From positions 1 to 64,000 of IMG/VR virus record IMGVR_UViG_3300009159_000049: a stretch of 64,000 nucleotides of DNA, one strand, 5' to 3'. The first letter of the stretch is position 1, and each line of letters opens with the position of its first letter. The DNA is from a virus. Both the position numbers and the translations under genes were made by a program. A model generated the notes under the pieces. The model made no database searches. It was not told where the DNA came from and saw only the letters and a program-made list of their open reading frames with translations. Below, one piece after another: positions 1-64,000 of the stretch.

Positions 1-542
1 CTAATCTCAAGCTTATTGTAGTGGCATAGCACTTTACCTATTGCCAGAACTGGACCTCTCTTTGCACATGCTTCAGCGTATATTCCATCTTGAATATTAA
101 TCTGTACTAGTCTTAAGTCTTTAACAAACCTGTAGTTAACCATATAGCTAGCCGTGTCTATAGCTGCCACTACAGGCTCTACCAAGGCTTTTAGTCTATG
201 CCTACCTCTGTTGTCTACCTGAGCCCAAGTGACCATAGCGTACATATCAAGCTTAAGAGCAAATTCTATGTATTTATAAAAGTCTTCATGAATGATGTTG
301 TCGTCATCTAGAAAGTATATCCAGTCTTCGTCTTTAAAAGGTATTGTGTTCAACATATGATTTCTTGCATTAACGCCGTACGGGCTTGTCTTATCAACCT
401 TCATTATAATTGCGTTGCTCAGCTCAGGAATATACGCATCATCAAAGTCGTGGCATATTACCCATTGTGCTTGAGGCGGAATGGTTGCATGCATTTCTTT
501 TAGGTTATAAGGCCTAGAGCACGGAGTCAGTATGTACAGCAT
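1..542 (-). CDS. Glycosyltransferase-like protein, GT-A fold (partial)
   Basis: Minus-strand reading frame opens with ATG at 542 and runs off the left edge, giving about 180 residues. The start MLYILTPCSRPYNLK followed by a DWIYFLDDDN segment (DDD at residues 79-81) is typical of family-2-like GT-A transferases, where the acidic triplet binds the metal of a nucleotide sugar. The acceptor is unknown. It faces away from the rest of the window and is the first of several sugar-modifying genes here, so it probably belongs to a surface-glycan or virion-modification set. The C-terminus is missing, so family assignment is tentative. Confidence 0.7.
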   Translation of the reverse strand, partial: MLYILTPCSRPYNLKEMHATIPPQAQWVICHDFDDAYIPELSNAIIMKVDKTSPYGVNARNHMLNTIPFKDEDWIYFLDDDNIIHEDFYKYIEFALKLDMYAMVTWAQVDNRGRHRLKALVEPVVAAIDTASYMVNYRFVKDLRLVQINIQDGIYAEACAKRGPVLAIGKVLCHYNKLEI

Positions 543-689
543 TGTCAGTCCCAGTGGTTGATGTAAACTTATTAGCTTATTATTTTAGTTTTATAGATAA
601 ACCACAAGATTAAATAGGCTCTATACTTACTAAGCTTTTTAAATTAATAATCTTCATTGTAGACTATACAAAAGTCTTTTGGCATAATA

Positions 690-900
690 TGACGTCCAGC
701 TTAGAGCTTAGTTGAGGGCGTCAACTGGTTAGGTACTGATAGACTAATGCATGGAAGCTTGCTCTACGGAACTAGGAACCCATACCATGGCGAAAGCCGA
801 TCAGGTATGGCAGGAGGGGCGGGCAGTATAACGCTCAATTTACTGGCTTGCTGCTGAGCTAACGCTTAGCTAGGACTCCAGGGCAGGGGATCTGGAGAGG
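690..900 (+). ncRNA. Candidate structured RNA or long leader in a 400-base gene-free stretch
   Basis: No credible ORF lies between 543 and 946. At least four hairpins are visible: GTTGA/TCAAC (711-725); CCATACC/GGTATGG (780-786 with 804-810) enclosing GGC-GAAA-GCC with a GNRA-type tetraloop; AGCTAA-cgc-TTAGCT (857-871); and CTCCAG/CTGGAG (876-881 with 892-897). A CATAAT hexamer at 683-688 resembles the -10 of the promoters near 23-25 kb. It may be a small RNA or the 5' leader of the 947 gene. I could not match it to a named RNA family; it is not a tRNA. The 543-680 part is AT-rich, with only a short inverted repeat at 661-676. Confidence 0.3.
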
Positions 901-946
901 CTTTAAACTGGACTTTATAACTTTCTCTTACATGGATGTAAAGACT

Positions 947-1378
947 ATGAGCAGTTTCAACAAGTTGGCTAATCTTCATAGGGTGTTCTTTAAGAAGGCT
1001 GCAGATCCTACTCAGGCAGTTCCAGCTGCTGACAAGTATCGTAAGGGCCCTTTAACTCCATTCGCTGGAGCGATGGGTATACCATCAGAGTACACCCAAG
1101 ACCAAGTACGCAGGCAGCAAGGTATAGCTCAGGGAGGCCTTGCCGCTAGTAAGCTGGTAAACAATGTTGCTAGAGGTAGTGGTATACCTAGTGGTCTTAT
1201 GGCTGCTACTCCACATCTTATGGGAGCTGCTGCTTCATTTAAGAAAGACATTCCAGGCATGTCTAGAGCAGTACCCGGCCTAATACAAGACTACGCAGGT
1301 AGAAACAATCCTAAAGTAAACTACGGCGGACCAGACGAGTTTAATGACGTAAAGAACGTTCAACCTAGAAAGTATTAG
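947..1378 (+). CDS. Hypothetical tagged protein, probably virion-associated
   Basis: 143 residues, not recognised. I chose ATG 947 because its upstream bases (GGATGTAA) resemble those before the next gene, whereas the in-frame ATG at 932 has no ribosome site. The N-terminus (MSSFNKLANLHRVFFKKAAD) ends in the F-x-K-x-A-A pattern seen at the start of many proteins in this window and may be a virion-targeting or processing signal. The middle has a small alanine/glycine-rich stretch (GGLAASKLV). It opens the rightward gene run after the structured non-coding region. Confidence 0.6.
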   Translation: MSSFNKLANLHRVFFKKAADPTQAVPAADKYRKGPLTPFAGAMGIPSEYTQDQVRRQQGIAQGGLAASKLVNNVARGSGIPSGLMAATPHLMGAAASFKKDIPGMSRAVPGLIQDYAGRNNPKVNYGGPDEFNDVKNVQPRKY

Positions 1379-1407
1379 TCTTAATTACTTACAAGGATGT
1401 AACCGTC

Positions 1408-1830
1408 ATGGACTTTAAGCTAGACATCATACTCTCAGCGATAAGCATTCTATTTGGTGCCGCTGGCTCCCTTGCGGGAGCCATTTCCTTTATCTACGTC
1501 AGTAGGCTAAAGGCTGCAAAAGAAGCTGACATAAAGACCAAAGAGATCATCTTAAAAAAGCAGCGCTTAGAGCACCATGAGAATGATACGTTGTTCAGCG
1601 AATACAGGCTTATAGTAGAGTCATCTAAAGACATGCAGAGTTTTCTAAGGGAAGAGATGAAGAACCTTAAGAAGGACATAGAAGAACTCTACAACGACAG
1701 ACGTAACTGCCGTAAAGAGAACGACGAATTGAGAATTAAGGTCATTCAACTAGAGGATGAGCTTAGATCTTTAAGGCGTAGATTAGACAACGGTGGACTT
1801 AGTATACTTTCTAACCAAGACGCGGCCTAA
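1408..1830 (+). CDS. Membrane-anchored coiled-coil protein
   Basis: 140 residues. Residues 7-30 form one hydrophobic membrane segment (ILSAISILFGAAGSLAGAIS). The rest is charged and heptad-like, rich in K/E/R with regularly spaced L and I, so a coiled coil from about 40 to 125 is likely. The topology resembles inner-membrane spanin subunits or other phage membrane-tethered coiled coils, but no neighbouring outer-membrane partner is seen, so that role is only a possibility. SD AAGGA precedes the ATG. Confidence 0.55.
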   Translation: MDFKLDIILSAISILFGAAGSLAGAISFIYVSRLKAAKEADIKTKEIILKKQRLEHHENDTLFSEYRLIVESSKDMQSFLREEMKNLKKDIEELYNDRRNCRKENDELRIKVIQLEDELRSLRRRLDNGGLSILSNQDAA

Positions 1831-1839
1831 TTAAGCCGT

Positions 1840-1882
1840 AACACAGGAGCGATTGATATGAACAGATTAGAAAAAGCAGCAG
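1840..1882 (+). repeat. Ribosome-site plus tag repeat, functional copy (partner at 3375-3417)
   Basis: A 43-base segment covering the SD (ACAGGAG), spacer, ATG and first codons of the 1858 gene recurs with few changes at 3375-3417 inside the next gene. Here it works as a start region. Confidence 0.85.
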
Positions 1883-2460
1883 CTTTCGGAGCAATGATGG
1901 GCAAAGCTGCAGCCGGCGAAGGATACAACGGAGTTCTAACTAATGCTGCTGGCTTTGGCGGTTTAGGCGGACTTGGAGGTGCAGCCTTGGGCGGCCTTGC
2001 AGGCTTAACCGGAATGGTAGGTAACGAAGAAGATGAGGACGGTTCAGGCAAACCTAGACGGGGCGCACTTAGCAGAGCTTTGTACGGGGCTACAAGAGGC
2101 GGTCTTCTTGGTGCAGGCGCTGGTATGTTAGGAGGTGCAGGTACAGCCGCTTATCAAATGTATAACCCACTTACGATGTTAAAGCAGTTGCACAAAGATC
2201 GCATGCACGCTGTAAATAACACATCACCAGACGCTACTGAGAAGTCACAAAAAGATCTTATAGGAAGCAACGTCATGCTAGGGGAAGTACCTTACACTGG
2301 CGGCTTACTAAACACTAAAAAAATGAATGAAGCTGTTAACGAGGGTGTTGGATACCTTACAGGTACAGGTAGTGGAGCAGGAGGCAATAACCTTCTTAAT
2401 GATTTAAGTAGTGCAGGCGAAACCGCTGCTAAATACTTAGGTTTGAGGTCTAATAAGTAA
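1858..2460 (+). CDS. Glycine-zipper protein with N-terminal NRLEKAAAFG tag
   Basis: 200 residues, no named family. It starts MNRLEKAAAFGAMMGKAAAG, the clearest version of the tag shared with the genes at 4199, 4846 and (internally) 2478. Two glycine-rich hydrophobic stretches follow, around 38-62 (GFGGLGGLGGAALGG) and 80-105 (TRGGLLGAGAGMLGGAG), with GxxxG spacing typical of glycine zippers that pack in membranes. A role as an internal virion protein that enters or crosses a membrane during ejection is inferred. ATG has a good SD (CAGGAG). Confidence 0.6.
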   Translation: MNRLEKAAAFGAMMGKAAAGEGYNGVLTNAAGFGGLGGLGGAALGGLAGLTGMVGNEEDEDGSGKPRRGALSRALYGATRGGLLGAGAGMLGGAGTAAYQMYNPLTMLKQLHKDRMHAVNNTSPDATEKSQKDLIGSNVMLGEVPYTGGLLNTKKMNEAVNEGVGYLTGTGSGAGGNNLLNDLSSAGETAAKYLGLRSNK

Positions 2461-2477
2461 ACCTACAGAGGAGCGCC

Positions 2478-4196
2478 ATGAACAGATTAGAAAAAACTTC
2501 AATACATGTTGAAGAAGGTGGCCCAATATCAAGAATAGCTGCCAGCACGCTAGGACGTATAGGCGGCTTTCAAAATCTAATGTTAACTGGTAACGCCCTT
2601 AAAGACCCGTCTAGGTCATTGTTTCATAAGTATCTTCCAGATAGGTTTGAAGAGCACAAACACGATGCAGAGCTAATAGCTAATTCTTCTGACGATAATA
2701 GAGAAGCCCTTAAAGACACTGTATTGAGGCTAGGCGGTACAAACACAATAGACGATATTATATGGAAAAAAGACAGGGGAGACAACTTACCTTGGTACAG
2801 ACGGTTAGGAGGAAGAGTATTACATAACCAAAAGGTTTCGCTTCCTATGCGCTTGATAGGTATGCCTCAGACCCTTGTTACTAATGCTATTACTCCTCTT
2901 TTAAGAGCATCCCACTATAATAGGATGTCAGACACTATAGGCGAATACATGCACGAGCCTGCAGTGACACAGCACGAATTAGGTCACGCACTAGACTTTA
3001 ACGGCCTGTATGGTATAAAACCTGGCAAAGGCAATATAGCTTCTAAGCCTTTAAAAGGCTTAGCCGGCGACCTTTATCATGCATCCTATTTTATGGTTCC
3101 TGGGGCTAACCTTGTTCATGAAGCAAGAGCCAACAGTTTAAGCGACGATGCTTTAAAAAAAGCTTTAGGAGCAGATTCTAAAGAGTATAAGCAGAATGCT
3201 ATTGAGAGAACTAGAGTGTTACCTGCAGGCTACGGATCTTATGTAGGAGCTCTAGCAGCTAATCCTCTTGCTGGTATTATTGCTGGCAGAGCGTATGGAG
3301 CTGTACAGGCAGCTAAGCTTCAAAAAGAATTTGACGAAGAGTACGGTAACGATGAACCTCAAAACATTAAACCTAACACAGGAGCGATTGATACGAATAA
3401 ATTAGAAAAAGCAGCAGAGTTTGGTTCGGCCATGGGTAAGCAGGCAGGCATATTCTGGAAGAAACTAGATCAGCCTGTAGGTATTAAGTCTCAATGGGGT
3501 CCTCACAACGGCGTCACTGAGATGAGGCTAGATGCCGAGAGAACGATGGAGCCTAGGCTTTTAACTAGGTTATTCTCATCACCAGAAAAAGACTATGATC
3601 ATTTGTTTTCTGTAATGAAAGATATGGCAGAGAACGAAGAAAGCGAGCTTACGTCCACGGCAATGGGTAGGGCTATGCTTGCCTCACACTTACTACCAAA
3701 GTGGTATCCAGATAGGTACAAACAAGAAGGCGACAGCCCTATCGGAAATGAGGACGTATTTGAAGACTCTGTGTACCCCGCATTCTCGTCTCAGATTAAG
3801 GCTGCGCCGACCACTCCTATGACTGCCAAAAAAGCAGCAGACACTCTAAAGTCTGCGGCGTGCTGGACAGGCTACGAGCGTGTACCTGGCACAGCGGCGT
3901 TAACTGAAGGCTCTTGCCGTCCTGTAGGTAAGAAGAAGAAAGAATCAGAGAAGAAGGCCTCAGAAGCTTGGCAGACTTCAGAAGGCAAGAACCCAGACGG
4001 AGGCCTAAACGAGAAAGGAAGGGCTAGCTTAAAAGCTAAGGGTCAGGACATAAAAAGACCTCAGCCAGAAGGCGGAGCTCGTAAAGACAGCTTCTGCGCT
4101 CGAATGGGTGGCATGAAGTCTAAGCTTACCTCTGAAGAAACAGCAAATGATCCAGATAGCCGAATTAACAAAGCACTACGTAAATGGAACTGTTAA
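2478..4196 (+). CDS. Fusion protein: HELGH metallopeptidase-like N-half, tagged virion-type C-half
   Basis: 572 residues. The N-half has HELGH at 166-170 and a downstream HEARANS with Glu215, a possible third zinc ligand of a gluzincin peptidase. Around residue 300-320 lies NIKPNTGAID followed by TNKLEKAAEFGSAMGK; its DNA matches the start region of the 1858 gene with ATG changed to ACG, so two once-separate genes have fused. The C-terminal 110 residues are Cys/Lys-rich (CWTGYERVPG, then a SFCARMGGMKSKL segment and a final RINKALRKWNC), a module I recall from other phage proteins of unknown function. Substrate unknown; a virion-borne protease is possible. Confidence 0.65.
   Translation: MNRLEKTSIHVEEGGPISRIAASTLGRIGGFQNLMLTGNALKDPSRSLFHKYLPDRFEEHKHDAELIANSSDDNREALKDTVLRLGGTNTIDDIIWKKDRGDNLPWYRRLGGRVLHNQKVSLPMRLIGMPQTLVTNAITPLLRASHYNRMSDTIGEYMHEPAVTQHELGHALDFNGLYGIKPGKGNIASKPLKGLAGDLYHASYFMVPGANLVHEARANSLSDDALKKALGADSKEYKQNAIERTRVLPAGYGSYVGALAANPLAGIIAGRAYGAVQAAKLQKEFDEEYGNDEPQNIKPNTGAIDTNKLEKAAEFGSAMGKQAGIFWKKLDQPVGIKSQWGPHNGVTEMRLDAERTMEPRLLTRLFSSPEKDYDHLFSVMKDMAENEESELTSTAMGRAMLASHLLPKWYPDRYKQEGDSPIGNEDVFEDSVYPAFSSQIKAAPTTPMTAKKAADTLKSAACWTGYERVPGTAALTEGSCRPVGKKKKESEKKASEAWQTSEGKNPDGGLNEKGRASLKAKGQDIKRPQPEGGARKDSFCARMGGMKSKLTSEETANDPDSRINKALRKWNC
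3375..3417 (+). repeat. Fossil ribosome site and start codon inside a fused gene
   Basis: Near-copy of 1840-1882. The SD core (ACAGGAGCG) is intact, but the start codon is ACG and the region is read through as NIKPNTGAIDTNKLEKAA. This is direct sequence evidence of gene duplication followed by fusion. Confidence 0.85.
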
Positions 4197-4198
4197 TC

Positions 4199-4246
4199 AT
4201 GAACAGACTAGAAAAAGCAGCAGCGTTTGGGCGCATGATGGGGAAG
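4199..4246 (+). repeat. 48-base tag-coding repeat, copy 1 (identical copy at 4846-4893)
   Basis: The first 48 bases of the 4199 and 4846 genes are identical, while the genes differ completely afterwards. This indicates recent copying of the tag module rather than whole-gene duplication. Confidence 0.9.
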
Positions 4247-4849
4247 CTTGCTGCTGATCTAGGCTTGGACTCTGTAAACGATGCAGGACGTAGAGTGTTT
4301 CTTGTTAGCGGTCATAGCGGAGCAGGTAAGTCTACGGTAGCTAAAAGCCTTGGAGAGGCTTTAAAGCTTCCTGTATTATCTATCGATGATCATCCTAGAT
4401 GGCGCCCTATGTTAGAAAGTGACCCAGACATCCGACATACTATAGCAGGATCTCCGGAGAGAAGAAGATTTCTAAATGCGGCTAGGGGAATGGCTACAGA
4501 GATGCTTGATTCCGCTAAGGACGGTGCAGTTGTTGAGGGGACTCAGTTGTCTTTGCTAGGTAGAGGTCAGCTTGCAAGGTATCCTAACAGAGTACTGGTT
4601 ACCACACCTTTGCAAGACCTACTAAAGCAGCGGATAGAGAGAGTTAAAAGAAAGAACATAGCAAAGGGAAAGCCTTGGGACGAAGAGATAGAGGCACGTA
4701 AGTACGATACTGGCAAGAAACTATATGACAGCAACTACAGGCTTGTAAACAGATATGGTAGCACGCCTGGCACAGTCGAGTATGATACAAAGAATCCAAA
4801 AGACTTAAACGAACTTTTTAAGGTTAACTCAGACGAGACAAACCAATGA
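4199..4849 (+). CDS. P-loop nucleotide/nucleoside kinase-like protein with N-terminal tag
   Basis: 216 residues from ATG 4199; the longer in-frame start at 4184 lies inside the previous gene and would put residues before the tag. The first 20 residues are the tag MNRLEKAAAFGRMMGKLAAD. A Walker A GHSGAGKST follows at 38-46, then LSIDD and a VVEGTQLSLLG strand, the order of adenylate-kinase/zeta-toxin-like small kinases. Substrate cannot be read from sequence; a nucleotide or a polynucleotide end are both possible. The start of the next gene overlaps its stop (ATGA). Having the same tag as putative virion proteins suggests it may be packaged. Confidence 0.65.
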   Translation: MNRLEKAAAFGRMMGKLAADLGLDSVNDAGRRVFLVSGHSGAGKSTVAKSLGEALKLPVLSIDDHPRWRPMLESDPDIRHTIAGSPERRRFLNAARGMATEMLDSAKDGAVVEGTQLSLLGRGQLARYPNRVLVTTPLQDLLKQRIERVKRKNIAKGKPWDEEIEARKYDTGKKLYDSNYRLVNRYGSTPGTVEYDTKNPKDLNELFKVNSDETNQ

Positions 4850-4893
4850 ACAGACTAGAAAAAGCAGCAGCGTTTGGGCGCATGATGGGGAAG
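4846..4893 (+). repeat. 48-base tag-coding repeat, copy 2
   Basis: Identical to 4199-4246; encodes residues 1-16 of the tag. Confidence 0.9.
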
Positions 4894-6024
4894 AGAGCTG
4901 CTAACGAAGACCACGATTTTAAGGTAGGCCCTCCAAAAAACGTCTACGGAGGACTACATAATAGAGTTGGAACTCTTCCTTCAGCCTCTACTACACCTAG
5001 GGTTCCTGATTTATCTGTTAAGTCACCAGACGGCAAATGGAGTCTTAAATCTGAGGAGCCATATAACGCCTTTATATCCACTAACTATTCTCCACCTGAA
5101 GGAGGGTTAGGGACAAGTAGACTTAAGTTCCACGAAAGTCTTACCGGACAGTTAAATGAGCTAAACCCTAAAACCTCTCCGACAATGCCGAGTCGGTCTT
5201 CACTGCTAGGTCAAGACGGGGCATGGAACAAGTGGAATGCAAGGATGGGTCAAATAGCTTCGGATATGAGTGATAACGCTCCAATACCACATATGGCTTG
5301 GTCTAAGCACCCGTTCGATGCTCTTGGGCAAGCGCCTCATGCAGCCGAGTGGTCATACCCGGGCAGTCCAAGTGTGCAGTACTCATTGGTGCCTAGGCTT
5401 CACCCAGATCTAGGCCGACCTCGTTATGCTGGAGGGGCTCAAAAAACAACTGACGAGCCTAGAAGCCTAGACAACATAAACGCCACTAGAGTACACGAAA
5501 ACACTCACGCTGGTTGGCAGGATCTGGGGATGGGAGGCCGCACATACTATACACAAACAACAGACCATAAAGGGCTGCCCATAAACAACAGGTCAACGAG
5601 ACATGATGCGATTGGTGACTATTACGACAAGGATGCCCTTGGAAAAAATCATACTAATGCGGTTAGTACATATGCAAAAGGCCCTAGAGCATTAAGATGG
5701 TACAATACAGGCAATAACTCTAATAAGATATCCGATAATACTTATGCAGACCCTTTTAGCCCTTCCAAACTTTCGGATTCTTTAGCCGCTAAAGGAAGGA
5801 CAGCTGCTATTGAGGCAGGGGCTGTATTTAATGAACTTGGACAATCAGCCAGGGCTTTTAAAGACGTTACCGGAAAGCACATGGGCGGGGACTATAATTT
5901 CTCACCGGAGGTCAGTATGTCCAACAGAGAGCTAGGCGAACTGGCAAAGAAGTATAAGCCCTCCGATTTAAACAGCCCAGCCGGTCAGCTGTGGCTGCGT
6001 AGAATACTGGAGACATCTAAATGA
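4846..6024 (+). CDS. HENTH metallopeptidase-like protein with N-terminal tag
   Basis: 392 residues. It begins with the tag MNRLEKAAAFGRMMGKRAAN. The middle carries TRVHENTHAGWQDLG, an HExxH zinc motif at 217-221; the rest is polar and rich in Tyr, Pro and Asn. A possible third ligand is not obvious. Together with the 2478 gene it makes two HExxH proteins within 4 kb, both with the tag peptide, so both may act in the virion or during entry. It overlaps the kinase gene upstream and the 6021 gene downstream by 4 bases each, suggesting translational coupling. Confidence 0.55.
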   Translation: MNRLEKAAAFGRMMGKRAANEDHDFKVGPPKNVYGGLHNRVGTLPSASTTPRVPDLSVKSPDGKWSLKSEEPYNAFISTNYSPPEGGLGTSRLKFHESLTGQLNELNPKTSPTMPSRSSLLGQDGAWNKWNARMGQIASDMSDNAPIPHMAWSKHPFDALGQAPHAAEWSYPGSPSVQYSLVPRLHPDLGRPRYAGGAQKTTDEPRSLDNINATRVHENTHAGWQDLGMGGRTYYTQTTDHKGLPINNRSTRHDAIGDYYDKDALGKNHTNAVSTYAKGPRALRWYNTGNNSNKISDNTYADPFSPSKLSDSLAAKGRTAAIEAGAVFNELGQSARAFKDVTGKHMGGDYNFSPEVSMSNRELGELAKKYKPSDLNSPAGQLWLRRILETSK

Positions 6025-6578
6025 CCATACCTCCGATATCATTAGGACTTATCAAAGGCGCTGAGTGGCTCAAGGCTCTCAACGCTGAGATGTTCTCGTT
6101 TGGGCAGGCGCATGGCCATATGAACAAGAGTGCGGATCACGCTTCAGTGCACGCTCTTGCTGGCAGGCTTCAAGCAGGTCCCAGCGGTAACCTAGAACTA
6201 ACAGTCCCCTCTTCGCTTATCAAAGGTGTCTTTGACGCTCTAGATGAGCCAGGGGCTGAATTCGTTGTGCGTAACAATAGAACTGAGTGCGCTATCAAGG
6301 TAATGACCAAAGAAGAGGTAGATAAGCTAGGCGGAACTAGCCATATCACTGAGCGCGGTCACTCTTATCACTACACTCTTGGCCCTATAGTTGAGCTGCC
6401 TGCAACAGGTGAGTATGAAAAGCTGTGGGCTATTTCTATTAAGAGCGATGACCTAGAGTCCATCCGACGAAGCTACGGATTGGAGACGTCTCCACAACTG
6501 GGGTTCTACATTCCAGTAGGGTGTAAGAAGAAGAGAGTTACTGAGGATAATGAGGTGAGTAAGCTGTCAGTAGTGTAG
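6021..6578 (+). CDS. Hypothetical protein
   Basis: 185 residues, family not recognised. Residues 19-40 (LNAEMFSFGQAHGHMNKSAD) look like a diverged form of the tag seen in the neighbours. The rest is a mixed alpha/beta domain with TSHITERGHSYHYTLGP near the middle and ends in basic GCKKKRVTED. A palindrome of the dispersed family (6481-6494) lies in its coding sequence, read here as L-E-T-S-P, a different frame from most other copies. ATGA overlap with the upstream gene. Confidence 0.55.
   Translation: MTIPPISLGLIKGAEWLKALNAEMFSFGQAHGHMNKSADHASVHALAGRLQAGPSGNLELTVPSSLIKGVFDALDEPGAEFVVRNNRTECAIKVMTKEEVDKLGGTSHITERGHSYHYTLGPIVELPATGEYEKLWAISIKSDDLESIRRSYGLETSPQLGFYIPVGCKKKRVTEDNEVSKLSVV
6481..6494. 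repeat. Dispersed palindrome site 1
   Basis: TGGAGACGTCTCCA, perfect 14-base dyad inside the 6021 gene, reading frame L-E-T-S-P. Confidence 0.9.
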
Positions 6579-6641
6579 CCAGCCTTGCATATGGCTATGT
6601 TTATAGTTAGTATGTGCGCCAGACTATAATAAGAGGTAAGC

Positions 6642-7415
6642 ATGGGACTAGGCGATGAGCTTATGGCTGCAGGGGAAGCTCAGGCATTGTCAAAAGCCTG
6701 CGGTAACTGCAAGGTTGCTATTCTAGACAAGTCAGGTGTAAAGCAGAGGTGGCATGAGATTTGGGATAACGACCCACATATAGCCAAGCTTGGTGATAAG
6801 TTTACCAAGTCTATAGTTAACGGCCCAGGTCGTAGGGGTTACATAGAATCATTTAATAGTGATAGGTGGCTGTGGCGTAGATATAAGCCAATATCACCTA
6901 AGCTTTTCTTCTCAGACAATGAAAAGCAATTTGCAAATAGTATAGGCGAAGGCTTTGTAGTCATAGAACCTAACCTCAAGGTCAAAGCTGAGAGCGTTAA
7001 TAGGAACTGGGGCTGGAACAACTTCATATCTCTTATCAAGATGTTTCCTAATGTAAACTGGGTTCAGATAGGCCCAGATTCAACAAAAGTACTTCCAAAT
7101 GTAAAGCTTATAAAAGTCTCATCTCCAAGAATGGCTGCAGCTGCGCTTACTAAAGCTAAAGCGTTTGTAAGCCATGAAGGCGGTATGCACCATATGGCCG
7201 CAGCCGTAGGGCTTAAAGGTGTAGTTATTTACGGAGGATTTACCTCACCTATGGTAAGCGGTTATGATATTCATAACCATTTATTTGTACCTTCAAACTT
7301 AGGATGTGGTAGCATAAAGGCTTGTAATCATTGCAAGATTGCTATGGAGTCCATTTCACCTGAAATGGTTTCTATAGAGCTTATTAAAGCTCTTAGCTTT
7401 GCAAAGCATACTTAG
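6642..7415 (+). CDS. GT9-like (heptosyltransferase-fold) glycosyltransferase, short
   Basis: 257 residues; most GT9 enzymes are about 320-350, so it is compact. It opens with GLGDELMAAGEAQAL, the first glycine-rich loop of these GT-B enzymes. RNWGWNNFISLIK (121-133), VQIGPD (141-146) and SHEGGMHHMAAAVG (177-190) fit the donor-binding half that in LPS heptosyltransferases grips ADP-heptose. Donor and acceptor here are unknown. It heads a four-gene sugar cluster to 9956. SD AGAGG. Confidence 0.75.
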   Translation: MGLGDELMAAGEAQALSKACGNCKVAILDKSGVKQRWHEIWDNDPHIAKLGDKFTKSIVNGPGRRGYIESFNSDRWLWRRYKPISPKLFFSDNEKQFANSIGEGFVVIEPNLKVKAESVNRNWGWNNFISLIKMFPNVNWVQIGPDSTKVLPNVKLIKVSSPRMAAAALTKAKAFVSHEGGMHHMAAAVGLKGVVIYGGFTSPMVSGYDIHNHLFVPSNLGCGSIKACNHCKIAMESISPEMVSIELIKALSFAKHT

Positions 7416-7441
7416 TATTTGTAAATAATAGGAGTATTCAT

Positions 7442-8008
7442 ATGCAGTCGTTACTTAGCGAAGCTCGTAAGGAAAAATTGAAACACTACACACAACTAGC
7501 CAACAAGCTAGATGGTATTTTTGTTGAAGTAGGCGTGTACAAAGGCGGTAGCGCTGAGATAATAGCTAAAAATAAAAATGAGGAGAAGCCACTATACCTT
7601 TTCGACACGTTCGAAGGTATGCCAGATGTTGATACAGCGTTTGATAACCATCATAGAAAGAACGACTTCAACGACACATCTTATGAAGCTATATGTGCAG
7701 GCGTTGCCAGCTATAAGAACGTTTTTGTGTACAAGGGAGTATTCCCTGGCGTTCACGTAGACTTGATAAAAAATCAAAAGTTCGCCTTAGTTCACATAGA
7801 CGTAGACATATATAAGAGCCACGTAGATTGCCTAAACTTCTTTTATCCAAGAATGGTAGACAATGGAATTATAGTTTTAGATGACTATGAAAGGCCAACT
7901 TGCAAAGGTGCAACTATAGCAATAGATGAGTTTCTCAAGGACAAGCCAGAAGTCCCAGTGTGGAAGATCAACTATCAAGCCTGTATTGTCAAAGGACTTG
8001 CAAAGTAG
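7442..8008 (+). CDS. TylF/MycF-like sugar O-methyltransferase
   Basis: 188 residues. FVEVGVYKGGSAEIIA (about 28-43) is the SAM-binding first strand and loop; LYLFDTFEGMPD (about 51-62) and VHIDVDIYKSHVDCLNFF then VDNGIIVLDDY are diagnostic of the macrocin-O-methyltransferase family, which methylates sugar hydroxyls using SAM and Mg2+. Shorter than antibiotic-pathway members (about 250). Its place in a glycosyltransferase cluster supports a glycan substrate. SD TAGGAG. Confidence 0.8.
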   Translation: MQSLLSEARKEKLKHYTQLANKLDGIFVEVGVYKGGSAEIIAKNKNEEKPLYLFDTFEGMPDVDTAFDNHHRKNDFNDTSYEAICAGVASYKNVFVYKGVFPGVHVDLIKNQKFALVHIDVDIYKSHVDCLNFFYPRMVDNGIIVLDDYERPTCKGATIAIDEFLKDKPEVPVWKINYQACIVKGLAK

Positions 8009-8103
8009 CCCTAATTTGATTATGCACTTAACTTATAGCTTCTATTTATGCTATACATGTATGCTAATTCAGTAATGTAGACCATTTGCTCAAGGTACTA
8101 GTT

Positions 8104-8757
8104 ATGCAAAAGATATCAGATTGGTGGCTTCCAGATGGCGAGACCCATCTTACTGAGTGGATATCCAACCCGAAAAACAAGCTTACTCTTAACGGTAGAG
8201 AGTCATACCAAGGTAAGAAGCAATCAGAAGTAATAGCTATGTGTAAGAAGTCTAGAACAGCTCTAGATATTGGAGGTCACGTTGGTCTGTGGTCTTATAA
8301 CCTGTCTCATTCTTTCAACTCAGTGCACGCCTTTGAACCTGTTAAAAATCATAGGGATTGTTTTACTAAAAACGTATTAGAGCATAGAGGCAACGTTACT
8401 TTGCACGCCTGCGCCCTAGGGTCTAAAGAGGGGTCTGTTTCTATAGATACTCCAATTGAAAGCTCTGGAGATAGCAGAGTGTCAGGCTTAGGAGACATAC
8501 CTCTAAAAACTCTGGATAGCTTCAAGCTAAAAGAAGTAGACCTTATCAAGATTGATTGCGAAGGTTATGAACTATTTGTTTTGATGGGAGGTGTTAAAAC
8601 TATAAGAGAATGCAGGCCTGTAATTATAGTTGAGCAGAAGCCAGACAATGCGCAGCATTATGGTCTAGGAGAGAAAGAAGCTGTTTCATATTTAAAAGGT
8701 CTAGGCTATAAACTTATAAAAGAGATGGCTGGAGACTTTATTCTTTCTCCAAGTTGA
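8104..8757 (+). CDS. FkbM-family methyltransferase
   Basis: 217 residues from ATG 8104, which follows AAGG at suitable spacing; the upstream TTG (8086) lacks a site. ALDIGGHVGLWS is motif I, SVHAFEPVKNH the acidic second strand, and LIKIDCEGYELFVLMGG the fourth strand of FkbM enzymes, SAM-dependent O-methyltransferases often linked to surface polysaccharides. Its stop lies a few bases upstream of the start of the 8778 gene. Confidence 0.85.
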   Translation: MQKISDWWLPDGETHLTEWISNPKNKLTLNGRESYQGKKQSEVIAMCKKSRTALDIGGHVGLWSYNLSHSFNSVHAFEPVKNHRDCFTKNVLEHRGNVTLHACALGSKEGSVSIDTPIESSGDSRVSGLGDIPLKTLDSFKLKEVDLIKIDCEGYELFVLMGGVKTIRECRPVIIVEQKPDNAQHYGLGEKEAVSYLKGLGYKLIKEMAGDFILSPS

Positions 8758-8777
8758 ATACAAAGAAAGGCCTAACA

Positions 8778-9956
8778 GTGCCAAGTTACGACAATAAACT
8801 TATAGTGTTTGTAGGTACGCCTCTTTTACTTAAAAAATATAGAACAGCTAACACTCACGGCCCTATTTGTTTGTACAAAGGTCTTAAGAAGTTTGGGTCT
8901 GAGTACAACATAGATGTTCGAATAGTTGCAGAGAAAGTGTCATGTAATCCTGCGTGCCTATACGATCCTCATGAGATGTCAGCTTCTAGAGACCCTGAAG
9001 AGTTTGCAGAGATTAAGTCGTCACTTGCATCTGGAACGCTGTTTACTATTGAAGACATGTACTGGTTAAAAAAGGCTGACGCATATTGCATACATACTGC
9101 GTTTGGAGCTACAGCTCCGGATAGAGTGTTTAGCCCAGACATGCCTAATAACTTTAACACTAAAACTATAGTCAAGGAGATGGTAAACACAACAGTTGCT
9201 GACATGGCAAAGTTCTACAACAAGAAGCTAATAGTTCTTGAGACTGGAACACTTAGTAGGCTTAGAGCCAGCACATGTAAGATTGCAGGAGTAAACTACC
9301 TAGGTCATAACCCTAAGTATGAAAGAATTGGTTTAGACAGTTGGGTATATGGTAAGGCTACGTGGTGCAAACCTAGAGGTCTTGAAAAGGTAGATGCGCT
9401 AATAGCTCAGTGTGCCAAAACTAAAGACTACAGTCCAATAACTAACATATACGATCATAAGTGGAAGAACGACAAAGACGGCTTTATTTTAATCATGGGA
9501 GGCTTAGAGGGAGACCCAAGCCATAGTTATTTAAGCGTTGAAGATTTTATAATAGAGTCTTACACAAAGATAAGAGAAGTAAGCAAACGTAAGATAGTTT
9601 TTAGACCGCACCCTTTCAGCACCCTAAAACTTACTGACTTACTTTTAAAACTAGGCATAGAGGTATTTAGAGGTTCTCCTACGCTAGTACAAGCAGCTCC
9701 AAAGACTTACTGCGCAGTTATTGACAATAGCACTAGTGTATTTGAGTTAATAAACTTAGGTATTCCTTGTTTTTGCACTTCTAGTAGCTTTGCTTATCCT
9801 CTAAGAAACACTAATCTTTCTCTAATAGAAGAGCCTTATTACGCCAGCCCAGATGAGGTCCTTGAATGGTACAAGGAGATGTCTTATACTGAATTCACAA
9901 CCACTGAGATGTCTAACAAAGGTATGGGTGAGTACATAAGGGAATTGATAGACTAG
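8778..9956 (+). CDS. Capsule-type polysaccharide glycosyltransferase-like protein
   Basis: 392 residues from GTG 8778 (AAAGG seven bases upstream); a longer TTG start at 8754 is possible but lacks an SD. The C-half has IVFRPHPFST followed by AVIDNSTSVFELINLGIPCFC, the RPHP...D-S-S-x-x-E-A-like pattern of capsule polysaccharide synthesis transferases (GT-B type). The N-half is unlike anything I can name. Last gene of the 6.6-10 kb sugar cluster. Capsule or O-antigen remodelling is inferred. Confidence 0.6.
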   Translation: MPSYDNKLIVFVGTPLLLKKYRTANTHGPICLYKGLKKFGSEYNIDVRIVAEKVSCNPACLYDPHEMSASRDPEEFAEIKSSLASGTLFTIEDMYWLKKADAYCIHTAFGATAPDRVFSPDMPNNFNTKTIVKEMVNTTVADMAKFYNKKLIVLETGTLSRLRASTCKIAGVNYLGHNPKYERIGLDSWVYGKATWCKPRGLEKVDALIAQCAKTKDYSPITNIYDHKWKNDKDGFILIMGGLEGDPSHSYLSVEDFIIESYTKIREVSKRKIVFRPHPFSTLKLTDLLLKLGIEVFRGSPTLVQAAPKTYCAVIDNSTSVFELINLGIPCFCTSSSFAYPLRNTNLSLIEEPYYASPDEVLEWYKEMSYTEFTTTEMSNKGMGEYIRELID

Positions 9957-9998
9957 TTCAAGGCTTTATATGAATATATAGCTTCCGTAGAAGGCTCT

Positions 9999-10007
9999 TG
10001 ATATAAT
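9999..10007 (+). promoter_or_regulatory. Candidate extended -10 promoter
   Basis: TGATATAAT is a match to the extended -10 form TGnTATAAT, 36 bases before the ATG at 10043. No good -35 is visible. A new transcript starting here would separate the sugar cluster from the 10-19 kb genes. Confidence 0.4.
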
Positions 10008-10042
10008 GGATGACGCTATACGTCACCATCAGGAGCCTAGAT

Positions 10043-12301
10043 ATGCCGTTCAAATCTGATTCACAACGTAAATTATGTTACCTCCTCAAGGGTAAAGGCC
10101 AAGCTGGCTCATGGGATTGCGATGAGTGGTCTACCGCTACAGGTAAGAAAGACCTACCAGAGCATGTAGAAGATCAAGCAGAGAAGAAGGCTTTAGAAAC
10201 TAACAAGCTTAAGGGTGGAGTAGGCGATGACAAGAAGCCTTCAGACTTCTCTAAAGGAGTACTCGATGAAGGCATTGACGAAGAAAAAGAGCACACTAAC
10301 GACACTGGCATGGCTAAAGAGATAGCCATGGATCACTTAACTCAAGATCCTGAGTATTACACTAAGCTTAAGAAGGTTGAGAAGAGCAGTAGCCTTGCTG
10401 CAGTAAAATATTTGTACTCTATATGGGCAGGCTCGTCTCCTTTGAAAGCTGCTGCAGAGCGTACGCTACTGTCTAAGCTGTCTTCTGTTATTACCAGTCC
10501 TGGCAGAGGATCTGGTGATGAAGAAGAAACCGCCATCAACTCTGACTCCTCAGAGGGTATGCAGGTAACTAAGCCAATTAAGCCAGTCCCTGGAAAGATG
10601 AGTTTTAATCAAAAAGGTTTAAAGCCAGTTGCTCCGCTTGGTACTGCGCGTAATGCGTTAAGAAGAGTAACAGAGAAGAATCTAGGCTTTGATCCAGCTG
10701 GCGGGGTTAAGCAAGCACAGAGCATGGTCAAGTTATGGAAAAACATACCTGGATCCATGTACAGGTCTATGTTTGGTAATAAGCCTGCGATTCCTAGAGC
10801 GCAGCGCCCTAAGAAGGACTGGGAGCTTTCAGACTTCGCTGAAGAGTACCCAGAGCTTAAGAAGCTGAACTTTCAAGACCTATACAGGCAGGCAGAGCAG
10901 CGAGTGCTAAAGCGCATGGTAAAAGAGCATTTCCATGGCTCTCCAGAAAGCCTTTACGCTGGCGGCTTGGTTCTAGATAACAATGATAGGGGCCAATCAA
11001 CTAAGCAAGCTGAAGGGCCATCTTACATGCAACAGGTCTATCAAAACTTTGCTAACCCTGTAAAGTCAGTAGGAGAGTTTGGAAGTGCATTCCACAGCAT
11101 AGCTAACAATATAGACGATAGTAACAAATCAAGAGAAATGGCTTATAGGCAACGGTCTCAGCTAGGAAGGGCTAATGCAGCTCCTTCTGCGTCAGGTACA
11201 GCTCCTGCACGTAACTTTGACTTCTCTAGTATAAGCTCAAAAGCTAAGCTAGATCCTTCCATACTAGGTACTGCACCAGCTAGAGGCTTTGACTTTGCTA
11301 ACATGAAAAAGTCGTTGCAGAACACTGGCAGGCAGGTTGGAGCAGCCGCAACTTCAGAGGTAGAAAAATGGGTCAGGGCTCCAGGCTGGACCAGCCCAGG
11401 GGAAGTAACTAGGCGATACAATCAAGCTAAAGGTGCTGAGAAGGCTATGGGACAAGCCACTGATAGCGCAGGTAAGGTTATTTCTGGAGCTCAAAGGCTT
11501 GGAAAAAACTTCTTATCAGCAGGCGGAACGCTCATGGGTATGGGCAAGCAGTCTGACGTTGCTGCACCAAGTGCAGGATCAGCTCCAGCTCCTAAGGCTG
11601 CAGCGCCTGCAGCTTCTAGTCCTTCTCCTTCTTTAAAGTCTATAGGGTCAGGAGTAATGAACGCAGGGTCTACAGCTTTGCAGTCAATGTACAGCCCAGA
11701 GGCTTTTGAGCGCCTTCAGGCTATGAGTAATCGACCAGACCTTCCTGCTATGGCTAACAACGTAAGCAATTACTTTAAAGGAACTGGAGACGTCTCTAGT
11801 ACGATTAATGGATGGGCAGACAAAGCAATTGACTACGGGGTTGATAGTTACTTAGGTAAATCTTTAAACCCATTTACTATGGCCAAGGGTGTTATTGCTA
11901 AAAGTAAACTAAGGTCTATGAAGGACAACGCATCTAACTACGCAGGCGGAGTAGCTCAAGGTCTAGGTACTATGGCTACTAACATTGGCAACACAGTTAG
12001 GAAAGTTCCAGGCGTTGCGCCAGCTATTGACACTGTTAAAGATGTAGGTAGAGGCATGCAGCAAGGCATGTACGACTCTGCAGGTCAGTACGAAGCTGAG
12101 AGGCGCACCGCTGGATACGCTCTTCCAGTAGTTAACTTCATGCAGAACAACCCCTGGGCCAAGTACCTTTTAGGCGCTCTAGGCACAGGCGTAGCAGGCT
12201 ACGGGCTTCACAGCATGTTTGGTGGCCAGCAGAAGCAGCAGAACGGGCAAGCAGAAGGTGTATTACAAAACAGTTATAACCAAGGGTTGAAAGGGGCTTA
12301 A
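10043..12301 (+). CDS. Large DUF5661-like, virion-type protein
   Basis: 752 residues from ATG 10043 (SD CAGGAG); the longer frame from 10010 lacks a site. The N-terminus MPFKSDSQRKLCYLLKGKGQ with SWDCDEW is a short module common at the start of phage proteins. Residues about 70-110 (GVLDEGIDEEKEHTNDTGMAKEIAMDHL, continuing to DPEYYTKL) match the DUF5661 pattern as I recall it. The remainder is long, low-complexity, Ala/Ser/Gly/Pro-rich with GTAPAR repeats, and ends in a short hydrophobic segment (AKYLLGALGTGVAGYGL) near 727-745. Probably a structural or internal head protein; function unknown. Confidence 0.6.
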   Translation: MPFKSDSQRKLCYLLKGKGQAGSWDCDEWSTATGKKDLPEHVEDQAEKKALETNKLKGGVGDDKKPSDFSKGVLDEGIDEEKEHTNDTGMAKEIAMDHLTQDPEYYTKLKKVEKSSSLAAVKYLYSIWAGSSPLKAAAERTLLSKLSSVITSPGRGSGDEEETAINSDSSEGMQVTKPIKPVPGKMSFNQKGLKPVAPLGTARNALRRVTEKNLGFDPAGGVKQAQSMVKLWKNIPGSMYRSMFGNKPAIPRAQRPKKDWELSDFAEEYPELKKLNFQDLYRQAEQRVLKRMVKEHFHGSPESLYAGGLVLDNNDRGQSTKQAEGPSYMQQVYQNFANPVKSVGEFGSAFHSIANNIDDSNKSREMAYRQRSQLGRANAAPSASGTAPARNFDFSSISSKAKLDPSILGTAPARGFDFANMKKSLQNTGRQVGAAATSEVEKWVRAPGWTSPGEVTRRYNQAKGAEKAMGQATDSAGKVISGAQRLGKNFLSAGGTLMGMGKQSDVAAPSAGSAPAPKAAAPAASSPSPSLKSIGSGVMNAGSTALQSMYSPEAFERLQAMSNRPDLPAMANNVSNYFKGTGDVSSTINGWADKAIDYGVDSYLGKSLNPFTMAKGVIAKSKLRSMKDNASNYAGGVAQGLGTMATNIGNTVRKVPGVAPAIDTVKDVGRGMQQGMYDSAGQYEAERRTAGYALPVVNFMQNNPWAKYLLGALGTGVAGYGLHSMFGGQQKQQNGQAEGVLQNSYNQGLKGA
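11783..11800. repeat. Dispersed palindrome site 2 (one mismatch)
   Basis: ACTGGAGACGTCTCTAGT, an 18-base dyad with one mismatched pair, inside the 10043 gene (T-G-D-V-S-S). Confidence 0.75.
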
Positions 12302-12324
12302 CTTAACGCATAGGAGAACACACT

Positions 12325-12951
12325 ATGGCAGTATTTAGTAATGACCCAAGAGCGCAACAGCTATGGGAACGATCACAGATGCTTAACCTTATTACATCTA
12401 GGCCATGCATAGAGGGTAAGGGTACGGGTCAGATTGCTGGACTTGTTGATATATGCGGTACCGATGACAAGAAAAGGGAGCGCCTCGGTTATTCAAGATG
12501 TCTTGGAAACACAACAGTAACCGACTGCCAAGATTACAACCGTAACGTCAAAGCTAAAGCAGAAAACAACGCCGAACTTCAAAAGTACCTGAAGGATACG
12601 GCTAAGGCTAAAGCAGATAAAGATAAGAAAGCAGCTGAATTAGCTGCAGAGCAAGCTATACTAGCGCGCCGTAGAGATGCTGATAAATCCCTTAGTGATG
12701 CTTACAGTAGGGCTTGCAGCGCAGGTGCTCGTGATGCACAAAATAGATCAGTTGATAAGACCTGTCTTGAATTAGAAAAAAAGCGTATTGCCACCGATAA
12801 CTTCGGTACTGCAAGATCTAATGTTACTTTCGATGAAGTTGCAAGGGAGCTAGGCACATCCAAAGCCAGTGGAAAGAAGCCTGCTAAGTTAAAAGCAAAG
12901 GCTAAAGCTAAAGCAAAAGCTGCAGCTAAACTTAAAAAGAAAAACCGATAG
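12325..12951 (+). CDS. Basic-tail family protein 1
   Basis: 208 residues, not recognised. Cysteine-containing N-half (RPCIEGKG, VDICGTDD, SRCLGNTTVTDC) and a long Lys/Ala-rich helix from about 75. The C-terminus is strongly basic (KLKAKAKAKAKAAAKLKKKNR-type) and ends in KLKKKNR, shared with several following genes. Such tails can bind nucleic acid or target proteins into phage heads. SD AGGAG. Confidence 0.6.
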   Translation: MAVFSNDPRAQQLWERSQMLNLITSRPCIEGKGTGQIAGLVDICGTDDKKRERLGYSRCLGNTTVTDCQDYNRNVKAKAENNAELQKYLKDTAKAKADKDKKAAELAAEQAILARRRDADKSLSDAYSRACSAGARDAQNRSVDKTCLELEKKRIATDNFGTARSNVTFDEVARELGTSKASGKKPAKLKAKAKAKAKAAAKLKKKNR

Positions 12952-12964
12952 TGGAGACTATACT

Positions 12965-13576
12965 ATGACTAATTTTATGCAAATGGCATCAGGCGGCGGT
13001 AGTAGTGCTGCTGAAAACGAAACGAGAGCTATAGCCGGTCTTCTTCTTGAGTTTAGTCATGCAATTAAGGGTGCAGCGCCTGCACACGTTGTTGAGGGTC
13101 AAGCTCTAGTTAGCAGTATAAAAGCAGGCAATGCTATAGTTTATGACTATGAGTCAAGATTGCACACTATATCTAGATTAGAAGCTCTCAAGTTTGGCTA
13201 TGCTCCTCCTGTGACCATAGAACAGAAGGCGGCAGCCCTTAAAAATGGTGGTCGCTTGCCCACTAGCACAATTAACTTTGGTAAAATTAAAAGTGAAGCC
13301 ATGTTTAAGGAGCTTAATCAATTTATTAGTGATTATAAAAGGAGCTACCCCATGCCAGCTGGGTATGATGGTATAAAGTCAAAGCTCACTGCAGACGTTG
13401 GACGTCTTAAAAACTTAAGGCAAAAGCTTGAGGCTTCTTTTACTGTACAAAGGGGAAGTAGCTCAGCTTCCACTCCAGCCTCCACCCCAGCTGCTGGAAC
13501 CAAGCCATCTAGCCTTAAGAAAAAATCTACTGGTAAAAGAGGTTCAGTGGCAAAACTTAAAAAGAAAAACAGATAG
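12965..13576 (+). CDS. Basic-tail family protein 2
   Basis: 203 residues, not recognised. Helical N-domain (residues 15-150), then a Ser/Thr/Pro/Ala linker (SSASTPASTPAAGTKPSS) and the basic end SVAKLKKKNR. The linker-plus-tail layout suggests a flexible C-terminal signal appended to a domain unrelated to its neighbours. SD GTGGAG in a half-palindrome-like AGTGGAGAC just upstream. Confidence 0.6.
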   Translation: MTNFMQMASGGGSSAAENETRAIAGLLLEFSHAIKGAAPAHVVEGQALVSSIKAGNAIVYDYESRLHTISRLEALKFGYAPPVTIEQKAAALKNGGRLPTSTINFGKIKSEAMFKELNQFISDYKRSYPMPAGYDGIKSKLTADVGRLKNLRQKLEASFTVQRGSSSASTPASTPAAGTKPSSLKKKSTGKRGSVAKLKKKNR

Positions 13577-13590
13577 TGGAGACGTCTCCA
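13577..13590. repeat. Dispersed palindrome site 3 (intergenic)
   Basis: TGGAGACGTCTCCA starting directly after the stop of the previous gene and ending directly before the AAGGAG ribosome site of the next. It could overlap translation control as well as being a protein-binding site. Confidence 0.9.
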
Positions 13591-13602
13591 AAGGAGTTAG
13601 TT

Positions 13603-13848
13603 ATGATGCTGCAGCTAGATCCTCCTATTCCAGTTATAACCATCAAAGGCAAGGGCATGGCTCATGTCATAATAGACTACAGCCAAGATCACGATCTTAT
13701 GTGGGTTGTGTTTCAAGATGACACAGGCGAGTGCTGGACTTGGCGTAACGCTGATGTAAGAGGTCAAGGTAATGCCACCCTAGGCAGGCCTGAACCAGTT
13801 GTATCTGCTAACAAGCAGTTCCTTAATATGCTTTTAAAGCAAGACTAG
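13603..13848 (+). CDS. Small conserved-type hypothetical protein
   Basis: 81 residues from ATG 13603 (AAGGAG at 13591-13596). The track-length frame starting at GTG 13576 would run through the palindrome and has no SD. Compact, with HDLMWVVFQDDTGECWTWRN in the middle, resembling small beta-rich phage proteins I have seen without assigned function. It sits between two basic-tail genes and the C39 peptidase. Confidence 0.6.
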   Translation: MMLQLDPPIPVITIKGKGMAHVIIDYSQDHDLMWVVFQDDTGECWTWRNADVRGQGNATLGRPEPVVSANKQFLNMLLKQD

Positions 13849-13964
13849 ATAAGGACTTACGTTTAATTAGTTTTTATAGGTTCCTACCGTGAGATAGCTG
13901 GGTTATTATATATTAGTGGCATTTAGCTGCTTTACATCTTAACCCCTCACGCAAGGAGCCATAC

Positions 13965-14549
13965 ATGGACAGGACCCTGCGAGGAAATCGAATACCTTTA
14001 CCTGACGCTCGTCAGAAGTCCTGTTATACGTGCGGACCCGCGGCCCTTAGCGCTATCTTTGGCTACTGGGGCGAGTTCATCGAGGAGTCTATTTTAGCTG
14101 CAGAGCTTAAGTCCGATCCTGTTGACGGAACCACTCCTATGGCCCTTAGCAAGGCTGCCAAGGCAAGAGGTTACAGCACGGTATGGCACGAGCGAATGAC
14201 CAACCAAGAACTTAAGTATTATTTAGAAGAAGGCCATCCAGTAATCATAGCTGTGCAGGCTTGGGCTTCTACGCCTGCTGAGCTAGCTGGAGACAGCGGC
14301 CACTACGTTATAGCAATAGACTACGACGCTAATAACGTTTACTTCGAAGACCCAGCCTTAGATGACGCTAGGGGCTATATACCTTGGAAAGACTTTGAAG
14401 ACAGGTGGCATGATAAGGATAAGACTGGAAGACCTTACAGGCGGTTTGGCTTAGCGATATGGAAGAATGAGAGGCCCGTTACAGAGGCGTTTGTAGAGTC
14501 TATCTCTATGATCCTATTTGAAGACAAACCAACAAAAGTAGGAGGATAA
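13965..14549 (+). CDS. C39-like papain-fold cysteine peptidase
   Basis: 194 residues. Gln17 and Cys23 in QKSCYTCGPAAL give the oxyanion-hole/nucleophile pair, His113 in SGHYVIAIDY the general base, and Asp129 in YFEDP the third residue: the layout of Peptidase_C39_2 proteins. Bacterial C39 domains cut double-glycine leaders in ABC exporters; this one is free-standing with no membrane or ABC part, so another substrate is likely, such as virion tails or a host protein. No signal peptide. It lies among the KLKKKNR-tail genes, which makes these its most obvious candidate partners (inference). Confidence 0.8.
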   Translation: MDRTLRGNRIPLPDARQKSCYTCGPAALSAIFGYWGEFIEESILAAELKSDPVDGTTPMALSKAAKARGYSTVWHERMTNQELKYYLEEGHPVIIAVQAWASTPAELAGDSGHYVIAIDYDANNVYFEDPALDDARGYIPWKDFEDRWHDKDKTGRPYRRFGLAIWKNERPVTEAFVESISMILFEDKPTKVGG

Positions 14550-14550
14550 C

Positions 14551-15492
14551 ATGGCTGAGCCTACACTTGGAGAGCGGATATTTGGAACAGCAGAAGAACA
14601 ACGACTACGCTACGCTAACTCTAAACCGGCCAATGGTTTTACAGGTAGAGGGCTAACTCCATTTGAGCTGGCTATAGCAAACGCTAATGCTGTTAGTGCT
14701 GCTGAAACTAGGCTGCGATATAGTGGCCCTTTAAACTCTAATTATTTCCTAGATGTAAGAACTCGTCAGCTTGGGTTTAGTTGTGATACCAACCTCAATG
14801 CGCCTATTGGTGTTACTAAATGCACAGGAGCTCAAAGGGATGCTATAAAACTTTATGAAAGGGGTAATTCAAATGCTGTAGTAGCTCAACGGTATAGAGA
14901 CAATAAAGCTAAAGCTTTAATTAATAATGCAAATCAAATTGCTGCAAAACCTGCTGCAGCTTACGCTGCAGAAATAGTTAGTACAGCCACTCCAGAGATG
15001 AAAGAAGCAATACGAAGGGACATGATTAAAAAGGGCCTTCTTCATCCTCTTGAAACTACGTGGAACTCAAGTGCCGAAGTCCAGCTTACTAATTATTACA
15101 GCGGTCCTTCAACTCTTGGTTCTTCTGAAGGTTTTGCTGCGCAGGCAGCTGCTAACTTAGCGCAAGTAGGTAAAGATACTAGGACTGTGTCGTATGAACC
15201 TGCAGATATGCGAGCGGCGGCGATAGCACGTAGGGCTTTAGCTAACAACGCCAAGCTTGACGATCAGACCAATAGAGACAATCAAGCCGCAGCGATAGAC
15301 GCAGTCGCTAAGCCTATTATTACGGCCCAGCGTAAAGAGGCTTTCCCAGTATACGATGCACTAGCTAACGCTGTAGTCTCTCAATCAGGCTCAGCAAGGG
15401 GACCAGCTGGTAAAACTCCTGTAGTATCAAAAAAGAAAAATAAAAAAGTAGCTAGGCCTCCTGTTTCTAAACTTAAAAAGAAAAACCGATAG
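14551..15492 (+). CDS. Basic-tail family protein 3
   Basis: 313 residues, no recognised domain. Mostly Ala/Asn-rich helix. It has a Cys pair region (GFSCDTNLNAPIGVTKCTGAQ, positions about 75-95) similar in style to the 12325 and 17313 proteins. Ends PPVSKLKKKNR. Starts one base after the C39 peptidase stop codon with an SD inside that gene (GGAGGA), so the two are likely co-translated. Confidence 0.6.
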   Translation: MAEPTLGERIFGTAEEQRLRYANSKPANGFTGRGLTPFELAIANANAVSAAETRLRYSGPLNSNYFLDVRTRQLGFSCDTNLNAPIGVTKCTGAQRDAIKLYERGNSNAVVAQRYRDNKAKALINNANQIAAKPAAAYAAEIVSTATPEMKEAIRRDMIKKGLLHPLETTWNSSAEVQLTNYYSGPSTLGSSEGFAAQAAANLAQVGKDTRTVSYEPADMRAAAIARRALANNAKLDDQTNRDNQAAAIDAVAKPIITAQRKEAFPVYDALANAVVSQSGSARGPAGKTPVVSKKKNKKVARPPVSKLKKKNR

Positions 15493-15503
15493 GAGATAAT
15501 AAT

Positions 15504-16400
15504 ATGGACGAAGAAATGAGGCTACAAGCTATCGTAAATGACCCATACGCAAGAGATCAAGATGCTATTAATGAAGCTTCACAGGCTCTATACGTGCTTA
15601 GGCTAAGGCAGGGGCTAAACAGATCCTCACCTACGGCCATTAATCAAGTTTCAGACTTAAACAGTCAGTTGGCTGTTGCGCGTCAAAAGATGAGCCGATT
15701 CAGGCCTGCGCTTGATAGGCTAGACCGGCTTTATAGACTACTAGAGGCTGGCATACCAGTGCAAATTAAAGACTCTTACGACGTCCTTGGAGTGGACCGA
15801 CTGACCAAACAAGAAATTACTGAGACGTTTACCGTAGGACAGGACGGAGACTACGGCAACAGTGTAACTACCATAGACGAGGCTAGAGTAAAAGGTACAA
15901 CTCCACAAGAACAGGCTAAAGCGTACATAGCCGAAAACTTAAGAAAACTACTGGCAGCTAGGTCCGCTGTTCGACAACAGTCTAGCAACCTAGCTGGAGG
16001 AATAGCTGGATTAGAGATAAAGATTAAGAATTTAGGTTTCAAGGTTGAGCCTGATTATAAAGCTCCTGGCATGCACCCAGCTGCTGAAGCTGCATACCAA
16101 GGCGGCTCAAAAGCTTCAGCTTCTTTAAACCGTGTGGGTTCAGCTAAAAAAAATAAAACCTTGGGATTTAATCCTGCGCCGATTCCAACTGTAGAGGCAG
16201 AGGACCTTCAAAGCCTTGAAGAAGGAGACACCGCTAGCTTTGTTCCTATAGTTAATAAAGGTTCAAAAAAAGCTAAGTCAAAAGTTTCTAAGGCTATTAA
16301 GAATGCTCAGCCAGCTAAGTCTAATGCATTGGCTGCCCCTAAGCCTCCAGTAAATAAAAAGCCTGCTCCTGTTTCTAAACTTAAAAAGAAAAACCGATAG
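15504..16400 (+). CDS. Basic-tail family protein 4
   Basis: 298 residues, not recognised. Predicted helical N-two-thirds with an Arg-rich region (MSRFRPALDRLDRLYRLLEA); Lys/Ala/Pro-rich tail from about 235 ending PAPVSKLKKKNR. The last ~35 bases, including stop codon and the SD of the next gene, match the end of the 14551 gene almost exactly, so the tail module extends across the gene junction. Confidence 0.6.
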   Translation: MDEEMRLQAIVNDPYARDQDAINEASQALYVLRLRQGLNRSSPTAINQVSDLNSQLAVARQKMSRFRPALDRLDRLYRLLEAGIPVQIKDSYDVLGVDRLTKQEITETFTVGQDGDYGNSVTTIDEARVKGTTPQEQAKAYIAENLRKLLAARSAVRQQSSNLAGGIAGLEIKIKNLGFKVEPDYKAPGMHPAAEAAYQGGSKASASLNRVGSAKKNKTLGFNPAPIPTVEAEDLQSLEEGDTASFVPIVNKGSKKAKSKVSKAIKNAQPAKSNALAAPKPPVNKKPAPVSKLKKKNR

Positions 16401-16411
16401 GAGATAAGACT

Positions 16412-17302
16412 ATGTCATATAATATTATTACATTTTCAAATAAAGGCAGTGGTACTACAACAGGTTCTAACGGAGTTCCATTTAAACAAGGAGATGTTAT
16501 ATCTCTTGGACAATTTGAAAGAGCAGGTATATCAGGTTGGAATGAAAGCCTAGACGGCGTTTACCGTGTAGAGGCTGTAACCTCTAAAGGTTTAGTTGTA
16601 ACAGGCGGATCCACAGCTAAGTGGGGAGATGGCTCAATCAATCAGCCATTCGCTGTACCTCCTGCTGCCCTTACTAATATGCCTAATTATGCCATGGGCT
16701 CTAAGCCTCCTTACTCTGCTGTTAGGTCTAGCGGTGGAGCCTCTATAGAAAACGCTAGAGGTTACAACGTAGGCGATTATGGAGCTGGAACAGATTGGTG
16801 GGTTCATGCGTTTACCAGTTCTGACCCTGGCAGCCCTGCACCAACTGCTATTCAGCCAGTAGTAGGACAGCCTGCTATAAAGCAACCTGTACAAGGTACA
16901 GATCAGTTTACACAGTATGAAATAGAGCAGCCTCAAGTAGCTCCCCTACCTACTGCTAATCCCTTACCTACAGCTAATCCTTTACCTACAGCTAATCCTA
17001 AGCCAACTAGGCATTGTAGATGCAATAGCAAGCCTAACGTAGTGCCGCCTAAAGAGCCACGGCCTGATCCATTTGACATAGGTAAGTTTGTAGCCTCTGC
17101 TAACTTTGTAGCAGGTACTAGCGCAGCAGCTAATGTAGCTGGAGCTACTGCTTTTAGAGAGGACGCTAGAAGCGCTGCTAAGAAGGCTAACTTAAATAAA
17201 GCTCAAACTAAAAAGCTTTTGGATACAGTTGAAGCTGCTATAGCTAAGTCTAAAGCAAAATCAAAGAACAAGGTGTTAGCTAAACCCAAGAAAAGAAAAT
17301 AA
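16412..17302 (+). CDS. Basic-tail family protein 5 (variant tail)
   Basis: 296 residues. The N-domain (1-140) is beta-rich, with SLDGVYRVEAVTSKGLVVTG resembling small SH3-like or OB-type barrels. A Pro/Gln linker contains three direct copies of LPTANP (about 178-195), followed by HCRCNSK. The tail is KVLAKPKKRK, a basic variant without the KLKKKNR ending. Function unknown. Confidence 0.55.
   Translation: MSYNIITFSNKGSGTTTGSNGVPFKQGDVISLGQFERAGISGWNESLDGVYRVEAVTSKGLVVTGGSTAKWGDGSINQPFAVPPAALTNMPNYAMGSKPPYSAVRSSGGASIENARGYNVGDYGAGTDWWVHAFTSSDPGSPAPTAIQPVVGQPAIKQPVQGTDQFTQYEIEQPQVAPLPTANPLPTANPLPTANPKPTRHCRCNSKPNVVPPKEPRPDPFDIGKFVASANFVAGTSAAANVAGATAFREDARSAAKKANLNKAQTKKLLDTVEAAIAKSKAKSKNKVLAKPKKRK
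16944..17001 (+). repeat. Tandem 18-base repeat in coding sequence
   Basis: Three consecutive copies encode LPTANP, then a fourth diverged KPT; likely a flexible linker that varies in copy number. Confidence 0.8.
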
Positions 17303-17312
17303 GGAGAATAAA

Positions 17313-18095
17313 ATGGCATTTATGTTGAATCGAAATTTACCTTACTGGCAACAACAACAAGCTGTACAAGCTAACATGAAGGCTAACGAAGACGCATCTC
17401 GAGCTGCTTCAGACGCAAGGGAAGCAGTTACTCAATTGTCTGGAGCCATTAATAGGCAGCCTAGCGCTAACTCCACCAATCCTGGCATCGGAGCTATTGT
17501 CCCATACACTCCTCCTGTTTTTGATCCAAGGCTTGGTGGTCTTGCAGTAGAATCATGCCAAAAGAACGGCGGCTATTGCGGTGACACAGAAGGCATTGCT
17601 AGAGAGGCTATTGCTAAGGCCACTGTTGCCGACAGGCTGGCTTATGACAAATCAGTAGCCGATAAAATAGCTGCTAATTTTGAAAGGAACAAACCGCGCA
17701 ACCAAAAGCTTAAAGAAGCAGCAGACGCCGCCGCCGCTGCAGCGGCGGCTGAAGTACAGAAGGCTGCTGCTAATTCTTTACCTAACCTCATAGCAAACGC
17801 TGTTGCCACTGGTAAGTGCGACTCACCTAACTTAGTCAACACTGCTATCTTTCAATCTGCACAGTGTAGAAGCTACAGAGGTATTCAGACCGATAAAAAT
17901 AAAGCAGACATAATAGCCGTTAATAAAAAGGCAGCTGATGAAGCTTCAAAAAAGCTTGCTGACGCTTTAACTAATAAGAAGACCGCTGCAGAAAAAGTAA
18001 AGAAGCCACCAGCCAAGCTAAAGGCAAAGGAAAAGGCTAAGAAGGCTTTTGCTAAGGGCATAGCCAAGATTAAAAAGCAAAATAGAAGAAGGTAA
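17313..18095 (+). CDS. Basic-tail family protein 6 (variant tail)
   Basis: 260 residues, helical, Ala-rich (a run of eight alanines near 142-150). Cysteines in SCQKNGGYCG and ATGKCDSPNLV echo the cysteine patches of the 12325 and 14551 proteins. C-terminus KAFAKGIAKIKKQNRRR, a diverged form of the basic tail. Strong SD AAGGAG. Confidence 0.55.
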   Translation: MAFMLNRNLPYWQQQQAVQANMKANEDASRAASDAREAVTQLSGAINRQPSANSTNPGIGAIVPYTPPVFDPRLGGLAVESCQKNGGYCGDTEGIAREAIAKATVADRLAYDKSVADKIAANFERNKPRNQKLKEAADAAAAAAAAEVQKAAANSLPNLIANAVATGKCDSPNLVNTAIFQSAQCRSYRGIQTDKNKADIIAVNKKAADEASKKLADALTNKKTAAEKVKKPPAKLKAKEKAKKAFAKGIAKIKKQNRRR

Positions 18096-18143
18096 ATTAC
18101 TTTACTAAGTTTTAGGTGACTAGATAAAAGTAAGGAGGTTACT

Positions 18144-19052
18144 ATGGCAGGATGGCCTACGCCGACAACTGCGGCTGAGCAGAAGCAATATATGGAGTAC
18201 CAAGACCAAGCGCTTAGAGAAAGGAACTCGCGGCAGTGGGATCGTGATTTTGCTGCAAGATCTGCAGCAGCAGTTGCTTCTGACAATGAAAAGCTTAAGA
18301 GAGCAAACGACATTCCATACGGTAAGCACATGGCTGAGGTAGAGCAAGCTGATAGATTACGTCAGCAGGAGCGAAGCGCAGCAGAGTATAATGATGCTAT
18401 GATTAGAAATGGCGGTATTCCACCAGGACGCACATTCGGATTCGGAGGCGGCCCTACTCCAGCAGAAGCAGCAAGGATAGCTGCTCAAAAAAAGGAGTTT
18501 GATATGCTAACACAAAAGGCTGAAGCCGAGTACCGAGCTACTAGAGACAGAAACTACCAGAACGAGATGCCTCAGCTTATTGCAACATACTCAAAATCCT
18601 TGGCTCGTGCCACAACAGGTGGACTCGATTCGGAAGGCAATAATGCAATAAATCGTATAAACATGCTTGCTGTTGCTTACAAAGGTGCGGATAAGGACAA
18701 GTTTTTAGCCCCTGTTAGAGCGGCAGAAGGACTAGTAAGTAAGATTGTATCTGCCCAAAGCAACAAAACTGCTTCCAACTCAGATCAAATAGTTGCTTTT
18801 GGACTTAGACCTAGTACTGAATCGCAAATAATTAAAGCAGACGTACTTGCAAAGCTTAACTCTAAAGATAGCTCTTTGGACCGCAAAACAATAGAAGCAT
18901 ACGCCGCAGCAGGCGCTGCAGGTAAAGTTTTATCTAACATAGTTGATAAACAAAAGGCTTCAGTATCTAAAGTAACAAAACCTTTAGCTAATAATAAGAA
19001 AAAGTCTAAGGCTGCAAGACCTGGGGTATCCAAGCTTAAGAAGAATAGGTAG
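18144..19052 (+). CDS. Basic-tail family protein 7
   Basis: 302 residues; charged coiled-coil-like N-half (EQKQYMEYQDQALRERNSRQ) and helical C-half; ends KAARPGVSKLKKNR. Unlike its neighbours apart from the tail. It has the strongest SD of the cluster (AAGGAGG) and a 48-base gap upstream. Last member of the tail family; a dispersed palindrome follows the stop. Confidence 0.6.
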   Translation: MAGWPTPTTAAEQKQYMEYQDQALRERNSRQWDRDFAARSAAAVASDNEKLKRANDIPYGKHMAEVEQADRLRQQERSAAEYNDAMIRNGGIPPGRTFGFGGGPTPAEAARIAAQKKEFDMLTQKAEAEYRATRDRNYQNEMPQLIATYSKSLARATTGGLDSEGNNAINRINMLAVAYKGADKDKFLAPVRAAEGLVSKIVSAQSNKTASNSDQIVAFGLRPSTESQIIKADVLAKLNSKDSSLDRKTIEAYAAAGAAGKVLSNIVDKQKASVSKVTKPLANNKKKSKAARPGVSKLKKNR

Positions 19053-19055
19053 TAG

Positions 19056-19069
19056 TGGAGACGTCTCCA
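19056..19069. repeat. Dispersed palindrome site 4 (intergenic)
   Basis: TGGAGACGTCTCCA, between the last basic-tail gene and phoH. Confidence 0.9.
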
Positions 19070-19095
19070 ATGTTGGTAGTTCGGTGTAACCCATA

Positions 19096-19113
19096 ACCGG
19101 GTTAATACCCGGT
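19096..19113 (+). promoter_or_regulatory. Leader hairpin next to the PhoH ribosome site
   Basis: ACCGGGT-TAAT-ACCCGGT, a perfect 7-bp stem with a 4-base loop ending directly before the CGGAG ribosome site. There is no T-run, so it is not a terminator; translational control is possible. Confidence 0.45.
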
Positions 19114-19123
19114 CGGAGTAACA

Positions 19124-19774
19124 ATGGCCAAGTTGCCTAAGGATCTCAACCCCGTACTTTTACCCATTAACGAGGCACAAAAATTAGCAGAAAAGCTTTT
19201 TCCAAAAAAAGATATTCTGTTCCTAACAGGGCCTGCAGGGACAGGTAAGACACACCAAGCAGTAAAGATGGCCTTAACTTCTTTTTTAGGCGGTAAGGTC
19301 CGCCGTATGATACTTTCAAGACCTATGGTTGAGTGCGGTGAGAAGATGGGATTCTTGCCTGGCGACATAAATGACAAGCTAGCTCCTTGGGTTGCTCCTA
19401 TTGAGGACGTATTACGTAGAATCACCACTATCAATCCTAAAGAAGTTATGAAGTCTATGGAGATTATTCCTTTAGCAGTTATGAGAGGAAGAACTTTTGA
19501 TGACTGCGTTGCCATTCTCGATGAAGCTCAGAACTGCACGTGGGAGCAGCTCAAGCTATTCACTTCTAGGCTAGGTAAGAACGGCAAGCTAATCATTTGT
19601 GGTGATCCTGAGCAGAGCGATCTTAGAATAAGGAACTGCTTTGCTGAGTTCGCTTATGCTCTTGAAAATCTAGACTGTGTAGGTTATGTAGGTTTTGATG
19701 AGAGCATGATTGTGCGTCATCCTTCTCTTCAATCAATTATGACGGCTATTAGAAAAGCAGAGGCTAAGAGATGA
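19124..19774 (+). CDS. phoH: PhoH-like ATPase
   Basis: 216 residues, a normal single-domain length. Walker A GPAGTGKT at 36-43; RMILSRPMVECGEKMGFLPGD and DDCVAILDEAQNCTWEQLK (Walker B with the DEAQN signature) followed by KLIICGDPEQSD are diagnostic of the PhoH/SF1-like family common in phages. Exact role unclear; RNA helicase or ATPase activity is reported for relatives. Its stop overlaps the cupin start (ATGA). Confidence 0.9.
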   Translation: MAKLPKDLNPVLLPINEAQKLAEKLFPKKDILFLTGPAGTGKTHQAVKMALTSFLGGKVRRMILSRPMVECGEKMGFLPGDINDKLAPWVAPIEDVLRRITTINPKEVMKSMEIIPLAVMRGRTFDDCVAILDEAQNCTWEQLKLFTSRLGKNGKLIICGDPEQSDLRIRNCFAEFAYALENLDCVGYVGFDESMIVRHPSLQSIMTAIRKAEAKR

Positions 19775-20226
19775 AAGAGAATAGACTCAGCGGCCTAGTT
19801 GAACACATGACCTATGTTCCCAAGAGCTGGGGAAGCGAGGTCTGGATTGTAAACAACGAAGCCTACTGTGGAAAAATACTTAGAGTGAGTGCCTCTAAGT
19901 ACTGCAGCTTTCACTATCACAAGATTAAAGAAGAAACCCTTACCGTAGTTTCTGGTAAGGTGTTGATGCTTTACTCTGATCGACCTGAGGCTACTACTTT
20001 AGCTTCTGAAAGCTCTACTTCTGACGTGCCTGTACTTTCTAAGTTGTTACACCCAGGCCAGGCTTGGCACGTCATGCCTGGGCATATTCATCAGTTTTTT
20101 GCGTTAGAGGACTCTGTTATATTTGAGACTTCTACACAGCACTTTGATTACGACAGCTATCGCGTATCCACTGAACTTCAAAACCATTCAGTTATAAATA
20201 TTGCAGAGTGGTGGAAGGGCGCTTAA
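19771..20226 (+). CDS. Cupin-fold protein, sugar-phosphate isomerase-like
   Basis: 151 residues. WGSEVWIVNNEAYCGKILRV then FHYHKIKEETLTVVSGKVLM give the first cupin motif (two His and Glu), and GQAWHVMPGHIHQFFAL the second. The WGxE start resembles the C-terminal part of mannose-6-phosphate isomerases and related NDP-sugar enzymes. It overlaps PhoH by 4 bases and precedes a TupA-like gene, so a role in sugar supply or glycan assembly is plausible. Confidence 0.75.
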   Translation: MKENRLSGLVEHMTYVPKSWGSEVWIVNNEAYCGKILRVSASKYCSFHYHKIKEETLTVVSGKVLMLYSDRPEATTLASESSTSDVPVLSKLLHPGQAWHVMPGHIHQFFALEDSVIFETSTQHFDYDSYRVSTELQNHSVINIAEWWKGA

Positions 20227-20228
20227 CT

Positions 20229-20990
20229 ATGAGCATCGATAGAATGATAAAGCCAGACAACTGGTCTTCACTATTATTTTATGAAAAGATAAAGCTATAT
20301 GGAGAGCAGCTTACTTCTGAGCATGCAAAGTACGCAGACAAGCTTGTTGCAAAGGAGCTAGCGAAGGCTCAATGCCCAGAGCTTGAGATACCACGGGTAG
20401 TACGAGTGCTTTCTGATTACAAAGATCTTAAGCAGGAAGATATAAATCCAAATCATATTTTGAAGTCAACTCATGGTTCAAAGTGGAATAACGACTTTAG
20501 TCGCATGTCTATTTTAAGAATAATAAATAAAAAACTTACACACTGGAATCAGAAGTACAAGTCATACTCTATTGAGAAGCACTACTCATTCATAGAGCCT
20601 AGATTCTTTATAGAAGATAAGATTCAAGACCGCCTGCTTGATAAGACAGGCGACGCCATAGTATATATGATTAGATGTGTAAACGGAGAGCCTATTAGCA
20701 TAGGAGTTAAGCTAGGAAATAAGCAAAATAACTATAGCTTAAAGTGGGTTGAATCGCCTAACTTACCAAAGTATAGACTATCTATCTTTATTCAGAAGCC
20801 GCCTGATTTGGACAAGATGCTTGAGTTTGCAGCAAAGCTATCAGCTCCTTTTGAGTTTGTCCGTATTGATTTTTACCTATCGCCTGACAAGATCTACTTT
20901 AGCGAGTACACCTTTACTCCATCTGGTGGCTATATTTCATTTACAGGAAATGTTAATCTTGAAAAAGAGTTAGGGGACAAGTGGCTATAA
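20229..20990 (+). CDS. TupA-like ATP-grasp protein
   Basis: 253 residues from ATG 20229 (AAGGG upstream); the longer frame from 20208 starts within the cupin gene. HILKSTHGSKWN (about 75-86) and EFVRIDFYLSPDKIYFSEYTFTPSGG near the end match TupA-like ATP-grasp enzymes, linked to teichuronopeptide and other polysaccharide modification by ligating an amino acid or similar group. The 3' end runs antisense into the methyltransferase gene (38-base overlap). Confidence 0.75.
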   Translation: MSIDRMIKPDNWSSLLFYEKIKLYGEQLTSEHAKYADKLVAKELAKAQCPELEIPRVVRVLSDYKDLKQEDINPNHILKSTHGSKWNNDFSRMSILRIINKKLTHWNQKYKSYSIEKHYSFIEPRFFIEDKIQDRLLDKTGDAIVYMIRCVNGEPISIGVKLGNKQNNYSLKWVESPNLPKYRLSIFIQKPPDLDKMLEFAAKLSAPFEFVRIDFYLSPDKIYFSEYTFTPSGGYISFTGNVNLEKELGDKWL

Positions 20991-21705
20991 AGTAGATGAG
21001 CTTCCATTCAAATTTAAACCCTTCTTCTCCGTGTGGGCTCAGCCCAAGGTGCTCATTAACTATGTCGTACACGCTATCAGCTAGATCCATTCCAAACAGG
21101 TTAGTTATAAAGTCTTCTAGTTCAGACTTATTTTTGAAGTACCAGAAGTAAGAAGCAACTTCACTTCTTACATCAAATCCGGTTTTCCTAAATAGCTCTT
21201 CATCTGACTTATCAAAGAATAATCCTTTGTGACCTATGCTGTTGTACTTGTCTACTATGTTATTAAGCCAGTAGGCTTGTTTCGAATCTTTAATAACATC
21301 AGATACCACAAGCTTTCCACCTTGCTTAAGGATACGCATACACTCTTTGTACAGGATCTCACGATTCTCTACTGATATATGATGCAGCACTGCCATGATC
21401 ACAACTCTGTCAAATGACTTGTCTTCAAATGGAAGCTTCTTAAATTCAAAGTCTATGCTGGTAAAGTTCATTAGGCCGCTGTTGCCTAGATCTAAAGATT
21501 TACATCCCTCGAACAAGTCTAGCTTACTTAAGGCTTCACCTCGCTCATCATTCATTGTGTTAGGATACGTATTAATAGCGTACTGATACCTATTAATTCG
21601 TTTGATAAAGTATTCGTTATATTCCATAAAACAATCCACTAGTTTGTAGTTACTAAGCAAGTAGGCATAATAACAATAGTGTATTTTATTGGCTAGTAGT
21701 ATCAC
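20953..21705 (-). CDS. Class I SAM-dependent methyltransferase
   Basis: 250 residues if the GTG at 21705 is used; an ATG at 21627 gives 224 and neither has a strong SD. SLDLGNSGLMNFTSIDFEFKKLPFEDKSFDRVVIMAVLHHI is the Methyltransf_11-type core (motif I is short, DLGNSG), with ILKQGGKLVVSDV as the post-core strand. Only minus-strand gene in this part; its last 12 codons are read from DNA that also codes the TupA-like protein. Probably a glycan or small-molecule methyltransferase. Confidence 0.7.
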   Translation of the reverse strand: MILLANKIHYCYYAYLLSNYKLVDCFMEYNEYFIKRINRYQYAINTYPNTMNDERGEALSKLDLFEGCKSLDLGNSGLMNFTSIDFEFKKLPFEDKSFDRVVIMAVLHHISVENREILYKECMRILKQGGKLVVSDVIKDSKQAYWLNNIVDKYNSIGHKGLFFDKSDEELFRKTGFDVRSEVASYFWYFKNKSELEDFITNLFGMDLADSVYDIVNEHLGLSPHGEEGFKFEWKLIYFIATCPLTLFQD

Positions 21706-21713
21706 CCTTGTTA

Positions 21714-21742
21714 TTGACTTAGGACTACCGTTAAGCTTAAAT
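21714..21742 (+). promoter_or_regulatory. Candidate sigma70-type promoter
   Basis: TTGACT, 17-base spacer, TTAAAT, in the divergent gap before the 2OG oxygenase gene. The -35 is good, the -10 weaker. Confidence 0.45.
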
Positions 21743-21769
21743 AGCGGGGTCTAACGAAAAGGAGATACG

Positions 21770-22333
21770 ATGCAATCTATGTGGCAGCTGTGGCACAACT
21801 ATGCTTCACCAGAAAAGTGTAACAACATAATCACTCAAGCGCTTACTATTACTCCAGTAGAGGCTACTACGTACGGCCAAGTGCCTGACCTTAGAACGTC
21901 TAAAGTAAGATGGCTAGACAGGAACGCTGCAGACTGGCAGTGGCTTTACACAGACATAGACAACGTATGCAAAAGAGCCAATACTTCTTTTGGATTTGAC
22001 CTCAACTTTTTCTATGAGGTTCAGTTTACAGAGTACCAAGCTGAAAACAAAGGACACTATGGATGGCACGAAGACATAGTGTGGCTACCTAGGAACGGTC
22101 AAAACACTCAAAGAAAGCTGTCATTTGTGCTACAGTTGTCAGACCCAGCAGACTATGAAGGTGGAGACTTTGAGTTTCAACTAAACACTTCTCAACCTCC
22201 TAAGCCAGAGCACATGCGCGCTAGGGGTAACACTTTAGTGTTTCCTTCATTTCTAAAACATAGGGTTACTCCAGTTACTAAAGGCACTAGATACAGCTTG
22301 GTTACTTGGTACGAAGGTCCGCCTTTTAGGTAG
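21770..22333 (+). CDS. 2-oxoglutarate/Fe(II)-dependent oxygenase
   Basis: 187 residues. Iron ligands His100 and Asp102 in HYGWHEDIVW, distal His164 in FLKHRVTPVTKGTRYSL, and Arg174 for 2-oxoglutarate: the full HxD...H...R set of PKHD/prolyl-4-hydroxylase-like dioxygenases. These hydroxylate protein, sugar or base substrates; phages carry many, and target cannot be read here. Strong SD AAGGAG and its own candidate promoter. Confidence 0.85.
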   Translation: MQSMWQLWHNYASPEKCNNIITQALTITPVEATTYGQVPDLRTSKVRWLDRNAADWQWLYTDIDNVCKRANTSFGFDLNFFYEVQFTEYQAENKGHYGWHEDIVWLPRNGQNTQRKLSFVLQLSDPADYEGGDFEFQLNTSQPPKPEHMRARGNTLVFPSFLKHRVTPVTKGTRYSLVTWYEGPPFR

Positions 22334-22362
22334 TAACAACAGACTATAAGGAGACTCAAGTA

Positions 22363-22953
22363 ATGCCGTATCATAATGACACTAAAAACTTAGCTGACAA
22401 AGTAGTACACAGGTATAGGATTATTAACTTACCTAGCGATCACTATTTTAACGAAGAGATGCCTTCAATAAACAGGCTGTTTGGATTAAAAGATTTACTT
22501 GATTACTATAGAGTAACTAGAGGATGGAAGATTGTAGAGGTAGGAAGCTACGCTGGAGCTTCTGCAGAGCTAATGGCTCAGTACGCTGGGGTTGTTGTAT
22601 GTTGTGACATTTGGGAGGAGTATATTAGCCCTAGTATGGCTCCTGTAATATACAAAGAATTTTTAGATACAAAGTCTAGAAACCACAACATAATTGAACA
22701 TAAAGTTAAGTCTGAGGTTTTAGCAAAAGAGTTTGGTAAAGAAACTATTGATATGGTCTACATTGATGCAGACCACTCATATGACAGTGTTAAAGCTGAC
22801 ATACAAGCTTGGTCTGACAAAGTAAAGGTTGGAGGCTTAATAGCAGGCCATGACTATTGCATGCCTGACGTAGGCAGAGCAGTAGACGAAATATTTAAAA
22901 AAGAAAACATAAGGTACTTTAAAGACAGTTCGTGGGCTTTTGTAAAGAAGTAG
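22363..22953 (+). CDS. Methyltransf_24-type SAM methyltransferase
   Basis: 196 residues. KIVEVGSYAGASAELMA is motif I; MVYIDADHSYDSVKADIQAW followed by VGGLIAGHDY is characteristic of class I methyltransferases of the Methyltransf_24 group, often found with glycosyltransferases. Probably continues the carbohydrate-modification theme. SD AAGGAG; the first cassette promoter starts 8 bases after its stop. Confidence 0.8.
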   Translation: MPYHNDTKNLADKVVHRYRIINLPSDHYFNEEMPSINRLFGLKDLLDYYRVTRGWKIVEVGSYAGASAELMAQYAGVVVCCDIWEEYISPSMAPVIYKEFLDTKSRNHNIIEHKVKSEVLAKEFGKETIDMVYIDADHSYDSVKADIQAWSDKVKVGGLIAGHDYCMPDVGRAVDEIFKKENIRYFKDSSWAFVKK

Positions 22954-22960
22954 ACGACCC

Positions 22961-22988
22961 TTAATCCATAGCGTCTTTGCGTCATAAT
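22961..22988 (+). promoter_or_regulatory. Cassette promoter P1
   Basis: TTAATC, 16-base spacer, CATAAT with the shared GCGTCATAAT context. The same layout and spacing recur at 24025 and 24710. Confidence 0.65.
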
Positions 22989-23023
22989 TACATGGATTCT
23001 ACATCTAACAAAGGAGTGCTACG

Positions 23024-23188
23024 ATGAGGATTTTAATTTTGGTATTGGTGTTGTCAGCTGCTGGATGCAGATGTGCGCCTAAGGTTTCTCATTCGGTTGA
23101 GAGTACCTACAGTACCACGGCATGCCCGTGGGACGACAAGATCATAGATAAGGTACACTTATCTGTGACAGTTCGAAGGAGCTGGTAA
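23024..23188 (+). CDS. Small lipoprotein (possible outer-membrane spanin)
   Basis: 54 residues, below usual ORF cut-offs. MRILILVLVLSAAGCRC is a lipoprotein signal peptide with lipobox-like SAAGC, so Cys15 would be lipidated. The mature part is only about 40 residues with two more Cys. Such tiny phage lipoproteins are often o-spanins that bridge to an inner-membrane partner in lysis of Gram-negative hosts, but no embedded or adjacent i-spanin is seen. It has its own promoter (P1), SD (AAAGGAG) and terminator. Confidence 0.6.
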   Translation: MRILILVLVLSAAGCRCAPKVSHSVESTYSTTACPWDDKIIDKVHLSVTVRRSW

Positions 23189-23192
23189 ACCT

Positions 23193-23223
23193 AGGCCGGA
23201 GCATTATGCTCTGGCCTTTTTTT
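23193..23223 (+). terminator. Rho-independent terminator
   Basis: AGGCCGGAGC/GCTCTGGCCT stem with a 5-base loop and seven T. Followed by AGCTATCAG, which recurs after the next two terminators. Confidence 0.9.
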
Positions 23224-23244
23224 AGCTATCAGGAGGATACTCTT

Positions 23245-24018
23245 ATGAAGGGCACATTCACAGCTAGAGACGTAAGAGGCTCTAGCACCAAGGGAGCTAA
23301 GTATGTAAAGGAGTATAGGACATGGCAGAGAATAAACGCCAAGTGCTACAATCCTAACCACCATAGGTATGCTAACTACGGAGGCAGGGGTATTGGAGTA
23401 GGAGACTTGTATAGGTATAGCTTTCTAAACTTTCTTAACGAGGTTGGAGTGTGCCCAGAGCCCAAGACTGAATACAGCATAGAAAGAATAGACAATAACG
23501 AAGGGTATGTATGCGGCAACATGGAGTGGATAAAGATTCCACTTCAAGCTCTTAACAAGACCAGCAATCATATGGTTGAACACAACGGCGTGCAGCTTCC
23601 ATTGTCTGTGGTTTGCAAGGACTTGAATATAAACTACGACACAGCAGCTACTAGGCTTGCCAGAGGGTTTTCCTTAGAGGACGCCCTAAACCCAGAGCTT
23701 TTAGAGCACAAGTCTAGAGATTTAGTATATTTAGGAAAGCCGATGAAGCTTGGTGCTCTGGTAAAGCTACTAGGTTTAAACTATGACAGAGCCGTGTTTC
23801 TTTACAATCAAGGATACAGCGGAGATGAGATAGCCCTAAACCCAGTATCTTATATGGTACGTACTCATAAGACCTATGAGTACAACGGCAAGGACATGAC
23901 TGTGACGGATTGGGCTAAGTACCTTGGAATAAGCCGTACAACCGTAGTTACCAAACTTAACAAGGGTTACTCCATAGGGTTTATATGCGATACCTATCTA
24001 AATAAGCCTATAGACTAG
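23245..24018 (+). CDS. HNH homing endonuclease (NYGGRGI type)
   Basis: 257 residues from ATG 23245 (SD CAGGAGG); the longer frame begins inside the terminator. YANYGGRGIGV and SIERIDNNEGYVCGNMEW form the HNH-type catalytic region of phage free-standing homing endonucleases. The C-half carries helix-turn-helix-like repeats (LPLSVVCKDLNINYDTAATRL; MTVTDWAKYLGISRTTVVTKL) that would read the target. It lies between a terminator and promoter P2, splitting two expression cassettes, as expected for a mobile gene. Confidence 0.85.
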   Translation: MKGTFTARDVRGSSTKGAKYVKEYRTWQRINAKCYNPNHHRYANYGGRGIGVGDLYRYSFLNFLNEVGVCPEPKTEYSIERIDNNEGYVCGNMEWIKIPLQALNKTSNHMVEHNGVQLPLSVVCKDLNINYDTAATRLARGFSLEDALNPELLEHKSRDLVYLGKPMKLGALVKLLGLNYDRAVFLYNQGYSGDEIALNPVSYMVRTHKTYEYNGKDMTVTDWAKYLGISRTTVVTKLNKGYSIGFICDTYLNKPID

Positions 24019-24023
24019 CAGGG

Positions 24024-24094
24024 CTTAATTCAGGCCAAAACTGCGTCATAATGAGTTGAATACAATAGTGTTCAGGAGCTCAGTAAGAGTTCTT
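24024..24094 (+). repeat. Promoter P2 with duplicated leader, copy A
   Basis: 71 bases nearly identical to 24709-24779. Contains TTAATT (24025), 16-base spacer, CATAAT (24047) and a 39-base downstream block in which only one base differs or none. The block can fold into two stems (TGAATAC/GTGTTCA and AGGAGCTC/GAGTTCTT). Confidence 0.85.
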
Positions 24095-24148
24095 GCACTG
24101 TTGTAATTAACTGGCTGTGGTGGCCATCTCATTAAAGGAGAAATAACC

Positions 24149-24643
24149 ATGAATACTAATAAGGTTTTTTGGGCTGTGATTTCTGTGGTCTCTGTATGCT
24201 CAATTCTAGTTTTTGGTAAGGTATACACAGATAGGAAGGCATCGGCAGCTGCTTCAGAAATGGCTTTAAGGTTGCTTGAGGAGCCTGAGGCTACTCCTGC
24301 AGTAGAGCCTGAGGTGGCGATTGAAGTGGCTCCGCAGGAGTCGGCTTACGATGCCGTGAAGAAGGCGTATGTAGTGGCGTACATCGATAGTTTTAAGGCT
24401 AGCTTTTTCGACAAGACTCATCGTCTTCCGTCGGATGAGTTAGCCGCAGAGCTAGCTAATGATAGTTTTGATGAGACTGTACTTTACCACTTTGGTAAAG
24501 ATGCAGCTAAGGCATTCTCATCCACTAGCCCACAGTGGGCTAAGCTGGCGGTGATGCCACCGGATCTACAGCTGTCGCTTAAGGCTATAAACGCCTCAGC
24601 TACAATCAAGTACGCAAAAGCTGGAAAAGTTTTTGCAAACTAG
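24149..24643 (+). CDS. Membrane-anchored small protein
   Basis: 164 residues. Residues 7-24 (FWAVISVVSVCSILVFGK) are a signal-anchor. A Pro/Glu/Val-rich linker (about 45-65) leads to a soluble helical domain rich in Ala and Lys. Probably faces the periplasm. Not recognised. It forms its own unit: promoter P2, leader, SD AAAGGAG and terminator, which suggests independent, perhaps early, expression. Confidence 0.6.
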   Translation: MNTNKVFWAVISVVSVCSILVFGKVYTDRKASAAASEMALRLLEEPEATPAVEPEVAIEVAPQESAYDAVKKAYVVAYIDSFKASFFDKTHRLPSDELAAELANDSFDETVLYHFGKDAAKAFSSTSPQWAKLAVMPPDLQLSLKAINASATIKYAKAGKVFAN

Positions 24644-24651
24644 ATCTAACC

Positions 24652-24692
24652 AAAGCACCTTCAGCCCTTAGGGGTTTGAAGGTGCTTTTTTT
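24652..24692 (+). terminator. Rho-independent terminator
   Basis: AAAGCACCTTCA / TGAAGGTGCTTT stem, 13-base loop and a seven-T run. Confidence 0.9.
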
Positions 24693-24708
24693 AGCTATTA
24701 GACACCCC

Positions 24709-24779
24709 CTTAATTCAGGCCATAAACGTGTCATAATGAATTGAATACAATAGTGTTCAGGAGCTCAGTAAGAGTTCTT
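24709..24779 (+). repeat. Promoter P3 with duplicated leader, copy B
   Basis: Second copy of 24024-24094. TTAATT at 24710, 16-base spacer, CATAAT at 24732, then the same structured leader block. Confidence 0.85.
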
Positions 24780-24806
24780 AATTTTATATCTAACTTGGAG
24801 ATTATG

Positions 24807-24917
24807 ATGAAGAATTATACGGTAGATGAGATTGTGTTTTTGTTTCTACCATTTTCGCTTATAGCGTTTCTAGCTGTGCTTATGATAACTCAGACCTGGG
24901 TAATGCTAGTGAAATAA
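24807..24917 (+). CDS. Single-membrane-span peptide
   Basis: 36 residues from ATG 24807 (the ATG at 24804 is too close to GGAG). KNYTVDEIVFLFLPFSLI leads into a hydrophobic segment through about residue 33, ending in one Lys. It has its own promoter P3, conserved leader and terminator, which supports a real gene despite its size. Small hydrophobic phage peptides often inhibit host membrane functions or assist lysis; role unknown. Confidence 0.55.
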   Translation: MKNYTVDEIVFLFLPFSLIAFLAVLMITQTWVMLVK

Positions 24918-24919
24918 AC

Positions 24920-24960
24920 AAAACACCTCCAGTTCTTAGGAACATGGAGGTGTTTTTTTT
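24920..24960. terminator. Bidirectional terminator
   Basis: AAACACCTCCA-GTTC-TTAG-GAAC-A-TGGAGGTGTTT followed by eight T on +; on - the same stem is followed by TTTTG. It serves both the 24807 peptide and the ribonucleotide reductase on the other strand. Confidence 0.85.
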
Positions 24961-24972
24961 AGCTATCAGACA

Positions 24973-27237
24973 TTACAGTTCACATGCGCCGCCGGTGCAA
25001 GCGTAGGTTTGAGACGACTCTGTATGGTCAGTCTTCTCGTACCTAGAGAGCTTAGCCCAGTCGATCTTTGGAAAAGTGTTTACCCTGCTTGTGTACTCAT
25101 TCTTATCTATCTCTTCGTATGGCGTTCCTGTGTAGGTGCCATTGTTCTTAGGTAAGAAGCTAATGCCAGAGATAGCATCAAAGTTACGATACACCCAATG
25201 TCCTGCATCTAGCCACTCGTTAGGCTCAAGATACACAGTAGCTGATACCGAGTGCTCAGCCCAGTTAAGCTTCCAAGTCATCCAGTTGTCTAGCTGCTCT
25301 AGTGCTGTTTGTTGATCCTTTGTAATAGCTCCTTCTGGCGATGCACATGGAAACTCAAAGCATACAAGCGACTGATCTTCAGGTGCTTGAATCCAAGGAA
25401 CTCCAGCGTCTCTTAGCATGTTAGCTACAGGGCTATCAGCTCTTTCTCTAACTCGTCTGATGTAATACTCAGAGAACCTAGCATGAATGCCAGAAGAGCA
25501 TCCAAATAAAACTGCACTGTCTCCAGATGGCTTAACACAAGTGTCTGCAGCTGCTCGGCCAATTCCAAACCTTTCAGCAAACTCTGTATTAGTTTTAGCT
25601 ACCACAGACCTTAGCTTTTTAAGGAGATCATCTCTGCCTTCAGAGCCAGGTCTTAGCAGTGGGCAGTCCATCTGTCCAGTGATGTCTACTCCTAGTAGCC
25701 TTTCTTCTTGGCAGTTATCTTTCCACTCTCTTCGAATGTACTTGAAGTCTGTCAGGCAGGCTTGCATAGTTCCAAAGATAGTAGCTATGCGTACTTTCTT
25801 TTTAAGAGTCTCAGCAGTGTCATCGTGTCTAGCGACCACGATAGACAAGTTACAAAACTGATAAGGTCTAAGAATAATTTCAGCACAAGGGTTAGTGCCG
25901 AAGTCTCTTGGCTGCCTTCTTTCAGGTAGAGTCCTAAGCACGCCATCCCTGTTGAAGATGCCACGCTCTCCTGACCCGCTCTTAGCTAAAGATAGCCACT
26001 CTTCCATAAACTCTATAGAGGTAGGCTTGCTATCGTATACGGCTGAGTTATTAGCCATAGTTCGATGTATACTGCTCTCCCACCAGTTTCCGCTCTTAGC
26101 CAGTCTCATGTCTTTAGAGTCAAGGTCGCTAAGCGAGATCTCACTAGCTCTTCTAACTCCACCTACTTGCACGATCTTTCCAGTCATGCAGGCTAGGTCA
26201 TGACAGTCTACATCGCTAAGTGACCGACCCTGCCTAGATAGAATAAGCGTCCTTGCAAACTGTAGCAGTGTTTTGAGAGGATCAGGACCGCTAGCCCTAC
26301 CTCCTTTAATGCTGAGTCTTGCTCCAGCTGGTCTGATCTTGCTGAAGTCAAACTCAATGTCTTTACCATTGAACCAAGCTTCCATACCTGCGTAGAGGGC
26401 ATCGCACCATCCTTCGGTTGTATCGATGATTCCCATCTTTGCTGGTGGCTTGCCAGTCTGTCTTTTTACAGCAGGCAGCTGCTCAACATACCGACGCTCT
26501 ACTGAGAAGCCAGCGCCAGTACCTTGCATGAGAATATAAAGTAACTCACTGAACGATCTGATGTCAGTGATTGGCATGTAGCTACAGTTGTATACTCCAA
26601 CGTGGCACCTATCTAATGCCTTTCCAGCCATCTGAATAACTCGCATTGCTGGAGTGGCGTCCATTCGCTGCAGATACTCTTTAAGTTCTTTGAACTCTTG
26701 CTTGGTAACCTTTTCAGCAAAGTCCTGCTTTGCAAAGAAACTCATTACTCGGTTTACGCATTCTCCCCAAGTTTCTCTTCTTCCAAGTTCTTCGTTCCAC
26801 TTTGAGAACTTGCTGATGAACTGGTAGTACTGAAGCGCAGATGGAAAGTAGTTGTTATCTTCATCCACCAGACGCCTCAGCTCTGGGTCTACTGGATGGT
26901 TTACTCTTTCTTGCTTTCTTTTTTCTTTAAATATGGTGTAGTGTTCAGCGCCTTCAAAGTACCCTAAAGCCCATAGCTGTTGAATTACCGTATGTTGAAG
27001 TGCTTCAACTTCTATAGGTTCTTCGTCAACCTTCTTGTTTAGGATGTTAGCAACGGCTTTAGAGACTTTAACTCCTGCAACTTGAGCTTCTTCATCTGTG
27101 CTTTGTAGTCCGTTTTTAAAGCATCTCTCAACGGCTGATGCAATCTTAGTGGCTTCAAACGCTACTACGTTTCCGTTCCTTTTCTTTACTTTCCTAGACT
27201 CTAAACTTAAAGACTTCTTAACTCCAGCAGTAACCAT
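24973..27237 (-). CDS. nrdJ: Class II (adenosylcobalamin-dependent) ribonucleoside-triphosphate reductase
   Basis: 754 residues, close to the roughly 740 of monomeric Lactobacillus-type RTPR. It makes deoxynucleotides using B12 instead of a separate radical subunit, so it works with or without oxygen. Residues about 16-105 form an ATP-cone regulatory domain. NPCAEI at 449-454 holds the thiyl cysteine (Cys451) and Glu453, with Cys462 eleven residues on, the spacing of the active-site pair; PSGDSAVLFGCSSGIH is the phosphate-binding region; the tail YACTGGACEL supplies the CxxxxC shuttle. GGAGG SD. It is a minus-strand gene ending at a bidirectional terminator. Confidence 0.92.
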   Translation of the reverse strand: MVTAGVKKSLSLESRKVKKRNGNVVAFEATKIASAVERCFKNGLQSTDEEAQVAGVKVSKAVANILNKKVDEEPIEVEALQHTVIQQLWALGYFEGAEHYTIFKEKRKQERVNHPVDPELRRLVDEDNNYFPSALQYYQFISKFSKWNEELGRRETWGECVNRVMSFFAKQDFAEKVTKQEFKELKEYLQRMDATPAMRVIQMAGKALDRCHVGVYNCSYMPITDIRSFSELLYILMQGTGAGFSVERRYVEQLPAVKRQTGKPPAKMGIIDTTEGWCDALYAGMEAWFNGKDIEFDFSKIRPAGARLSIKGGRASGPDPLKTLLQFARTLILSRQGRSLSDVDCHDLACMTGKIVQVGGVRRASEISLSDLDSKDMRLAKSGNWWESSIHRTMANNSAVYDSKPTSIEFMEEWLSLAKSGSGERGIFNRDGVLRTLPERRQPRDFGTNPCAEIILRPYQFCNLSIVVARHDDTAETLKKKVRIATIFGTMQACLTDFKYIRREWKDNCQEERLLGVDITGQMDCPLLRPGSEGRDDLLKKLRSVVAKTNTEFAERFGIGRAAADTCVKPSGDSAVLFGCSSGIHARFSEYYIRRVRERADSPVANMLRDAGVPWIQAPEDQSLVCFEFPCASPEGAITKDQQTALEQLDNWMTWKLNWAEHSVSATVYLEPNEWLDAGHWVYRNFDAISGISFLPKNNGTYTGTPYEEIDKNEYTSRVNTFPKIDWAKLSRYEKTDHTESSQTYACTGGACEL

Positions 27238-27355
27238 TGGTTATAACCTCCGTGTTTGTTAATATGTCCATCCTTAAACATAATTTCATCCAAACGGCAT
27301 CCAACTATGGCTTGGTATGCCAAGAGTTGGTACTATCGTGATGGAGGACCTTCTA

Positions 27356-28636
27356 ATGCCAGTTCAAGAAGAACGCAATCCCAAGACTGATCTTCACCTG
27401 CTGCTTAGAGCCAAGCAGATGTCTGATCAGCGTAACTATCATGAAAAGAACAAAATATTGAGGAATCTTTTAGTTGATAAGCCAGAAGACTTTGTCATAG
27501 ATTCCGATCTTAACAAAAAGTTTGTAGGGATAACGCACGTTCCAACTTCATTCAAGGTCCATGCTCCTAGGGATATTATCCCCTCTTCAATTTCGAGGCA
27601 AGAACGGATGGATAAAATTGCTGAAGACTTGGCTTGGAGTTACGTTCCAGACCTAGTAAATACTTATGTTTTAGCGTCAAAAGAAGTTTATGAAAAAGTT
27701 GCTAGGGCTCTTTTACCACGTACGCACGCGTGGATCAGTCCAACATCTGACAAAGTACTTGTCGAGAGTGGAGACGTCTCCACTACTCTTGAGAAGGCAG
27801 GAGTTAGCAACAAGGTTGGAAAGCCAAACCTTAACTCTCCTTGGATATTAGTTAAGTGTGCTAGTGACACCTTGGTGTCTAGCGTGCTTGGTCCAGTTGC
27901 TCAGGCCTTCATGCTTAAGCCTTCAAAGTTCTCAGACCATATAGGTGGACCTACTCCTTTAGCTTCCATGATCGCTGGTGGCGCCTTAACTGCTGGCTTA
28001 GGCTACGGAGCAGGTACCATAGCTGAGAACATAGCCCCTGGAGTATTTGAAAAGGGCAAGCTAAGAAAGAGAATGGCTATGCTAGGCGGTCTTGTAGGTG
28101 CTCTTCCAGGTGCTGCAATGGGTGGAATAGGCATGCACACTTGGGACGCTAAAAGCAATCCTGATAGGGATTCTAACTCTATAAAAGCTTTCACATCACC
28201 AAACGTAATATTTGGAAACTCAACTATAACTAAGGCTTCTGAAGCGTTATCTCAGATTCAGCCAGAGATATCTGAAGAGATGCAGAAGTCATCTAACTTC
28301 TTTGGTGGAGGCGGAATAAGCCTAGCCCCTGTGCCTGTAGACGCTTTCAATAGGCTTGTTCTTAATGATCCTTTCTCTCCTCCTTATATGCAGGCAGCTA
28401 CTATGGGCGTTGTCAGTGCAGCTAACAGCATGGGAGGAGGCACTGGCTTTATTACTCCTATGGACATAGCTAGGGTTGGCATAGGCATGGGAGCTGGATA
28501 TGTTCAGGCTACTTTGGGTGGAAAAGTATTAGGAGCTTTGGTAGGCTTGACTCCACAGGCTCAAAGAACTTTGCAGGGAGCTGGTGTTGTGGCTGGTGCA
28601 CTTAAAGCTGTGGTTCCTGGGTTCTTTGGTCAATAA
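27356..28636 (+). CDS. Glycine-zipper virion-like protein
   Basis: 426 residues from ATG 27356 (GGAGG eight bases upstream). Not recognised. The N-third is soluble and charged; residues about 190-240 and 345-410 contain long glycine-rich hydrophobic stretches (GGALTAGLGYGAGTIAE; MGGGTGFITPMDIARVGIGMGAGY). It ends in VVPGFFGQ, a peptide also found in the 30323 gene with identical DNA. A dispersed palindrome sits at 27767-27784 in frame as S-G-D-V-S-T. Probably a membrane-active internal virion protein (inference). Confidence 0.55.
   Translation: MPVQEERNPKTDLHLLLRAKQMSDQRNYHEKNKILRNLLVDKPEDFVIDSDLNKKFVGITHVPTSFKVHAPRDIIPSSISRQERMDKIAEDLAWSYVPDLVNTYVLASKEVYEKVARALLPRTHAWISPTSDKVLVESGDVSTTLEKAGVSNKVGKPNLNSPWILVKCASDTLVSSVLGPVAQAFMLKPSKFSDHIGGPTPLASMIAGGALTAGLGYGAGTIAENIAPGVFEKGKLRKRMAMLGGLVGALPGAAMGGIGMHTWDAKSNPDRDSNSIKAFTSPNVIFGNSTITKASEALSQIQPEISEEMQKSSNFFGGGGISLAPVPVDAFNRLVLNDPFSPPYMQAATMGVVSAANSMGGGTGFITPMDIARVGIGMGAGYVQATLGGKVLGALVGLTPQAQRTLQGAGVVAGALKAVVPGFFGQ
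27767..27784. repeat. Dispersed palindrome site 5
   Basis: AGTGGAGACGTCTCCACT, perfect 18-base dyad in the 27356 gene. Confidence 0.92.
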
Positions 28637-28641
28637 GCTAA

Positions 28642-28670
28642 GTGACAACAAGCTTAAATTAGTGTAGTAT
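28642..28670 (+). promoter_or_regulatory. Candidate sigma70-type promoter
   Basis: GTGACA, 17-base spacer, TAGTAT, in the 60-base gap before the 28697 gene; optimal spacing and near-consensus hexamers. Confidence 0.55.
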
Positions 28671-28696
28671 TGTGTTTTAACTGAAAGGGATAATAA

Positions 28697-29065
28697 ATGG
28701 ACGTTCCGGCTTTAATCATTAAGAAGACATATAAATACAACCAGATTGAGTTCTGGGCTGAAGGTGGCCTCATAAACATTCATGATAATAGAGACGGATC
28801 TGATAAGGTCGAGCCTACCTCGGTAATGAGAAGGCGAGCAAAAGCCTTGTTTGAAGAGTCTACCAGAGTTCAGCATCAAGACGAGAAGACTCAGATTATT
28901 GCAGCGGCTAGAGACATTATGCTATGTATTCAAGAAGCTAAAGAGCAGGGCGACCCTACAGACCCAAAGGTAGCTGCTCAGCTAGCACACGACAACCGAA
29001 AGATCTGGTCAACTGGAGCTAGCGTACCAAAGGGTGTAACCAACTCAGGAATCATACTAGGATAA
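28697..29065 (+). CDS. Hypothetical protein
   Basis: 122 residues, no recognised family. Charged, with an acidic-basic alternation and a helical middle (VMRRRAKALFEESTRVQHQDEK). First gene after a candidate promoter, so it may begin the operon that leads into the RNA polymerase genes. SD AAAGGG. Confidence 0.5.
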   Translation: MDVPALIIKKTYKYNQIEFWAEGGLINIHDNRDGSDKVEPTSVMRRRAKALFEESTRVQHQDEKTQIIAAARDIMLCIQEAKEQGDPTDPKVAAQLAHDNRKIWSTGASVPKGVTNSGIILG

Positions 29066-29069
29066 CACC

Positions 29070-29957
29070 ATGCCTCCAGTTAAGACCCAAGCTCAGATTA
29101 ACGCAGAAGCTATAGCTCCAGGAAGGCAGCCTACTGAGCCTTACAACGGCTGGGGTAAGCTACCTGTAAACACACAGAATCTTTTAACCTCTAAAAGAAA
29201 TTACACAAAAGAAATATTTAACTCAGCAGCTCACGCTAAGACTAGGGAAGCAGTAGCTAGATACCCTTTAAATGATAGTTCTTTTAGCAATAAACTTATA
29301 GACAAGTCTATTCCAATAGTTGGGCCAAGCGCCCCTCCTGCCCAGTTAGGAGCCAATCGAGTAGCTCCTGCTGACGCAGCTTCGTTTGCTGGGTCTTTAA
29401 TGGGCGCTAGCAGTGCAGGATTAGCTGGACTTCCTATGACTGCAATGTCTGGTCAGACTATAAAGCCAGTTAAAGGTGGGGCTTCTGTAGATTTAAACAA
29501 AGGTACTGTAACCCCTACTGCAGCTACCAAACCTACTCTAGGAAAGCAAGGAGCAGCGATGGACGATAAGCAAATGTTTAAAGTAGCCTTCTTGGCCAAG
29601 TGCATTGATGAAGGCCTCAACCTTGATGAGATAAAGATACGAGTAAAACAAGCTCTGTACTTTGCAGAGAAGAGGGCTCTTGATCTTAGTATTCTTGGAC
29701 AACTAGGCTCTATTCCTCTTGTAGGCTTGGCAGGCCTTACAGCAGCGGGTGCAGGCGGGTACTACTTAGGAAACCAAGTAGTTGGACCAGGTTTGCATAA
29801 CGTAACCAAGGCTCCTATTCCATCTAGAGAAGAGATGTTAAACGAGGAGCTTACAAACGAGTACGATAGGCAGGCAACACTTATTAAACGACAGACGGAG
29901 ATGGCTAAACGTAGACGAGAACGAGACAGAGGAATTTCAGGTGTTACTAGGTATTAG
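29070..29957 (+). CDS. Virion-like protein with glycine-rich membrane segment
   Basis: 295 residues. Pro/Ala/Thr-rich N-half, a helical stretch FKVAFLAKCIDEGLNLDEIK around 168-187, a hydrophobic GSIPLVGLAGLTAAGAGGYY segment near 210-230, and a very basic C-terminus (KRQTEMAKRRRERDRG). Lacks a known domain. The combination of glycine-rich span plus basic end matches other putative internal virion proteins here. Confidence 0.5.
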   Translation: MPPVKTQAQINAEAIAPGRQPTEPYNGWGKLPVNTQNLLTSKRNYTKEIFNSAAHAKTREAVARYPLNDSSFSNKLIDKSIPIVGPSAPPAQLGANRVAPADAASFAGSLMGASSAGLAGLPMTAMSGQTIKPVKGGASVDLNKGTVTPTAATKPTLGKQGAAMDDKQMFKVAFLAKCIDEGLNLDEIKIRVKQALYFAEKRALDLSILGQLGSIPLVGLAGLTAAGAGGYYLGNQVVGPGLHNVTKAPIPSREEMLNEELTNEYDRQATLIKRQTEMAKRRRERDRGISGVTRY

Positions 29958-29968
29958 AAAGGACTAAT

Positions 29969-30322
29969 ATGAGAGATTCTAGTATTTTAAATCAGTTTGG
30001 GCTTGGTGGTGTAGGTGTTAAATATAGACAGCTGTCTGGGACTACCTCTCAAGGTTTTCCTATACTAGGCGGCCCAATGGCTCCAAACACTACTCAAGAA
30101 GAGTATGAGAATATACCGCTTCAGTATGATGTTAAAGTTAAGATATTTGATCTTAGCGATCCTGAAGAACTTAAAGAGTATACTAAAATTAGAGATTTAG
30201 CTGCTAACAGGGCTTGTGTAATTATAGACAGAACTAAGATTATTTCAGAAGATAAGAAGCTTAGTATTCACATGGAGTGGGCTGACGTTCAAGGAAAGTT
30301 AGCACCTAACAGGAGAACTTAA
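29969..30322 (+). CDS. Hypothetical protein
   Basis: 117 residues. Short glycine-rich start, then a beta/alpha domain (YDVKVKIFDLSDPEELKEYT and ACVIIDRTKIISEDKKLS). Not recognised. The next gene's ATG follows its stop immediately, so they are likely co-translated. Confidence 0.5.
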   Translation: MRDSSILNQFGLGGVGVKYRQLSGTTSQGFPILGGPMAPNTTQEEYENIPLQYDVKVKIFDLSDPEELKEYTKIRDLAANRACVIIDRTKIISEDKKLSIHMEWADVQGKLAPNRRT

Positions 30323-31390
30323 ATGCCAGATCAATACTTTGACGACAATCAATGGGACAACCTAAAAAGAGTAGGACTATTCAGCTTACTTGCTGGAGGC
30401 GGTATTGCTGGAACTAAACATCTACTTAACTCTTTTAATAGTGGCTTAGACAACAAAGCGTTTAGTACAGGCACTCCTGGAAACAACACTATAGAAGTGC
30501 CCGTTCCTGGGCAGGAGGCCTTACCTGGAGCCTCTTACAATGTTGAAAAAAGACAAGCGCGTAAGGCAAGGGGTAAGGGTAGTAAGTATAAGCCATTTAG
30601 CCCAGGGAGTGGTGTATCTATAAAAGACACAGAAAATGAAAAGCAATCAGAGTGGAAAACAGAGGACTTGGCTAATATGGCCTATGCCCCTGCTCTAGTT
30701 GCAGCTACAGGTGCTGGCCTAGGAACAGGATACGGAGTTATTAATCACCTATTTAGAGAAAAAAGAAAAAGAGATGCTGCTCAAGAGTTAGAAGATGCTA
30801 AGCGTGAGTTTGGAGAGGCTTTAGTAGAAGCTCATTCAAACAGGCTGCCTGAACCTGTTAAAGCAACCGGTAAGCCTGGGTTCTTTGGTCAAAAAAAAGC
30901 AGAAGCTAAGTCTACTACACTAGCTCAAGATTTAGAAAAGTTGGCTAGCTTATGTTTGCATGTTACTAAAGAAAAGAAAGCAGAAGCTCCTCCAGGCCCA
31001 TTACAAAACGCGTTTAGCTATGTCGGTAATAAGGCTATGGAAGGAGCCTCAGCAGTAGGAAACTATATGCTTCCTACACTTGAAGATCTTAAAAACTTAG
31101 GAAGTCAAGCTTTTACAGCTGTTAAACCTTATGCAACTGGGTATTTAGGTTTAGCAGGAGCTCTAGCTTTAGGAGCTGGAGCAATCGGCACAAACACAGG
31201 GTACACTCATGCTAAGAATAACGATCCAGAGGAACTTGAGCATCAGAGGTATTTAAATGAGTTTTTAACTAGAAGACAATCTGAGGGCATGCCGATTTAC
31301 TCAGTACCTGTTCCTGTTAAAGTAAACAAAAAGAAAAAAACTCTAACTCCAAAAAGCGACGTTAACGAACAACTTTCAGAAGAGGCCTAA
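30323..31390 (+). CDS. Glycine-rich membrane-segment protein upstream of RNA polymerase
   Basis: 355 residues, not recognised. Hydrophobic glycine-rich segments at about 17-35 (VGLFSLLAGGGIAGTKHLL), 112-135 and 273-295 (LGLAGALALGAGAIGTNTG). Residues 180-190 contain KPGFFGQKKAEAK, sharing 18 identical bases with the end of the 27356 gene. SD AGGAG lies in the previous gene. One base separates it from the polymerase gene, so it may be co-expressed and co-packaged with the polymerase. Confidence 0.5.
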   Translation: MPDQYFDDNQWDNLKRVGLFSLLAGGGIAGTKHLLNSFNSGLDNKAFSTGTPGNNTIEVPVPGQEALPGASYNVEKRQARKARGKGSKYKPFSPGSGVSIKDTENEKQSEWKTEDLANMAYAPALVAATGAGLGTGYGVINHLFREKRKRDAAQELEDAKREFGEALVEAHSNRLPEPVKATGKPGFFGQKKAEAKSTTLAQDLEKLASLCLHVTKEKKAEAPPGPLQNAFSYVGNKAMEGASAVGNYMLPTLEDLKNLGSQAFTAVKPYATGYLGLAGALALGAGAIGTNTGYTHAKNNDPEELEHQRYLNEFLTRRQSEGMPIYSVPVPVKVNKKKKTLTPKSDVNEQLSEEA

Positions 31391-31391
31391 A

Positions 31392-34300
31392 ATGGCTGGA
31401 ATATTCTCAGACGATGAAGACAACCTAATACCAGAGCCGACGCTAAGCAAGCCAGTCGGCTTGGTTAGTTCTAAGGCTCCTTTAAAGCCAGTAGCGCCAC
31501 CGCCAACCATGCGTCGGTTTGATGATGTAGCAGCTACTAGAGCTGCTATATTCGGAGGAGTTCAAGCGTCTGCAGCTGGCATTCAGCCTTTAGTAAATCA
31601 AAGGCACACTTTAAGCATTGCTGAAGTTGGCTGGAATGACGAAGAAGAAACTAAGTCAATTAAGTCACAGAAAGAAGCTATCTTAAAAGGTAACACTCTT
31701 AGCAGAAGCCTAAAGGGTACTCTTAACCTTACAGATAATGAGACAGGCGAGGTCTTAGATTCTAAGAGAACAACTCTAGCCAAGGTTCCTTATCTTACAG
31801 ACAGGGGAACGTTTATAGTAAAAGGCACAGAGTACACGCTGGCAAATCAGATGCGACTTAAGCCTGGAGTGTTCACAAGAGTTACAAATAGCGGTGACGT
31901 AGAGAGTCACGCAAACATAATGCCTGGAAAAGGCGCATCGCATAGATACTCGCTTGACCCAGCTAAAGGAGTTTTTTCTATAGGATTCGGTCAGTCTTCT
32001 GTTCCTATAACTCCACTTCTTAAGGCTTTGGGCGCTAGCGACAAGCAGCTGAGAGAAGCTTGGGGTAATGAAATATACCAAGCCAACGCTGATACAGACG
32101 ACCCAAGCCATCTTGATAAAATATTCAACAGAATAGCTAAATCAAAGCCAGGCGACGTAGTCACTCCTGAGAGCAGGAAGAAGTCGGTGATTGAGGCTAT
32201 GTCAAAGATGGAGATGGACCCAGAGGTTAACTCACGGACACTTGGTAGCCCGTTTGCCAATGTTTCAGCAGACTCTATCATAGCAGCTACAAAAAAACTG
32301 CTTGCAGTTCATAGGAAAGAACAAGATCCAGACGACCGTGACGCTATGTCGTACCAGTCTATGATAGGGCCAGAAGACCTATTTTCAGAAAGGGTAAAGG
32401 TAGCCCATAGAGTAATGAGGCCGCTGCTATGGAAAGCCAGCTTTAAAAAGAACCTAAGCTCTTTTGCTCCTGGGTTTCTAGACTCTCAGATAAATGGCGC
32501 TATTATGACTAGCGGACTTGGTCAGCCTCTTGAAGAGGTCAACCCAGCCGACTTGCTTAATCAGATAACTAGGGTTAGTAGACTTGGAGAGGGTGGTATA
32601 CCTTCTCTTCAATCAGTGCCAGAAGAAGCTCGTAATGTGCAGCCATCTCACTTCGGGTTTGTAGACCCTTTATTAACTCCTGAGTCTCTTAAGGTTGGAG
32701 TGGATAGCAGAATAGCTATCAACTCTCGTAAGGGCATAGACGGAAAGGTTTATGGTAGCTTTAGAGACGTCAATACAGGAGAAGACGCATGGAAAACTCC
32801 TCAAGAGCTTGCAGGATCTGCAATAGCTTTTCCAAATCAAATGGCAGACAAAACCAATAATAAGATAGCTGCACTGGTCAACGGAAAGATCAAGTACGTA
32901 GACAGGAAAGACGTTAACTACGAGCTTCCAAGAATGGAAAGCTCCTTTAACCACTTAGCAAACATGATTCCTCTTAAGAGCGCAACTAAAGGCCAGAGAG
33001 TTATGATGGGCGCTAGAATGCTTACGCAGGCGCTACCCCTTCAAAACCCAGAATCTCCTTATGTGCAATCGGGAATGCCAGACGAAGACGATAAGTCTTA
33101 TGAAGAATCTTATGGCGGCCACATGGGTGCTGTAAGGTCTACCGTAGCAGGACAGGTTATAAAAGTGGATGGAGACGAGATACACATTAGGGGTGATGAC
33201 GGACAGCTGCATAAGAAAGAGATTTACAACAATCTTCCATTCAATCGTAAGACGTTTTTGCACAATACGCCTACCGTAAAAGTAGGAGATGTAGTTGGAA
33301 ATGGAGACCTATTGGCTAGGTCTAACTATACTGACGATAAAGGTACAGCTGCTTTAGGTACAAATCTAAGGTCGGCGTACATACCTTACAAAGGATACAA
33401 CTTTGAAGACGCGATTGTCATATCTGAAGGCGCAGCAAAGAGATTAACGTCAGAGCATATGTACCAGCATGAGGCTGAGCTTGGCGACGATTCAAAGCAT
33501 GGAAAGAAGCCTTTTTTAACTCTGTTTCCTTCTGAGTACTCTAAGGAAGCCCTGTCTGGCATGGATGACAACGGTGTTATAAAGGCTGGCACAGTTGTAA
33601 GAAAAGGTGACCCACTTATCTTACAAGCTAACATACTGTCAAGAGCCCATAATCAGCAGGTTGGAAGATCACGTAACGGGTTTACAAACGCAACAACTAC
33701 ATGGGATCACGAGAACGAAGGAATAGTAACTGACATAGCTCAAACTAAAAAGGGGTATTCGGTAACTGTTAAAAGTCTTAACCCGATGAAAGAAGGTGAC
33801 AAGCTCTCTGGAAGGTATGGAGATAAGGGTGTTATAGCTGCAGTTATACCAGAAGATAAAATGCCTAGAGACGCGCAAGGTAGACCTTTTGAAATACTTC
33901 TTAATCCACTAGGGGTTATAACTAGAACCAATCCAAGCCAGATGGTAGAGGCAGCTCTTGGAAAAGTTGCTGAGAAGACAGGAAAGCGCTACGCTATAAA
34001 AGACTTTGATAACATTAATGACCTTACAGAGTTTGCAATAAATGAGCTTAAGCAAAACAACCTTAGCGACATGGAAGACATCGAAGACCCAGAATCAGGT
34101 AAGAAGATAAAGAACATCTTCACTGGTAACAGGTTCTTTATGAAGCTTCACCATACCTCAGAGTCTAAAGGACAAGGCCGCGGTATAGCTAGCGGATACA
34201 CTGCAGAGGAAACTCCAGCAAAAGGTGGAGAAGAAGGCAGCAAGCGCATGGCTCTTATGGATGTTAATGCACTTCTATCTCATGGTGCTCATGAGGTTCT

Positions 34301-35849
34301 AAGGGACGCTGGGTCGATTAGGGGACAGAAGAATGACGACTACTGGGCAGCGTTTATGACTGGAAAGTCTTTACCTATACCAAGGGTCCCGCTGACCTAC
34401 CGAAAGTTTATGGCTCAGCTTCAAGGAGCTGGAATCAACCCAGTTAGAAATGGATCTAAGACACAGCTTATGGCTATGACCGACAAAGACGTTGACGCTC
34501 TGTCCGGTGATAGAGAAATTAAGAGATCAGATACAGTAGACTGGGAAAACGGAATGAAGCCTGCTGGTGATGGCCTTTTTGATAACAGGCTAACAGGAGG
34601 TCATGGCGGCACTATGTGGAGCCACGTTAAGCTGCACGAATCTATGCCTAACCCAGTCATGGAAGAGCCTATTAGAAGAATTCTAGGGCTTACTGAGAAC
34701 AAGTTTAGAGACGTTCTTTCTGGAAAGGAAGAGCTTAACGGTGTTAAAGGACCTGAAGCAATCAGCTCAGCCCTTAAAAAGATAAACGTTGACCAAGAGC
34801 TTATAAAAGCTAGGGCTCAGATAGCCTCAGGTAAGAAGTCGTATCGTGACACAGCTGTGCGCAAGCTTGGTTATCTTAAAACAGCTCAGAGCCTTAAGAT
34901 GCATCCTTCTGACTGGATGATGAGCAAGGTTCCAGTGCTTCCTCCTTTGTTCAGGCCTGTAAGCGTTATGCAACAAAGTGGGTTGCCTATGGTTGGAGAC
35001 GCTAACTATCTTTACAAGGAGTTAATCGACTCTAACAATGAAATGAAAGAAGCTTCTAAGAGCTTTTCAAATCTGTCAGACCACAGGCTAGCTTTATACG
35101 ACTCATTTAAAGCAGTTACTGGACTTGGAGACTCCGCCAATCCAAAGCTAGAACAGAAGAATGTTAAGGGAATACTAAAGCAAGTCTTTGGTGACAATCC
35201 AAAGTATGGCGTTCTTCAGAGAAAGCTTCTTGCGTCAAACGTAGACATGGTTGGTCGAGCTGCTATTACTCCTAACCCAGACTTGGACATGGATCAAGTA
35301 GGTCTTCCTGAAGACAGAGCTTGGTCGGTTTATAAGCCGTTCATTATGCGACGACTTGTAAAAAGAGGAGTCGATAGATTTAAAGCCTCTGAAATGATAG
35401 AGAAGAAAGACCCTATGGCTATGGATGCCATGACTTCTGAGATGGAAGCAAGGCCAGTAATCATTACTAGGGCCCCAGTTCTTCACCGATATGGTGTAAT
35501 GGCTTTCAAGCCGAAGCTGGTCAAGGGTAGTACGCTTCAGGTCCCTCCTATTATTGTAAAGGGGTTTGGCGCCGACTTCGATGGCGACGCTATGAACTAT
35601 CACGTTCCAACCACTGATGAGTCTGTAAAGGATGCGATAGAGAAGATGCTTCCTAGTAGAAATCTATTTGCTGTAAAGAACTTCAAGGTTCACCAGTTGC
35701 CGATGAATGAATATCAAGGCGGACTTTACACAGCTACCTCTGAAGCATCAAAGAGGCCTGAGCGTTATTTCAAGACTAAGGCTGATGCCATGCGTGCATA
35801 CCGTTCCGGTGAGATAGACGCCAACGACAAAGTTGTCATAGTGGAGTAG
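31392..35849 (+). CDS. RNA polymerase beta plus beta-prime N-terminal half, natural fusion
   Basis: 1485 residues. N-terminal two-thirds is beta-like: FIVKGTEYTLANQMRLKPGV, GYNFEDAIVISE (fork region), and GDKLSGRYGDKGV with the nucleotide-contacting Lys804 and Lys812. The rest is beta-prime: DWMMSKVPVLPPLFRPV, VDMVGRAAITP, RAPVLHRYGVMAFKP and GADFDGDAM, with the three catalytic Asp at 1395, 1397 and 1399. It stops shortly after, near E. coli beta-prime residue 550 by eye. Bacterial beta (about 1340) plus this part of beta-prime would be near 1900, so it is compact. The missing half is the 39647 gene. Closer to cellular enzymes in its motifs than phiKZ-type subunits appear (impression, not measured). 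Confidence 0.93.
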   Translation: MAGIFSDDEDNLIPEPTLSKPVGLVSSKAPLKPVAPPPTMRRFDDVAATRAAIFGGVQASAAGIQPLVNQRHTLSIAEVGWNDEEETKSIKSQKEAILKGNTLSRSLKGTLNLTDNETGEVLDSKRTTLAKVPYLTDRGTFIVKGTEYTLANQMRLKPGVFTRVTNSGDVESHANIMPGKGASHRYSLDPAKGVFSIGFGQSSVPITPLLKALGASDKQLREAWGNEIYQANADTDDPSHLDKIFNRIAKSKPGDVVTPESRKKSVIEAMSKMEMDPEVNSRTLGSPFANVSADSIIAATKKLLAVHRKEQDPDDRDAMSYQSMIGPEDLFSERVKVAHRVMRPLLWKASFKKNLSSFAPGFLDSQINGAIMTSGLGQPLEEVNPADLLNQITRVSRLGEGGIPSLQSVPEEARNVQPSHFGFVDPLLTPESLKVGVDSRIAINSRKGIDGKVYGSFRDVNTGEDAWKTPQELAGSAIAFPNQMADKTNNKIAALVNGKIKYVDRKDVNYELPRMESSFNHLANMIPLKSATKGQRVMMGARMLTQALPLQNPESPYVQSGMPDEDDKSYEESYGGHMGAVRSTVAGQVIKVDGDEIHIRGDDGQLHKKEIYNNLPFNRKTFLHNTPTVKVGDVVGNGDLLARSNYTDDKGTAALGTNLRSAYIPYKGYNFEDAIVISEGAAKRLTSEHMYQHEAELGDDSKHGKKPFLTLFPSEYSKEALSGMDDNGVIKAGTVVRKGDPLILQANILSRAHNQQVGRSRNGFTNATTTWDHENEGIVTDIAQTKKGYSVTVKSLNPMKEGDKLSGRYGDKGVIAAVIPEDKMPRDAQGRPFEILLNPLGVITRTNPSQMVEAALGKVAEKTGKRYAIKDFDNINDLTEFAINELKQNNLSDMEDIEDPESGKKIKNIFTGNRFFMKLHHTSESKGQGRGIASGYTAEETPAKGGEEGSKRMALMDVNALLSHGAHEVLRDAGSIRGQKNDDYWAAFMTGKSLPIPRVPLTYRKFMAQLQGAGINPVRNGSKTQLMAMTDKDVDALSGDREIKRSDTVDWENGMKPAGDGLFDNRLTGGHGGTMWSHVKLHESMPNPVMEEPIRRILGLTENKFRDVLSGKEELNGVKGPEAISSALKKINVDQELIKARAQIASGKKSYRDTAVRKLGYLKTAQSLKMHPSDWMMSKVPVLPPLFRPVSVMQQSGLPMVGDANYLYKELIDSNNEMKEASKSFSNLSDHRLALYDSFKAVTGLGDSANPKLEQKNVKGILKQVFGDNPKYGVLQRKLLASNVDMVGRAAITPNPDLDMDQVGLPEDRAWSVYKPFIMRRLVKRGVDRFKASEMIEKKDPMAMDAMTSEMEARPVIITRAPVLHRYGVMAFKPKLVKGSTLQVPPIIVKGFGADFDGDAMNYHVPTTDESVKDAIEKMLPSRNLFAVKNFKVHQLPMNEYQGGLYTATSEASKRPERYFKTKADAMRAYRSGEIDANDKVVIVE

Positions 35850-35851
35850 CC

Positions 35852-37345
35852 GTGACCCAAGAGTACAACAGTGGAGACGTCTCCACAAAACAAGCCGATC
35901 TAAATCCTAATATCTCTCTGCAGCCACACCAGCAGGGAGTAGTGGACAAGGTACAGAAACAGCTAGACACAACTGGTAAAGCTCGCATGCTGCTTTACCA
36001 TAGTCTTGGCTCTGGTAAGACTTTAAGCGGATTAGCTTCAGCAGACGAGTCAAAGATACCTTACACAGCTGTAGTTCCTGCTGCCTTACGTAACAACTTA
36101 CGCAAGGAGCAAGAGAAGTTTATAGACCAAGACACTGCAACACCTAGCAGCGTCATGAGTCATACCGGCCTAGCACTTGGAAAACCAATAGATAACCCAG
36201 GCTCTATTCTAATAGACGAAGCTCACAGATTTAGAAACCCAGCGTCCGCTCAAGCTAAGAACCTTATGGAGGCTGCTAGAAAAGCAAAACAGGTTGTGAT
36301 GCTTACCGGCACTCCAGTGGTAAATGACCCTAGCGACTTTACATTGCCGTATAACATACTTACAGGAGAGGACGTTAGTAAGAATGAGTTTGAAGACACT
36401 TATGTAAAAGACACAGCCAGTCCTACTTGGTACAACAGACTTCTAAACTCAGATCCAGCAGAGCCAGAGATAATTAATCAGCAGCAACTTAAAGACAAGC
36501 TAAAAGGTAAGGTAGACTACTTTGCACCGCTAGCTCCCAAGGCTGAAGTTAATCGCAAAGACGTAGTCGTAGAAATGAACCGAGATCAGACAGACCTTAA
36601 CAGCCATATAATGGGTCAGCTTCCTACTGTACTTAGGTGGAAGCTAGAGAGGAACTACCCTCTAACAAAAGATGAAGTAAGCAGAATGTCTAGCTTTATG
36701 ACAGGGCTTAGGCAGGTAGGGCTTTCAACACTTCCGTTCATGAAAGAAAACAAAGACATTCAAAAAGCTTTCGATGATTCTCCAAAGCTTACTACAGCGT
36801 TTGGTAATCTTAAGGGGCTTTTAGACAAAGACCCTAAAGGCAAAGCTCTTATCTTCTCCAACTTTATCGATGCAGGGTTGTCGCCTTACCAAGCCGCTTT
36901 AGACAGAGCAGGTATTCCTGCAGCTTCGTTTACAGGTGCACTATCAGATAAAGAGCGTAAAAGACTGGTTGACGACTACAACAGCGATAAGCTTAAGGTA
37001 GCTTTGCTAGGTCCAGCAGGAACAGAAGGTTTGTCGTTTAAAGGTACCAAGCTAGTTCAACTGCTTGACCCTCACTGGAATACAGCTAGAAGCAGCCAGA
37101 GCGAAGGCCGAGCTCTTAGGTTTGACAGCCATGACCATCTTGATCCAGAAGACAGAAAAGTTTCAATAGAACGTTACATAGCTAGGACTGCTCCAGGAAG
37201 ACTAAGATCTTTGCTGCGTCATATAGGTATAGGTGCAGACCCTATCCCTGCAACAGATGACTACTTGATCAACGCTGCCAATCGTAAGCAGAAACTTAAT
37301 GAAAAATTCCTAAATGTACTTAAACAAATTGGAAGTAAAGAGTAA
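35852..37345 (+). CDS. SF2 (SNF2/RapA-like) helicase or translocase
   Basis: 497 residues from GTG 35852, with GGAG in the polymerase gene. Walker A GSGKT at 53-57, DEAH at 122-125 (ILIDEAHRFRNP), TGTP at 152-155, and the second lobe with GTEGLSFKGTKLVQLLDP then QSEGRALR, an arginine-finger motif VI. Lobes and spacing match SNF2-type ATPases that move on duplex DNA. It sits between the two parts of the RNA polymerase, so a RapA-like or transcript-termination/recycling role is the natural guess. The dispersed palindrome at 35871 lies at codons 6-12 (N-S-G-D-V-S-T). Confidence 0.88.
   Translation: MTQEYNSGDVSTKQADLNPNISLQPHQQGVVDKVQKQLDTTGKARMLLYHSLGSGKTLSGLASADESKIPYTAVVPAALRNNLRKEQEKFIDQDTATPSSVMSHTGLALGKPIDNPGSILIDEAHRFRNPASAQAKNLMEAARKAKQVVMLTGTPVVNDPSDFTLPYNILTGEDVSKNEFEDTYVKDTASPTWYNRLLNSDPAEPEIINQQQLKDKLKGKVDYFAPLAPKAEVNRKDVVVEMNRDQTDLNSHIMGQLPTVLRWKLERNYPLTKDEVSRMSSFMTGLRQVGLSTLPFMKENKDIQKAFDDSPKLTTAFGNLKGLLDKDPKGKALIFSNFIDAGLSPYQAALDRAGIPAASFTGALSDKERKRLVDDYNSDKLKVALLGPAGTEGLSFKGTKLVQLLDPHWNTARSSQSEGRALRFDSHDHLDPEDRKVSIERYIARTAPGRLRSLLRHIGIGADPIPATDDYLINAANRKQKLNEKFLNVLKQIGSKE
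35871..35886. repeat. Dispersed palindrome site 6
   Basis: GTGGAGACGTCTCCAC, perfect 16-base dyad, 20 bases inside the helicase gene and just past the polymerase gene. Confidence 0.92.
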
Positions 37346-37476
37346 TATTATATGTACTTAGCTGGAAAGGCTAGGGCCTGTTTTAGCACTCTCCTGGGAC
37401 TAATCGACGCTCGAAGCGGAAGTGCGTCAGAGCGACGAAGTCTTTTCAGCTGGGTTATTAAACTTTGGAGACTACT
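37346..37476 (+). other. Structured intergenic leader, candidate RNA element
   Basis: 131 bases without an ORF. AGCTGGAAAG (37360-37369) pairs with CTTTTCAGCT (37442-37451), closing a domain with an inner GACGC/GCGTC stem (37406-37410 with 37424-37428). A T-run is absent, so a leader or small RNA is more likely than a terminator. No family match. Confidence 0.35.
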
Positions 37477-38115
37477 ATGAGCTTGCAAGGACTGCATAAT
37501 TTGTTTTTTAAATCAGCTGCATCAGAGAGCAACCCAGGCTTGTGGGCTAACGTTCAAGCAAAAAAGAAAAGGGGAGCACCTCCAGCCAAGCCAGGCAGTG
37601 AAGCTTACCCAGACAAGAAAAACTGGGATAAGCTAACATCCGAGAAGTCAGCTCGTAACATGCAGCTTGCTACAAGGATGAGGCCAGGTCCTGACAGAAT
37701 GCCAGAAGCAATGTCAATGATGGACCAAGCTAGAAACATGGTTAATCCAACTGACGAAGACTTGGACAACTACGGTATAAGCAGACCTGCTCTAAGTGGA
37801 ATGCTAGGACGTCTTCAAGATGACCCTTCTGAAAAGTACGACTTCTCAAAGCACAGAGCTAATCCTACACTTAGAGCCGCTGGATACGCAGGCTTAGGTG
37901 GCCTTGGAGGTCTTCTTGCTAGTAGGTTAACAGGGCAGCCTCTGTCAACATCTATAGCAGCTACTTTGGCTCCTGCAGCTATGGGTGGAGCGCTGGGTCT
38001 TTACAGTGCTGGTAACCATAACAAAGACTTACTGGCTACATCTAAAGTACTAAAAGACTACGGCCTTCTAAGACCTGAATTGCTTAGGAGAGCTGCGCCT
38101 TTACTGGTAGGATAG
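37477..38115 (+). CDS. Tagged glycine-zipper protein
   Basis: 212 residues from ATG 37477 (GGAG upstream; the TTG at 37465 is not needed). Starts MSLQGLHNLFFKSAASES, the F-x-K-x-A tag style. A basic, Pro-rich middle leads to a glycine-rich hydrophobic stretch at about 138-180 (AAGYAGLGGLGGLLASRL). Not recognised; likely virion-associated like similarly built neighbours. Confidence 0.5.
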   Translation: MSLQGLHNLFFKSAASESNPGLWANVQAKKKRGAPPAKPGSEAYPDKKNWDKLTSEKSARNMQLATRMRPGPDRMPEAMSMMDQARNMVNPTDEDLDNYGISRPALSGMLGRLQDDPSEKYDFSKHRANPTLRAAGYAGLGGLGGLLASRLTGQPLSTSIAATLAPAAMGGALGLYSAGNHNKDLLATSKVLKDYGLLRPELLRRAAPLLVG

Positions 38116-38195
38116 CTATTTGCTATAGCAATAGCTATTAATCGTAGGTTAAACTTGTCTAACGGCTTTACTATATACCACATGGAGATTGTGAA

Positions 38196-38744
38196 ATGGA
38201 CTTCGCTAGAATCGAACGATCAACTAAACTTGCTGCTTATCTAGGTCGTAAAAACGGCATGCTTGTAAAACAAGCAATTGGCGAAGGCATGATGGACAGC
38301 CTTAAAGGCCTTGGTGACAGCGCAATGTCAGGGTTAAAAGGTCTTGGTAACAACGCTTTAGATTATTACAAAGGGCTTGATCCAACAGCTCAAGCAGCTA
38401 TCTTGGGTGGTGGCGTAGGCGCTGGCGTTGGCGGCATAGGCAACGCTCTTTTTGGTAAACGAAAGAAAGGCGTAGGCATTCTTGGCCGACTTGGCCGCGG
38501 TGCTCTTGCTGGTGGCGGTGTCGGTGCCTTAGGCGGCGCCGGTATTAATGAAGCCGCAATTAGACTTGGCATGGGCCGTACAGGTGCTGACCGAGATATG
38601 TACTTGTCAGGTAATGTTAATAATGCTTCAGATTACATTGCTCCTCCAGTAAACCTAGCCCACAGCTACTTAGACCCATACGAAAAGTATAACTTGCAAA
38701 ATAAGCAGGTCAACATGCCAGCGTTAGACGCAGAACCTCGATAA
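38196..38744 (+). CDS. Tagged glycine-zipper protein
   Basis: 182 residues. N-terminus MDFARIERSTKLAAYLGRKN then GMLVKQAIGEG carries two tag-like KxA steps. Residues about 68-120 are extremely glycine-rich (ILGGGVGAGVGGIGNALFG; GRGALAGGGVGALGGAG), two back-to-back glycine zippers separated by KRKKG. Membrane insertion is likely. Function unknown. Confidence 0.5.
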   Translation: MDFARIERSTKLAAYLGRKNGMLVKQAIGEGMMDSLKGLGDSAMSGLKGLGNNALDYYKGLDPTAQAAILGGGVGAGVGGIGNALFGKRKKGVGILGRLGRGALAGGGVGALGGAGINEAAIRLGMGRTGADRDMYLSGNVNNASDYIAPPVNLAHSYLDPYEKYNLQNKQVNMPALDAEPR

Positions 38745-38764
38745 TAATAAATAAGGTAATCAAC

Positions 38765-39421
38765 ATGGCTATCAATAAGTATCTTTTGAAGCAGGCACAG
38801 CTTAGAGTCAAGCAGGCATTCATGCCTCCAGAACAAGCAGGGGCTCCTCCAGGCGCTCCTCCAATGGATCCTTCTATGGGCGGCGCTCCTCCACAAGGAG
38901 CTCCTCCAATGGATCCTGCTATGGCTGGCGGTGCTCCTCCTATGGACCCAGCTATGGCCGGTGGTGCCCCTCCAATGGATCCTGCTATGGCTGGTGGTGC
39001 TCCTCCTATGGACCCAGCCGCTGCTGGTGGTGCCCCTCCTATGGACCCTTCTATGGGCGGTGCTCCTCCTGATCCTACAGAACAAATCAGGTCAGTTGTA
39101 AAAGACGAAATGCAGCGAGCTATGGCTGAGGCTAAAGGCGGCGGTAAGGGAGCTGCAAAGAAGAATGACGGAGCTCAGACTGAGGTGTACATGCACCGCA
39201 TTCAAAAGCTCATGACTCATCTTTACTCATCCTTAGGGCTTAACTTGCCTCATGATATTCTTGATGACCCTAAGGGGCAGCAGGGCTCTGACGGACAACA
39301 GCAAGGTCCAAGCGGTGCTCCAAGTCAAGGAGCTCAGCCTATGAAGACAGCGGCTGACAACTTCAGCGTAAGTGAAAAGGCAGCAGGCATTCTTCATTTA
39401 CTAAGACTTAAGAAAGACTAG
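38765..39421 (+). CDS. Virion-like protein with GAPPMDP tandem repeats
   Basis: 218 residues. Start MAINKYLLKQAQLRVKQAFM is tag-like. Residues about 25-105 are six or so copies of a roughly 11-residue GGAPPMDPAMA repeat, a flexible Pro/Gly/Met linker also found in the scaffold-like 49609 protein. C-terminal helical domain from about 110 (TEQIRSVVKDEMQRAMAEAK) and a basic end. No catalytic motif. Confidence 0.55.
   Translation: MAINKYLLKQAQLRVKQAFMPPEQAGAPPGAPPMDPSMGGAPPQGAPPMDPAMAGGAPPMDPAMAGGAPPMDPAMAGGAPPMDPAAAGGAPPMDPSMGGAPPDPTEQIRSVVKDEMQRAMAEAKGGGKGAAKKNDGAQTEVYMHRIQKLMTHLYSSLGLNLPHDILDDPKGQQGSDGQQQGPSGAPSQGAQPMKTAADNFSVSEKAAGILHLLRLKKD
38850..39072 (+). repeat. Coding tandem repeat of about 33 bases (GAPPMDP)
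   Basis: Repeated GGTGCTCCTCCTATGGACCC-like units differ mainly at third codon positions, so selection acts on the peptide. Related units occur at about 50600-50670. Confidence 0.85.
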
Positions 39422-39425
39422 TATC

Positions 39426-39644
39426 ATGTTTCTTGATTACCACAACTTGTTTGATGTTAGTCCAGTTGTTAAAGCTACAAGGATAGTTGTTTACGATAAA
39501 GACAGTAATCCTATAGCCTTGTTTCTAGAGAATCCAAACAGCACCATTATCTGCTACACAGCTGCAGATAATGGTTTTACAGAAATATTAAGGCAATATG
39601 GAATTAATCCTCCTATTGTTAAGAAAATAAACATAGGAGCTTAA
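39426..39644 (+). CDS. Small hypothetical protein
   Basis: 72 residues. Beta-alpha pattern (ATRIVVYDKDSNPIALFLEN, STIICYTAADNGFTEILRQYG). Unrecognised. Four bases after the previous stop and two before the beta-prime C-half gene, so it is translationally linked to the polymerase. Confidence 0.5.
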   Translation: MFLDYHNLFDVSPVVKATRIVVYDKDSNPIALFLENPNSTIICYTAADNGFTEILRQYGINPPIVKKINIGA

Positions 39645-39646
39645 TC

Positions 39647-41566
39647 ATGCTTAAGACCACCATAGGTCAGATCATGGTTAACGACGCCCTTCCTGCAGAG
39701 CTAAGAGATTACACCAGATCTTTAGATTCAAAAGCTTCTGCTTCGCTTATGCAGATCATAGCTCAAAATCATCCAGAGAAGTACAAAGACATATCAAAGA
39801 AGCTTTTTGATATCGGTAGAGATGTGTCTTATAACAGTGGAGGATTTTCATTCGGACTAAAAGACCTAAGGGAGTCTAATCACTCTATAGACGCTAAGGC
39901 TAAGCTAAAGCTAGCTATAGATGGAATAATGAGAAACTCTAGAATAGATGAAGACACTAAAAATAGTAGTATGATTGAGCTGCTTAACAATGCTCAAAGC
40001 GGTATGGAAAAAGGCATATTTGATGACTCACTACGAGAAGGTAACCAGCTAGCTAGACAGATTCAGTCAGGGTCGCGTGGTAAGCCGATGAACCTTAAAA
40101 GCCTTAGAGGTGGAGATCTACTCTACACCGATCATCACGATAATGCTATTCCCATTCCTGTGTTCAACTCATACTCTAAAGGCTTAAATCCTGCTGAGTA
40201 CTTTGCTGGAGCATTCGGTGCCCGTAAAGGAGTTGCTGATACTAAGTTCGCAACAATGGACGCTGGATTCTTTTCAAAACAGCTAAATCAGATAGGTCAT
40301 AGAATGGTTGTCGTAGGTGACGACGCTGACGATCCTAAACGGTTTGAAAGCCGTGGACTTCCTGTAGACATAGAGGATGATGATAACGAAGGCGCGCTTC
40401 TAGCTATGGCAGCTGGGGGCTATGCTAGAAACACCGTGCTTACACCTAGAGTTATAAAAGACTTAAAGGCTAACAACGTAAAAAGGCTCTTAGTAAGAAG
40501 CCCTATAGCAACTGGAGCTCCTGACGGAGGGCTATACTCTAGAGATTTAGGCATAAGGGAAAGAGGCAGCTTTGCTCCAATAGGCGACGCCATAGGTATT
40601 GCCGCTATGCAAGCTCTATCCGAGCCTATTTCTCAAGGTCAGCTAAGCTCTAAGCACACAGGTGGAGTAGCTGGAGCAGCTGGGGCAGTCTCAGGCTTTA
40701 AACACTTAAACCAGCTTGTTCAATCACCTAAGCAGTCTCCTTACTGGGCAGCTCATGCTCAGCGTGATGGTAAGGTTACTGGAATTAAAGAAGCTCCTAC
40801 AGGTGGCACATTCATAGCGATAGACGGAGTTGAGCACCACGTAAACCCTGGAGTAAACTTGTCTGTGAAGCTTAACGATGTAGTAGAGGCTGGGGACACA
40901 TTGTCTGACGGTATTGCCAACCCTGCTATGCTTACTAGGTTCAAAGGAATAGGTGAAGGTAGGCGTCAGTTTGTACAAGCCTTTAAAGGAGCCATGAAAG
41001 GCGCAGGCATGTCTGGAAACAGACGCAACATAGAAGTCATGTCGAAAGGCCTTATCAATCACGTCAAGATGAGCGATGAGTACAAGCAGTACGCTCCAGA
41101 CGACGTCGTACCTTATGACTCGGTAGAACACGATTGGGAACCTAGAGAAGGACATACCATAGTAAATCCAAGAGAAGCTATTGGTAAATACCTTGAGCAG
41201 CCCGTGCTGCACTACAGTATAGGGACTCCTATCAAGCCTTCTATGATAAAAGACTTAAATGAGTTTGGTGTCTCTAAGATTACTGTTCACAAAGACCCTG
41301 CTCCGTTTGAAGCTCACTTCGTTAGGGGTTTGGAAAACCTTCAGCATGACCCAGACTGGATGACTAGAATGCTTGGAAGCAATCTTAGAAAGTCAACTTT
41401 AAATGCCGTGCATCGTGGTGCGGTAAGCGACGAGAAGGGCACGTCCTATGTGCCGTCATTAGCCAAGGCTGTAGACTTTGGTAAGAGCGGTCCAGTAAAA
41501 GGATTTAAAGTAGAAAAACCTAAGAGTGAAATACTTAAACCAATTGAAAATGACGGAGTTTTATAA
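39647..41566 (+). CDS. RNA polymerase beta-prime C-terminal half
   Basis: 639 residues. It begins MLKTTIGQIMVNDALP, matching the bacterial TTVGR...VPKGLP region near E. coli beta-prime 620. GLNPAEYFAGAFGARKGVADTKFATMDAGFFSKQL (bridge helix end and trigger loop) follows at about 180-215, and GDAIGIAAMQALSEPISQ with a Gly/Ala strand later, as in bacterial beta-prime. So this is the remaining half of the subunit started at 31392. The split lies close to that of cyanobacterial RpoC1/RpoC2. SD AGGAG. Next gene overlaps its stop by one base. Confidence 0.92.
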   Translation: MLKTTIGQIMVNDALPAELRDYTRSLDSKASASLMQIIAQNHPEKYKDISKKLFDIGRDVSYNSGGFSFGLKDLRESNHSIDAKAKLKLAIDGIMRNSRIDEDTKNSSMIELLNNAQSGMEKGIFDDSLREGNQLARQIQSGSRGKPMNLKSLRGGDLLYTDHHDNAIPIPVFNSYSKGLNPAEYFAGAFGARKGVADTKFATMDAGFFSKQLNQIGHRMVVVGDDADDPKRFESRGLPVDIEDDDNEGALLAMAAGGYARNTVLTPRVIKDLKANNVKRLLVRSPIATGAPDGGLYSRDLGIRERGSFAPIGDAIGIAAMQALSEPISQGQLSSKHTGGVAGAAGAVSGFKHLNQLVQSPKQSPYWAAHAQRDGKVTGIKEAPTGGTFIAIDGVEHHVNPGVNLSVKLNDVVEAGDTLSDGIANPAMLTRFKGIGEGRRQFVQAFKGAMKGAGMSGNRRNIEVMSKGLINHVKMSDEYKQYAPDDVVPYDSVEHDWEPREGHTIVNPREAIGKYLEQPVLHYSIGTPIKPSMIKDLNEFGVSKITVHKDPAPFEAHFVRGLENLQHDPDWMTRMLGSNLRKSTLNAVHRGAVSDEKGTSYVPSLAKAVDFGKSGPVKGFKVEKPKSEILKPIENDGVL

Positions 41567-41922
41567 TGAGCGACTTTATACACAAGTGGGCTAACATGGG
41601 TCAGCCTAGTAAGCCTTCAGCTTTAAAGCCATTGACTGCTCCCACCATTCCTTCTGCAGGGGCTTCACCATCTTTATCTGCAGCAAAATCAGAAAAACCA
41701 TCACCTCAAGATGTAAAGAACGTTAACACTTCGCCAGCTCTTATGGCCCCTTCTACGATGCTGCCGCCTGTGTCAAATCAAGCAGCAGCAGTGGCTCAAA
41801 GTAGTGGAGACGTCTCCACTAACACCCAAGGTAATAATTATGCTAAGATGGCAGAGGTCATGCTTGAGCTTATGAAGAGCGGAAGCTTAACTGAAAATAT
41901 TCTCAGTATGCGGCCTAGATAA
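41566..41922 (+). CDS. Proline/serine-rich small protein
   Basis: 118 residues, low complexity (Pro, Ser, Ala, Lys) from about 12 to 95, short helix at the end (YAKMAEVMLELMKSGSL). No recognisable domain. Starts on the last base of the beta-prime stop codon. Contains dispersed palindrome site 7, the longest copy, in frame S-G-D-V-S-T. Confidence 0.5.
   Translation: MSDFIHKWANMGQPSKPSALKPLTAPTIPSAGASPSLSAAKSEKPSPQDVKNVNTSPALMAPSTMLPPVSNQAAAVAQSSGDVSTNTQGNNYAKMAEVMLELMKSGSLTENILSMRPR
41802..41821. repeat. Dispersed palindrome site 7 (longest, 20 bases)
   Basis: TAGTGGAGACGTCTCCACTA, a perfect 20-base dyad. Confidence 0.93.
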
Positions 41923-42026
41923 TTAAGAGCATTATTGATAATAATCACCTGTAATTGTTGCAGAGTGAACCAATAAAGAGCATAATGGCTCTGTGTTACT
42001 TTCTAAGCCATGGAAGGTTAAGAAAT

Positions 42027-44432
42027 ATGAGCAATAACAATAAGTCGTTTTTACTTGAGTTACCTTCTTTAGTTAAAGGGCTTGTTAAGCAAGCTGAACT
42101 TGGAGGCGAAGGCAATGATACTCAGTTTGAACAGGCTTTCAGCAATCTTGCACACGCTTATTTAAAAGACAAAGCCCCAGGACTTCTAGACTACGAAGTA
42201 GGCTTTGAGCTTATGGAGCGCAACGAAGACAACACCAAAGCAGTTGGTCTGTTTGGTTTTAAAGTTGGCAGCCAGTGGCTGTATGCGCCAGTGTTCTTTA
42301 TTAATGGCGACCTTAAGGGTCATGAGCTGCTTTATCTTAAAGACCAAGATCAATTCGTACCTCTTAAAGAAAACTGGCTTAACTACATTCTACGCCGTAA
42401 GCCAGCCAGCCTTGGCAAGAAGACCGACCAGAACATGGGCCGTCTTGGCTTCCTTACTCCTGACCTTCAAGCGTTTAGCAGACCTCCAGCTAAGTTCGCT
42501 TCGGCTAACAAGCCTGCTGATGACTCTGATGAGATGATGGAAGGTGTAAGAGCTTTCGCTAAGTTCGCTTGCTCTAACCCTGTGCACGATCCTAAGTTCG
42601 CTAAGACAATTACTCTAAAATCATTTCTAAATAAAGAAGCTTCTCATAGTAAAAGTGCTTACCGAGAGCTTGTAAAAGGCATTATCGATATCTGTCAACG
42701 GTTTCCTAAGATGGCAGAAGCTATTGATAGTACATGCGGTAATGACTTTCTTAAAGATGCAGTTGCCAAGCTTGGCACGTTAACAGAGCCAGGCGTTCTC
42801 GCTGAAGACACCGTACAGCTAAGACATCAAGAGAAGCAGGCTCTTACTATTATTGTAAGAAGCTTTAATTCTTCATCTAACGGCTCAGAAGACATTATGG
42901 ATTCTTCAGAACCAGATAAGAAAAAGCTTCTTACTGATGGAGTTATCTTTAGGGATGCTAGAACCAAAGATGAAGCATCTATCGCTTACAGAATTCAAGA
43001 GCCAACCTCAATAGAAAATCCTCCAACTACTGGAGTTTACGACCTTCTTGTTTCTCCTTTCTCAATGTTAAAGACTGTAATCTTCCTAATGCCTCACGGA
43101 CCTTCTGGAAGGCAAGACTTCGCCACAGTAGTTAACTACGAGGGAGAAAAAAGTTGGATCAACAGCCATCCAGGTAATCTGTTTACCAGACCACCAAGAG
43201 ATGGCGGACAAGACTCACCAGAAAGCAAAACTAGCGGTGACAGCTATGCTAAGTTTTTTGAGAAGCTTCCAGAATCGTCCTCGTTAACAAAGGGCGGTAT
43301 TTACATGGCAGTCAGCGAAAGTGGAGACGCTAGCGTTCCCTTTGAAGTACTTAAGACAGACAGTGCGTCTGACGGCACTAAGAACTACAGAGTACTTTAT
43401 CACGACTCTGCTTCACAGCAGAAGCCGTCCTATCTTCCAAAATCTAAAGTAAGCGATGGTTGTGACGACCATGGTTACAGTAACAATGTAATAGGCGGCG
43501 GACGTAAGCTGTACGTAACTGATAAACCAGGCTCCCGTATCAAAGCTATTAAGGGAGACCTTTATATTCCTGGTAATTTTAAAATGATAAAGTTGTCAGG
43601 TGATTGTTGCACAGGTGACGGCTCTATCGTCCCTGGAAATCTTACTGACCTTCAGCACGCTATCTATCAAAAGACAGCCTCTTTAAACGTCAGGCACACT
43701 GGCTCTGAGGTATCTGTTAATGGTAGAGTTCTAGAACCCAAGGAAGCGCTTATCCATCTAGTACGAGACGTTGCTCTGCGTGAGAAGCAAGCTCGATGTA
43801 TTTTGGAAGAAGCTAAGCAAAACAAAGTTGCTAACTATAGAGTACACAAGCCGGTCAAAGAGGATGCAGGCGACTTAATAAAGTCAGCAGCTCCAGGCGA
43901 CCAAATAGACCAATCAATGCAGGGCACTACCTCTGCTCCTGCTTTTCCTACTCCTCCAACAGGTATGGAGTCTACGTTGTTAGGAAGTGTGCAGTCGTCA
44001 TACCCTCAGCAACAGTCTCTGCCTGCGATGAACAGCCAGTCTCTTCAGGCTAACTCAGCCGTATATGACCCAAGGCTTCCTGATCCAAATACTATGGCTA
44101 TCGGCTACAACGCTGCTCAGTCTGGTCAGAAAGAAGTGTTTGATACTTCTATGATCGGTACCTTAATCAAGTCTGTTCGCGATGACACAATGGTAGATCG
44201 CCACTTGGGTGACCTTATGGGCGGGCTAGACAAGATTGGACGTATTCTCTTTAGTTTCTATTGGCACAAAGACAAGTTCGAAGACCGATATGGTAAGAAA
44301 GACATTCCTGAGCTTGAAGACAATCTTAGGAACTCTTTTGAACAGCTCGGAGACTTGTTATTGTTCCTCAAGCAGAAGACTATTGACTCGTACCCTGACG
44401 AAGGCATCAGCCTAGACGACAACAACGTGTAA
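42027..44432 (+). CDS. Large virion-associated protein of unknown function
   Basis: 801 residues from ATG 42027; a longer TTG frame from 41955 lacks an SD. Starts SNNNKSFLLELPSLVKGLVK with a tag-like KQAE. Domain with FKVGSQWLYAPVFFINGDLKG around 60-80; a central Gly/Ser/Asp-rich region; SGDASVPFE (a half-site of the palindrome lies here). C-terminal helical domain (DRHLGDLMGGLDKIGRILFS). It sits where a portal might be but lacks portal features I know. Unassigned structural or internal protein. Confidence 0.5.
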   Translation: MSNNNKSFLLELPSLVKGLVKQAELGGEGNDTQFEQAFSNLAHAYLKDKAPGLLDYEVGFELMERNEDNTKAVGLFGFKVGSQWLYAPVFFINGDLKGHELLYLKDQDQFVPLKENWLNYILRRKPASLGKKTDQNMGRLGFLTPDLQAFSRPPAKFASANKPADDSDEMMEGVRAFAKFACSNPVHDPKFAKTITLKSFLNKEASHSKSAYRELVKGIIDICQRFPKMAEAIDSTCGNDFLKDAVAKLGTLTEPGVLAEDTVQLRHQEKQALTIIVRSFNSSSNGSEDIMDSSEPDKKKLLTDGVIFRDARTKDEASIAYRIQEPTSIENPPTTGVYDLLVSPFSMLKTVIFLMPHGPSGRQDFATVVNYEGEKSWINSHPGNLFTRPPRDGGQDSPESKTSGDSYAKFFEKLPESSSLTKGGIYMAVSESGDASVPFEVLKTDSASDGTKNYRVLYHDSASQQKPSYLPKSKVSDGCDDHGYSNNVIGGGRKLYVTDKPGSRIKAIKGDLYIPGNFKMIKLSGDCCTGDGSIVPGNLTDLQHAIYQKTASLNVRHTGSEVSVNGRVLEPKEALIHLVRDVALREKQARCILEEAKQNKVANYRVHKPVKEDAGDLIKSAAPGDQIDQSMQGTTSAPAFPTPPTGMESTLLGSVQSSYPQQQSLPAMNSQSLQANSAVYDPRLPDPNTMAIGYNAAQSGQKEVFDTSMIGTLIKSVRDDTMVDRHLGDLMGGLDKIGRILFSFYWHKDKFEDRYGKKDIPELEDNLRNSFEQLGDLLLFLKQKTIDSYPDEGISLDDNNV

Positions 44433-44443
44433 CGGAGCTAGAA

Positions 44444-44875
44444 ATGCGTATATACGAAAAGCATTATAGAAGCATAAGCGCACCTAAAGGCGAGACCACC
44501 CAGCTAGAGCTTGGGTTCTTCTCTGAAGGTTTCATAAAGAAAATCATAGTAAAGCAAGTGGGCGGCGGCGCACTTGTTAACTTTACTGTTGATGTCTTTA
44601 ACTCTAAGAAGGCGTTTTTAGACGGGTCGTCTTCTGGTGGTGACGAGGTTGGCGGAGACTACTCTGCAGATCAAGAGCTGTACAGAGTATTTGCTCAGGC
44701 CTCTGGAACATCCGGAGAGCTCCTAACAATAATCGACGATTACGGCAAGGCTTACAAGAACTACGATGGCCCATTGTCTGATAGAAAGCGAAAGATCTAT
44801 ATTCAAATACATCCTTCAGGTACTGGTTCAGCTACTTGGGACATAGCCTTGTCTGGTTGGAGCGACGTAGGCTAA
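44444..44875 (+). CDS. Hypothetical structural-type protein
   Basis: 143 residues, beta-rich with few charged helices (LELGFFSEGFIKKIIVKQVGGG), ending in a Ser/Gly-rich IHPSGTGSATWDIALSGWSDV. Resembles small phage jelly-roll-like accessory proteins in style, but no family is recognised. TAATG overlap with the next gene. Confidence 0.45.
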   Translation: MRIYEKHYRSISAPKGETTQLELGFFSEGFIKKIIVKQVGGGALVNFTVDVFNSKKAFLDGSSSGGDEVGGDYSADQELYRVFAQASGTSGELLTIIDDYGKAYKNYDGPLSDRKRKIYIQIHPSGTGSATWDIALSGWSDVG

Positions 44876-45822
44876 TGGAAGCAAGCATTTCTGAATACGT
44901 TAACCTTAGAAAGACAAGCCCAGTAAGGCCAGTTGATTGGCGCTGGCGTCGAGCTAATGCTCTGTTTGACAACAAAAAGCAGCCAGACAGGTTTAACGAT
45001 GATAAGTTTGTTCAAGCAGCTTGGAAATTCGCTAGGTTACTTAATAAAGTAGAGAACTCATGGGAGTACTGTATAAAGTGCTTACCTAACCAAGCCCTTG
45101 CGGACGCTTACGAACTGTACACTCAGCCAGAAGCAAAAATTATGCGTTGGGAGCTTGAAGCTAGAATTCTTGCTAGAACAGACATAGTTACAATTACTGA
45201 GATATCAGGTCTGTCTGCAAAATGCATCAAATGGTACGAGAGCTTATTCTTCAACGTATCAGATAGACTAGACAACGCTTCTTGGATTATGAACTTTGCT
45301 ATTGGAAAGAACGCGTTCTTCGGTGCATCTGAACGAGACTTAGACGTCCTGTGGAAGGTATATGCTTACCTATACGGACCTTCAAAATTAGAGTGGCTCA
45401 TACACAACAGAGCTGACGCAGAGATCAATATATGGGCTAGTGAAGAGATAGCTTCAAATCTTTTAAGAAAGAACCTACACAGCTCGAAAATTGTTGCACC
45501 CAACAGCTGGAATCAGTTACAACTGCTACAGATGCATCAGAAGGAACAAGAAATGGCGTCAGAGTCGTCTGCTTACAAGAGCACGTCTGATAATGGCAAC
45601 ATTCTTAATTATGTTATGAACGCTATGTCCACTGTAGTAACTACTGGATCTAACGCTAATAGCAAGAATACACTCAGCTGGGTTGGGCAAGATGTCAACG
45701 CAGCGGAGCCTAGGGCCGATGAGGCCATGATGATAGCTAACGGGGATACGACCATATTGGAAAGTCTAGTAGGCACTATATTACCGGAGGCCAAAGCCGA
45801 TGGCGACACAAGGGCTCAGTAA
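44875..45822 (+). CDS. Helix-turn-helix-like hypothetical protein in the morphogenesis region
   Basis: 315 residues from ATG 44875 on the previous stop codon. A region ITEISGLSAKCIKWYESLFFNVSDRL (about 108-135) looks like an HTH followed by a conserved-type helix also seen in unassigned phage proteins. C-third is polar and Asn/Ser-rich. DNA binding in packaging is possible. Overlaps the 45800 gene by 23 bases. Confidence 0.5.
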   Translation: MEASISEYVNLRKTSPVRPVDWRWRRANALFDNKKQPDRFNDDKFVQAAWKFARLLNKVENSWEYCIKCLPNQALADAYELYTQPEAKIMRWELEARILARTDIVTITEISGLSAKCIKWYESLFFNVSDRLDNASWIMNFAIGKNAFFGASERDLDVLWKVYAYLYGPSKLEWLIHNRADAEINIWASEEIASNLLRKNLHSSKIVAPNSWNQLQLLQMHQKEQEMASESSAYKSTSDNGNILNYVMNAMSTVVTTGSNANSKNTLSWVGQDVNAAEPRADEAMMIANGDTTILESLVGTILPEAKADGDTRAQ

Positions 45823-47200
45823 AGAATCTGAAAGTAGAATAACCGACTCCTTAAGCGAGGCAGCTGAGCTTGTAAACTCAGGCTCTTCGCCTAATGAAGC
45901 CATTGCCAAAACAGCCTCAGCCTACGGTGTACCCGTAGGTCACTTAGAGCTTATGGTAAGGGCATTCAATACTGGAAGGAGTGAGGCACACCGCCAAGCA
46001 GGATCAGACCCTCTTGAAAAGCTGGCAGAGTTCGATCTGGCAGACTTGAAAACGGTAATAGGTTTGGTTTATCCAGACTCTGTTAAGACCGCCGCTTCTA
46101 TGATCAAGGAAGGCGCAATATCCGACGCTTACAAAAGGCCACCTGTTCAACCTAAGTTTGAACTTAAGCCTCTTGGTAAGTTAGCTTCAGACCAAGGCAA
46201 GTATGCTACATTAGCTCAAGACAGCCTTGGAAAAACCAGAGTAATCAGCTCACTTATTGAAAAAATGGGTAGAGACTCTGAAAAGCTTAGAATGGATTCT
46301 GCTCATAGCAAAGATATGATGATGGACGGCATCACCAAGATTGCTACTTACTTTAGAACTTTTGGAGGCGTTCCATTTAGCGTCGCCAAAGAAAACAGCG
46401 TTAGGTTGTTTGGAAAGAAGGCAGAGTCACTTCTCAACATACTTGCTATTTCAAACAAAGCGTTTCGTAAACAAGCTGGCACACTGTCAGACATTATGGC
46501 TCCAGTTGAGCTTTCACAAGCTCCTTACAGTCTTATAAAAGATTGCATTAAGCACGCTGAAGTTCACTTGAATAAGAAGGCAGCAGTTGATCACCTTAAA
46601 AAGGTTATCGGGTCTGCCCTGTCAGCTGCTTTCTCTGAAGACCTTCCTGGTTCTAACACAGGTTCAGTCTTAGACGGTTTGAATAAGTCTGCTGGTAAGC
46701 TGTGGGACAAGAATAAGGGTATGTTTAATAGCGCTTACAACTTTGTCCAAAGCGAGCCTAAAGACAAGACAGTTTCTAGAGATTCAAACGAATACAAATT
46801 TAGAAACGATCAGATAGCTCAAGATATGACTCTAAAGAACATTAGAGCTAGCGCAGCTATATCTGACTTAATGGCTAACGACGAAATCATAGGCGGGTAC
46901 CACCCTGAAGACGTGGCATTCCACTTTAATGAAATTAGCAGCATAGCTCCAGACACCACCACAAACACTGCTATTATGCGACCTCTTCTTAGAAAGCGTT
47001 TGGTAGGTGGAACCTCTGCTATTGATCCTTCTGACGTTCAGCAAATGTTAGATATGGAAAACACAAGAGGAGAGACACAGTCTTACAGAGCAGACAACGC
47101 CTTTGGAAAAGACTCTCCGTCTAACAGTAGAATTAAATCAATAAACAGCAGCATAGATGAACGAAAGGGATTTAAAGGCCCTAAAGAAGATAAGGAGTAG
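45800..47200 (+). CDS. Virion-like helical protein
   Basis: 466 residues. N-domain (SESRITDSLSEAAELVNSGSS, then PNEAIAKTASAYGVPVGHLE) is a helical bundle; the rest is mostly helical with many Lys and Ser and no enzymatic motif. Starts inside the preceding gene. Upstream of protease and scaffold, so it may be a core or internal head component. Confidence 0.5.
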   Translation: MATQGLSKESESRITDSLSEAAELVNSGSSPNEAIAKTASAYGVPVGHLELMVRAFNTGRSEAHRQAGSDPLEKLAEFDLADLKTVIGLVYPDSVKTAASMIKEGAISDAYKRPPVQPKFELKPLGKLASDQGKYATLAQDSLGKTRVISSLIEKMGRDSEKLRMDSAHSKDMMMDGITKIATYFRTFGGVPFSVAKENSVRLFGKKAESLLNILAISNKAFRKQAGTLSDIMAPVELSQAPYSLIKDCIKHAEVHLNKKAAVDHLKKVIGSALSAAFSEDLPGSNTGSVLDGLNKSAGKLWDKNKGMFNSAYNFVQSEPKDKTVSRDSNEYKFRNDQIAQDMTLKNIRASAAISDLMANDEIIGGYHPEDVAFHFNEISSIAPDTTTNTAIMRPLLRKRLVGGTSAIDPSDVQQMLDMENTRGETQSYRADNAFGKDSPSNSRIKSINSSIDERKGFKGPKEDKE

Positions 47201-47243
47201 GAGCAACGCTCTGAATTAATCCATAGTTAACTAGGAGACAGTA

Positions 47244-47969
47244 ATGTCCAAGCTTATTGAAAGCCTTTTCAACAAAACAGCTAGTGAAGCTGTCGAGCTG
47301 CTATCTCAAAGGTATGCCGATGTTCAAAAGGTATCATATGAAAAAAGAGCAATAGACAAAGACACTAGAAACGCTTTGATAGGCGCAGCTATAGGCGGCG
47401 GAGGAGGCGGTCTAGCGACTTTAGGACTAAACTACTTAAAAGGTAAAGATTTAAACGCAAGCGACGCCTTGTACGGAGCAATGGCCGGAGCTATTCCAGG
47501 CGGAGCCTTAGGCTATTACGGTGGAGGCTCAATAGAGGATATGCTATCTAATAGTCCAGCTGCCTCTGCTGCAGCTACTGCTACTTCACCAGCACCTACT
47601 CCACCAACTACTACTTCACCCAATCCTGCAGTAGTCTCTGCAACTTTGGCTGCTAATCAATCAAACCCTACAGCAGCTTCAGCGCCTACAGTAGCAGGAG
47701 CGCCTCCGCTGCGAGACCCAAACGACTACGGAATAACGCTTGATCAAGCAAACGCAATTGAAGGAGGGGCGTTAAATGCTGCGAAGGGCTTAGCTCTTAC
47801 TCGTTACGCAATTAACCCAACTTTAAAAGCTATTAACCCTCACGGAGTACACTCCTCCAGAGCGCAAAAAGCTACCAAAGCCATGACTCTAGCCTCACTT
47901 ATTGCGGCTTACACCGCTTTTGGTGCAAACGAGGGGTACCACATGAATGACCCTAAAAACCAACCCTAA
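47244..47969 (+). CDS. Tagged glycine-zipper protein
   Basis: 241 residues. Start MSKLIESLFNKTASEAVELL fits the F-x-K-x-A tag style. Glycine-rich hydrophobic segments at about 46-66 (LIGAAIGGGGGGLATLG) and 78-95; Ala/Thr/Pro linker follows; third hydrophobic segment near 210-228. SD AGGAG. Same architecture as the 1858, 37477 and 38196 proteins. Confidence 0.5.
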   Translation: MSKLIESLFNKTASEAVELLSQRYADVQKVSYEKRAIDKDTRNALIGAAIGGGGGGLATLGLNYLKGKDLNASDALYGAMAGAIPGGALGYYGGGSIEDMLSNSPAASAAATATSPAPTPPTTTSPNPAVVSATLAANQSNPTAASAPTVAGAPPLRDPNDYGITLDQANAIEGGALNAAKGLALTRYAINPTLKAINPHGVHSSRAQKATKAMTLASLIAAYTAFGANEGYHMNDPKNQP

Positions 47970-48024
47970 TCCGTAAGTAAGTATTTAAAAACAAATAATA
48001 CAACAATTTTGAGGATGCCTACTT

Positions 48025-49461
48025 ATGATGATCAAAATTATAGCTCCGAACTCTCAGGACTTCGGAGATTCAGTAAGCTCCCTAATTAAGGTATCCTCTA
48101 AAGGCTTAGTAGGATCAGACCTGTCATCGTTTATTAAGAGAGCTGGAGACGGCGCTGCCCATCTTCTAAAAGGAATAGACTTCAAGCCTGGTGAGCAACC
48201 TATACACATGATAGCTATAGGAGCTACAGAAGCTTACGGACCAAATAGAAACGGTGATGGTTTCAAAGAAGCCACATGCCGCAAGTACCATGACACGTTC
48301 GTAAAGCACGCTAGATGGTACAGAAACCATAAGAATAAAGACCCACAACAAAGCTATGGCTTAGTTAAAGCTTCCATGTTCAATGACAAGATGAAGAGAG
48401 TCGAACTAATAGTTGCACTTAATTCAACTAAAGAAGCTGCAGAACGAAACAAAGGTCTAGTAGCTGACAAGGAAATGCAGAAGATTGCTTCTGGAGATGA
48501 TAACTGGGGCGTCAGCATGGCGTGCCGAGTAGCTCATGACGTCTGTTCAGGCTGCGGTAACAAAGCTAGAAACAGAGACGAATACTGTACTGAAGACATG
48601 TGCAAGTACGGCGGCTGCCGAGGTAACCTTACCAAGGTTGCTTCAGACGGACACGTATTGCATGTAGATAACCCCAATCCAACTTGGTTCGATATTAGCG
48701 ACGTTTATAGACCAGCAGACCGCATAGCTTGGGTAGTAGGTCATTATAAAGCAGCTTCAGGCGTGTATGTAGCTGGCGGAGCTGAACTAGCTGAACTTGC
48801 TGGCGTCGGCGCTCCAGTAGGAGTGCTAGGTGGAGACCTTTCTGCTGACATCACGAAAATGGTCGAAGCAGCTGTTAAGATGGCTGAGCTTGAAAAGTCT
48901 GCAAGTGCTTACAGCCCAGTGCTTCTAGCTACTATCAATGCTAGAGTTAGACCGTTACCGTTCTGGAAACAAGCAGCAATGGGCGGCTCCTTCCCTTGGT
49001 CAGCATGTGCTAAGCAGGGGATAATTATTTCTTTGGAAGACTGGTTGCTAGCTAAGGGGCATGACAAACTTGCCAGCGAAGTAAAGAAATACATGCCAGG
49101 AGTCTTCAGTAGGATCATTGGAGACGTCTCCACTATTGAAAAGCTTGCTGACAGGAACTCAGACCCTTCATTAAGTATTTCTACAGAAAAACAAAACATG
49201 GAAGCTTACAAGTGTGCAGCTGCCCACTCTGTTAGTAACAAGAGCCTAGAGAGCAGCGTACACATGGCTGTTATTTCAGGGTTTAGGCTTCCTAACATTA
49301 TTAAGCAAATGGATAAAACAGCTGAAACATCAGATAAATATGAAGCATTAGCTAAAGCTTATGCAGTTCATCAGCTTCAGTGGATCAAGGCGGCATCAGC
49401 GAACGAAACGGCAGAACACAACTATCGAAGGGCTGTTCTTGCTTACAACGTCATCTGCTAA
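48025..49461 (+). CDS. Prohead (capsid maturation) protease-like protein
   Basis: 478 residues. GATEAYGPNRNGDGF (67-80), YHDTFVKHARWYRNH (89-102), then a QSYGLVKASM strand and RVELIVALN follow the layout of herpes/HK97-type head maturation proteases (His in the helix, Ser near WGVSMACRV at 161-169). A zinc-finger-like CSGCGNKARNRDEYC...MCKYGGC (174-198) is inserted after the catalytic Ser. Position directly upstream of the scaffold-like and capsid genes supports the call. Catalytic residues are inferred, not proven. Palindrome site 8 lies in the gene. Confidence 0.65.
   Translation: MMIKIIAPNSQDFGDSVSSLIKVSSKGLVGSDLSSFIKRAGDGAAHLLKGIDFKPGEQPIHMIAIGATEAYGPNRNGDGFKEATCRKYHDTFVKHARWYRNHKNKDPQQSYGLVKASMFNDKMKRVELIVALNSTKEAAERNKGLVADKEMQKIASGDDNWGVSMACRVAHDVCSGCGNKARNRDEYCTEDMCKYGGCRGNLTKVASDGHVLHVDNPNPTWFDISDVYRPADRIAWVVGHYKAASGVYVAGGAELAELAGVGAPVGVLGGDLSADITKMVEAAVKMAELEKSASAYSPVLLATINARVRPLPFWKQAAMGGSFPWSACAKQGIIISLEDWLLAKGHDKLASEVKKYMPGVFSRIIGDVSTIEKLADRNSDPSLSISTEKQNMEAYKCAAAHSVSNKSLESSVHMAVISGFRLPNIIKQMDKTAETSDKYEALAKAYAVHQLQWIKAASANETAEHNYRRAVLAYNVIC
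49119..49132. repeat. Dispersed palindrome site 8
   Basis: TGGAGACGTCTCCA in the protease-like gene (I-G-D-V-S-T). Confidence 0.9.
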
Positions 49462-49475
49462 TTAATAAAAGATTG

Positions 49476-49508
49476 TAAAAAAGTGCAAATAAGCTATTGC
49501 ACGTTTTT
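49476..49508 (+). terminator. Rho-independent terminator
   Basis: GTGCAA/TTGCAC stem (49483-49488 with 49497-49502), A-rich left arm and a T5 run, after the protease gene. Confidence 0.7.
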
Positions 49509-49537
49509 GAAGTAGTGTACAGAATCAATAAAGACGT

Positions 49538-49574
49538 GAGAGTAACACTCTGGGACGACTAAGGATAGTTGTCC
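49538..49574 (+). promoter_or_regulatory. Two-hairpin leader of the scaffold/capsid operon
   Basis: AGAGT-aac-ACTCT followed by GGACGACTA-agga-TAGTTGTCC (9-bp stem with one G-U), upstream of the AAAGGAG of the 49609 gene. Could stabilise the highly expressed capsid mRNA. Confidence 0.4.
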
Positions 49575-49608
49575 TCAACACGTTGATGTATAAAGGAGTA
49601 AATTCACA

Positions 49609-50862
49609 ATGCCACAGCTATTTGACCAGCTTCGAGAGTTCCTTTCCGAAGTTGAAAACGAAAAGCAAGCTTCCGTAAAGAAGAGAGCAGCTGCCAACAC
49701 CGAACCAGGCAGCCAAGGCGGCGCAACTAGTCATCCTAGCAAAGACGTAGAGGATAGCACTCAGCCTGCCAGCGAAGGACAACGTTCGCAAGAAAACACA
49801 TCTGATGTAAAGAAGACAATTTCTACCGGTGGAGTAGACTCCGCTAGTGATAACTCTCCTTCGCAAGAAGATCAACAACTCAATGTAGGCATCACCAGCA
49901 CCTCTACTGGTGAAGACCCTTCTAACGAAGACAACTACAAGGGTGATAAAGAAGATCCAGGCACAACTCACCCAGCTAAGGCTAGCGAAGGCGAGAAGTA
50001 CAGCTCTATGAACTTCAGCGCACTCAGAGCTCTTACAGAAAAGAAGGCTAATGACCTTCTTGCTGATATTGCAGCTCATCACAATAATAAGGAGGCAGAA
50101 AGTAAGATGCCCCCTTTTATTCTAGAAAAGATGAAGCAAAAGAAAAAAGACAATCCTTCCGATAAAAAAGAAGAAGAAACAAGCAAAGCTGCAGCAGCAG
50201 GAGAAGCAGCTGCTTCCTTGTCTAATGAGCAGCATGCTGAAATTGTTAAACAAGCCCAGGAAGCTGTTGCAGGCTCAATCGAATCTACCATCTTTGATGG
50301 CCTCGAAAAAGCAGCAATGGTTGGCAGCTACCTTACAGAGTTTGTAAAAGCTGCTGAAGGTGAAGCTGCTGGTCCTGAGCACGAGTCCGAAGAATCAGGC
50401 GAAGAAGAGGCTGCAGAAGAATCCGAAGGCGGAATGGATGTAGACCCTTCAATGATGTCGCAAATGGCTGGAGAGGGCGCTGCACCAGAAGGTGGCGCCA
50501 GCCCTGACGACGCGGCTCAAGAACTTCTTATGGCTCTTCAAGAACAAGGCATCGACCCCGCTGAGCTCCTTGCGATGATTCAAGGTGGCGGCGCTCCTGC
50601 TGAAGGTGGCGCTCCTCCAATGGATCCTGCTATGGCCGGTGGTGCTCCTCCTATGGACCCAGCGATGATGGGTGGTATGCCTCCTGAAGCTGCCAAAATG
50701 GCTTCTGCTAATAAGGCAGTCACAAAAGATCTAGTTAACTTGGTTAAGTATGCTCAGCACTACCGTAAAGCAGGTAAGTTCAAGTTTACGGAAGCTAAGA
50801 CTGCTCAGCAAAGAAACTTGCGTGACCAAATTAAACTGTGTGTTCGTGACATAATTGGATAA
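49609..50862 (+). CDS. Scaffold or prohead-core-like acidic protein
   Basis: 417 residues, highly acidic and helical with Glu/Ala/Ser-rich stretches (DPGTTHPAKASEGEKYSS; GPEHESEESGEEEAAEESEG). GAPPMDPAM repeats near 330-355 match the 38765 protein. No domain named. Between the protease-like gene and the major capsid protein, the usual place for a scaffold that the protease then digests. Its own upstream terminator and leader imply strong separate expression. Confidence 0.6.
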   Translation: MPQLFDQLREFLSEVENEKQASVKKRAAANTEPGSQGGATSHPSKDVEDSTQPASEGQRSQENTSDVKKTISTGGVDSASDNSPSQEDQQLNVGITSTSTGEDPSNEDNYKGDKEDPGTTHPAKASEGEKYSSMNFSALRALTEKKANDLLADIAAHHNNKEAESKMPPFILEKMKQKKKDNPSDKKEEETSKAAAAGEAAASLSNEQHAEIVKQAQEAVAGSIESTIFDGLEKAAMVGSYLTEFVKAAEGEAAGPEHESEESGEEEAAEESEGGMDVDPSMMSQMAGEGAAPEGGASPDDAAQELLMALQEQGIDPAELLAMIQGGGAPAEGGAPPMDPAMAGGAPPMDPAMMGGMPPEAAKMASANKAVTKDLVNLVKYAQHYRKAGKFKFTEAKTAQQRNLRDQIKLCVRDIIG

Positions 50863-50879
50863 TATTGGAGATAACTTTA

Positions 50880-51266
50880 ATGTCTAACTTTGTAGAAAAA
50901 ACAGTTGATTACATTCAATGTGTAGAAGCCGCTCTAGACGTTGCTGAAAAGCGACTTAACGAAAAGCGAGCAGCTGATGACCGTATTAACGACCTTTTAC
51001 CTAAGGCTGTTGATGCTCTTATTCAATTTGAAAGAATTGATCCAGCTGATCGTGAGAAGGCTGCATCAGCTTTAACGAATCATGCTAAGGCCCTTGAGAT
51101 CCTCATTAAGGCCGCCGACGTTAACCGCACTGTTAAGCCAAAAGCTTTGGGTAAAACCGAAAAGCAAGCTAGCAGTTATGATTCTCTTAATGATCCTTAT
51201 GTGGGACGACGGACTACTTCTGAGCGTGAGTCTGATCGTCGTTTTCGCCAGCACTTAGGTCTCTAA
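50880..51266 (+). CDS. Small helical protein in capsid operon
   Basis: 128 residues from ATG 50880 (TTGGAG upstream; a 5-codon longer start is unlikely). Helical and charged (CVEAALDVAEKRLNEKRAADD), ending in an Arg-rich segment (RRTTSERESDRRFRQHLGL). Unrecognised; a head-core or small capsid accessory is plausible by position. Codon choice shifts to CGT/GCT-type codons, matching the capsid gene. Confidence 0.5.
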   Translation: MSNFVEKTVDYIQCVEAALDVAEKRLNEKRAADDRINDLLPKAVDALIQFERIDPADREKAASALTNHAKALEILIKAADVNRTVKPKALGKTEKQASSYDSLNDPYVGRRTTSERESDRRFRQHLGL

Positions 51267-51330
51267 GTACTGGTTTATTTAACTCGCGCTCCTCAGGTCG
51301 GTAGCCTTAACAGACACGGAGGTCTATATA

Positions 51331-51903
51331 ATGGCAACGCCACGTCAGATGTTTGACCACACTCTTGATGCGATCAAGGGTTGGTTTCATATGGCAGCTC
51401 TGGACTACACGGCCAAGCTGTCAAGTAATGTAACTGTAACGACTGTGTACGCTGGAAGATGCGTTCATCTTAATGCAACAGGCGAGTTTGAACTCGGCTG
51501 TACCGGCAGTCAGATGCCGATCTTCATTCTTCAAAACAGCGATGACAACGATGTCTCTAACACTGGTGGAACCACTTGGTACCCTATCGGGCCAACAGGT
51601 GTTATCACTGGTTTAGTAGCTAAAGGCTCTTATGAGCTTGAGACTACTGAGTTTGATACAGCTCGTACCTATGCTCCTAATGATTTTCTTCGATGCAAGA
51701 GCAGCTCTAACAGCAGCACTGATGGTGGTCTTTTGACTAACGCTAGTGTTGTTACCTTAGAAAACTCTTCGGCTCTTAGCAGCAGTACTAATCCTACCGC
51801 TGTAGTAGGTGTTGTTTCTCGAGGCGTTCGTAAACGCCAGTCAGATCGCAATAACGTATTAGCGTTCTGGCCCACCTACAAACCAGGCAAAACCGGCTAC
51901 TAA
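51331..51903 (+). CDS. Capsid accessory or decoration-like protein
   Basis: 190 residues, beta-rich with Ser/Thr/Gly loops (VTTVYAGRCVHLNATGEFEL; GPTGVITGLVAKGSYELET) and basic C-terminus. Not recognised by motif. Immediately upstream of the major capsid gene with SD CGGAGG, the same position as many decoration proteins. Inference from context only. Confidence 0.5.
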   Translation: MATPRQMFDHTLDAIKGWFHMAALDYTAKLSSNVTVTTVYAGRCVHLNATGEFELGCTGSQMPIFILQNSDDNDVSNTGGTTWYPIGPTGVITGLVAKGSYELETTEFDTARTYAPNDFLRCKSSSNSSTDGGLLTNASVVTLENSSALSSSTNPTAVVGVVSRGVRKRQSDRNNVLAFWPTYKPGKTGY

Positions 51904-51920
51904 ACAGGAGGATAGTTACC

Positions 51921-52850
51921 ATGGCTTACGATAATGAAACTAAGCTGACGAACGAAACGTTCCTTAGCTACCTTGAAACTCCTGGAATGGAAAAGCGAGC
52001 ACTCGATGCAGTGGTCGACTACACCAGGTACAGGATGCGTGAAGAAGGCTTCTACCGAAGAATTCTTCCACCAGTACAGGTCAGCAATGACGACCTTGAT
52101 CAACAAGTCGACACTGATAAGCCTGTAAAGATTATTGAACGTGAACCTGATTCTCCAGCAGCAATCTCGATTCCTTTCAATACTCTTCCTATGAACCTTT
52201 ATGTTCGTGGACAGAAATACCGAGTAACCTTTGACCGTATCGTGACCCCACGATTCACAAAGGACGTAGATGAACTTCGTACTTACCGCATGGATATCAG
52301 GCAGATCCTCTCGGATAATGCCATTAAGGATATGTTAGCGGAAGAAGATCGTAAATTCATTGCTGCTTGTAATGCTGCCATGGGCGGAGCTGCAGATACT
52401 ACTGTAACTCAGTCAGGCTTAGTGCAGTGGGAAACCATCTACGGTGGTATCACCCGCGACACCTTGCAAGACTCTTTCAAGATTCTTCCAAGAACTATCA
52501 GTCGACTTGAAGTAGGTACCTGCTTGGTCAACAACCTTACCATTCGCGAACTGATGAAATTCGGTCGTGAGGAAATGGGTGGTGACTTCAGTCAGGACGT
52601 ATTCAAAAACGGCTGGTCGGAACAGAACTTCATGAATGCTCGTTGGATCATCTCCATCAAGCAGGACTTGGTTCCTACTGACAGCGTGTTTATGTTCGCT
52701 GATCCTAAGTTCCTGGGCAAGTCGTTCATTCTTGAAGATACAACTCTTTATGTGGACCGAAAGGCCTACATGTTAGAATTCTTTGCCTATGAAACTCTTG
52801 GTGGTGCCATCGGCAATACCAACGCAGTTGCCCGTGTTGACTTTGCGTAA
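51921..52850 (+). CDS. Major capsid protein (HK97 fold)
   Basis: 309 residues, normal for HK97-fold shells without a long delta domain. A helical/charged N-region leads to PMNLYVRGQKYRVTFDRI (E-loop area), spine helix (DELRTYRMDIRQILSDNAIK), and C-terminal YETLGGAIGNTNAVARVDFA typical of coat proteins. Strongest SD in the region (AGGAGG) and shifted codon choice (many CGT, GAA, AAC) imply very high expression. Followed by a strong terminator. Confidence 0.85.
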   Translation: MAYDNETKLTNETFLSYLETPGMEKRALDAVVDYTRYRMREEGFYRRILPPVQVSNDDLDQQVDTDKPVKIIEREPDSPAAISIPFNTLPMNLYVRGQKYRVTFDRIVTPRFTKDVDELRTYRMDIRQILSDNAIKDMLAEEDRKFIAACNAAMGGAADTTVTQSGLVQWETIYGGITRDTLQDSFKILPRTISRLEVGTCLVNNLTIRELMKFGREEMGGDFSQDVFKNGWSEQNFMNARWIISIKQDLVPTDSVFMFADPKFLGKSFILEDTTLYVDRKAYMLEFFAYETLGGAIGNTNAVARVDFA

Positions 52851-52857
52851 TTGTTCT

Positions 52858-52883
52858 GGGGCTGCTTAACGGCAGCCCCTTTT
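52858..52883 (+). terminator. Rho-independent terminator after the capsid gene
   Basis: GGGGCTGC/GCAGCCCC with a 6-base loop and T4. Confidence 0.85.
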
Positions 52884-52906
52884 AAATTTAGGTTTGGAGA
52901 GTGACA

Positions 52907-53299
52907 ATGTCTAATCTTACAAATGAAGAACTCAACCAAGCTCAAACAGCTCACGCTACATTAGTTCGTGAGGTGTTTATCCCTGTGTTCCTTGAAAAGT
53001 TGGCTAACGACTTTAACATTGTTCCACAGAACGATGAAGAAGTTTCCAGTCTTCTTGAAATGGCCGCAAGGCTTGGCGAAGCTAGCGCTCAACAGAGCGT
53101 TAAAAGTGCTTCCAACCAAACTAATCTGCTTAAGCTAGCTAATAACCAGCTTAATGGTTTGGTAACAGGAACTAATAATAACAATAACGGCATTAGCTCT
53201 GCTGTAAAGCAAGCATCTTATGAACTAGCTGCAAGGCCTGATCTAGTAGATGCAGTGCTTACCTATCACGGAGCAATTGCTAAACAGATCTCTGCTTAA
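52907..53299 (+). CDS. Small hypothetical protein after the capsid gene
   Basis: 130 residues from ATG 52907 (GGAG seven bases upstream; GTG 52901 is too close). Helical; contains a run of Asn in TGTNNNNNGISS. Not recognised. Head-tail completion or head accessory by position. Confidence 0.5.
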   Translation: MSNLTNEELNQAQTAHATLVREVFIPVFLEKLANDFNIVPQNDEEVSSLLEMAARLGEASAQQSVKSASNQTNLLKLANNQLNGLVTGTNNNNNGISSAVKQASYELAARPDLVDAVLTYHGAIAKQISA

Positions 53300-53322
53300 T
53301 AATAGTAATCTAGGAGGTTACA

Positions 53323-53655
53323 ATGGCTGACTCTACTTGCTTAGAAACTAAGGTAAGAAACATGTCTGGAAAGACCGCTGTCTTTGGCTTTCTTCCTCCT
53401 CATGGGAAGAGGCTGGTAGCCGGCGATGAGTATACCTTCTTCGGATCTCCGACTGGGCTTCTTCAGGCAATCACTTCCAAAAGGAAGAGAGAAGCCTTTA
53501 TTACTGCAGTCAAGTCAGGAGACATTGTTGTTGTAAGCACTCCTTCTCCTCTTTTTTACGACGAAACACTTGACGTAACTAAGACGATTAAAGTAGCTAA
53601 CAATGTTATAAGCACTGCTAATCCTTGCGGTATAGCTTACTCAAGCTCCATTTAA
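53323..53655 (+). CDS. Small beta-rich structural-type protein
   Basis: 110 residues. GKTAVFGFLPPHGKRLVAGDEYTFFG (about 15-40) resembles beta-barrel decoration or head-completion folds, but no family is recognised. Ends with a Ser-rich tail. Followed by a strong terminator that closes the capsid unit. Confidence 0.5.
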   Translation: MADSTCLETKVRNMSGKTAVFGFLPPHGKRLVAGDEYTFFGSPTGLLQAITSKRKREAFITAVKSGDIVVVSTPSPLFYDETLDVTKTIKVANNVISTANPCGIAYSSSI

Positions 53656-53674
53656 TTGTATTAATAAAAAAACT

Positions 53675-53704
53675 AAAGCCCTGGATTAGTCCAGGGCTTT
53701 TTTT
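53675..53704 (+). terminator. Rho-independent terminator
   Basis: AAAGCCCTGGA-TTAG-TCCAGGGCTTT plus T-run; a perfect 11-bp stem. Confidence 0.93.
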
Positions 53705-53789
53705 ATTTAATACCACTGGAAATTGAATTCAATACTCGCTATTCTATGGGCGTGGCTGTAACCCATTACGAATAAGAAAGAAGGACTTT

Positions 53790-55049
53790 GTGATCAAGTT
53801 TAGCATATTTACACCAACTAACGACCCGACTTGGCTACACGAATGTTATGAAAGCTTGAAGAAACAGACCCATACAGAGTGGGAATGGATTATAGTACCG
53901 AACGGATCTCCTGCTCCAGTAATACCAACAGACATATTTAATGACCCCAAAGTAATTATAAGACCTAGTGCTGAAAGCAAAATAGGAGCTCTTAAGAACT
54001 TTGCTTGCTCACAAGCCACAGGCGACATCTACGTAGAACTAGACCATGACGACTTCTTGGTTCCTTGGGCTTTACAGAGGCTGGCTGAGGAACATGAGAA
54101 GCAGGGTCCAGCCTTCCATTACTCTGACTTTGCTAGCTTCTTTCCAAATGGATCTGCAGAGATCTATAACAACATGTACGGTTGGAAGACCTACGACTTT
54201 GAATATGACGGTGCAAAATACGTAGCCCATAAATGCTTTCCACATACTCCAAGCACAATAGGCCAGATCTACTACGCTCCTAACCACGTAAGGGCATGGC
54301 ACAGAGATGTATACTACGCAGCTGGAGGCCACGACGCCAGCATGGATGTAGGAGACGATCATGACCTAGTGTGCAGAACTTACATGTCAGGGTCTAAGTT
54401 TATCTACCACGAAGACTGCTTGTACCTGTATAGAAGGGTATTAGACCCAAAGAAGTCTAACTCTTTTATAAAGAAGGGTCCAGACATAGCACGTATTCAG
54501 AACAACACTTACAACAGATACTTGCATAAGCTGTGCGGTGAGTGGTGCAGAAGAGAAAATCTAGAGATGATAGACTTAGGTGGTGGCTTCAACTCACCTA
54601 AGAACTTTAAGAGCTTAGACGTAAAGAACGCTCATATCATTCATAGAGTAGGTGAGTCTCCTCTTCCATTTGCTGATAACTCTGTCGGCATTCTTAGAGC
54701 ATTCGATTTCTTTGAGCACTTGCCTAGAGATAAGTTTGTCTGGTGTATGAACGACTTTTACAGAGTTCTTGCTCCAGGCGGCTTCATTATATCTGGAACT
54801 CCTAGCTCTGATGGTAGAGGGGCTTACCAAGATCCCACTCACATTAACTATATCAATCAGAACTCTTTTTGGTACTATACTGATAGGAACTACTCCAAGT
54901 ATGTGCCTGAGATAACCTGTAGATTTCAAGCAGCAAGGATATGGACAGAGGCACCCTCGGAGTTCCACAAGAACAACAATATCCTATATGTTTACGCTGA
55001 CTTATGCGCTTTGAAAGGACAACACCAGCCAGGCGTATGTAAAATATAG
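53790..55049 (+). CDS. Glycosyltransferase family 2 fused to SAM methyltransferase
   Basis: 419 residues from GTG 53790 (AAGGA upstream). Residues 1-245 are GT2: FSIFTPTNDPTWLHECYESLKKQ, YVELDHDDFLVP with DHDD at 85-88, and VGDDHDLVCRTYMSG. From about 255 MIDLGGGFNS, VGESPLPFADNSVGILRAFDFFEHL and FYRVLAPGGFIISG form a Methyltransf_11-type domain. A single protein that transfers and then methylates sugars (or caps a glycan) is likely. It lies between capsid and neck genes, with a terminator before it, so it looks like an inserted 'moron'. Target: virion glycans, host surface or DNA are all possible. Confidence 0.85.
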   Translation: MIKFSIFTPTNDPTWLHECYESLKKQTHTEWEWIIVPNGSPAPVIPTDIFNDPKVIIRPSAESKIGALKNFACSQATGDIYVELDHDDFLVPWALQRLAEEHEKQGPAFHYSDFASFFPNGSAEIYNNMYGWKTYDFEYDGAKYVAHKCFPHTPSTIGQIYYAPNHVRAWHRDVYYAAGGHDASMDVGDDHDLVCRTYMSGSKFIYHEDCLYLYRRVLDPKKSNSFIKKGPDIARIQNNTYNRYLHKLCGEWCRRENLEMIDLGGGFNSPKNFKSLDVKNAHIIHRVGESPLPFADNSVGILRAFDFFEHLPRDKFVWCMNDFYRVLAPGGFIISGTPSSDGRGAYQDPTHINYINQNSFWYYTDRNYSKYVPEITCRFQAARIWTEAPSEFHKNNNILYVYADLCALKGQHQPGVCKI

Positions 55050-55066
55050 GGCATTTGGAGGATGAC

Positions 55067-56002
55067 ATGGACCCGTCAATCATTGAGTGCTCAGATCAGT
55101 TAGTACTACGCCCAAGCATTACTAGGGTTGACGGAAGGCCTATACTAAGTAAAACACAGGCACTGGTTACATCACAAGGTATGGCGCCAGTAATAGAAAT
55201 GGTTCTTAGAGACTTAGAAGGTAGACCTATAAACTTCGAGTCATGCGGATTTGAGAACTATTCAAGCTCTGTAAGTTCTTCAAGCAGCTCTGCGCTTCAA
55301 GGTAAAGTGCTACTTAAAGCCAGAGAAGTATTCGACACTAATTCTGTAATTCCAGTAGTAGATATAGAAGGTGTTTTTGTAAACGCTGCAGCCGGCGTTG
55401 TAAGAGCCAAGATTCCAGTAACCGCAACTGATCTAAATGGAATATTTCAAGCTAACTGGGGAGTAATGTCAGCCTCAAGTGAGCTAATTCATTCATCGCA
55501 GTTTTATCTAGTTGTAGAAAAAAGCCAGTTCTCATCTTCTGGAAGCGACAACGGCAGGGGTCTTCCATCCATAAACGAAGTAAGGTTGTATCTCAGGGAT
55601 AGTTCCCCAGAGGACAATCCACTTCTAAATACCTTAGAGTTCGACCTTCCTGAGATATGCGAAGCAATGATACTTTGCGTTCAGCATTGGAATACAATGC
55701 AGCCTAGGGTTAGAGTTACGTTCAGCACTAAGAACTTTCCAAAACCATCTGTAATGCTTAACGGTATCATGGGTGAGCTTTACTTAGCAGCTGCAAAGCA
55801 CTACAGAAGAAACCAATTAAACTATACTGCAGGCGGTTTAGCTATAGACGACAAGAACAAATCGCAAGAGTACGAGACTATAGGCGACAGGATGCTTCAA
55901 GATTATCTCAAGTGGGTAAAGATGACAAAGATTCAGATCAACAAAGAAGCCTGGGATGGCTCTTTTGGCTCTACCTATGATGGGTTTGGAAGGTACAGGT
56001 GA
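55067..56002 (+). CDS. Head-tail connector (neck) protein, putative
   Basis: 311 residues from ATG 55067 (GGAGG; TTG 55055 lies within the SD). N-domain beta-rich with a Ser run (SSSVSSSSSSALQ). The helical C-half (PEICEAMILCVQHWNTMQPR) is reminiscent of neck adaptors. Sits right after the sugar gene and before HNH and the tail genes. Not recognised with certainty. Confidence 0.5.
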   Translation: MDPSIIECSDQLVLRPSITRVDGRPILSKTQALVTSQGMAPVIEMVLRDLEGRPINFESCGFENYSSSVSSSSSSALQGKVLLKAREVFDTNSVIPVVDIEGVFVNAAAGVVRAKIPVTATDLNGIFQANWGVMSASSELIHSSQFYLVVEKSQFSSSGSDNGRGLPSINEVRLYLRDSSPEDNPLLNTLEFDLPEICEAMILCVQHWNTMQPRVRVTFSTKNFPKPSVMLNGIMGELYLAAAKHYRRNQLNYTAGGLAIDDKNKSQEYETIGDRMLQDYLKWVKMTKIQINKEAWDGSFGSTYDGFGRYR

Positions 56003-56349
56003 TAACTTTAAAATCAGTAGGCATAGCTACTCTAGACACACTTAGCTGGATTCTAGGCGTCAGGTCAGGTAAGTGGCCAGCCAAACGTGATAACTTTATA
56101 AAGGGTAAGAAGTGCGCAGCTTGTGGAGCATCTAAAAACCTTGTTGTGCATCATAAAATACCAGTACAAGTAGATCCAACTAAGGAGCTTGACGATGATA
56201 ACTTTATCGTTCTGTGCTCTAAGCCTAGTAACTGCCACTTTGTTTTTGGCCACCTTCATTCTTACCTGTCTTGGAATACTAATGTAGTTAAGGATTGCGA
56301 AGACCACTTTAATAAGGTGAGGAATCGACCATGCCTATTGAAGGAATAG
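55999..56349 (+). CDS. HNH nuclease in the neck region
   Basis: 116 residues from GTG 55999 overlapping the preceding stop. KKCAACGASKNLVVHHKIPV and DDDNFIVLCSKPSNCHFVFGH give zinc cysteines (39, 42, 73, 79), His51/His52 and Asn68, the HNH pattern. HNH nucleases next to packaging or head genes help some phages (HK97 gp74 style) cut DNA during packaging, but a homing role is also possible. Overlaps the next gene by 19 bases. Confidence 0.75.
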   Translation: MITLKSVGIATLDTLSWILGVRSGKWPAKRDNFIKGKKCAACGASKNLVVHHKIPVQVDPTKELDDDNFIVLCSKPSNCHFVFGHLHSYLSWNTNVVKDCEDHFNKVRNRPCLLKE

Positions 56350-57143
56350 AGCCGTTTGAAAGGACTTCAATAAGGTTTGCTCCATCAGGAGGTACCGTAG
56401 TTGAATGGGAACTTAACCACCTGTTCACTGATAGGGGCCCTTACACATTCACACTACAAGGCTCAAGCTCGTCTGCAACAACAGCTAACTTTATATCAAT
56501 AGGGCTACCAGCTGTTAATACTTGGTTTCTTGTAGACGACGAGGCTAGGATTTTTGGTAAAGAGCTAGATTGGTTCTATAGAGTAAAATTAGTAACTTAC
56601 TCAGGTACATACTATTCACCAGTAATCTCAGCTGATTCAGGAGTTGACTACAGAACTTGGAGAATAGTTAGAGAAATACTTAGAAAAGAAACACTTAGAA
56701 TGAAGCGGTTCGTTTCTGTTCCGGACGCTGTTTTATTTAAAAGAAAACGTATCGGTACAAAATGCACTAGGTGCGCCGACCCTCTTACGGATGAACCTAT
56801 TGATGGCAGCTGCCAAGTGTGTCTAGGCACAGGCCTAGTTGCTGGTTATTACGCCGCTGTACCTATACTTGTAGATATGCAGGTTTCTAATGAAGTTGAA
56901 AAACAAGATGATCAAAAGGTTGGAACTTCAAGCCAAGCAGCTACTCAAAACTGCAGAATAATAAGCGATGCCGTTCTTAGCAGCCAAGATGTAATCTGGG
57001 ATAAGGGCAGCGGAAGAAGATACATAGTGCATGAGTACACGGAATTGATTACCATAAGGGGGTACAATATCGTGGCTGCAATTAATCTTAGAATGGCACC
57101 GTTTTCTGATGTTGTTTACACTATACAGGAGAATGGTATATGA
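56331..57143 (+). CDS. Neck/tail-completion-like protein with zinc ribbon
   Basis: 270 residues. N-domain beta-rich (SIRFAPSGGTVVEWELNHLF), then KCTRCADPLTDEPIDGSCQVC (about 144-164), a two-CxxC zinc ribbon. C-half again beta-rich. Location between connector and sheath suggests a neck part. Zinc ribbons are unusual in such proteins. It overlaps the 57140 gene by 4 bases (ATGA). Confidence 0.5.
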   Translation: MPIEGIEPFERTSIRFAPSGGTVVEWELNHLFTDRGPYTFTLQGSSSSATTANFISIGLPAVNTWFLVDDEARIFGKELDWFYRVKLVTYSGTYYSPVISADSGVDYRTWRIVREILRKETLRMKRFVSVPDAVLFKRKRIGTKCTRCADPLTDEPIDGSCQVCLGTGLVAGYYAAVPILVDMQVSNEVEKQDDQKVGTSSQAATQNCRIISDAVLSSQDVIWDKGSGRRYIVHEYTELITIRGYNIVAAINLRMAPFSDVVYTIQENGI

Positions 57144-57337
57144 TGGAAAAAAGAGCTCCTAGAATGATGGAATCAAACTCATTGTTTGGTCATGAGTCTA
57201 GCTTTGATAAGATTGCATCACATGTAAAGATGCTCAGTGGAAACGTCTCCACTAAAAAGAATGAGCTTCCACCTATGATCCAGCCAACACCGTACAAGCA
57301 GCCTGACTTTAGTTTTATGAATAAAGGCAATAAGTAA
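57140..57337 (+). CDS. Short Lys/Pro-rich protein
   Basis: 65 residues, no domain; polar and probably unstructured. Contains dispersed palindrome site 9 (S-G-N-V-S-T). ATGA start on the previous stop and its own stop overlaps the next ATG, so it is translated as part of the tail operon. Confidence 0.5.
   Translation: MMEKRAPRMMESNSLFGHESSFDKIASHVKMLSGNVSTKKNELPPMIQPTPYKQPDFSFMNKGNK
57236..57253. repeat. Dispersed palindrome site 9 (one mismatch)
   Basis: AGTGGAAACGTCTCCACT, an 18-base dyad with one A instead of G. Confidence 0.75.
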
Positions 57338-57960
57338 TGAGCGACCCAAGCCCAGCATTTGATACAGGAAATAACCTATGCGCGTTAGGAATGATGCCTC
57401 ACGTAGTAACAGGGTTCTTGAGAGACTGGCTTACTAATAGATTTGCAGATGCTAATAATATAGAAACTGAAGTTCTTAGGGGTCTTTTGTGGAAAGCTAC
57501 TCAGCCAACAGGAATATTAATTGAGTCTATAACTAGATGGAAACCTGAGGCTACAGAAAAAAGACCTGCAATAATTATTAAAAGAGGAAACTGGACTTCA
57601 AGCAGATTAGTATTAAATGACAGCGTAGGTACAGTCGACTCATATTTAGGATCTCAGCGTTATGGAAGGCTTATGGCAGGCTCTCACACGTTATTCTGTA
57701 TATCTAATTCAGGAGTTCAATCTGAGATAATTGCAGGAGAAGTTTTTAAAGATTTAAATACCTACGGATTAGTTATTGCAAATATTCTTAATTTGGTTAA
57801 ATTTGAAGCAGTGGAGCTTGGAGAACTTTTTCAGCTAGAAGAAGCAAAAGAGAACTATGCAGCTCCTATAGTAATACAGTACACTGGACAAGAGGTTTGG
57901 ACAGTAGCCCAGCAGGGGCCGATTCTAAAGAGGGTTAATTTATCTTCTTACCTGCCCTAA
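57337..57960 (+). CDS. Tail-completion or sheath-terminator-like protein
   Basis: 207 residues. Alpha/beta with long beta strands (KRPAIIIKRGNWTSSRLVLND; AAPIVIQYTGQEVWTVA). Sequence unrecognised. Immediately before the sheath gene, the usual place of neck/tail-terminator proteins. Start ATG overlaps the previous stop. Confidence 0.5.
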   Translation: MSDPSPAFDTGNNLCALGMMPHVVTGFLRDWLTNRFADANNIETEVLRGLLWKATQPTGILIESITRWKPEATEKRPAIIIKRGNWTSSRLVLNDSVGTVDSYLGSQRYGRLMAGSHTLFCISNSGVQSEIIAGEVFKDLNTYGLVIANILNLVKFEAVELGELFQLEEAKENYAAPIVIQYTGQEVWTVAQQGPILKRVNLSSYLP

Positions 57961-57997
57961 GACGGGGCGAACTAAACAGGCATGGAGGCCGATTATC

Positions 57998-60763
57998 ATG
58001 GCGTACGTTCTGCCGCAAGTTACAGTTTTCCAAGAATTCCGCATTGCACCAGTTGCAACAGCTGGAGCCCTAAACTCCCATATCAGCGGCGGACATGCTG
58101 AGCTCTTCAGGTACAACGTACCAGAAGAAAAACAATTAACCTATTTAGGTGGCTACGACTACCTATCTGACACTTCTTTCTCTTGGCCAGGCCTTTCCTC
58201 AGGGTCTATTGTAGATACCACCTTTGTTAAGCTGTACGTAGACAACGCAAAGCTTAGGTATTATCAAAATGACGCAGGCGTAGGTGGCACGGTTACTACC
58301 GTGGCATCCCACCCTAATAGAATTAAAGCAACAGGCATAGCCTTTGCAAGCAACGGTACAAGCTACCCTAAGTCTGCAGAGCTTTATGACAGAGGCGCAC
58401 GAGTTGGTGACGCTGTTTATGTCCGAGGCGTTGCTTCAGGAACTACCTACGAACTAGAAACCAGAATCTCAGGATTCATTGGTGACGACGTAGCAGCCAC
58501 TAGAGCTGCAGCAACTGCAGCTGCTACTAATAAGACAAGTCAATCGCTTGCAACTTCTGTAGATGACTTAAGCACTGTTAAGAACTCTATTACAGTAACG
58601 GCTAATGCTTCTCAGTACGATGGCCGAGAAGACGGCGCAATCGATGAATACTACACTGTTGAAGTAATCCAAAGCTCAAGAAACGGAGATCTTACTACTG
58701 GTAGGATTCGCGTTACTACCAGCTCTGGCTTAGACAACGTAGCATCTGTAACTCCAGTAGCTGCAGGTGGATTCACAGCCATCGGAACTAGGGGTTTAAA
58801 TTTAGAATTTGATATCAACGGTACTGCCTCTGCTTCATCCGCAGCAGACACTACATCTGTAAGCGACTACGACTTGGTTGTAGGTCACAAGTGGAGAATA
58901 CATGTAATACAGGCGTTCACGCCTGCAGTAGCTACCTCAGGTGGCACATACACTGGAACTAGTGACACTACCTATATTGTAGAAGTTACTAAAGGTGGGG
59001 CCTTCGCTTCATCACCAGAAATCTCAGTATCTACTACAAATGGTGTAGACTTTAGTGCACCAGTAGTTGTAAACGCGTCTGGAACTGCCTTTAACGTAGG
59101 TAATCAAGCTATTACTGTATCCTTCTCAAGTACAGGGCTTTGCAAGGGCGACAAGTACTACATTGCAGTTACAGCTGTAGTCTCTGGTTACTTAAGGACT
59201 TTAGTTCTTGAAGACGACCTTCCTACACAAATCCAAAGTGCTGCAGATTTAGACCTTAAGCTTTATCTTGTACGCAACGCACTTGTTACTATTAACAAGG
59301 AAGAAAGCGCACCTAACGTTAATTATAGCGCAAGCGCTACAGAACTTATTGTAAAAGAAAACGTAACTGTATTTGATTCAGAATGGACAGTAGACGGTGT
59401 TAAGACTGCTCTTCCTATCGAAAGCGGCGACTTGTATGTAGAGTACAGGGCTTGGCTTCAACGGTATGTAGGTGACTTTGGCACCATTAATGATCCAGGC
59501 GACATTGTGTCACTTCTTGGAACACTTCACCCAGACAATCCTTTGTGTTGGGGCGTGTTCATGGCTCTTCAGAACTGTAACGGACAAGACGTGCGTTTCA
59601 CCGCAGTGTCTAACCCAGCAGTTACTGCTGACTGGTTAAACGTACTAGATGTAGTTGGAGATCGTGAAGATCTTTACAACCTTGTACCACTTACCTTTGA
59701 GCAAGTAGTTATCGACGCTTACAAAGCTCACGCTGAAGACCAGTCTGGAGCAGAAGTAGGGCGTTGGAGAGCTGTAGTTGTAGGTCTTGATGAGTCTAGG
59801 CTATCGCCTATTGTAAGCGCAGCTAAGTCTTCAGACGGTGCTGAAGTGCTTGCAACCATATCGGACGATCCTTTCACTTCAGGTACTCAGTATACCCGTT
59901 TAAGCGTTCCAGCTAACAACGCTAAGTTCCTTACTAACAAAGTAAGGGCTGGAGATACTGTTCGCTACTTCTACATTACTGACGGCTTTGGCCGTATTGG
60001 ATACACATCCTATACTGTAGAGGCTGTTATCTCTGAAAATACTATTAGGCTTAAAGCTGGCCCTGCAGCTCCAGTAGCTATTGCACAAAAGGTTGAAATT
60101 TGGAGAAATCTAAATAATACCGAGTATTCTGATGCAATTGGTAATGCAGCTGGCAAGTACTCTTCAACTAGAGTAGTAGCGATTGCAAACAATAATGTAA
60201 CTTTAAGCGGTTACACAAATCAGCCTAGCTACTTCTTGGCAGCAGCTATCGCAGGTTTGCGATCTGGTGTTAATCCTCATCAAGGTCTTACCAGCGTATC
60301 TGTGTCTGGTGTAGACTACGTTGGAGACGCTATCAACGGCTTTAACACTGCTCAACTTAATTCAATTGCTGGAGACGGCGGTTGGATTATTATCAAAGCA
60401 GAGGATGGCAGCTTCATCAATCGACATGCAGTTACAACTAACAACACTGACTTAAACCGTCGTGAAGAACAAGTTCGTACTAACGTCGACAACATGAGCT
60501 ATGCTTTCCGAAGAGGACTTGTTCCTTACATCGGACGCACCAATGTTACAGCTAGCACTCTGTCAAGTATTTCTATTACCCTTAAGGGTATTGGAGATGG
60601 CTTTAAGTCAGACACAGGCACTACCAGCATTGGGCCTCAGCTTATTGACTACGTTGTATCAGAACTTCGCCAACATGCCGTCCTTAAAGACCACATTGTT
60701 GTTGTAGTAAACCTGACTGTACCTTACCCACTTAACAACATCGAGCTTAAGCTAGTTGTGTAA
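57998..60763 (+). CDS. Contractile tail sheath protein
   Basis: 921 residues, much longer than the usual 380-660. N-terminus VLPQVTVFQEF and the C-terminal half (DYVGDAINGFNTAQLNSIAG; FRRGLVPYIGRTNVTASTL, LIDYVVSELRQHAVLKDHIVVVV) fit contractile sheaths. Residues about 210-305 and 320-400 hold two tandem copies of a beta-rich domain (YYTVEVIQ... and YIVEVTK...) inserted in the N-terminal region, likely surface-exposed decorations. SD GGAGG. Defines this as a myovirus. Confidence 0.85.
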   Translation: MAYVLPQVTVFQEFRIAPVATAGALNSHISGGHAELFRYNVPEEKQLTYLGGYDYLSDTSFSWPGLSSGSIVDTTFVKLYVDNAKLRYYQNDAGVGGTVTTVASHPNRIKATGIAFASNGTSYPKSAELYDRGARVGDAVYVRGVASGTTYELETRISGFIGDDVAATRAAATAAATNKTSQSLATSVDDLSTVKNSITVTANASQYDGREDGAIDEYYTVEVIQSSRNGDLTTGRIRVTTSSGLDNVASVTPVAAGGFTAIGTRGLNLEFDINGTASASSAADTTSVSDYDLVVGHKWRIHVIQAFTPAVATSGGTYTGTSDTTYIVEVTKGGAFASSPEISVSTTNGVDFSAPVVVNASGTAFNVGNQAITVSFSSTGLCKGDKYYIAVTAVVSGYLRTLVLEDDLPTQIQSAADLDLKLYLVRNALVTINKEESAPNVNYSASATELIVKENVTVFDSEWTVDGVKTALPIESGDLYVEYRAWLQRYVGDFGTINDPGDIVSLLGTLHPDNPLCWGVFMALQNCNGQDVRFTAVSNPAVTADWLNVLDVVGDREDLYNLVPLTFEQVVIDAYKAHAEDQSGAEVGRWRAVVVGLDESRLSPIVSAAKSSDGAEVLATISDDPFTSGTQYTRLSVPANNAKFLTNKVRAGDTVRYFYITDGFGRIGYTSYTVEAVISENTIRLKAGPAAPVAIAQKVEIWRNLNNTEYSDAIGNAAGKYSSTRVVAIANNNVTLSGYTNQPSYFLAAAIAGLRSGVNPHQGLTSVSVSGVDYVGDAINGFNTAQLNSIAGDGGWIIIKAEDGSFINRHAVTTNNTDLNRREEQVRTNVDNMSYAFRRGLVPYIGRTNVTASTLSSISITLKGIGDGFKSDTGTTSIGPQLIDYVVSELRQHAVLKDHIVVVVNLTVPYPLNNIELKLVV

Positions 60764-60818
60764 ACATTAGGCTAATTGTCTAAGTTAAGGCATAAACAGG
60801 TAAATAGGAGAAACTATA

Positions 60819-61298
60819 ATGGCTTCAATATTTGGCGAAAACTCTGCAGCTAATTATCAAGGCGCGTTTAGGACAACTGCCGGGACTGCTTTAAAGTTTG
60901 CAGGCAAGGACCTTACCTTGGTACAGAACCTTCAGGTTTCACATCAACAGCCTGTACAGCCTCTTTTCGAAGTTGGCTCTAACAAGCGATTCTATGTAGT
61001 AGGCAAAGCCGGTGGTACTTTTACCATCGGCCAAGTCCTTGGCTTCGGCAACGAAGCTTTAAACGGCATTACTGAGCTTGCTAACCCTTGCGTAGGTAAT
61101 CGTCAACTTAATCTCCTTATTCCTAACTCTTACTGTACCGTAGATGGTAAGACTGGTGGCAGCCTTAGCCTTTCTTTAAGAGGGGTTTTGGTTCAACAGG
61201 TAGGGTTTACTGTGGCATCACAGGACAACCTTATCAACTCTAATGTAAGCGGTATTATGGTAGACTTGGAATACACTGACGCTAACATTAACCCATAA
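60819..61298 (+). CDS. Tail tube protein 1
   Basis: 159 residues, a usual size for myovirus tubes. MASIFGENSAANYQGAFRT and LVQNLQVSHQQPVQPLFEVGSN are shared almost word-for-word with the 61320 protein; the C-terminal VASQDNLINSNVSGIMVDLEY also. Directly after the sheath, the expected position. SD TAGGAG. Confidence 0.8.
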   Translation: MASIFGENSAANYQGAFRTTAGTALKFAGKDLTLVQNLQVSHQQPVQPLFEVGSNKRFYVVGKAGGTFTIGQVLGFGNEALNGITELANPCVGNRQLNLLIPNSYCTVDGKTGGSLSLSLRGVLVQQVGFTVASQDNLINSNVSGIMVDLEYTDANINP

Positions 61299-61319
61299 CA
61301 ACACGGAAGGTAAGTAGCC

Positions 61320-61814
61320 ATGGCATCAATATTTGGAAAAGACTCTCAAGGAGTATACAGGGGAGCTTTTAGGACTACCCTAGGGACGTCCTTAAGCTTT
61401 GGTGGCGGCCCTCTTACTCTAATACAGAACCTTCAGGTTTCACATCAACAGCCTATACAGCCTCTTTTTGAAGTCGGCTCTAACAATAGATATTATGTTG
61501 TTGGTAAGGCTAATGGTACGTTTAGCGCTACTCAAATTTTAGGATTTGGGTCGGCTGCATTAGACCAAGTTACATCCTTAGCTAATCCTTGTACTGGAGA
61601 TAGAAGACTTACATTACTGATTCCTGGCGCATTCTGCGATGTTGATAATCCCCCAGAACTCGCAGCCGGAACTGGGGTTGGCACAGGTGACCTAACTCTT
61701 AATCTAACTGGAGTACTTCTTTCAAGTGTAGGATTCTCCATAGCCGCTCAAGATAATCTTATTAACTCCCAGATTCAAGGAATTATGACAGACCTAGAGT
61801 ATGAGTACAAGTAG
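61320..61814 (+). CDS. Tail tube protein 2 (tandem paralogue)
   Basis: 164 residues, paralogous to the 60819 protein across its length, with an extra Gly/Thr loop near 125-135 (PPELAAGTGVGTGDLTLNL). Either could be the main tube and the other a minor ring or alternative subunit. A strong terminator follows. Confidence 0.75.
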   Translation: MASIFGKDSQGVYRGAFRTTLGTSLSFGGGPLTLIQNLQVSHQQPIQPLFEVGSNNRYYVVGKANGTFSATQILGFGSAALDQVTSLANPCTGDRRLTLLIPGAFCDVDNPPELAAGTGVGTGDLTLNLTGVLLSSVGFSIAAQDNLINSQIQGIMTDLEYEYK

Positions 61815-61840
61815 TCTATACGTTTAGTGCTATTGAAAAT

Positions 61841-61885
61841 AACTGCCGTACACCTCACAATAGGGGCGTACGGCAGTTCTTTTTT
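61841..61885 (+). terminator. Rho-independent terminator after the tube genes
   Basis: AACTGCCGTAC / GTACGGCAGTT, perfect 11-bp stem, then CTTTTTT. Confidence 0.93.
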
Positions 61886-61902
61886 ATGATTGGATACCTA
61901 CA

Positions 61903-64000
61903 ATGGCTGAATCTTCAAACGAAAATAACTTTGGTGTGTTTTTTGATAAATTCATAAGCAACGTTGAAAGCTCTATAGGTAACACATCAGCCTATATTGG
62001 GTCTACAAACCCTTTGTCTAGGCCGTCTAAAAACGACAGCGATATATACTCTACAGGGACTTCACACAAACTAGACCTATCTCATACAAGTCTAGTTAGG
62101 TGTGGTGTAATAGCAGAGGCGTTGCCTTTTTGGGGATGCTATAAAGTTATAGCCTTCGACGGTGGTGCTCCGCTAATGTGCAGCCTTATTTCTGATTCGT
62201 CTCAGTCTCCTTTGGGGGCTAGAAGAATAGGATCTTTGCAGCCTCACACTAAAGTTTACTTCATAAGCAACGACAACACCGCTTGTGGCACAATATTAGG
62301 TTCAGACCCTGAAATAATGAATGACGTGGCTGATGTGCTTGCAGAGACCATCACTATGGCTTCTGGCCATTCAGTGTCTTCAGAATCAACCAATACTCTT
62401 ATGTCAGCTATAGATCCTGAGTTCCTTGTAAACTTTTCAAATGGAGCTCCGCTTGATTCTACTCTAGTAGGTGAGAGGGGCTGGGTGTGCGAGACAGGAA
62501 CCTCAGTGTTTATAGACCCATTCATGGCATTTATCAAAGCAGATGAAAACTGCGGCTTCTGGTCGTTCCACTTCGACCAGCTAGCAAGAATGCAAGGTCA
62601 TAACATTCAAATACGTGCAGGCAGCTACGAGCAAGAGCATTTTGACGATAACGGAGAAGCTGTAGGGTACGTAGGCACTACTCCTTACTCTTGGGAAGGC
62701 GTAGGAGCGTTTGATTTAGGTACTCCATCTTCAAAGACTATATCAGCTAGAGACGAGCAGGTTGACAGGCCTTATCTAGGAGCTGCTGACATAGTAAGCT
62801 CAGAGGAAAAGGATGATCAAGTTCCCTACTATAGACTACAGACGTACACAGGATACCTTGGTCAAGGATTTAGAACTACTTTAAGGCTACCACCTGACGG
62901 AGCGTCAGGAGTTAACAAGCTAGGAGGAGCTACCGGAGAGTCAGTGTGGGAGCAACACCTTTCACTAGACGGTAACTATCACATTAGGTCATCTCAAGGA
63001 ATAACTATAGCGCACTCTCCGCTATACAAGCCGCCAGTTAGAAAAGCTAGAATAGAAAACGAACTGGAAGGCGATACTAGACAGAACTATAAGTTTTCAG
63101 GGCTATCTGGGTCAGGAAAAGACCACCGACTTTCTGACACGCCCATAGACGCTGAGTCATATCCAGGAAGATCTTTGTGCGCTGATGACGACACAGCGTA
63201 CGCGTTTGCATGGAGAAACGAGCATCCATTTAAGTACCATGAAAATGACTTTAATAAAATTGAGCCTCCAGAGAAAGAAGAGAGCCCATCATACGGACAG
63301 TTGTCTGGCCAGTGGTACATAGACCCTGCCAGTACAGTTACAAAAACGGTAGATCACAGATACAAAGCTAAGTATAACAAGCTAATGTCTTATTTTAAGA
63401 TATTACCTGACGGTACTATCGTAATAGCTGGACCTAACGGTGAAGAGATAAGGATGGTAGGAGGCTCGATAGAGTTGAGCTGTCCTGGAGATATTCAGCT
63501 TAGACCAGGGAGGAATCTAGTATCTCTTGTTGGTAGATCAACTTGTCTAAGATCCAAGCATTCAGTTGATATATCTTCTAGCGATGCAGACGTAAGAATT
63601 AAAGCTGAAAAAGACCTCTTCATGCTAGCAGGTAACGGCAAGTCAGAAGGTAAATTGCTTATAGAGAACAAGTGTCCTAGCCAGCAGGGTATAGTTTTAA
63701 AATCAGCAGGTCAGGTGAGCACACTAGCAGAGATGGAGGTTTACATAAGGTCTGGGTCTAGCGGCGCGTCCAGCAACATAGTTATAGATGCAGGAGGTAA
63801 TGCGGCTGGGGATATAGTTCTGTCAGCTAGAGTAACCGCTAACTTTATGACAGAATCTAGGTACGATTTCTTTGGTTCAGACGGAAATTACTCAGGTTCA
63901 AATGTCTTTAGTAATCAAAGCACTTTACTAGGGTCTCCAACTTACTCTACAGGTACAATGGCATGCCTTGGATACATGGCTTGCAGAAACCACTTCATAT
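61903..64000 (+). CDS. Baseplate/spike protein, VgrG-gp5 needle-like (partial)
   Basis: At least 699 residues, open to the right edge. The N-part has globular domains (PFWGCYKVIAFDGGAPLMCS, an OB-like pattern). From about residue 500 LPDGTIVIAGPNGEEIRMVG then SIELSCPGDIQLRPGRNLVS and similar short strands give a beta-helix like VgrG or T4 gp5 needles. Probably the central spike or its hub. The C-terminus is not in the window. Its ATG has no strong SD but directly follows a terminator. Confidence 0.65.
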   Translation, partial: MAESSNENNFGVFFDKFISNVESSIGNTSAYIGSTNPLSRPSKNDSDIYSTGTSHKLDLSHTSLVRCGVIAEALPFWGCYKVIAFDGGAPLMCSLISDSSQSPLGARRIGSLQPHTKVYFISNDNTACGTILGSDPEIMNDVADVLAETITMASGHSVSSESTNTLMSAIDPEFLVNFSNGAPLDSTLVGERGWVCETGTSVFIDPFMAFIKADENCGFWSFHFDQLARMQGHNIQIRAGSYEQEHFDDNGEAVGYVGTTPYSWEGVGAFDLGTPSSKTISARDEQVDRPYLGAADIVSSEEKDDQVPYYRLQTYTGYLGQGFRTTLRLPPDGASGVNKLGGATGESVWEQHLSLDGNYHIRSSQGITIAHSPLYKPPVRKARIENELEGDTRQNYKFSGLSGSGKDHRLSDTPIDAESYPGRSLCADDDTAYAFAWRNEHPFKYHENDFNKIEPPEKEESPSYGQLSGQWYIDPASTVTKTVDHRYKAKYNKLMSYFKILPDGTIVIAGPNGEEIRMVGGSIELSCPGDIQLRPGRNLVSLVGRSTCLRSKHSVDISSSDADVRIKAEKDLFMLAGNGKSEGKLLIENKCPSQQGIVLKSAGQVSTLAEMEVYIRSGSSGASSNIVIDAGGNAAGDIVLSARVTANFMTESRYDFFGSDGNYSGSNVFSNQSTLLGSPTYSTGTMACLGYMACRNHFI

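Follow-up and report, generated by a model that had tools for sequence, protein, structure and literature searches.

A dispersed palindrome selected as DNA, and possibly a chromosome-organising site, in large phages encoding their own RNA polymerase

Introduction

The SlmA sites of Escherichia coli nucleoid occlusion consist of a 12-bp palindrome, GTGAGTACTCAC, present in ~50 dispersed copies that lie chiefly in coding regions, and gene regulation is not their main role (PMC3116907). A second set in bacterial chromosomes, matS, comprises 23 copies of a short near-palindrome within one domain, bound by the DNA-organising protein MatP (PMC3116907). The operators of KorB in plasmid RK2 are palindromic and are bound by a ParB-family protein with long-range action (PMC11790492); they are cited in PMC3235114 as dispersed sites, along with centromere-like sites at several places in the linear phage-plasmid N15. 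Among phages, the L5 stoperators, known from temperate phages, are asymmetric sites that a repressor monomer recognises (PMC4557955), and the genome of phage tf carries 14 nicks at TACT/RTGMC (PMC3517423).

Here we describe a palindrome in a large phage that, like the SlmA sites, is short, dispersed and mostly located in coding DNA. SlmA sites differ in lying on a bacterial chromosome at much wider spacing, and no SlmA-like protein was recognised in the phage; matS differs in its sequence and its confinement to Ter, and no MatP was found in the phage. With ParABS and KorB the phage shares a palindromic multi-copy site, but not the ParB_N and ParA domains, while N15 differs in being a plasmid prophage with partition proteins. 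It also has only a few centromere sites. Mycobacteriophage L5 likewise carries many copies of one word across its genome, but the sites described here are symmetric and mostly intragenic, and neither an integrase nor an HTH_3 repressor was found above cut-off. The nick motifs of tf, T5 and phiKMV are dispersed and sequence-specific in lytic phages, as here, yet they are asymmetric and act on a single strand, whereas the present sites are palindromic. In the literature we found no description of dispersed DNA-selected palindromes in apparently virulent large phages, nor of a phage system with regular sites whose word is replaced between relatives. Dispersed palindromic sites as such are thus already known; their regular use in an apparently virulent large phage and the replacement of the word appear to be new.

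Results

The window, i.e. the whole 64,000-nucleotide stretch that was analysed, opens a virus record of 92,955 bases, of which it covers the first 64 kb. The virus is a tailed phage, with tail-collar proteins and a terminase-like ATPase, and one of its proteins, 31% identical to a protein of phage Arash, is by size and place probably the major capsid protein. It encodes an RNA polymerase in pieces:

31392 to 35849, plus strand: RNA polymerase beta / partial beta-prime fusion (Pfam Rpb2_6, 2.2e-49; Rpb1_2, 3e-21)
39647 to 41566, plus strand: second RNA polymerase beta-prime piece, Rpb1 domain 5 (Pfam, 2.5e-18)

The virus also encodes a SNF2/DEAD-type helicase (35852-37345), an SMC/SbcC-like ATPase and a sigma factor (L014 10254-11081). 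The same virus is also represented by a longer record (G001, IMGVR_UViG_3300027782_000032, 190,371 bases), whose RNA polymerase is 100% identical. G001 holds a second protein with sigma region-4 (157023-157736) and two ORFs (136070-136552 and 158521-159105) that by eye resemble RNA polymerase alpha-CTD domains, a likeness that no profile bore out. Relatives were sought with the fusion at 31392-35849. The polymerase is mostly 52-57% identical to that of numerous environmental viruses (up to 205 kb), and ~30% identical to that of Salmonella phage Arash and Vibrio phages D69, D148 and D181, all cultured.

The window contains seven exact copies of the 12-mer GGAGACGTCTCC (starts 6482, 13578, 19057, 27770, 35873, 41806 and 49120) and two with one mismatch (11786 and 57239), all checked against the letters. 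With up to two mismatches, nine were found against 1.08 expected, none of 100 shuffles having as many as nine, and GGAGACGTCTCC was the top 12-base palindrome of the window with seven copies, each of the others listed having one. The nine sites are as follows (G numbers denote viral records):

Site 1, 6481 to 6494: exact TGGAGACGTCTCCA, in ORF 6021-6578, frame L-E-T-S-P; homologous copies in G002, G003, G004 and G006
Site 2, 11785 to 11798: one mismatch, TGGAGACGTCTCTA, in ORF 10010-12301 as T-G-D-V-S
Site 3, 13577 to 13590: exact, at the junction of ORFs 12965-13576 and 13576-13848; homologous copies in G002, G003 and G004
Site 4, 19056 to 19069: exact, intergenic, directly upstream of PhoH-like ORF 19124-19774; homologous copies in G002, G003, G004 and G006
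Site 5, 27767 to 27784: AGTGGAGACGTCTCCACT, in ORF 27317-28636 as S-G-D-V-S-T; homologous copies in G002, G003 and G006
Site 6, 35872 to 35885: exact, close to the start of helicase ORF 35852-37345; homologous copies in G002 and G006, with no copy at that position in G003
Site 7, 41802 to 41821: exact, with the longest dyad, TAGTGGAGACGTCTCCACTA (20 bp), in ORF 41566-41922
Site 8, 49119 to 49132: exact, in ORF 48025-49461 as I-G-D-V-S-T; homologous copies in G002, G003 and G006
Site 9, 57236 to 57253: one mismatch, AGTGGAAACGTCTCCACT, in ORF 57140-57337 as S-G-N-V-S-T; homologous copies in G002, G003 and G006

This re-scan returned all nine positions of an earlier sequence-only reading of the window and its placing of the longest dyad, 20 bases, at 41802-41821. 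That reading had put six copies in frame as S/I/T-G-D/N-V-S and one as L-E-T-S-P, which stands, and two between genes: the copy at 19057 is indeed intergenic, and the one at 13578 sits where a short ORF begins with GTG.

Beyond the window the word remains well above chance. In the 92,955-base record GGAGACGTCTCC occurs 11 times exactly and twice with one mismatch, and G001 holds 23 exact and four near copies of the longer form TGGAGACGTCTCCA; at up to one mismatch, 26 were observed in G001 against 0.07 expected under an order-3 Markov model, and the palindrome scan gave a Poisson log10 P of about -80 for GGAGACGTCTCC. The consensus exceeds the 12-mer first noted: a near-invariant TGGAGACGTCTCCA is flanked by AG...CT, making ~18 bp, and in a position table of 122 distinct copies the information is symmetric and almost confined to these ~18 bp, with the consensus AGTGGAGACGTCTCCACT.

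A pattern scan of viral contigs, with counts over whole records, found TGGAGACGTCTCCA in multiple copies in G001-G008 and G015 (9-27 per record when as many as two mismatches are allowed), the remaining records mostly having a single copy, as expected by chance. We call lineage A the group formed by G001 with G002, G003, G004, G006, G007 and G015, which have many proteins in common, mostly at 35-95% identity. The word was above chance in none of 31 records whose RNA polymerase is ~40-57% identical, and a near-DNA search in named phages gave no match.

Across the 190-kb genome there is roughly one site per 6-8 kb, and gaps of 5-10 kb make up 50-68% of all gaps in G001, G003 and G006. The coefficient of variation of the spacing is 0.51 in G001 (P 0.0003), 0.57 in G003 (P 0.003) and 0.44 in G006 (P <0.0001), against ~0.94 for random placement, and these P values are not independent, since the sites and spacings are partly inherited in common. 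In lineages B, C and D, which carry other words (see below), it is 0.60-0.79 and not significantly even. Even spacing is therefore significant solely in lineage A.

Several further features of these genomes were recorded. A B12-dependent ribonucleotide reductase gene (24973-27237, minus strand) holds a one-mismatch copy of the palindrome in G003, G004 and G006. Five ORFs of differing sequence between 12325 and 19052 end in a common C-terminal tail KLKK(K)NR (e.g. VSKLKKKNR), which occurs in this virus and is absent from the other genomes that were checked. Three ORFs (1858, 4184 and 4846), and G002 too, have MNRLEKAAAFGxMMGK as a motif at the N-terminus, where it may serve as a signal for packaging or targeting. 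A 61-residue ORF of G001 (152096-152281, L176), on the strand opposite most genes, resembles by eye a CsrA carbon-storage regulator and has relatives in G003, G004, G015, G021 and G033. Finally, a promoter-like box, CTTAATyCAACCnATAAGTGCGTCATAAT, is repeated in G001 at 106.6-109.4 kb (L174) and 74.5-76.3 kb (L172), often directly after terminators ending TTTTTTTAGCTATC; it is present in all lineage-A genomes, and the exact GCGTCATAAT occurs eight times in G001.

We then asked what selection maintains. The 124 copies in the seven lineage-A records fall into all three reading frames (53, 39 and 15) or between genes (17), ~86% being intragenic. In five comparisons of G001 genes with an exact site, codons for the same amino acid were identical at 0.91-0.95 within sites, versus 0.42-0.47 in the remainder of the same genes. 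Selection thus acts on the DNA, as the sequence-only reading had proposed, because synonymous codons are frozen within sites and all frames as well as intergenic positions are used. Nor are the sites lost in relatives: many copies sit at homologous positions, with 15 of 22 mappable G001 sites keeping their place in G003, as do 13 of 23 in G006, the others having been gained, lost or moved. The outcomes that the sequence-only reading had named as refuting it (chance-level counts elsewhere, loss in relatives, conservation of the peptide only) were each looked for, and none was seen.

More distant relatives with other palindromes emerged from a scan unbiased as to the word. The palindrome AAAGATATCTTT has 14 exact copies in G021 and 13 in G045 (23 and 22 with one mismatch) and 14 copies in G040; TTGATATCAA, whose best extended form is ATTGATATCAAT, occurs 21 times in G025; and TCTCGCGCGAGA, six times in G046, is probably another dispersed palindrome of this type. 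Copies of AAAGATATCTTT and TCTCGCGCGAGA use all frames, and those in G025 use two frames and intergenic positions. In a small sample, 15 of 17 same-residue codons in AAAGATATCTTT sites agree between G021 and G045, versus 62% elsewhere. The palindromes of three lineages have GACGTC or GATATC cores, and lineages with different words differ in G+C content (~43% and ~60%). Among the matches listed in collection scans for CAAAGATATCTTTG and CATTGATATCAATG, most were single copies. The same unbiased scan found no strong palindrome in G022, G026, G033, G050 or Arash, so the function would be dispensable there or served otherwise. One candidate was discarded: TTCGGAnnnTCCGAA in G032 is a coding repeat, since all six copies lie in a single reading frame, in which two ORFs by the contig ends repeat an S-E-T-P peptide (1443-2111 and 203004-203435, where TTCGGAAACTCCGAA occurs six times in frame).

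The search for a binding protein yielded no convincing candidate. Pfam and PHROGs scans of most early and many window proteins showed no ParB, Xre or SlmA-like candidate, although the early proteins were mostly scanned as sets, so a divergent binder could escape; the dimeric DNA-binding gene that the sequence-only reading expected elsewhere in the genome was thus not recognised among the proteins scanned. The ParB domain PF02195 was found in 0 of 5 genomes (control, 10 of 14) and ParA PF13614 in 0 of 5 (control, 14 of 14). No integrase (PF00589) was found in the five genomes, with the proviso that an unusual integrase could escape. The search for an Xre repressor gave no HTH_3 above cut-off, where an unusual repressor could likewise escape. 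The genes common to lineages A, B and C but absent from palindrome-free relatives (cupins, a glycosyltransferase and a 132-residue unknown protein) were rejected, none being DNA-binding in look. The phrog_624 'DNA binding protein' was rejected as well, and so was the protein with sigma region-4, neither having a link to the site. Some 50 families of unknown lineage-A genes lack a homologue in the ten other relatives. A single lineage-A-only protein has helix-turn-helix (HTH) repeats:

23206 to 24018, plus strand: weak candidate for a DNA-binding protein, of HNH type and carrying three HTH-like repeats

This ORF matches HNH endonucleases in 608 phage records, which argued against it as the binder, and its low-confidence structural model matched no fold significantly, showing just a faint likeness to the DNA-binding domain of I-TevI; it is more likely a homing-type gene than the binder of the site.

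Discussion

A long, strictly symmetric word that is selected as DNA points to a symmetric, sequence-reading protein, and from the letters we consider it very probable that such a protein recognises the palindrome. A symmetric site for a DNA-binding protein, the best fit in the sequence-only reading, thus remains the best (predicted) reading for an 18-bp word of this kind. In the mechanism that we propose, TGGAGACGTCTCCA, extended to AGTGGAGACGTCTCCACT, would be the recognition site of a symmetric, probably dimeric, sequence-specific protein, conceivably a lineage-specific phage protein; once bound, it would anchor, bridge or organise the phage chromosome for compaction, for anchoring to a structure or for protection, in a mode of action like that at SlmA or MatP sites, and the few promoter-adjacent copies may add a secondary regulatory role. 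We lean tentatively, at somewhat short of even confidence, towards this picture of sites for a dimeric protein that organises or anchors the whole phage genome, with regulation as a secondary function. The likeness to SlmA and matS is drawn because most copies are intragenic without promoter-like surroundings and because spacing is even in lineage A. We therefore rank organisation first, global regulation second and a host-encoded binder third.

That the sites are operators scattered over the genome for a global transcription regulator of the phage, which would block or tune RNA polymerase genome-wide in the manner of stoperators or KorB, strikes us as somewhat unlikely, though it has real points in its favour. 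Sites lie directly upstream of the repeated promoter-like box at three places in G001 and two in G008, mostly right after a terminator, and intergenic copies are ~3-fold enriched (17 of 124, versus 4-5% non-coding DNA). Yet only three of ~10 boxes in G001 have a site and copies elsewhere carry no information outside the 18 bp, so most sites are not parts of promoters, and ~86% are intragenic. The promoter-adjacent copies in G001 and G008 suggest that the protein may regulate as well. There is no sign of lysogeny, as the searches for integrase, ParB and an Xre repressor gave nothing above cut-off. Two guesses of the sequence-only reading, a partition-type site and a lysogeny stoperator, are weakened because these searches, and the one for ParA, came back negative.

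We regard it as improbable that the phage exploits a host chromosome protein (ParB, Noc or SlmA-like), with different hosts accounting for different words. The switch of word between lineages of ~43% and ~60% G+C would fit, as would the finding that no common phage gene tracks the word; against it, the 16-base form GTGGAGACGTCTCCAC had 28 single matches in unrelated phyla, about the chance level, and multiple copies in none of 85k bacterial and archaeal genomes, from which the host is perhaps absent.

Sites for cutting, nicking, packaging or recombination, comparable to the nick motifs of phages tf, T5 and phiKMV, seem less probable still. Dispersed sequence-specific nick motifs do exist in lytic phages (tf; PMC3517423) and the virus encodes an SMC/SbcC-like ATPase, but the described motifs are asymmetric and one-stranded, and cutting at a perfect palindrome would affect both strands. 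A methyltransferase target, or a modification or self-marking site, is very unlikely: the GACGTC or GATATC cores in three lineages are suggestive, but the cores alone are not strongly enriched and the conserved span of 14-18 bp exceeds that of an ordinary modification site, which weakens another guess of the earlier reading. Methylase sites are far shorter.

An RNA hairpin working in transcripts, AGUGGAG-ACGU-CUCCACU, has hardly any likelihood left. By its sequence the RNA could pair as a 7-bp stem closed by a loop of 4 bases; however, the 45 distinct imperfect copies show 35 stem changes on one side only, of which 24 destroy pairing, none of 12 double-mismatch sites is compensatory, and the loop itself is conserved and symmetric, so stem changes do not keep base pairing. 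The window has no Rfam match. Peptide selection for S-G-D-V-S-T, the frame of 53 of the 124 copies, is rejected with near certainty on frame use and the codon test, given two further frames, intergenic copies and frozen synonymous positions.

Returning to genome organisation, large phages with their own multisubunit RNA polymerase may, and we put this forward cautiously as a possibility somewhat weaker than the organising role itself, possess an undescribed chromosome-organising system in which a phage protein binds a palindromic anchor site every several kb and its specificity has switched between lineages (GGAGACGTCTCC, AAAGATATCTTT, ATTGATATCAAT and others). Exact bait sequences are now given for three or four lineages and can serve to capture the binding protein. 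It thereby becomes possible to test whether replicating phage DNA is organised by the phage at regular intervals. The lineage-specific words provide a natural experiment in which a DNA-binding protein and ~25 scattered sites would have changed together.

Follow-up and report, generated by a model that had tools for sequence, protein, structure and literature searches.

Why should a row of neighbouring phage genes whose products have little else in common end in the same short lysine-rich peptide, and does the cysteine peptidase gene lying among them have any part in this? A sequence-only reading of the window (the whole stretch of 64,000 nucleotides that was analyzed) had proposed a C-terminal sorting signal, for example to DNA or the head, possibly processed. 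The locus was therefore considered together with the rest of the phage genome and with the genomes of its relatives.

Source phage and gene content of the locus

The window belongs to a 92,955-base IMG/VR record. A larger record of the same virus, IMGVR_UViG_3300027782_000032 (190,371 bases, here G001), is identical to it at 92,954 of 92,955 bases. The virus is a large, uncultured tailed phage that encodes a multisubunit RNA polymerase (genes at 31392 and 39647); further landmarks are given in Table 1. Relatives of its capsid protein (58-100% identical) are encoded on at least 80 IMG/VR contigs, and isolated relatives, with about 30% identity in this protein, are Salmonella phage Arash and Vibrio phages D69, D148, and D181. 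Two MAG contigs with a related capsid gene (Zixiibacteriota and Methylococcales) were too weak a basis for naming the host. The locus was compared with those of G002 (L008), G003 (L009), G004 (L010), and G005, with G006, G045, and G038 as further controls. Identity of the major capsid protein is 97-98% among G001, G003, and G004, and 95% for G005.

The interval 12325-19052 contains nine genes, flanked by a DUF5661 gene and by PhoH. All seven ORFs of the sequence-only reading were recovered at the stated coordinates, but its seven-gene cluster becomes one of nine genes when the C39 peptidase gene lying among them and an 81-aa gene are counted. The latter probably starts at the ATG near 13603 rather than at 13576; its product is 73-91% identical in the three relatives with tail genes, and in G005 the gene is absent from between DUF5661 and C39. 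Pfam and PHROG scans of ten interval proteins and of the tail proteins of the relatives gave convincing matches only to C39 and DUF5661. The DUF5661 protein (window 10010-12301) is conserved in its N-terminal part (MPFKSDSQRKLCYLLKGKGQAGSWDCDEW; DUF5661 at 85-125); outside it, identity between close relatives is about 37-47%, and the protein is variable like the tail genes.

Table 1. Features of the locus and its surroundings (window positions, except for the last row)
Feature	Position	Strand	Remarks
Tail gene 1	12325..12951	+	208 aa, end AAAKLKKKNR; G002 orthologue ~49% identical, with a different C-end
Tail gene 2	12965..13576	+	203 aa, end SVAKLKKKNR
Palindrome TGGAGACGTCTCCA	13577..13590	.	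adjoins the stop codon of tail gene 2; left bracket of the module
81-aa protein (MLLQLDPPIPV...)	13603..13848 (about)	+	
C39-like cysteine peptidase	13965..14549	+	194 aa; Pfam Peptidase_C39_2, 2e-14
Tail gene 3	14551..15492	+	313 aa, end PVSKLKKKNR
42-base junction repeat (tail, stop, following SD)	15458..15499	+	identical at 16366-16407
Tail gene 4	15504..16400	+	298 aa, end PVSKLKKKNR; G003 orthologue has tail RRKLARLKAGR
Tail gene 5	16412..17302	+	296 aa, end AKPKKRK; family in all four tail-gene genomes
Tail gene 6	17313..18095	+	260 aa, end KIKKQNRRR
Tail gene 7	18144..19052	+	302 aa, end GVSKLKKNR; codons mostly unlike those of tails 3 and 4
87-base stretch (tail 7, stop, palindrome)	18995..19081	+	70% identical to 13516-13602
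Palindrome TGGAGACGTCTCCA	19056..19069	.	right bracket of the module, before PhoH
PhoH	19124		beyond the right palindrome bracket
Ribonucleotide reductase	24973		
Major head protein	51921		PHROG match
G004 tail gene	L010:10587-11345		involved in an ORF overlap

C-terminal tails

Five of the seven proteins end, as had been read from the sequence, in a KLKKKNR-type peptide (KLKKKNR at 12951, 13576, 15492, and 16400, KLKKNR at 19052), and the two others indeed have diverged basic ends, KPKKRK (17302) and IKKQNRRR (18095). A net charge of at least +7 in the last 20 residues was found in 8 of the 211 ORFs of the 190-kb record, seven of the eight being in the cluster (hypergeometric P = 9e-11 for the clustering of basic C-termini). 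In 200,000 shuffles of the tails, a C-terminal 4-mer was common to three proteins 14 times and to four proteins never; the observed tails have a C-terminal 7-mer common to four proteins. The corresponding DNA pattern occurs in four copies in the 92,955-base and 190,371-base records, all within the cluster. Restriction of the tail to these genes, which the sequence-only reading had named as evidence against a signal, does hold in this genome, where the tail is confined to the locus, but the same kind of tail is present at this locus in relatives. Searches of IMG/VR with alignments of tail proteins 5, 4, and 1 (16412, 15504, and 12325) and with the exact tail DNA returned only the same small genome group, and hence the tag could not be traced further.

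Bodies and linkers

The bodies preceding the tails had been described as unrelated. This is nearly right within the genome, where the best non-self match, between tail proteins 1 and 6 (12325 and 17313, E ~0.01), involves Ala/Lys-rich stretches, but G002 and G003 each contain two copies of the tail protein 5 (16412) family. With the last 60 residues removed, the bodies have pI of 7.7-9.3, compared to a median of 6.7 for the other proteins (P = 0.005), and are about twice as rich in alanine as the rest of the proteome. The linkers before the tails are rich in Pro, Ala, Lys, Thr, and Ser. AlphaFold models, both with a pLDDT of 54, predict a beta-rich protein for 16412 (from four sequences) and a helical N-terminal half for 15504 (from two sequences); in both, a partly folded N-terminal part would be followed by a long low-confidence linker. 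No fold match was found for either model, and no homologues of tail proteins 3 and 4 (14551 and 15504) were found in 50,697 phage records.

The 16412 family (L008:11536-12798, L008:12824-13609, L009:13387-14640, L009:14652-15506, L010:11350-12129, and window 16412-17302) combines a beta-rich N-domain (GSNGxxFKxGD), a Pro/Thr linker, and a helical C-domain (PFxxxAxFxxGTxAxANxxGxAAF...LxKAQ). No match to this family was found in Pfam or by a profile search of solved structures.

Variation of the locus among relatives

G002, G003, and G004 have a common frame consisting of the DUF5661 gene, the 81-aa gene, C39, tail genes, and PhoH. Among G001-G004, C39 is 93-94% and PhoH 82-97% identical, while the genes around C39 are mostly different: the tail bodies are either unrelated or about 31-52% identical (about 49% for 12325 and its G002 counterpart and for 15504 and that of G003, 31-52% within the 16412 family), and body comparisons with the related genomes yielded no relative of tail gene 2. 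The tails follow the lineage, being of the KLKKKNR type in G001, the KPKGRR type in G004, and the TKLKGKK or TPLKKR type in G002 and G003. With orthologues excluded, the mean tail score is 23.7 within lineages versus 16.5 between them (permutation P = 2e-4), and orthologous bodies carry unlike tails, e.g., PVSKLKKKNR versus RKLARLKAGR. Across lineages the tag is defined loosely, by Lys/Arg richness only, with K-L/P-K common. There are exceptions: two orthologues at the G002 and G003 loci end near YCGYGCI and have no basic tail, and G002_8881 has no tag.

In G005, the DUF5661, C39 (65%), and PhoH genes are consecutive; no tail gene was found at the locus, and none of the 148 ORFs of this incomplete record has a basic C-terminus. 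A whole-record scan of G005, G006, G045, and G038 revealed from zero to two basic C-termini in each, never clustered, those of the last three genomes being one or two scattered ends each; the count of the same scan for G004 is too low, as it left out L010:10587-11345. In Salmonella phage Arash, which has many annotated structural proteins and on which a literature search found no paper, neither homologues nor such tails were seen among the structural-region proteins compared. The region is a hypervariable accessory locus, in which the set of bodies is exchanged and the tag is different, yet again common, within the relatives.

Conservation of the tail as DNA and as peptide

The near-identity of tail, stop, and following SD in the 14551 and 15504 genes was confirmed: 42 bases are identical, 35 of them up to and including the stop codon and 7 beyond it. 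The rare arginine codon CGA (7% of Arg codons) is present in three of the four identical tails and the same pattern of Lys AAA and AAG codons in all four, and the identical tails therefore have a recent common descent as DNA. The 87-base stretch ending the module is one of two direct repeats 5.5 kb apart, between which lie the 81-aa gene, C39, and tail genes 3-7. Moreover, unrelated genes of G002 and G003 have a common 32-base block of tail, stop, and palindrome. The tag, judging by the junction repeat, also travels as DNA.

The codons of tail 7 are GTA TCC AAG CTT AAG AAG AAT AGG, and those of tails 3 and 4 are GTT TCT AAA CTT AAA AAG AAA AAC CGA. The tails ending at 15492 and 19052 differ by seven synonymous changes, no non-synonymous ones, and one in-frame codon (P = 3e-5), in a test for which pairs were chosen because their peptides are alike and which does not separate descent under constraint from independent origin. 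Several pairs of G004 tails behave likewise (e.g., six synonymous and no non-synonymous changes), and KPKG[RK][RK] is kept there with varied codons. As either origin requires selection on the peptide, selection looks to act on the tail peptide itself and not on DNA alone, and the tag itself appears to be the thing kept.

Palindrome and other repeated motifs

The two copies of TGGAGACGTCTCCA bracketing the 81-aa gene, C39, and tail genes 3-7 lie within the 87-base direct repeat. As a perfect palindrome of 14 bases, (AG)TGGAGACGTCTCCA(CT), the motif occurs at window positions 6481, 13577, 19056, 27769, 35872, 41805, and 49119 (seven observed, zero expected). It is present in 23 copies in G001, 9 in G002, 14 each in G003 and G004, and 8 in G005, and is clade-specific, being not found in ten other relatives. 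In G001, 19 of the 23 copies are inside ORFs, in all frames. At places alignable on both sides, the motif is kept in 7 of 8, 7 of 7, 6 of 6, and 6 of 7 cases in comparisons among G001, G003, and G004. Of the other 14-base windows in these alignments 3-9% are kept, and the sequence around the motif is about 72-77% identical. The mean spacing is 7.7 kb with a CV of 0.46, more even than in all 5,000 random placements. A ParB_N protein was sought as the owner of the motif and none was found, nor did a literature search reveal a dispersed phage palindrome of this kind. By its distribution, TGGAGACGTCTCCA looks like a candidate dispersed binding site for a phage or host DNA-organizing, partition, packaging, or repair protein.

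Just upstream of the locus, about three to four proteins per genome carry the N-terminal repeat MNRLEKAAAFGRMMGKLAA. The start MNR(L/F/Y)EKAAAFG(A/R)MMGK(L/R)AA is found on unrelated proteins at window 1858, 4184, and 4846, in a shorter form at 2478, and also in G002-G004; one protein with the MNR(L/F/Y)EKAAAFG start has a P-loop kinase-like match. In G038, a distant relative, several proteins share a different repeated start, MITASELGKLAARVKMA. Starts of the MNRLEKAAAFGRMMGKLAA type may be a lineage-specific candidate N-terminal head- or capsid-targeting signal; no protein with both N-terminal MNRLEKAAAFGRMMGKLAA and the C-terminal tag was found. Finally, the 12-mers AGGAAACCAAGG and AGGCTATCAAGG are repeated at many places of the 190-kb record (G001, reversed), with as many as 42 copies.

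Possible function of the tail

Processing of the tails, which the sequence-only reading had raised as a possibility, is not supported for C39. The 13965 protein scores above the cut-offs of both Pfam PF13529 and PF03412, its Cys, His, and Asp are conserved in all relatives aligned, out to G006 and G038, and its gene lies within the cluster wherever tail genes are present (four genomes), as would be expected if the tail were a propeptide cut off by its neighbour. However, the peptidase persists with its catalytic residues in G005, which has no tail genes, C39-like genes are also present in the cluster-less G006 and G038, and the protein is about 94% identical across genomes whose tails differ. 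As C39 is present without tails and barely changes where they change, we do not connect it with them. Further, neither GG nor any other cleavage-like site common to the tails precedes them, while C39 leader-peptide systems have a double-glycine leader and an ABC transporter; here the enzyme is a stand-alone phage protein of 194 residues. Among solved structures, the nearest to it in sequence are the cell-wall pseudomurein endoisopeptidase PeiR and ABC-transporter (ComA-type) C39 domains. Altogether, cleavage of the tails by this peptidase is extremely unlikely, and C39 would be a resident neighbour for which the role of a tail protease is unlikely.

Ordinary tandem duplication with bodies diverged beyond recognition, suggested by the two homologous copies of the 16412 family in G002 and G003 and by the weak 12325/17313 similarity, is very unlikely as the origin of the seven genes, since the other five bodies have no significant similarity in this genome and the models, though both of low confidence, differ in kind. 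The repeated DNA of the locus would be accounted for if ORFs had been fused upstream of a resident 3' end, the common, functionless tail being a by-product of recombination; the 42-base junction repeat, the CGA codon common to three tails, the 32-base block of G002 and G003, and the 87-base direct repeat at 13516 and 18995 all fit. We consider this improbable, because tail 7 keeps VSKLKK-NR through seven synonymous changes with none in amino acids, and the G004 tails keep their peptide with varied codons. A more serious alternative, though still somewhat unlikely, is that the tails are generic electrostatic nucleic-acid-binding ends, the proteins working on DNA or RNA within the infected cell without ever being packaged. 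Lys/Arg richness is the sole feature common to all lineages, the bodies are basic and Ala-rich, and the packaging signal could be the different N-terminal repeat, MNRLEKAAAFGRMMGKLAA; so loose a tag fits plain electrostatic binding and a specific receptor equally. Against this, the exact order of residues (KLKKKNR, KPKGRR) is kept within a genome and changed between genomes, which is needless for charge alone.

The tail peptide is better read as a C-terminal signal. That part of the sorting-signal proposal stands without the C39 processing: a short, lineage-uniform peptide is kept on mostly unrelated bodies, after a low-confidence linker rich in Pro, Ala, Lys, Ser, and Thr. Our tentative preference, a possibility rather than a probability, is for a hypervariable locus whose products are directed or tethered, by their lysine-rich C-terminal tag, to nucleic acid or to the head interior. 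The tag would be a common address or tether holding the proteins on nucleic acid, most likely the packaged genome or the prohead interior. Since tails differ among G001, G003, and G004 while their capsids are nearly identical, the capsid shell is unlikely to be the specific receptor, for which nucleic acid or a partner that evolves faster is the likelier candidate. It counts against the favoured reading that MNRLEKAAAFGRMMGKLAA may be a better candidate than the tail for a head-targeting signal. Like the T4 internal proteins, the tagged proteins could be delivered together with the DNA and serve as exchangeable factors for host takeover or counter-defence. A new body would gain the tag on being recombined into the locus upstream of the resident tail-stop-SD module. 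Taken as a whole, the extended proposal, in which a tag re-homogenized in each lineage loads or tethers an exchangeable arsenal of unrelated proteins and tag-stop-SD doubles as the recombination anchor that tags new bodies, is doubtful.

Similarity to known systems

The internal proteins of phage T4 are diverse and have only the capsid-targeting sequence (CTS) in common, and lysines contact the packaged DNA (PMC3012670). As in IPI-III, a short terminal peptide is common here to accessory proteins with otherwise unrelated bodies, and a hypervariable gene set occupies a fixed site between conserved genes. However, the T4 CTS lies at the N-terminus and is removed by the prohead protease, whereas the tag is C-terminal, lysine-rich, and lineage-specific, with no recognized cleavage site; T4 internal proteins are found inside virions and ejected with the DNA, and the tail proteins would be packaged likewise if the favoured reading holds. 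Their PHROG and Pfam comparison yielded no match to known internal proteins. Encapsulin cargo-loading peptides, which are short, C-terminal, and found on unrelated cargo, direct it into an HK97-fold shell (PMC8346489). The tails similarly form a short C-terminal peptide on diverse bodies, after a linker predicted to be flexible; the shell in this case would be the phage prohead, and the tails differ while the capsids are 97-98% identical. Encapsulin targeting peptides are not known to be lysine-rich. Histone H1-like and other DNA-compacting proteins have lysine/alanine/proline-rich tails, similar in composition to the linker and tail described here; the difference is the exact C-terminal order common to unrelated bodies.

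If the extended proposal is true, these phages would have in the tag a C-terminal equivalent of the T4 capsid-targeting sequence, beside a separate common N-terminal motif. Should the tag load or tether its carriers, exchangeable and probably host-takeover proteins would be recognizable by sequence alone where databases give no match, and foreign proteins might be brought into a phage head by fusing the tag to them. The locus would then be one that swaps protein bodies and keeps the address.
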